A stretch of DNA of 23,770 bases, from positions 1 through 23,770 of the forward strand of contig JAHFQD010000002.1 of assembly GCA_023266455.1 (NCBI GenBank), written 5' to 3'. Shown here one piece after another: positions 1 through 23,770 of this stretch. The first letter of the stretch is position 1; every line of letters starts with the position of its first letter. Source of the DNA: Candidatus Muproteobacteria bacterium (GTDB lineage Bacteria > Pseudomonadota > Gammaproteobacteria > Acidiferrobacterales > Sulfurifustaceae). The translations under genes were made by a program, and so were the position numbers. The notes beneath the pieces are model-generated. The model was not told the origin of the DNA, ran no database searches, and worked only from the letters and a program-made list of their open reading frames with translations.

Positions 1-792
1 GAAATCTTTATTGCCGAGACTGTGTCGCCATAGGTAATAGGGAATATGGCGCGCGTTAAAGTCTCCAATCGACTCGTCGGGGTGCGCTCGTAGAAATGCT
101 ATTTGGTCGAGCGTCGGTATGTCTTCGAGAGCGATATAACCGCCATCTTCCAGGCCGCTAAGGATATTTCTTAAAACAATTTCCCGGATCGGTTCTGGGA
201 AGTGATACAGCAAGTTATTGACGAGAATAAGTTGAAATCCGCCTTCTAGAGCCGACTCGAGTAAATCTTGGTGTATGAAATCGACATGACGACGGAGCGC
301 CGGTATCGGTTGTACGGTGTCATAACCCGTCTCTTCGGCGTTCCAAATAAAGTATTCCCGATAAGGCAGCATTTTTTGAAGCGTTTCCGTGTCGGGCGCG
401 CCATACGACGCGTTGACATCGATTGCCAGCTCTACCATGTCCAGATTCGAGTCGATGCCGATAACGTGGAAGTCGCTCATGCCGTGCCGTAGCGCTGCGG
501 CGGTCAAGCTGAATGCTTCGAGTCCTTCGGCTGATCCGACACTGGCGACGAGGACGGCTTCGCCGTCTTCGATTTCGGTAGCTATCCGCGGCATCAGTTC
601 GCGCGCCGAAAGAACAATATTTTCTTCGCGGAACCAACCGGTAATCGTCAGTCTTCGCTGATTTCGGGCAAAGATTTTTAATAGTTCGTCAGCGTCTGTC
701 TGCGGGTGTTCGCTCTGTAGTTCGACGAATCGTTCCCGGGTTTCGGCGCCCCATGTTTCTTCAACCGCCCGTTCGATATCGGAGAGACGGCT
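1..792 (-). other. CheR-like methyltransferase domain, reaches the window edge (residues 7660-7923)
   Basis: CheR enzymes methylate glutamates of chemoreceptors. Elements follow in family order: helices (DIERAVEETW, ADELLKIFARN), then LTITGWFREE (family: lTinxTxFFRd), the motif I region AVLVASVGSAEGLEAFSLTA (family: sAGCSTGEEPYSLAm), HVIGIDSNLDMVELA (GtDId-x-x-x-L-x-x-A), REYF, LRRHVDFIHQDLLE (family: v-x-F-x-x-xNL), FQLILVNNLLYHFPEP (family: fDlIfcRNVliYF) and LRNILSGLEDGGYIALED (LkpGGyL). The cofactor loop is altered (SVGSAEG for the cysteine and TGEE motif), so activity is uncertain. The chain continues past position 1. The target would be expected to be a glutamate side chain if the family function is kept, which pairs interestingly with the deamidase domain upstream. 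Confidence 0.7.
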
Positions 793-3700
793 CGCGCCAT
801 CATTCTCGTTTTCTGCGCGTCGTCCCGAGATGGGATGTTCTTCCGGTTTATCCGACGCGCCACCAAGCGTTGACCACAGCGGTTCGACGATGCCATTCGC
901 TCGGATAATGACGCCGATGGCGCTGATGCCGGCGATGCCTTTAACGCCTTTAACAGGACGAACCGGCAACCATACTTGATGCGTTTCATTCCAATAGACA
1001 AATAAATCGGTGAATTCGTCTTGAGGCAACGCCGCCATCTCGGCGTCACTGAAGGTAATTGGATCAATGGCATCGGAGGAGGTTGTCCATTGACCTTCCA
1101 GGTTTATCCATTGATTGCCCCCAACGAGTAGCGGCGACGGATCGCTATGTGCGACGTGTTCGTGTTTGACTAGCTCGACATATTTACCGTTGCTTCGAGG
1201 ATCCACGACGAATCCTATCGATACGGCGAACTCTAAAAGATTTTCAGAGTCGCTTAGGTCGAAAGTAAGAAATCTTCCTCTTGGCGACAGCCAATTGAAT
1301 ATTTTTCGTAGCCAGACCCGTTGTGAGCCAAGTGGTTCTCCATAGGCGAAGATATTCCACGCGGAGATAATGCGGTCGAAGCTCCCTGCCGGAAAATTAG
1401 CTTGCTGCATAGTGACGCGAAGTAGATGTCCGCTTTCTAGCAGCGCGATCAGATCGGCGTCGAGTTCATCGAGCTTCGCGCCGTCGATTTTTGGCTGCGC
1501 GTGGTATTGCACTAAATCCGGAAGTGCGGGATCGATGCCGACGGCGGTGGTGATGCCGAATCGATGTGCATCTCGTACAAATCGTCCTTTTGGGCCAGTG
1601 GCGATATCTAATATCCGCAAGCCGGGAACGAAGTCGTTCAGAACCGCCGGTGGGATTCTTCTGGGACCGAAGAGTCCAGGTTCGCCATTGTCGTCGGCGA
1701 AGATGCCGCGATTGGTGAGTTCGTACGTCAATTCATCCCGCAGCCAGCGTGCGGATAGTAATTGCGGGTTCCGTTTTTCAATCGGAGTCAGATGTGTGCC
1801 GAGTAGAGGAATATCCGGTACGAGTTCTCCCCATAGCAACGCCGTTATCTCGCTGGAATCTATAGATCGTCCTGTACCAATATCCAGCGGTGTAAGTCGA
1901 GCCGCCGTTATCGAAACCGCGATCTCATGGAATTGAACGCCAAGGTTTTCGAAGTGGCGTCGTGCGATGTCGAGAATGGTTCGTTCATCGAAATGGCTGA
2001 CGCGCACGACATGATCACCGCCGTCAATCGCGGTGGTCATGTCCACCAGCATTCGATGTCGGATGACGGCGTTATTGCCGCTTCTCGGCACATACATCAC
2101 CGGTTCCAACCTAACACGCGCGTGGAATCTCGAATCTCCCACGACAACGAGTGAGATCCGTGTCGCGCTTTGCGCTTGGATTTCAACCGTGCCGTCGATG
2201 GTATGAATCGGGAAAGTCCCGTGCAAAGAATAAGGCTCTCTCCCTGCGGAAGCGTCGTTAGTGATGCGATCCGAGACGCGATTGGTGGGCAGATCCCCGG
2301 AGCGTCCGGATTCGGCGTGGTCATCATCATCTCGACCGGGCGTGTCTTTACCTGGGGAGTCGCCGTTGACGCTATTGGTGGCGTTGAGATTGTTTTCCGC
2401 AGTTACCTGGTGTCGATCGTCGCCGGTTCCGCCAATCGTGCGATCGTTCGACGAGGTGAGCGTAAGGCGCTGAGTCGTCGTGCCGTTGAACTCGCCAGCG
2501 GCGGCGCCGGTTTGCGGAGTGGGGTTGTTCGTCGCGCCGACGGAAACGGATTCGCTCGCATCGCCTTTACCGCGTCCACCGGTGGAACGTGCCCCGGGGC
2601 CGGTTTTGCCGCGTTGATTCGGAGGGCGCAGGGCGACCGCGCGAGGCTTTGTTCGACGATCGCGGCCGGTGCGCATGGTTTTGGCGCGCGCCGCTAATGC
2701 TTCGGCGATGGCTTGATCGGCTTGAAGATTATTTAATGCGCTCAGACGGATCTGGTTCGCCAGCGCAGAATCCATTGTGTCTGCGAAAGCGATGTCGCGC
2801 ATGGCGCCGCAGCCGATTTCGTGCATGGTCTGCGCGAGGAATTGCCCCGCGCGCGCAACTGACATGTCGCCGAGTTCGAAGGCGGAGACGAAAAGGCCAT
2901 CGCCTGCTTCGTGCAATTGCAGACGTGTGCCGGGCGCGTCGGGCGTCGTGGCAACGATATCCGAGCCGACGAGCAGTTCGATGTGCGAGAACGGAGACGT
3001 ATCGAGTGTTGCATGGTCAATACGGTTATTCGTGTCGCGCGGCGCGGAAGAATCAACTTTGTCTGACGGCGCACGGTCGTCGTCGGCACTCCGCGAGTCA
3101 TGTTCCGATTGCTGTCCCTCACGGTTTCCGCCCGACTCGGTGTCGGTTCGCAAGGCGTCGCTACCCGACGGCGGCTTATCGGTCGGGGCTCCATCGTCGT
3201 TCGGATGGCCCCGCGGCGGTACGTCGGCGACGATGATACCGGCGTCGTCACCCAATCTGCCGCTGGCTTCGCGTACCAACTCGATCAATGCATTCGCGGC
3301 TTCCTCTGCGTTAGGAAGACTCGCCGCGCGATTGATCTGCGCGTCATAGTCGGCAAGGGCGTCGGCATTTTGGGCGAGTCGGGCTCTTCTTCTTTCGTAA
3401 GCTTTCCACCAGCCGTCTGTCATTAATAAATAACGCGCGCCTTCTGCTGGCAGTGGCATCACGGGACTGTAGTAATCGTTATTGGTTCGGGTCGGGCCGC
3501 GGTCGATCTTGTTGGAGAGATCGCCGTCGGGTGTTTCTTGCGTGGGGATAGTGCTGACGTGTTGCAGACCATCGCTTGTGACTTCATACATGCGCGAGTT
3601 GCCGATCTGCACGGCCATCCATTCGCCGCTTTGAGGGTCGATGCAAAGCGCCAGGAAGGTCGTCGCCGAGAGCATGTCTAGCGGCTCTTCCAACTCCTCG

Positions 3701-6700
3701 TTTTTTTGCTGCATAACGGCGCGTTTCGCGGCATCGACTGCCTCTCGCGCCGCCTGCGGCATCGAGTGGCCCTCGGCGCGCAACACTATATAAGTATCTC
3801 CAGCCATCATCGCTACTAACGCGCTGGTCTCGCCGCCATCCAACTGCCCACCGACACCGTCGGTAATGATGAGGATTTGACCATCGGTGTATACGGAATC
3901 TTCCGTCTCGGCGTGGTGATATCCAGAAGGTTCGGTGACGGCGGCGAAGGAGATCGGGCTGATCGCTAATGCGTTTCTGTCGGCGGCGGACGGGCGCACG
4001 GTCACCGGTCGCTCGATCGCGCCCGACAATTCATCTACGAGATTCGCCGGGAACGCGGAATTGTTAATGATGATTTCCGTAATGCTCGGGTCGTCGATAA
4101 CGTCCGCAATAATTTCCTGAACTTGCTCGTCGAATGAAATCTGATTCGGATCGATCGCTTCGACGACATAACTCGTCCCGTGTCGTTCGCCGATGCGGGT
4201 GGGTATTACTTCCGCCATAAGATCGGGAGCGGTTGCCAGTCGAATGCGGAATGTCGCGATAATGGCCGATTCGATCGGCTTGCCGTTGGTATGGCGGTAG
4301 AACTGATCCGATTCCGGCGTGAAGGCAGAGGGGTCGTAGATACTGATAACCGGCTGCGACGACGGACTGCCGGTGTCGGGATTGGTCAGCGCGTATTCGA
4401 ACGGCGTGGTTTCGCCGTAGCCTAATAGTGCTCGGTATTCTGTCAGTGTTTGCGCGAAGAGACTGTCTTCGCCACCGGTTGCTGTGCTGGCGTCGTAACC
4501 CGAGACCAAGAGATTTTCGTCGTATACACCCAGTTCTCTAAGCCTGGTTTCGATAACCTCAAGTAATTCTTCGTTATCTAGAAAATCTTCCTCTTCCGAT
4601 AAATAGAATTCGCGAGGTGCAGATTGTCGTCTCGCGGCGGCGGCGACACGTTCCTCGATGGGTTGATAGCGATACCTCGCTGCCACCGCATCGTCGGTAA
4701 ATGTTATTTCTCCCCTAGCGCCGCGCGCGATCTCCCGCGCGATAATCTCGACGTCCGATAGAATCGTATCGTCGATGGAAAGGTCGGATCGAATCTGGAC
4801 CGATACGGAATAACCGCCATCATCTGTTCGTCTTACTTCTAGCAGCGCGAATTCCAGAATCTCGTGTTGGTCCGCATTGTGTATCGGCGTATCGCTGTCG
4901 GGATCGTTTCTTACTCCATAGGTTCGCGTTTCTCCCGGAGCGAGCTGTGCCAAGTCAGCGATCAATTCCGATGCGGCAATAGGTGCTTGTGCGTTATCGA
5001 CGGCGCCGCCGGCAACAGTAGGTAGCGTCCCGTCGTCGGGTCGAGCACGAATTGCCAAAGCGACATATCTATCAAGCGCTCTAATAAGCTGAACCCGTTC
5101 TGTACCGGTCGCGCGCGTGCCTTCTATCCAGAAATCGCCGATATCCGTGGGCAGCGACTCGCCTGCCCGGAATCCACGGGCAAGCACGATGATCCTGTGG
5201 TCAGCTGTATCGGTTAATCGATAGCCGATGTTATTCGGAAGAAGCTCAATAGCGGCGAGGTGGGTAGGATCGAACGCCGCTAGAGACGATCCGACAAGAG
5301 CACCGTTTGTCGGAGTGGTGATCACACTGCTCGCTCTTCTTGCAAGCTCGACGCGAAGCTCGGCCAACACCTCCGTCAGAAATTCCTGTTCATTCGACGG
5401 ACGCCGTTTTTGTCCATAGATGTAACCCATCGAGTCGTGCAATGCGACGCGCGGTTCCGAGGTGGCGATGTTGTAAAACAGGAATTCGGGATCGTATAGC
5501 GAAACGCCGCTGTCGAGCAGGGCGATGACCGCTTCGATATCGCGTGCGCTTTGTTCGGTCATCGACGCTAGCAATTCGAGCTTTCTTAACGGGTCGCTCC
5601 ATACTTTGCGCGACAGCAGCGTTCGGTATAGATCGTAGATAACATGTGGCGTGCCATCCGGCCCATAGAACACATCCGACATCTCGGTTGTGTGCACGCC
5701 GAATTGCCGCAGCTGTTGACCCGTCCAACGCTCTTGAGCCAATAAAACGGCAGCCAGCAGTTTCGTGAAATTTAATTGGGTCTGAGGAGTAGTGATCGCT
5801 TTATTGGCGCCGAACTGGCGTACCTCTTTTACTTTGCCGCTGCGATCGATTCCGAGCGATCGTTGATTCAACCAACGATAGAACGGTACTTCGACTTCGG
5901 TGCCATCGCCATCGAGGTATACGAGACGGCCGTGGTTGTCGGCGCCGAGATGAGGTCCAAAGGCGATGTTCTCGAATGCCACGCCCGCGGGCGGTTCCCA
6001 AAGTCGTAGTGCAGGGCCTGGCGGCCGTTTTGGAAATCCCTCGTCGTCTAGCTCGCCGCGGGCGGCTGAGATTGCTCTGTCGAGTAGCAGGGTATCCGCT
6101 GGGCCGAGCGGTTGATTTTCAAGAAATTCGGAACCGCCCGGGACCCATCGGAAACCAAGCGCGAGTTGTCCGTGGACGTCGACATTCAGTGTGAAGTAAT
6201 TTGAATTAATACCAGTGCGAATGAGCGCATCGCGCATGGCGAGGAGCTCGACGATATCGCTTTCTTCAGCCATCTCTCGAAGATCGATGGGAATTTCAAT
6301 GGGATTATTCCAGCAGTAGGCAAAGGGTTCTATGACGATACCGATGTTTCGCCCAACTCGGATCGGACCGATTGGCCGCTGTACCCGCACGCCGAGTTCG
6401 GCGAGTCGATCGGCTAAGCGATTGAACTGGGCGATATCGCGCGTGAGGTTGAGGCATGACACAACATCGAAGTCGTTCGAACTGAGAATGAGCCCTTTCC
6501 CTTCGAAAGTACGGATAGTGAACGGTGTGCTGCTATAGGCCGACGAAAATACTATCGGTCCAAGCATCCCTTGTACCGGGACAAGCCACGGCGCATCGTC
6601 CGCATCGATCCAAATAAGATTGAGTTGATGCGCGATGAGTTGACCGGTCGAGACGATATCCGTGCCAGGGAGCGGCAACAGCAAGTCTAGTTTCGCGGGG

Positions 6701-9700
6701 TCGAAGGGCGCATTTGACGGCGCCGCTTCTGTAGCGAGTATCTCTTTGTTTCGAGCGAGAGCAGCGTCTGATAGTCGAGCCCTATCGAATCTGAAACGGC
6801 GCACATGAGGGGGAGCGGCGCTGAGGGGTCTATAACCGGTTTCACCCCTTATCGATATAAACGCCATCCTGTCGGACCGTTGTACGACGAATGTACTGTA
6901 TTTCGACACAAGTATGTCGCCGACTTCATACGGCTGATCGACGGAAAGTTCCATCGCATGACCTTGATCGAGCGCGGCAAGTATTTGTTGTCCGATCGCA
7001 CGACCGACGCCGAGGTCGAAGGCTCTTATGACGCTGGCTATATACTCTTTTTCGAAGTAACGGCGTGTTCTTGGATAACGCAGCGCCGCGAGCAATAAAT
7101 AATTGACTAACGCAGTAAGATTTTCCGGTGAATAATTTCTGCAGAGCAGGTCCAACATGCCGGCTGAATTTTTAAGCAAGAGATCATTCGGCTCGATGTC
7201 CCCACCGATTTTATCGATAACTTGCCTGGCGAGGGCGTCCATGCCCTCCCCGAATGTCATCCGCGGACCGCGAGGCCTGGGTCGTGGCTCATCGCCGTCG
7301 CCATCGCGTCGATATCCGATGCTGACATCGAGTACCGTTCGAGGTCCACTTCGTTGAATGAAGCTTGCGTGCACGATTTGCAAAGCAGGGTCCAATTCTG
7401 CGAGCACCGGTTCAACCAGCGTGTAGCTGATCAAGTCAGCGAGTGCTCGATGCAGTATGACAGCACCGCCGCAATCGATATAAGCGCGTTCCATCGAAGT
7501 CGTTTCACTGATGACCATTCTCAACAATTGTGTCGGGTCGATCCTCGGCATTTCGCGAAGCGCAGCAAGCAGAATGGGGACAGCGCTTCCAGGTTGCAAA
7601 TTACCAATTTCTAGGCCGACGACATTGACGATATCGAAGGGGCGCGATGTATCACCATGGCTACGCGACATGGTTACGCGCACGAAAGCGCCTCGACCTT
7701 CGAAGGACACCCGCAGATCGTTCTCGTTACCGTCGACGCGTTCGCACAGGAATTCGATTATTCCTTCGTCAGGAATTTCGATCGGGAAGACGGTCGTGTT
7801 CGGGAGACCGTAAGGATTCTGTGTTGCCCAGTAGGCATAGTCGATTTGGCCGGGCGGCAGATCCGACAAACGCGGTAACGTTGCGGCGACTTCGGCGGGT
7901 AGCCAACCGGTTTCAATCTCGTTGATCTCACCGACTTCTCCCATGAACGCATCACGATTACCGAGGATGTATGTCGGCTCGAATCCTCGAGCGATCAATT
8001 CTCTGCCGAGCCCGCGTTCGCGGACGGCTCGCCTGATTTGTACCGCGCGTGTTCGCAGCGTTTCACCGTCTGCGGTTATCGCGAGATCATCGACTAAGCC
8101 ACCACGCGGGCGATAGACGAGTTGGATTCCAGGTGTGCTCGCGTCTACGCCAAGGTGATTCAATATCTCATCGAGCGCGGCGCGAAGGGTGAAATCGCCG
8201 TGTAGTACCGCGTTGCCGTCCACCGCGCGTTCGCCCATTGTTCTGGGTGACGTTTGAAATTCGAGCGTCACGACATCGCCGTTTCGCGTACCGCTGGCGC
8301 GGCTGTACGCATCGGCTTCCGGGTTGGGGCGGAAACTGATTTCGTAAAAATTTTCTCCGGCGCGACGATAAGGGCTCAACGCCGGGCGGATCAGCGGATG
8401 ACGGAGCGCCGCTTCCATTCTCTCCAATAGACCCGCGGCAATTTCTGTAGTCGCTGTCGTATCGGCTGTCGCTCTTTCCAGTCTCGCCAACGATATAAAT
8501 CGTTCGGCCGCATCGATTAAGCCGCGCGCGGTATCGAGCGCGACAATTCTTTGCTCCAGCTCGATCCGATCAGTGCTATGGCGATTCGGGAATACACCCG
8601 ATTCATCGTTGCCTAACATGGCTTCATCCAGCCGCGCCAATTCCGCATGCGCTTGACTCAGCTGCGTCTCGACAAGGTCGATAATCCCCGGGAGGCGACT
8701 CTCCATAATGTCTAGGAATTGATCGGCGATGATCCCATCGATCATCCTATTGACCGCTGCCTCGTCGTTGCCAAGCCGCGCACGCAGCAGTGTTTCTTCA
8801 CCAATATTCGCGGTGACGCGATTCACGATCTCTGTTTCGTCGCGATAAGTGCGCGTCCGGCGTCCGGTCAACAGTTGCGCGATATGGTTCGCACCGCCTT
8901 CGAATACGATGCCTTCTAAATTCAATTCCGGCATCGATTCACGCAATTCCGCCGCGCGGCGTCGAACGTGTTCCCGCAACCCATCCGGCGAGCGCAGATG
9001 ATCTAACTCGTGCGTCATCATCGCGACGAGATTGCGTAACCCACGGCGCATGTAGATGTGGCCGTTGCGGGTGAACGCGCGCGGAATGTGGTCTGGATCG
9101 CCGCCGTTGCGGATCCAGTCTTCTTCAAGTTGCCGGCGATTTAAGAACGAGACTTGATCCGGACTCAGCGGGTCGGCGTTGCCTAAGAATTCGCGGAAGC
9201 GTGCGCGCATCGCCCGATCGACCGCGCGTACGGTTCGCCCGAATCCAAATCGCAGCAACCGCAGCGTTTGCCACGGCGGCAAACGCGGTTTCCCGTCGTC
9301 CTTCGTGCGCGGCTCATCGGGCCATACCGGACGTGGCTTGTCGCCGCCGTCGTTGGGGCTGATATCGTTGTCGCCGCCGCTGTTATCGATTGTATGGACG
9401 ACCCAGACCCCCGGTTCGTCGTAGTAGCCTCTATCGCCGACGAACCGAACTGGTGCCAGCGCACCAGCGATAATAACGTCTCCGTTCGGGTCGGCGGTCT
9501 GGAGTAAATCGCTCCGGCCGGTGAACTTGGACCACTGTTCGACGGTGCCGTCCATACCCATAGAGCGTGGAGCAATGGCGACTATTCTTCCCCCGGCCTT
9601 AATATGCGTCCGCAACCATGGGTCGCGAGGGTAGCCCCTAACGTCCCGGGTCGCGTCGATATAAGGCGCGTTATCGGGCGTGTCTAAAAACCACGCATGA

Positions 9701-12700
9701 TGTTGATCGCCGCCCGGCTGCGGTTGAATAATATATTCTTCTATTGGAGTTAACGGGTATAGATGTTTCTCGTTTGGACGTACGGGCGCATAAAGTCGGT
9801 CGTACCCCATGCGTCTGGCAGCCGCTTTCATCGCTCCGATCATGAGCGCTGAAACGCCCAAGCCTCGGCTTTGCTCGGCAACTTTTATTGAAAGCGCTGA
9901 AATCGCATTTGCGGAATCACGATCCGCCGGTTTTTGTGTCTCATGAAAAATGCGTGTCGCGCTGGATACAACGTAATCCCATCCGTCTGGTGGCATTTTG
10001 CCGGGCGCTAACGTCTCCAATTGGAACGGGGTGAGAAGCCCGAGAGCTATGACTTGCGTCGGGCCGTCTTCGGCGAAACAAACCAACGTCAGATGCCGCA
10101 TGACTGAGTCGATCGCGTCGATCGCTTGGTCAAGCCATTTGCCGCTCGCATCTAAATCTAGGAAATCCGGGAAACCTGCCGGTACACCTGCCGGTAGGGG
10201 ATGATCCCTAAGGTCCGGTCTTTGCGCCAGCGTTGCGACATTTAACGTGTGTCCAAAGAGAGGATGCGATTCATCGGTGACGACCATGCTGGCCAGATAC
10301 GGACCCTGTTGCCGCGAGGCTCGAATTTCTCGCGGTAACGGGGTATTTCCTACTGGCGGTATGGCGGAGGACCGCACGGCATCGGCGAAGCGCTCTTCGA
10401 TGGGGCGATAGCGATATCGGATCGCTATCGCGTCAGCGGCAAAGTCGGTTTGCGTCGACGCGGACGTTAATATTTCCGCGATCGCGGCGTCCACGTCGGC
10501 GCGCAGCGCTTCATCCACGGTAAGACCGAAAGGGATTCGCGTCGTTGCTAAATACGTTCCGTCTATCGCCCGGGTTATGTCCAATAACAGAAACTCGAGA
10601 ATGGCACGATCGTCGGCGTTGCGCGCCTGCATGTCACTATCCGGATCGTTTCTAACCAGGAAGCTCTGCGTTTCTCTCGGCGACAGCGTTGCGAGATCGG
10701 AGACCAGTTCCGACGCGCTAACCGGCGCTTGCGGATTGTCGACGCCGCCGCCAGCGATTGTCGGTGGCGGTTGATTGTCATCCGCTCGCGGCCTAGACGG
10801 CGCGCTATCCGTCGTCTCATGCGTAACGTGCTGCCATATTTGCAGGTAATGATGCTTCGTATAGGCAGGCTGTTGCGACCTGGAAGTCGTAATCAATTTC
10901 AGACCAAGGGCGGGTATCTTGCTACCTAGAACAGTAGCGGTATTCGGCTCCCGGCATGACGTCACCACGTATCCGCCTACTCTCATCGAGCGCACAACCG
11001 CCCGTAAAAATTCCTGGTCGTTAGCAAGCCGTCCTTCCATGTCCAGCACGAAGACCGAATCCGCTTCGCCCGGATGTGCTTCAGCCCACGGTTGCAAGCC
11101 ACCACTATAAATATCGCTTGGCCTGTAACGTCCAAGCTCAAGCGCAAGTTCCAATTGGTCCGCGTCCGGTTCAATGCCGATTACGCGTGACGGTCCGAGC
11201 GTGCGAATTACATCCGCGTTAATACCATTCCCACCGCCAACGTCTAACACTATCGTGCCAAAATTCGGACGCGTGTCTAATTCAGATAAAGCTCCACGTA
11301 GTTGCTCTCGCAGAATCGAAGTGGGATGCGGTCGCGCTGTTACAGTAGGTCGACGTGCAACATCTGCGGCACGATTGCTATCGGAATCGCCCCCAGTGCT
11401 TGCGGCTTTATTGTCGGTATTGGGTCCGTCAAGCGCTTTACGGACTAGCCCGTGTGGTATGTCTACAGAATGCGCACCGTATCGTGACCAGCCTAGTCGT
11501 TGCGACACGGTGGTCAGCATCTGACGCGCGCTGACGAGGTTACCGGGCGAAGCCGAGGCGACAACGCTGACACCTTCGTTGGGAATCCAGCCGACAGTGC
11601 TATTGCCGCCGACAATCATCGGAATGCCAATGTCTCGGGCGTATTCACCGGACACTTCATAGGCGCCGGCGATCGTCATGACTGCTCTCACGCGTTGGGC
11701 GGTCGCGGGGTCGATGACCCGTTCGCCCGTCCAGGGTGAGATACCGTTATGGGCGAGGAACGCCACCGCTCGCGCCAGTGCGACGGGGTCCATCTCGAGG
11801 TTGTTCAGTAGCTCGTATAGCGCCGCGATATCCGCCGGTTTGGCATCGCCGTAATTACCTCGCGCTTGTAAGAAGCGTCCGAGTACGATGTGGCGCCGAC
11901 CTGTGGGCGAATCGAGACGCCGTCCTGCTTCGGCGAGATCCATCCCTTCGCTGAAATTCACATTGACGGTGTCCGCGAGCGCGCGAATAAACTGCATCAC
12001 CTGTTCCGCGACGTTGGTGCCGTGTACCTGTGCCAAGGCTTCGAGTGTTACCAAGGCGCCGGCGTCTATCAGCGCATTGGGTGGAATGCCGTCCTCAAAG
12101 GGTTTACCGTCATCTTCAACGCCGACTCGTGCGTCGAGCACGTTGAGGCGCTGCGCCAAGACGTAGGTGAACAATTTATAAATGCCATCGATCTTGATTA
12201 GCGCGGGCGCGGTATTAACGTCGAGGTGGGTACTTGCCGACGGATTGTCGATGCCGTGGTAAGTCGACGTGGTGTTCCCAACCGTAGATACGTCGCTGCT
12301 GGCTAGTTCGGTATTGGTATAAGTCGACGCACTGTTGCCAATCGTATATATGCCGCCGTTGGGCAGCACAATCGTCATGTTGTACGACTGAAGCGGTGAT
12401 GGGGTCTGTTCTCTAGCGATTTCGTCGAGGACTTGGCGTACGGCGCTAGGATCTGTTATCAACCTTGTCGGTTGGAAAGGTACGATGACACCTGAAAAAG
12501 CGACGGTGGTGGCATTGCCGGTAGTGGTCATTGTCGGCGCGGTGGTAAGTGTGTATTCCTCGCTACTATGTTGTTGTTCCTCGCCGTGATCCGAATGGCC
12601 GCCCGATTGCGTACCGCTATCGGGCGATCCTGAAGTGTCATCCGAACCGGCGGCGGGGACGTGATACGCCCCGAATCGAGATAAGCCGAGTCGTTGCGAA

Positions 12701-15700
12701 ACGACGGTCAACAGTTTCTGCGCGATTATCGAATTGCCGTTTGCGTCCAGTCGCGGCGACCAGGCAGCGAAACTGATGCCTGTATTGGGAACCCAACCGA
12801 CAAAGCCGCCGCCGATGCCCGATTTAATCGGGTCGCCGATATTGGCGGCGACTTCGCCAGCGCCGTCGTAGGTGCCGGCCATGACCATGACCGCGCTGAT
12901 TTGTTGCGCCGTCGCGGCGTCGATTACGCGGTCGCCGGTCCACGGCGAGATGCCGTTGCGGGCGAGCAGCGCCACGGCGCGCGCTAGATCGGTCGTGCTC
13001 ATCCGTAGACTGCACAATAAACTATGCATCGCTACGATTTGCACCGGATCGCTGTCGCCGAAGTTTCCGCGCTTGCGCATGAAGCGACCGAGGTTGATAT
13101 TGCGGTCGCCACCGAGATCGACCCCGGCGGGATAGTCGATCTCGGGATTAAGGGCGAGCTCGCGTATAAACGCTTTGATTTGCGCGACGGTTTCCTCGCC
13201 GTAAATACGCGACAGCGCTTCGATCGACACCATCGCGCCCGCGTTGACCGCTGGATTGCCCGGAATGCCGCTTTGATCGGGGAAGGCGTCGAACGGTAAA
13301 CCCGTCGCGTCTACGCCGATGCGGCCTTCCAGTAAGTTGAGCCGTAGACCCAACATATACGTGAACAGTTTGGAAATACTCATGATCCGGAACGGCGTTT
13401 CGGCGTTGCCGACGGAAATTGCCCTGCCGTCGGGCAGCACCAGCGTCATGCCAAACTGATCCGGTGCCATATCCGAGAGTGATTTAAGACCTGGCACCAC
13501 GCCTTGGCCAAGCAGACGAGTCGCTGCGACGGCGGCTTCTTCGAGCGCTGCGCGTACCGTGTGGTAATCGAGTATCGGTCCGCGTACGAGTGTTCGAGGT
13601 GTGGGCGTGTGATCAGGAACGTCGGGCGTCGCGCGTGCGGATGTTTCAATCCCACGGATCGTCGCGGCATAACCGTAAGGCGCATCATCGGCGCGCCGAT
13701 TGACAGGTTCCGCGATGACACGTACCGGCAAATTAGCTGGGAAATCGTGCGATTCGAATTCGGAATCGAAGTCGTCGGTGATGAAGTATCTTCGAACGCT
13801 TTGGGACAGCACGGGAATAAAGCGATCGTAAGCGAGCGGTATCCTGACGCCGGCGGACTGGAAATAAAAATCGACTCCGCGTGTTAGCGCAGCTTGCAAC
13901 GTCGGAGGGTATGTTTCCGGATTGGTGATGTCAGCGGCGATGAAGCGAATTGTTCGTTCACGTGCGGGTTCGCCTTGATAAGCCCACGGAAAGCGAATTC
14001 TCAAACCACCGTCGTTCCAATCGACGGTTACCGTTGAGAGATCGACGCCGATGCTCTCTAGTTCTTCCATCAGCACGTCGAAGAAATCCTGCGTCGTGGC
14101 CATCGTCATCCACTTCGCGTACCCCATTTGCGCTTTGTGGTCTTTATATTCCCCTAAATAGAAAAGCCGATCGCCGGAACGGAGATAGGCGAGGTCACCC
14201 ATGATCCTGCTCAGTTCGATAGCGTCGGCGGCGGATAATTGAGGTGCGTTGGAAACAAAATACAAATCTGTCGCGTTAGTCGCGAGTAAACACTTGGATA
14301 CATCCGTCCCCGCGCCGCCGTATAAGCACGACGAATCTTCGCTATTTGGATTAACCGCGCGCCTGACCGCCATCCAATATTCGACGTCGATTTCAGATAG
14401 CAGGCGGGCGTTGACGGGACGCGGGTCGATGGATCGTAAGGCCGATGCGCCTGAGGACGAAGCGAGTTCGCCGCCCGCCGACGACACATTTCCAAGCGGC
14501 TCGCCATCCGGTCCTAGCGGTGGAGTGGTTCCATCGACACTGTTGCGCGAATTCAGACCGGTGTTGTATTTGTCGCCACCCACCATGACGTCATGGCGGC
14601 CGCTGCGTCGCGTCGCTAAATCTCTGAGCGTTGGAATGTTGCCGAGTCGAATCGTTTCTCCGCCGGCAGCGATTTGCTGTGCCGGCGCCGGTGTTAGGGG
14701 TTGATCGTCATTGGTGCGAGCACGGAACGGATGTACCGTCGCCAGTGTATCGCGAATCGGTGCGGCGTCGGGGTCTGTTCCTTCCGGATGTAGAACAATC
14801 GTGCCATTCGGCGCGCGGCGACTCGGCTTCGTTGCCGACGCTTCGATCGCATCCGTTTCGGTAACGTCCTCGGCGTCGCGTGCTTGATCGTCTTGCAGAC
14901 GATCGTCCGCTTCCCGCTGCGCATCGCCGTCGCTGTTGTGACCACGGCCGTTCCCCGGATCGGGTTGACCATCGGCGATACGGTAGTAATCGAATTCGTT
15001 CGGTAAGGGGGATGCGCCCATTTCTTCTTGGCGTGTCGCGATTCGAGTCCAAGCGGTTCTGAGTCGGAGTAGTTCCATTTGCAGCGCGGATACGCGGCTT
15101 ACATCGTCGCGCTGCTCTAAACTTTGCAAGTGCGAGAGAGCTGCGCGTACGTGTTCATCGTTTCCGGTCGATCTGGCGACATCGAGCGCGTGTGCGGCGT
15201 CTCTTCCCAGTCGATCGACGACGCGCACTTCGGGATGCTCCCTATTCGCTTGAATTCTTATAGTGTCGGCGATGGTATCGATGACACCGATGGCATCTTC
15301 TCGATGTATCAGCGGTTGCCCGCGTCGTATGAGATATAAACGCTCACCGCGTCGCACATGGCTGATGACATTGTCGAGTTCGAGTTGTTCGAACCGTACC
15401 GCGTTCGCGGTGAGGTTGGCGTCTCGTGCGGCGAGGGCGGCGTCTTGTTCTTGGCGCAGCGATCGTTGGGTGAAAAAATCTCGCAACGCGCTGACGAGGT
15501 AGCCGGCTTCCGGCGAATCGGTGTTTATGTAAGGCAAGGCGCTGGCGAAATCTTCCGGATCGAGGTTCTCACGGGCGATTCGAATAAGCTCTTGTCCGAT
15601 CGCGATGTAGAAATCACTCTTAAATTCTTCGGTGATCCCCTCCATCGCGTTTGAACGACCGATTTGTCGTAAGTAGGCGTCGAGATAGCCACCGAGTTCG

Positions 15701-18700
15701 CGCCAGGTTAACGCCGCCGCGGTCTCCGCCGAGTCGCCGAACATTTGGTGCGTTCCAGGTACGGTGCGCCAAGGTTGTATTTGCGCGCGGCCAGAGGCGA
15801 AGGCGTAATGATCGAGTATTAAATCGCCTAGATCTTGGGTCTGAAGATCGACGACATGATACGTATCGTCGACGATGGCGATCATGTTCTCGGAGTGACG
15901 CTGCGCGTGTGCATGCGTTTCCGTTACAGATTCCCATAATTGTCGCGCGATCAACGGCGCGACTTCGTGGGCAAGCCATTGTGGCTGTCCGCCGTGAATG
16001 GCAAAAATACTTTCGCCAAGCTCGCTCAAAGCGAATCCCGGATCGGTTACGGTGTGCAAGATCATCGCGCGATCGCCGGGGCGATAACCGCGCGCCGCAA
16101 CCGGTGGCTCGCGCCATAACGCGGTTATTTCTTGATCTCCAATCTTCAGTACATAACCAGCCGATTCTCGCGTGAATCCTGAACGCCCAGCGAGCGCTTC
16201 GCTCGCATGCACCGCCGCTTCGACGTCTTCACCGGTTAGCGGTCTGGCGTCGTCCTGCCCATAAAGACCGCGTCCCGAAAATTTCAATATTTGTGGACCG
16301 ATCGGAGTGTCAGAGACGATTACGCGAAGCGAACTCAACATGGCGCCTTCGTCGAATCCGCTCGGTCGCGGAATTCCACTTGTGCCTCGATCTCCAAATA
16401 ATTCGTTAAGAAGCGCGGCGTCCGTTTGGTTGATGTAATGCAAACGTAAACGGATGAGACCGTTCGGTCCGGCGAACGGGCTGGCGGCGAAATTTCCGAA
16501 TGCGGTAAATTCTCCGCCGACCCGGACAATGTCTTGCAGAGAAACGTCCCAATACGGACTGAAACCCATGCGATTTGCCGCCGCCCAGCCGGAGAATCGC
16601 AACTGCATGTACTCCCCGTTCCAGTCTTGTTGTAGCCAGGCGTAGCTGGAGAGATACGACTCATACGCCGCAAGTACTGCGGTGGTTGCGGTTATACCGT
16701 CGGCGAGGCGGGGGAGTATTGATGCAACGCCACCCAGCGGTGCAACGACGGCGGCTTGTGTGGGGACGACGATATCGAGAAGCGCTCGGAGTTCTTCGGA
16801 TAGATCAGCATGTCTATCGAGATATCGAGCGTCCATGAGATCGTCTGCATCCGACGCCTCTAGATTTTCCAGTCGTTTTAGAACGGCGTTAACGCGTGCC
16901 GCGTGTTCTAAAGGTGTGATGCCGTTCACGCGACGACCCGGTATGTAGCCGTCGCCGTCTTGATGCAGCGGATCTTCTCCAAGACGAGTTTCCACAAGAC
17001 GAGCACCGGGGTTGTCTTCCAGTAGTTGTGTTACCGGAACGGGTTCATCGTGCAACGTCAACTCCAGCGCCATAATGACTTCGCTACCGTCACGCATACG
17101 AACGCGCATAGTCGCTACGACGTGGTAGTTGTCGACCTCGGTAGAATTCTCGGGATCGCGCGAATCGATTAGCTGTAGGGCTACTCCTTCCGCCGGGAAA
17201 ATCCAAGCCTTGCCGGCGATGAGTCCTCGCTCGCTCATTTCATGGGCAATGAGTTCAGCGCGCGCGTAACACCCTTCGTCGGGATAGGCTTGCGACAATC
17301 CTTCGATCGTTCTTAATTGCCTAAACAACGCCATCGTGTCCGCCATCGACATGATGCTTGGAGACGGATAGGGCTCGTCTACTGCGCCTCCACGCACAAC
17401 GGGTAATCGACTTGAGACTTGTCGTCTATGCGGTATTAGCACCGGGCCATCGATGCTTTGAATTAACTGGAACCGATGCACTTCGCGATCGAACCGTGTC
17501 CCCGAATTTTCAACCCACACTTCGGCTAGATCCGTGGGGACGCCGTATAAGTCGGCTCTTATTACCGGCACGAAGGTCGGCTGTCCGTCGACATCGAGTA
17601 ACCGCACGCCGCCGTTTTCCGGATTCGGCGTCAGCGTGTGGAATTGCGTGAGATCGATAGGTGTGCTGGCGACCCCATGTGGAATAGAAACGGTGTGGGG
17701 CGCGGATAGATCAGCGGCGTGCGTTCGGCGCGCGGCGATCGCGGCGGTTGCGACGCGTGCCTCGATCGGTCGATAGCTGAAGCGGGTGGTCTGGGCGTCG
17801 TTCGTGAACGCGCTTTCTCTATTGGCGTATTCGGCGATTTCGCCGGCGACGGCGTCTACGCGGGCGCTCAGCGCATCGTCGATCGGCGCCGTCGGAACAA
17901 TGTTGATCTCGTAGCGGCCATCCGTCGTGCGCGTCGCCGACAGGACGGCGAACTCCAAGATCGGTTGACCGCCGGCGCCATCGATGCGCGTCGTGTCTGG
18001 CGCATCGCGGACGACGGAGAAATATCGTGTTTCGCCCGGTGATATGCCATCGAGGCGACGGATCAACTCCGCGGCCTCGATTGGGGAATGAATTTCATCG
18101 ACCGCACCGCCGCCGCGAGGCAGTCGTACAGATACGCGGGCGATATCGAGAAACTGCTGTAACGCAGTTCGATAGCGATGTGCTGTGCGTTCGATCGTAT
18201 TCAGAACAGCTAAAGCCGATGCACTCTGCGCTTGCATGAGATAGCTGACCATGGCCGTCGTCGACGGTGGGAGGGGTCTGACATCCGGGACTTGTAGCGC
18301 GACGTTTGGATGGGTAGCAATCTCCCACATGAGGTCCGTGTGTCGCGCGATGGTTTGCGTTTGATTTATTCGATGGCCTAAAAATCTTTCGGCGACGACA
18401 CCAGCCATTCCCAAATCAATGGCGTTAACTAACTCGCGCGCCGCGCCGCGCGCCAGCGCCGCTTGGCGGAAGCCACCGGCATCCGCCCAGAATTGCGCAT
18501 AGAGCGCGGGGATCGTTTCAATCAACGGTGATAGTGCGTCCGCGGAATTCTCACCGAGAATGTAGATTTGTCCGTCTCGATAAAATGCGTGCCGTTGGAG
18601 AATCTCGTCGTCTCCCAAGAGAGTAGCGTCAGACGTCTCCGCTCGATAGATATCCATAAACTCGGCGACGCTTTCGCATAGCACGACATGTTCGAACGGC

Positions 18701-21700
18701 GACGCCGCGTTTCGCGGAAGATAGATGTCGAGAAACGCGCGCATGGCGCTCTCTATCAAAGACAGCGACTCCATGAACCGATCCGCTGAAGCACCTCGAT
18801 AATATTCCGACGGTTGATTCGGCAATCCGGCGTCGGGTCGAGAAAAAGCGGTTTCGGCATTTAAGCGCGATCGTGTCTGTTGTGCCGTGCTATCGGCGTA
18901 CAACGCATTGGCTTGGGCGCGAGTCCACGCGGTGACGCTTTCCAGTAAGCCCGGATACGCGAGCAATAAATCATGGAGCGCTCTCGCGGTAGCAGGCATT
19001 AGTGGCGAGATGGTTGGGCTATCGGAGATAGCACGCCTAATTCCTTCCGGTATGGCGTTCCTGGTTGTTCGCAACTGAATGACGGTTCTATTTCTGATGT
19101 ACTCGATGCAAGCGTTCGCCAGACGCGCGACCTGAACTCTCGCTTCTTCCGCCGTTACGTGTCGTGGGATGCCGAATCGTTCATGAAACGTGTTAATGGT
19201 GTCCCGACCGTCTTCTCCGATCGGATCGATTGCGGCGATTTCTAGTAAACCGATCCCCGTCGTCGCTCTGGACGTTGCGCCGGTAGCCTCCGTCAAGAGT
19301 TCTCTTAGTAAATCATCGGCCACCAATATTCCCGTTATCCGTTGAGGGTACTGGCCCGCTCTTCTGATGATCAGCGTAGAAGTGGCGTCATTGGTTTGAT
19401 CGCGAATGATGGTGGTGCATAGTTCTGTGATGGCTGCCTCATTTCGTGTTAGCAGCGCGTCAAACATTGCTTCCGCGCCGATGATGCGTTCCACACGCAG
19501 CATGACGCGCATGATCCGCATCTCCTCGGGCGTGCCGGACAGCGTGTGGCCCATGATGGTAGCGGCGAGGTAACGCCCGCTACCTCGCAGCACGAGATTG
19601 ACGATGTGTTGTTCGGGAACGGAACGGATCGTCCTCGCGTTGGCAGCGTCTGCGCGAGCACGCGCTTCTAAATCGGAGGCAACTAACAGGCTATCGACTT
19701 CATTGTATTGTTCGGAAACGGTGCGGGGTGTCCGCACGTTGGCAACGCTCGCGCGAACACGCGTTTCCAAATCGGAGGCAACTAAGAGACTGTCGATTTC
19801 ATTCGCTAAGCCGGCGGGGTCGTGTTCCAGCGTTCGATTGACATAAAGACGCCCGTTATGGAAAAACAAGCGCGGTACGTTATCGGCGTCGCCACCCGTT
19901 TGAATCCATTCTCTTTGCAATAGTTCAGTCGTTAGGAACGAGATGCTTGCCGACGAATTGGTTCCATCGCTTGCCGGCCCCGGACTCCAATGCGCACCGG
20001 GCGCGGCGCTTCTGCCGGGCGGTTTGCGCGGCAGTTTGACTCCTAATACGTTCCCCGGTGTCTCAAGATTGTGGCGGAAAACGGGGCGCGAAGCGGTGAC
20101 CGGCGGCGTGACAGCACGATCCACCAACGCAGCAGCGGGTAGTCCACCGGAATTCCGTCCTCGACGCGGCAGCAGCGCGGGACCATCGATCGTTAAGATC
20201 AAACGGAAGCGATGCTGTTCGACGTTATAGTGTTCTCCCGAATTTTCTATCCATATCTCCGTCATGCTCCGGGGCAGGCCGTACAGGTCGGCTCTTATTA
20301 CTGGCACGAAGGTCGACTGCCCGTCGGCGTCGAGTAATTGCACGCCACCGTTTTCCGGATCGGGCACGAGCGTTTGGAATCGCGTGAAGTCGATCGCAGA
20401 TCGGTCCACACCATGCGGGATAACGATACTGGGTTGCGTCGACGCTGGTTCATAGCGCGCCGAGAAAATTTCTTCGAAGACTTCTCGACCGATTGTGTGA
20501 AGCGCCGCGTTAAGCGCCGCAATAATCCGCAAATCTTCTGAGGTCACGATCGTGCGATAACGCGCGCTCAGCAACTCAAAACCTTTATCCCGGACGTAAT
20601 AATCTTTTCTGGACGATGGTGGCGCATCGATGTAGGTCCGCAGCCATTCTTCGGCGCGGATTCTCACTGTCGGTGATAATTGTTGGATCGATTGCCAGAG
20701 TTGCGCGAGCGCTTCCGTCATACTTTCGCGCATGCGCGAAAGCAGCGGTTCGGAAAGCTGGACTTCGTTCCCGTCCTGAACGATGTCGGTCGAATCGACA
20801 TATCCCGAGCCGTCTCTCGTGGATGTTAACTCGTCCACTAATTGGGCGGTTTCGAGAATGACAACGCGCAAGTCATTTGGATTTTCGATTTCGGGTTGTC
20901 GATAGAGCCACGAAATCTCGTTCCCCGTCGGGAAGAACGTATTCGACGGTTGCAGTCGCCACTTCACATAACCCAATACCGTTTCGACGAACGCCGGAAC
21001 GACGCCGGATGCGATTTCCGTATTGCGGGCGCCTTCCCAGCGCGCGGCGTCCGTGATGACGTAACCACCGGGGCGCAGATGCGTCAGGACGCGATGATCG
21101 AATGGCTCAAAAAACTGAAACAGATGGTTCATCATCATGCTGCTGCGCAGCCAATGTTCGTAATAGACGTCGTAGCCGGGTTCTAATTCTGGCGGCCAGA
21201 AATCGGCGTCGAACGCATCCCATCGATAAAGCACGACCCTGCGCGGTTTACCGCGCAGTTCGAATTCGAAGCGAGTGCGAGGCACTTGCTCGATGGCGCC
21301 GTCTACTCGCGTTAGCGCGACCGTGTCGCCGACCGGCGCATGGGTCGCGACGCCGCCCGCGATTTCAATGAGACTGGCCGACATTCCATCTGGGTCGACG
21401 ACGACGACGATATCTGCATCGCTCGCAAAAATAGGTTCGAGGAATCGGCTTGCGCCGCCGGGGATGAACGCAGTCAGACGTCGACCGTTGGGATTAATCC
21501 GGGCCTGGATCGCTAAGAGATGACGAGGATTGGCGGATTCCGCGATCGAGACAAAGGCCGCCCGTTCACCTTCCGTCAATGGATAGTTGGTCGGGTCGTC
21601 GAGTCCGCTCCGTAGTTCATCGGCGATATTTCTTGGCGAACCCAGATGATCTTCTGTTTGGTCGGTAGGGGTGTCGTCACCGCCTTGTCGATTCGACGAA

Positions 21701-23770
21701 GCGCCGTCGCCTTCATGGTCGGTTTGAGCGGATATGTCGTTCGGTGCAGCGCGTGTCGAGACGTCGCTTTTTAATTCTTGCTCTCCAAGAGGCTGTTCTC
21801 CGAAGAGCGCATCGATAATTGTTCGTTGCGTTAAAGCGACTAAATCCGAATGGGAAATTTCGCTCAGTTGAGGATCCGGCATTTGCCATCCATAGTCGCG
21901 CAGCAACGCCGGATGCAAATAGGTAAAAAGAACAGATCGTCCTACCGTCGTGGGGTGGCGGAGTTCTAATTGTTGGCGTTCGCTTTCGCCAGCGACAATG
22001 AGGATGTCCGCTTCCGCATGGGTAATGATGAATTGTTCCGTTCGGAAGTCATTAATGATTTCCGCATCGACGCCCGCTGCGGCGAGGGCGTCTTGATACT
22101 CAGGGAGAAGGGGAGCACGCCATCTTCCCGCGCGATGGGCGATAAGTCCCGCCGATTCCACGTGGATCAAGTCTTGTAATCCAAGCGCTTGTACTTTTTG
22201 CCGAGCTAGTACGGCCGGCACGGCGCTGCGATGAATACCGCCTTTGCAAACGAAGCAAATTCTGATCGGCGTGCCGGTTGCTATCGCGGTTTGGATAGAG
22301 TTTCTTACCGCATGTGCCGCAGGGGTGAGACCGTTCAATAATGGGATGTCGATCTCAAACCTTTCTCTATCTACCGATCCGCCTCCGACCCGCTGATAAA
22401 GAGCGACGATTTTCCCTTCGTGCACCGGTGCTTCAAAAGGTACGTCGGCAATTCGTGGCCGCGGCGTCGATCCATCGATCACCCAGATTTGATTGCGATG
22501 GGTAGGAAGCGATCTGTGGCGTCCGAAACCGAGAGCAGAAATATCGCCAAGGTATCGGCCATCTGAATCGAATGCTTTCACAACGCCCTGATTTGGATCA
22601 TCGACGATGGAATGCAAGTCGTCGGCAGTGACGGCGCTCGTTCTTGTTTCGGCGATGATGGTTTCTAGCGTCGATCGCCTTGGTTCTGGCACAACGGCTT
22701 GTGTGGTTAGGTTGTCGATTCTTACCGGAAAAATATTTCCACCTGGGTAAATACGATACGCGTGAACGAGGCGATTGTTTCGCGCTGCATATACCCAACT
22801 GCCGGGGGCTCCATCTGGTTGTCTCGCATCCGCGCTGGATCGCAGTCTGGCCGCTTCTTGCGCTTCGGTGAAATTGCCGTAAGTCGTGGTTTCGAGGGGG
22901 ATGTCGTTGGCGTATACGTAATCCGGAGGCAACGGGATTTCATAGAACGTAAAGTCCGTTCCTTCCGGACCAGACCAGTGACGCATGTTTGTATAGGGGA
23001 CTGTCTCGGTCTGTGGAGCACGTCCTGTGTAGTGCGCGAAATAAAAATCTTCGGCTGCCGCGATTTGGTCGGAAGAGAGTGCACTTGTCGGTACTGCTTT
23101 GCGTGCCGCGAACCGGTTTGCATTGTTTTGACGCGCTCTTTTAAGGAACAACATCAGAAGTTGCATCGCTTCCGCAAATACCTCCGCTTGCGGACGCGTG
23201 GAAGTCATTAAATCGGCGAACTCGACTTCTCCTCTCTTGCCGTATATCAGCTGTATGTCGCCGAGCCCTCTCAACGCATTTGGACCTTCGGCTTTAAGGA
23301 GAGTGATATTTTCGATTATTTGATCGACGCTCAACTCGTTGAGCCATGGGCAATCTCTAATAGCGACCGGGACCGTCCCATTGCTGATGATGATGTCTTT
23401 CGATCCTCCTTCTCTTAGATCGTAAACAATGATGTCGACATCGAAGATTTGATCGGGGCCATAGGCATTGAGGACATTGTAACCTCTTTGGCGTTGCGAT
23501 CTCAGAATGATCGGCTCTCGATTGAAAGAGCGTTTGGAGACAGAGTGCTCATCGCCCATCCACGAACGGTTCCGGAACCCGACGATGTGACCGTTCGCGA
23601 ACATGAATACACTCTTGTACAGACCCGATCCTTTGAATGGACCGATTAGCACTTGTGGTGGAACCGCCAGGACGGTTCCCGTTTCATCCGCGACGACGTA
23701 GTTACCGTCGTCGGTTTTCCATGGCTGATTATTTTCAAAGAGAAGCGAATAAGGAGATTCCCAAGGCTGC
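1..23770 (-). CDS. Giant multidomain protein, internal fragment of one gene (both ends missing)
   Basis: A single minus-strand reading frame is open across the whole window: 7,923 codons without a stop, read on plus-strand triplets starting at position 1. Neither start nor stop codon lies in the window. Recognisable domains occur in this same frame from end to end, including an LMW-PTP, a protein glutaminase, two serine glutaminases, a GNAT, a PP2C phosphatase and several methyltransferase-like folds. That rules out chance openness and shows that no frameshift is present. I saw no signal peptide (the N-terminus is absent) and no convincing membrane segment. Cysteine is sparse. Acidic Gly/Ser/Asp/Asn/Thr-rich linkers separate the domains. 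The gene is neither NRPS nor PKS: no carrier, adenylation or ketosynthase motifs appear. Most likely it is a giant effector-like or surface polyenzyme of a bacterium, perhaps Omnitrophota; function and phylum are inference. Confidence 0.95.
793..1179 (-). other. Region between the two terminal methyltransferases (residues 7531-7659)
   Basis: A short beta portion (NQWINLEGQWTT, FVYWNETHQVWLPVR), a glycine/isoleucine-rich run (GIAGISAIGVII, too short and too glycine-rich for a confident membrane helix) and an acidic polar end (EHPISGRRAENENDG). No family recognised. The last part is a linker into the CheR-like domain. Confidence 0.4.
1180..1692 (-). other. Class I SAM-dependent methyltransferase domain (residues 7360-7530)
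   Basis: Motif I is LRILDIATGPKGRFVRDAHR (residues 7384-7403): strand, then a D-x-x-x-G-x-x-G loop, then a helix. A second strand ends in TAVGIDPALPDL (acidic residue for the ribose). Later come SFDRIISAWNIFAYG (motif IV strand; family: FDlI-x-s-x-n-x-l) and WLSPRGRFLTFDL (turn and strand 5). Motif I lacks the second of the usual three glycines, but the fold is convincing. Substrate unknown. A region of about 380 bases downstream separates it from the CheR-like domain. Confidence 0.65.
1693..2244 (-). other. Unassigned region preceding the fourth methyltransferase (residues 7176-7359)
   Basis: The first half is beta-rich (ATRISLVVVGDSRFHARVRL, NNAVIRHRMLVDMTTAIDGG, DHVVRVSHFDE), a possible small beta domain. 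The second half contains helix ILDIARRHFENLGVQF and a segment PQLLSARWLRDELTYELTNRG that leads into the methyltransferase and may be its N-terminal helices. No catalytic motif found. Confidence 0.4.
2245..2670 (-). other. Long low-complexity linker (residues 7034-7175)
   Basis: It begins with a basic part (TKPRAVALRPPNQRGKTGPG) and becomes rich in Gly, Asn, Thr, Ser and Asp (for example TAENNLNATNSVNGDSPGKD, then GRDDDDHAESGRSGD). This is the longest clearly unstructured stretch in the fragment, separating the PP2C half from the terminal methyltransferases. The basic start may contact nucleic acid or acidic surfaces, but that is a guess. Confidence 0.7.
2671..2994 (-). other. Short folded segment between two disordered linkers (residues 6926-7033)
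   Basis: Contains strands HIELLVGSDIVATTP and TRLQLHEAGDGLFVSAFEL followed by helices (ARAGQFLAQTMHEIGCGAMRD and ALNNLQADQAIAEALAARAK). It resembles a small alpha/beta domain, but I cannot assign it. The last helix grades into a basic stretch (MRTGRDRRTKPR). Confidence 0.4.
2995..3213 (-). other. Long acidic linker after the PP2C domain (residues 6853-6925)
   Basis: Asp, Ser, Gly, Arg, Pro and Thr dominate (for example SEHDSRSADDDRAPSD) and large hydrophobic residues are nearly absent. Probably disordered. Confidence 0.65.
3214..3960 (-). other. PP2C-family (PPM) Ser/Thr phosphatase domain (residues 6604-6852)
   Basis: PPM phosphatases use two metal ions held by conserved aspartates. The motifs run in family order: HAETEDSVY (family: NEDs), ILIITDGVGGQLDGGETSA (DGxGGh-x-G-x-x-AS; Asp6637, codon 3859-3861), LSATTFLALCID (the AxTTa strand), VQIGNSRMYEV (vGDSRaY), RYLLMTDGWW (LLcSDGl; Asp6785) and GDDAGIIVADV (DdatvivV; Asp6842). 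The metal aspartates in the DGVGG, TDGWW and DDA motifs are intact. The GDSR motif reads GNSR, a change near the active site. Length, about 250 residues, is normal. The typical VTRDHS segment is replaced by an unrelated polar loop around residues 6684-6705. Probably an active or near-active protein phosphatase, but its substrate is unknown. Confidence 0.85.
3961..4629 (-). other. Region between module C3 and the PP2C domain (residues 6381-6603)
   Basis: Begins with a strongly acidic helix (FYLSEEEDFLDNEELLEVIE). Several strands and loops follow (for example PVISIYDPSAF, IIATFRIRLA, ERHGTSYVVEAID), then a short Rossmann-like piece: a helix EQVQEIIADVI, a strand ITEIIINNSAFP, a helix NLVDELSGAI and a strand PVTVRPSAADRNALAI. 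The last part may be an N-terminal extension of the phosphatase. Family not recognised. Confidence 0.4.
4630..5016 (-). repeat. Repeat module C, copy 3 (residues 6252-6380)
   Basis: Starts with AGGAVDNAQAP and contains SELIADLAQLAPGETRTY, VRNDPDSD, ILEFALLEVRRTDDGGY and YRYQPIEERVAAA. It is followed by an acidic segment and the region leading to the PP2C phosphatase. Confidence 0.8.
5041..5160 (-). repeat. Truncated relative of module A preceding module C3
   Basis: ESLPTDIGDFWIEG and the following TERVQLIRALDRY align with the second half of module A2 (GVPTDLAEVWVEN, then HRFQLIQSID). The first half with PENGGV and VPVIRADLYG is not recognisable, though LARGFRAG may correspond to IRADLYG. The helix LIRALDRYVALAIRAR also resembles the helix before module C1. 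The region seems to be a fused or eroded A-C unit. Confidence 0.45.
5161..6780 (-). other. Unassigned alpha/beta stretch, possibly kinase-like (residues 5664-6203)
   Basis: Sequence order is faintly like a protein-kinase or aminoglycoside-kinase N-lobe: strands TIRTFEGKGLILSS, a helix AQFNRLADRLAELGVRVQRP, then IGIVIEPFAYCW as a possible hinge, and later a helix and strand with GINSNYFTLNVDVHGQLALG. The invariant Lys, HxD and DFG motifs are not found, so this is not a functional kinase by sequence. The second half has TKLLAAVLLAQERW, GPDGTPHVIYDLYRTL and a helical tail EQEFLTEVLAELRVELA. Family unknown. Confidence 0.3.
6781..8397 (-). other. Unassigned alpha/beta stretch (residues 5125-5663)
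   Basis: No family recognised. The first part (residues 5125-5260) is beta-rich, with ENFYEISFRP and DVVTLEFQTS. The next part alternates helices and strands, including RAVRERGLGRELIARGFEP, ALREMPRIDPTQLLRMVISE and RVSFEGRGAFVRVTMSRSHG. A Pro/Arg-rich spacer (GDGDEPRPRPRGPR) follows, then a helical region ending in LVNYLLLAALRYPRTRRYFE and a short beta portion. The strand pair with RVSFEGRGAFVRVTM, followed by GLEIGNLQPGSAVPILLAAL, has the look of a folded enzyme-like core, but no catalytic signature is evident. Confidence 0.4.
8398..8889 (-). other. Helical extension after the metalloprotease-like module (residues 4961-5124)
   Basis: Continuous amphipathic helices rich in Glu, Arg, Leu and Ala (for example IIDLVETQLSQAHAELARLD, RIELEQRIVALDTARGLID). 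Likely coiled coil. A similar helical stretch follows the degenerate copy B1, so the helical region may belong to the same module. Confidence 0.45.
8890..9159 (-). other. HELDH metalloprotease-like module B2 (residues 4871-4960)
   Basis: The helix MMTHELDHLRS supplies an HExxH zinc-binding motif (His4920, Glu4921, His4924; codons 8998-9012). The segment IVFEGGANHIAQLL, 33 residues on, gives Glu4957 as a possible third ligand of gluzincin type. Before the motif come DWIRNGGDPDHIPRAF and NGHIYM, a beta element shared with the decayed copy B1 (19762-19947). The arrangement of a short strand, then an HExxH helix, then a Glu helix is common in small bacterial and toxin metallopeptidases, but I cannot name the family. 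If active it could cut host or target proteins, or the giant chain itself. Confidence 0.5.
9264..9390 (-). other. Acidic/proline linker (residues 4794-4835)
   Basis: Asp, Gly, Asn, Lys, Pro and Arg dominate (for example SGGDNDISPNDGGDKPRPVW). It joins the GNAT-like domain to the metalloprotease-like module. Confidence 0.55.
9385..10302 (-). other. GNAT-like N-acetyltransferase domain (residues 4490-4795)
   Basis: GNAT enzymes transfer an acetyl or related acyl group from acyl-CoA. The CoA-binding motif A is visible: ALSIKVAEQSRGLGVSALMI (residues 4625-4644), with the Q-x-RGLG-x-(S/A) pattern of the pyrophosphate loop and the helix after it. The next element YDRLYAPVRPNEK matches the strand and beta-bulge where GNATs read L-x-V-x-x-x-N, including the Asn. 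Upstream strands (LTLVCFAED and TQVIALGLLT) and downstream GGRIVAIAP, EQWSKFTGR and GVWVVH fit the rest of the fold. At roughly 300 residues it is longer than a minimal GNAT (about 150), with insertions around residues 4580-4620 and 4665-4700. Substrate unknown; protein or small-molecule acetylation are both possible. Confidence 0.6.
10381..10758 (-). repeat. Repeat module C, copy 2 (residues 4338-4463)
   Basis: Starts with AGGGVDNPQAP and contains SASELVSDLATLSP, VRNDPDSD, ILEFLLLD, DGTY and YRYRPIEERFAD. It is closest to copy 3 (4630-5016): both share VRNDPDSD, NAD, ILEF and YRPIEER or YQPIEER. It sits directly before the GNAT-like domain. Confidence 0.8.
10855..11322 (-). other. Class I SAM-dependent methyltransferase domain (residues 4150-4305)
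   Basis: The most canonical methyltransferase in the window. Motif I is TIVLDVGGGNGINAD (residues 4172-4186), followed by helix IRTLGPSR and the strand VIGIEPDADQLELA, whose acidic residue would bind the SAM ribose. Further on are SVFVLDM (motif IV-like strand) and MRVGGYVVTSC (the LkPGG-like turn and strand 5). Length, about 155 residues, fits a minimal methyltransferase core. The substrate is unknown. It is joined by a Pro/Asp-rich linker to the glutaminase pair on one side and by PPPTIAGGGVD to module C2 on the other. Confidence 0.75.
11470..12480 (-). other. Serine glutaminase domain, copy 2, degenerate pseudoenzyme (residues 3764-4100)
   Basis: Clearly homologous to copy 1 over its length: KLFTYVLAQRLNVL, GRFLQARGNYGD, LAHNGISPWTGERVID, the GAYEVSGEY segment (Tyr4037) and LTTVSQRLGWSRYG all align. 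Key residues are lost. SISK has become GIYK (Gly3862 in place of the nucleophile, Lys3865 kept), NAGA has become DAGA (Asp3902), and KSGIGGG has become MIVGGNS. Conversely, at the position where copy 1 has His, this copy has Tyr3985. A Ser/Thr/Asn-rich insertion containing a 60-bp tandem repeat sits just before the altered SISK position. It cannot use the normal mechanism and is probably structural or regulatory, possibly pairing with copy 1 (glutaminases oligomerise). Confidence 0.8.
12226..12345 (-). repeat. Tandem duplication of a 60-bp (20-residue) unit inside glutaminase copy 2
   Basis: Two adjacent units (12286-12345 and 12226-12285) read T(I/V)GN(S/T)-x-STY at their starts. The DNA string taagtcgacg occurs in each, exactly 60 bases apart (12260 and 12320). 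The unit seems to be copied from the VGN strand that precedes the catalytic Ser in an intact glutaminase. The expansion adds about 40 residues just before the degraded nucleophile position. Confidence 0.75.
12514..12660 (-). other. Polar linker between the two glutaminase domains (residues 3704-3752)
   Basis: Ser, Gly, Asp, His, Glu and Thr dominate (for example GSDDTSGSPDSGTQSGGHSD, then a Thr-rich tail). It separates the tandem glutaminase domains and is likely disordered and exposed. Confidence 0.6.
12670..13560 (-). other. Serine glutaminase (GlsA-type) domain, copy 1, mostly intact (residues 3404-3700)
   Basis: GlsA-type enzymes hydrolyse free L-glutamine to glutamate and ammonia, using a beta-lactamase-like Ser-x-x-Lys. 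The domain is close to the usual length of about 300 residues and keeps the family landmarks: PGLKSLSDMAPDQFGMTLV (family: iPeLa..dpd.fGia), the nucleophile SISK (Ser3464, Lys3467), NAGA (Asn3509), DRN before the central helix, LARNGISPWTG, GTYDGAGE (Tyr3634) and KSGIGGGFVG, then GNS near the end. One active-site position differs: where the family has YF-x-QCS, the sequence is HSLLCS, so the tyrosine that contacts substrate is replaced. Catalysis is therefore plausible but not assured. It is followed by a Ser/Gly/Asp/Glu-rich linker and a second, more decayed copy. Confidence 0.85.
13735..14412 (-). other. Second divergent methyltransferase-like domain (residues 3120-3345)
   Basis: The segment CLYGGAGTDVSKCLLAT (residues 3148-3164) looks like a glycine-rich motif I followed by a helix, and the strand DLYFVSNAP (residues 3168-3176) follows as expected. 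After a helical insert come two strands (TVTVDWNDGGLRIRFPW), IRFIAADIT with an acidic residue typical of motif III, a helix, GVDFYFQSAG as a central strand and loop, and a final helix and strand SVRRYFITDDF. The layout is that of a Rossmann-type methyltransferase, but I cannot name the family and the C-terminal strand pair is short. Function unknown. Confidence 0.45.
14425..14967 (-). other. Long polar linker, probably disordered (residues 2935-3115)
   Basis: Rich in Asp, Glu, Arg, Gly, Ser, Thr and Pro, with no continuous hydrophobic core (for example DDRLQDDQARDAEDVTETD). A short central part (LGNIPTLRDLATRRSGRHDV) may fold on binding. It precedes the second methyltransferase-like domain. 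Confidence 0.6.
14968..15399 (-). other. Helical, probably coiled-coil region (residues 2791-2934)
   Basis: Heptad-like charged helices without Pro or Gly breaks, for example EQDAALAARDANLTANAVRF, DAAHALDVARS and VSALQMELLRLRTAWTRIAT. One short beta element (RGERLYLIRRGQPLIH) interrupts them. No catalytic motif. It likely spaces the upstream alpha/beta region from the long acidic linker that follows. Confidence 0.5.
15400..16632 (-). other. Alpha/beta region, tentatively IucA/IucC-siderophore-synthetase-like (residues 2380-2790)
   Basis: Several short patterns appear in the order found in IucA/IucC (NIS synthetase) proteins: SLRVIV followed by ILKFSGRGLYG (family: SLRT then a Lys-containing strand), an ALWREPP strand (family: LRE-x-P), and ESVTETHAHAQRHSENM followed by a strand and VDLQTQDL (family: EaHgQN, then RD). 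The match is patchy: the family's EaH-x-QN spacing is broken by an insertion and the final Arg-Asp is not seen, so this may instead be a divergent kinase-like fold. If related, activity is doubtful. Residues 2290-2380 upstream are mixed helices and loops linking it to the protein-glutaminase domain. Confidence 0.3.
16915..17382 (-). other. Protein-glutaminase (protein glutamine deamidase) domain (residues 2130-2285)
   Basis: Protein glutaminases convert protein-bound glutamine to glutamate with a papain-like Cys-His-Asp triad. The nucleophile motif is present: DEGCYARAELIAHEM (residues 2164-2178), close to DGCYARAH of the Chryseobacterium enzyme, with Cys2167 (codon 17269-17271). A YHVV strand provides His2216, 49 residues later, and LHDEPV provides Asp2241, 25 residues after that. 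The spacing is slightly longer than the roughly 41 and 20 of the characterised secreted enzyme. Before the motif is the expected helix and loop (TMALFRQLRTIEGLSQAYP), and after it the strand GKAWIFPAEG. Same-fold relatives are bacterial toxins and effectors that deamidate host proteins. All triad residues are present, so the domain may be active. The neighbouring domains, also largely protein modifiers, support an effector-like role. Confidence 0.8.
17419..17691 (-). repeat. Repeat module A, copy 2 (residues 2027-2117)
   Basis: Second copy of module A (see 20161-20430). It carries IPHGV, the PENGGV turn, LLDVDGQ, TFVPVIRADLYG, WVENSG and IDGPVL in the same order. It lies immediately upstream of the protein-glutaminase domain, joined by a short linker ending in RGGAVDEP. 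That linker echoes the start of the C modules. A shortened relative lacking the first half appears at 5041-5160, where SLPTDIGDFWIEG aligns with GVPTDLAEVWVEN. Confidence 0.8.
17746..18114 (-). repeat. Repeat module C, copy 1 (residues 1886-2008)
   Basis: A module of about 125 residues present three times in the window. Common pattern: GG(G/A)-x-VD(E/N) near the start; SP-I-E-A-A-E-L-I or its variant; PGET; a VR(D/N) strand; ILEF-x2-L; a DG-x-Y strand; then an acidic helix and the terminal (Y/F)-x-Y-(R/Q)-P-IE. This copy has a helix before it like the one before copy 3 and leads straight into module A2. No enzymatic motif is apparent. It could be a small alpha/beta binding domain or a linker unit recruited repeatedly in front of catalytic domains. 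Confidence 0.8.
18115..19609 (-). other. Long alpha-helical region without recognised family (residues 1388-1885)
   Basis: About 500 residues of amphipathic helices with few glycines, for example EEMRIMRVMLRVERIIGAEA, RALHDLLLAYPGLLESVTAW and AALARGAARELVNAIDLGMA. It follows the degenerate protease-like module, much as a helical extension follows the intact copy B2. Around 18541-18600 the string HAFYRDGQIYILGENS interrupts the helices and resembles the NG-x-IY beta element of the B modules, so a third decayed copy may be embedded. No catalytic motif is visible. Scaffold or helical-repeat function is a guess. Confidence 0.4.
19610..19807 (-). repeat. Tandem duplication of a 99-bp (33-residue) unit
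   Basis: Two adjacent units, 19610-19708 and 19709-19807, are similar in DNA and protein. Both carry the 16-base string aaatcggaggcaacta and start with tgttcgg. In protein they read E(I/V)DSLLVASDLE, then A-x(n)-N-(V/A)-R-T and (V/P)-x-EQ. The period is exactly 99 bases, so frame is preserved. The units are predicted amphipathic helices, suggesting expansion of a helical hairpin. The last helix of the degenerate protease-like module is itself the first element of the N-terminal unit. Confidence 0.85.
19762..19947 (-). other. Degenerate copy (B1) of the metalloprotease-like module (residues 1275-1336)
   Basis: This stretch aligns residue by residue with module B2 (8890-9159). Landmarks are SFL, then W-I-x2-GGD-x-D-x2-PR-x-F, then NG-x-(L/I)-Y, and finally the helix that in B2 carries HELDH. 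Here that helix reads NEIDS, so both metal-binding histidines are gone although the Glu and Asp remain. It cannot bind zinc in the HExxH manner and is best read as a pseudoprotease or structural copy. It continues into the two 33-residue repeats, whose first unit begins with the same EIDSLL segment. A third, fainter relative may lie at about 18500-18600, where RDGQIYILGENSADAL keeps the NG-x-IY-like pattern. Confidence 0.65.
20161..20430 (-). repeat. Repeat module A, copy 1 (residues 1114-1203)
   Basis: A roughly 90-residue beta-rich module of unknown function, present again as copy 2 at 17419-17691. Shared landmarks in order are IPHGV, a Phe/Gln segment followed by PENGGV, LLD(A/V)DGQ, TFVPVIRADLYG, a WxENSG strand and IDGP(A/V)L. 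The DNA is also alike: around 20287-20315 and 17551-17579 a 29-base stretch differs at one position. This copy precedes the degenerate protease-like module B1, whereas copy 2 precedes the protein-glutaminase domain. Confidence 0.8.
20431..20889 (-). other. Helical region between methyltransferase-like domain and module A1 (residues 961-1113)
   Basis: Mostly amphipathic helices (LRVVILETAQLVDEL, LLSRMRESMTEALAQLWQSI, LNAALHTIGREVFEEIF) with short polar loops, one of them Asp/Gly-rich (residues 1004-1022). No family recognised and no catalytic motif seen. It may pack against the neighbouring methyltransferase-like domain, or form a spacer. Confidence 0.4.
20890..21567 (-). other. Degenerate class I methyltransferase-like domain (residues 735-960)
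   Basis: The order of elements resembles a SAM-dependent methyltransferase. A helix is followed by the strand and glycine loop RLTAFIPGGASRFLEP (motif I position, residues 764-779). A second strand ends in an acidic residue (ADIVVVVDPDG, residues 785-795). A later helix-strand element with LTHLRPGGYVITD (residues 895-907) corresponds to the usual LkPGG turn before strand 5. The motif I glycine signature is not canonical (PGGAS in place of xGxGxG), so cofactor binding is uncertain. About 80 residues inserted between the second strand and the LRPGG turn include an aromatic cluster (YDVYYEHWLR). Best read as a divergent or inactive methyltransferase fold. Confidence 0.5.
21640..21780 (-). other. 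Acidic disordered linker (residues 664-710)
   Basis: The stretch is rich in Asp, Ser, Gly, Gln, Thr and Asn with almost no large hydrophobic residues (for example EGDGASSNRQGGDDTPTD). It separates the phosphatase domain from the following methyltransferase-like domain and probably acts as a flexible tether or an accessible cleavage region. Confidence 0.6.
21799..22272 (-). other. Low-molecular-weight protein tyrosine phosphatase domain (residues 500-657)
   Basis: LMW-PTPs hydrolyse phosphotyrosine, using a cysteine nucleophile in a CX5RS loop near the N-terminus and a distant Asp-Pro acid. Both are visible. ICFVCKGGIHRS (residues 504-515) gives Cys508-x5-Arg514-Ser515 after a beta strand, matching the family loop VCxGNxxRS. 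About 120 residues later, MPDPQ (Asp632) occupies the place of the family's DP general acid. Between them are the typical VESAG segment (family: SAG after the first helix) and the strand ADILIVAG before the second half. The length, about 150 residues, is normal. Gly511 stands where the family has the loop Asn and His513 where it often has Cys, so activity is likely but not certain. Arsenate reductases share this fold, which makes phosphatase versus reductase open. Confidence 0.8.
22273..23770 (-). other. Unassigned N-terminal part of the fragment (residues 1-499)
   Basis: I recognise no family here. The first 130 residues or so are beta-rich with many glycines and aromatic residues, including the segments YVVADETG and FANGHIVGFRNRS. 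A helical stretch follows near residues 170-225, containing LLMLFLKRARQ. Next comes a Pro/Thr/Tyr-rich portion (residues 240-320), then mixed alpha/beta sequence leading directly into the phosphatase domain. The segment just before the phosphatase (residues 445-499, with ALYQRVGGGSVD and ERFEIDIPLLNG) could be an extra strand and helix of that domain or a separate small unit. No catalytic motif is visible. Confidence 0.5.

Follow-up and report, generated by a model that had tools for sequence, protein, structure and literature searches.

The window (the whole 23,770-nucleotide stretch of DNA that was analyzed) is the interior of a single open reading frame on the minus strand, with both ends of the frame beyond it. 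A six-frame stop count found no stop over 7,923 codons in the frame read from 23769 to 1 (1..23769, minus strand), compared with 227, 238, 309, 249, and 289 stops in the remaining five frames, where the longest open runs were 180–248 codons. At a stop rate of 3.3% per codon, the probability of a stop-free frame of this length is ~e^-267 (ln P about -267), which rules out an open frame arising by chance. A first-pass annotation, made from the letters alone, had described one frame of at least 7,923 codons, open throughout on this strand and with neither end in view, and the count agrees with it. Because the window is the complete contig C219 of its genome bin, the start and stop of the ORF cannot appear within it.

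The frame also continues past the contig edge. The final 35 bases of contig C319 match window positions 1..35 (minus strand) at all but one site, an Asn/Asp difference in the protein. All 1,605 codons of the C319 minus frame are open and in register with the window frame. The full product therefore exceeds the window, as had been expected. The single mismatch in this dovetail looks like strain variation, which would account for the assembler stopping there. The earlier suggestion to extend the contig until both ends were found succeeded in part: C219 and C319 combined cover 28,552 bases (about 9,517 codons) and still reach neither start nor stop. BLAST of window positions 22700–23770 against the bin found no contig extending past base 23770, a search with the far end of C319 found no continuing contig, and end overlaps among the bin contigs examined gave no further extension of the gene.

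The host genome and the integrity of the contig

The bin comprises 474 contigs and 2.36 Mb, with 76.75% completeness and 1.3% contamination. Giant genes of this sort had been associated in the first-pass annotation with Omnitrophota, a setting that the genome does not support. The glycyl-tRNA synthetase beta chain (GlyS) of the bin best matched Acidiferrobacteraceae, Sulfuricaulis metagenome-assembled genomes, and other Pseudomonadota at 50%–53% identity, with Acidiferrobacteraceae and Sulfuricaulis at the top (53%). A GlyS scan of named genomes, which retrieves solely relatives sharing short patterns with the query, gave no title naming Omnitrophota among the 80 loci kept of 102 confirmed. 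Moreover, giant-type genes in the bin adjoin pyrD or serS, and the window lacks transmembrane (TM) segments. On marker similarity, we conclude that the host would be placed in the Gammaproteobacteria in the broad sense, and we reject an Omnitrophota origin.

We also considered whether separate genes had been joined by misassembly or the contig had been binned from another organism. The bin is fragmented, and the tetranucleotide fit of the window (0.891) is close to the bottom of the bin range, which is 0.885–0.986 among 22 other contigs of at least 7 kb. However, a single frame stays open across 23.8 kb and on into C319, and the codon usage of the window correlates at 0.92 with that of ordinary ORFs in the bin (median for a single ORF of >400 aa, 0.89). 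In addition, giant-type frames on C323, C351, C51, and C388 share their contigs with ordinary-looking genes, and the tetranucleotide fit of C323 is likewise low (0.913). On C351, pyrD precedes the giant-type start, and the contig also encodes a heme lyase of the CcmF/NrfE type. C51, where a giant-type frame ends, bears serS and lolA, which both score above model cut-offs, along with a gene for a RarA-like ATPase that falls below them. We therefore regard an assembly or binning artifact as very improbable.

Domains and composition of the window protein

Recognizable domains had been reported from 22272 down to 1, in line with the Pfam families matched here between 22260 and 127; all features below are on the minus strand and are given in the order of translation. 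The chain contains a low-molecular-weight protein-tyrosine phosphatase-like domain at 21856..22260 (PF01451, 27 bits, cut-off 23.2), which retains the C-x5-R-S loop (FVCKGGIHRS) in an alignment to 2cwd over the loop (E 3.5e-4). Two copies of a repeated module, A, follow at 20137..20430 and 17401..17694 with 60%–62% identity to each other. Between them, at 19387..19956, internal similarity and a motif scan placed a module that has lost its HExxH motif; its relative at 8710..9165 is metalloprotease-like and keeps the motif as HELDH, with no Pfam peptidase match.

A second repeated module, B, has no assigned fold. Its first copy, at 17731..18120, was placed by alignment and profile search, and internal similarity additionally supports the copies at 10357..10791 and 4615..5049. 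The profile search found these three copies in the window, two in contig C316, and one cut copy in C374. A structural model of module B was fair (mean pLDDT 76), and its fold search against the PDB gave a best E of 0.06 and no match at 1e-3.

A protein-glutaminase (deamidase)-like domain lies at 17026..17331 (PF18626, 40.8 bits, cut-off 25); the one match of this region among PDB sequences, at E 0.83, was discarded. The stretch at 15448..16656 is a domain in common with contig C302 (residues 297–692; 29%–31% identity, E about 1e-34). Two glutaminase domains come next, and together their summed score exceeds the cut-off of the glutaminase model TIGR03814. Copy 1, at 12673..13482 (PF04960, 1.6e-66), retains the nucleophile Ser and the Lys of the SxxK motif in an alignment to 3agd. 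Copy 2, at 11479..12195 (PF04960, 1.1e-28, with PDB matches), is probably inactive because the nucleophile Ser is replaced by Gly, as read by eye in the translation (the best PDB match begins past the site).

Toward the end of the window, we found a SAM methyltransferase domain at 10963..11247 (PF08241, 27.5 bits, cut-off 21.2) with a close relative in C316, and a second at 1267..1611 (PF08241, 22.2 bits, cut-off 21.2). A PP2C/SpoIIE-type phosphatase lies between them at 3220..3891 (PF07228, 26.9 bits, cut-off 25; PF13672 under cut-off) and matches PP2C structures in the PDB at E 2.6e-6 and weaker. The last recognizable domain is a CheR-type methyltransferase at 127..642 (PF01739, 5.6e-14, 52.5 bits, cut-off 27). 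The window also holds 15 stretches that are poor in hydrophobic residues and enriched in D, G, S, and P; these are candidate linkers, and one of them, at 3007..3231, is predicted to be disordered. The best stretch of a PADLOC match to mad2 falls within the first methyltransferase region (residues about 4156–4277), and we do not take this match as a sign of defense function. Rfam gave no matches in the window.

The protein had been described as neither a nonribosomal peptide or polyketide synthase nor an adhesin of simple repeats, and our searches point the same way. No condensation, ketosynthase, or carrier domain was matched at E 1 in four overlapping pieces of the window, and internal repeats are few. 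Neither RTX repeats nor the C80 autoprocessing protease of MARTX/RTX toxins was matched in the pieces scanned.

The size of the chain and its metalloprotease-like motif could suit a giant surface or extracellular protein used for predation or attachment, as proposed for Omnitrophota giants, and accounts covering several phyla describe such giants as surface weapons or adhesins (PMC10066038, PMC12057145). One such giant is found in Velamenicoccus archaeovorus LiM (Omnitrophota, Velamenicoccia); it is 39,678 aa long and is described with 42 predicted TM segments (PMC10066038). Like the Omnitrophota giants, the window gene is a poorly conserved bacterial ORF of >20 kb (23,769 bases in the window). 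However, the window comes from another phylum and encodes many recognizable enzyme domains. The LiM giant and most Omnitrophia giants have multiple TM helices, whereas the window protein has none: no 19-residue stretch in its 7,923 residues reached a mean hydropathy of 1.8. No adhesin or carbohydrate-binding family matched the window at E 1, SAM-dependent enzymes would make little sense outside the cell, and the bin marker gene is not that of an Omnitrophota genome. A surface role is thus unlikely.

The window protein also differs in composition from the pooled ordinary ORFs of the bin. Its 7,923 residues include 97 lysines and 653 arginines (1.22% and 8.24%), compared with 3.89% and 7.47% in pooled ordinary ORFs (n = 281; bin ORFs of at least 300 aa, with open frames called by script). 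Cysteine is likewise scarce, at 0.24% vs. 0.88%. Lysine was at or below 1.25% in 9 of the 281 ordinary ORFs, and K/(K+R) was as low as in the window in 10 of them. When ordinary ORFs were resampled into sets at least as long as the window, none of 20,000 sets reached 1.22%, and the lowest value was 2.34%. The longest lysine-free run covers 937 residues in the window (residues 1250–2186; 17212..20022, minus strand), as opposed to 382 in the ordinary ORFs.

GC bias does not explain this scarcity, because GC3 in the window (0.59) is below the ordinary-ORF mean (0.66) and lysine codon choice is equal. The two glutaminase domains on their own lie close to the normal lysine range, at 1.6% and 1.9%, not far outside the 1.7%–7.5% of glutaminases at seven loci outside giant genes. 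An Arg-over-Lys bias is reported for toxin A chains that enter the host cytosol (PMC6471375), and loss of lysine is argued to blunt ubiquitylation of such chains (PMC6471375, PMC10665810). The window protein resembles AB toxins with lysine-poor A chains in this bias of the part that would act in the cytosol (PMC6471375), but it differs in size and architecture, and the B subunit and ER route of those toxins have no known counterpart here. The composition signature of the window points to work inside another cell.

Other giant-type genes in the bin

The window is one of several giant-type pieces. Seven contigs (C219, C302, C316, C319, C361, C374, and C391) were open end to end in one frame among a non-random 122 of the 474 contigs, and window pieces and C302, used as protein queries against the bin, had module relatives on C302, C316, C374, C406, and C361. 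One end of C316 has a possible start of module B (weak match, E 0.37), and C374 opens inside a module B copy, so these two contigs may adjoin. C406 holds an 892-codon frame after a frame change. At this change (L178, 1041–1075), a 357-codon frame open at its 5′ end stops at 1075, and the 892-codon frame opens in another register at 1041; the change may reflect either a sequencing indel or a real boundary between genes.

Two contigs contain giant starts. The frame that opens with an ATG on C323 reaches the contig edge after 3,612 codons, and that on C351 after 1,610 codons, so the bin has at least two giant-type genes. Frames entering at a contig edge close at a stop on C51 (after 899 codons) and C388 (after 1,432 codons). 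The C323 contig breaks within a repeat (L183, 2–112), where the last 37 residues (3576–3612) are identical to residues 2730–2766, which would account for the assembly gap in that gene. The window group and the C323/C351 group had no module in common at E 1e-3. In total, the counted giant-type pieces amount to 26,967 codons, or about 25,700 without C345, whose membership is doubtful. The C345 frame (L210, 2–3823) runs for 1,274 codons, is open at its 5′ end, lies on a contig of lower GC (0.49), and is possibly a further large effector-like gene.

The content of these pieces varies. The methyltransferases of the window, an acyl-CoA ligase-like domain at the C388 end, and glycosyltransferase domains on C391 would fit a megaenzyme that stays in the cytosol of the producing cell and builds or alters a small molecule. 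However, we judge this improbable, since no carrier, condensation, or ketosynthase domain was found in the pieces scanned and the depletion of lysine and cysteine would be left unexplained.

A module with an invariant His (SHQ) and Cys (AGC) is present on C302, C406, and C361 (L035, 175–870; L178, 1920–2609; L177, 1817–2476). By motif alone, it may be likened to a clan CD peptidase, possibly with an autoprocessing role. It had no family match, and hhalign to P0001, a 2,382-aa DUF4781 protein from another source, lent no support to the peptidase reading. Two matches of its alignment to PDB sequences at E 0.4 were discarded, as were the fold matches of its structural model, which was too poor to use (pLDDT 44).

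Outside the bin, a window piece was matched in 7 of 95 other genomes, always through the glutaminase only and in frames of 308–688 codons. Protein searches gave no match at E 1e-3 for window residues 3400–4500 (637 candidates scored) and none for C323 residues 1–1500 (1,966 scored). Profile scans confirmed none of 184 pattern-matched stretches in genome contigs (methyltransferase/module B alignment) and none of 15 stretches in viral contigs (module B). C323 and C351 pieces had no plasmid match by tblastn, NCBIfam gave none on either contig, and the C323 N-terminus had none among PDB sequences.

The C323 N-terminal part carries a hydrophobic segment. Together with modular, variable cargo that includes deamidase and protease-like modules, this segment could indicate a contact-dependent or otherwise secreted train of polymorphic toxins directed at other bacteria. 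Yet no Rhs, filamentous hemagglutinin, MIX, or VgrG family was among the matches listed for the pieces scanned, and the ubiquitin explanation of lysine loss would be left without purpose. We consider such a toxin train improbable.

DUF4781 N-termini, type III secretion genes, and possible delivery

The giant starts provide a link to known large proteins. C351 passes the Pfam model for DUF4781 (PF16013, 39.0 bits, cut-off 27.9), and C323 is 37% identical to its N-terminal part. C323 itself had no match to DUF4781 in Pfam at E 0.5 and is tied in through its similarity to C351 and P0001. Both contigs match P0001; when the C351 region was scored against 7,993 candidates, no other protein matched at E 0.01. 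Across 369 genomes of the class, a profile of the C323/C351 N-terminus matched nothing beyond the bin except for one marginal case (8e-4), which covers model positions 23–86, a poly-proline stretch included.

The bin also encodes type III secretion system (T3SS) components. On C324 (4.7 kb), sctT, sctU, and sctV are adjacent and score above the cut-offs of TIGR01401, TIGR01404, and TIGR01399, and the models for their flagellar counterparts stay under cut-off. Of 20 family genomes, the bin alone has SctV above cut-off, and two more match below it; 4 of 14 control genomes matched, none of them above cut-off. A published survey places a DUF4781 protein bearing a HopBF1 effector domain within T3SS clusters of Burkholderia cenocepacia (PMC12580581). 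The large DUF4781 proteins of B. cenocepacia and P0001 resemble the giant genes here in having a related N-terminus (C351 and C323) followed by further domains, with T3SS genes in the genome. They differ in being about 2,200–2,400 aa long, whereas the window gene, whose N-terminus lies outside the window, is longer than 7,900 codons.

Given these findings, we tentatively favor a reading in which the window protein is a T3SS-delivered multi-effector protein carried into a host cell, with a probability of roughly 0.47. By analogy with C323 and C351, the window gene would begin with a DUF4781-type N-terminus, and the T3SS machine of the bin would export its product. The linkers would allow the domains to unfold and pass through one by one. 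The phosphatases, glutaminase, protein-glutaminase, and methyltransferases might then alter host proteins or metabolites, with the SAM-dependent and phosphate-handling enzymes acting in the host cytosol. Lysine may have been lost because the cargo acts in a cytosol that contains ubiquitin, where ubiquitylation would be blunted. Delivery of this kind is consistent with the presence of enzyme types that depend on cytosolic cofactors (SAM, for example), with the lack of a TM stretch in the window, and with the scarcity of lysine in C323 and P0001 solely past the N-terminal part.

Other observations speak against delivery. The visible sequence of the window excludes the N-terminus of its gene and has no module in common with C323 or C351 (E 1e-3). 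The giant starts on C351 and C323 are not adjacent to T3SS genes, and the C323 start sits by a two-component system, as judged by eye; C324, which bears the T3SS genes, spans only 4.7 kb, and the window comes without flanking sequence. The lysine contrast between head and cargo is also uneven, and its cut points were picked after inspection of the data. In C323, lysine falls from 4.6% in residues 1–1,450 to 1.9% in the remainder, although part of this cargo is lysine-normal, and P0001 falls from 4.2% in residues 1–1,500 to 1.4%. C351, however, has no such contrast (2.5% in the first 1,300 residues, 2.6% in the next 310), and the giant-type end on C388 is lysine-richer at 3.6%.

Length is a further difficulty. 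The sole large effector whose length was compared is RipS4/SKWP4, a type III effector of 2,574 aa described as consisting of HEAT/armadillo repeats (PMC4617103), and the window chain is several-fold longer. The two resemble each other in the proposed delivery route and in being a very large single chain, but the window strings together diverse enzymes where RipS4 has repeats, and it is at least threefold longer. A bolder version, in which a gammaproteobacterium injects a megadalton chain from one gene of possibly >20,000 codons, with a DUF4781 head and dozens of host-modifying enzymes largely purged of lysine against host ubiquitin, is doubtful; its codon figure assumes that most giant-type contigs belong together.

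Both giant bacterial ORFs, in Omnitrophota and elsewhere, and large type III effectors, of which RipS4 is an example, are already known. What appears to be new is a gammaproteobacterial giant of many recognizable enzymes, strongly depleted in lysine, in a bin with DUF4781 heads and T3SS genes; our literature searches found no report of such a lysine-depleted gammaproteobacterial multi-enzyme giant. Giant bacterial genes have been a puzzle because their products show few recognizable domains. Here, the recognizable enzymes, the compositional signature, and a candidate machine for export allow function to be tested one module at a time. If delivery is borne out, the window protein would rank among the largest delivered proteins, the size of injected proteins would be raised several-fold, and lysine depletion would become a sequence marker of cargo domains in uncultured bacteria.

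Two other long frames were noted elsewhere in the bin. At 6077–9676 of C305 (L166), a 1,200-codon frame resembles a Cas9 by eye, and at 3–3212 of C348 (L213), a 1,070-codon repeat-rich frame appears autotransporter-like by eye.
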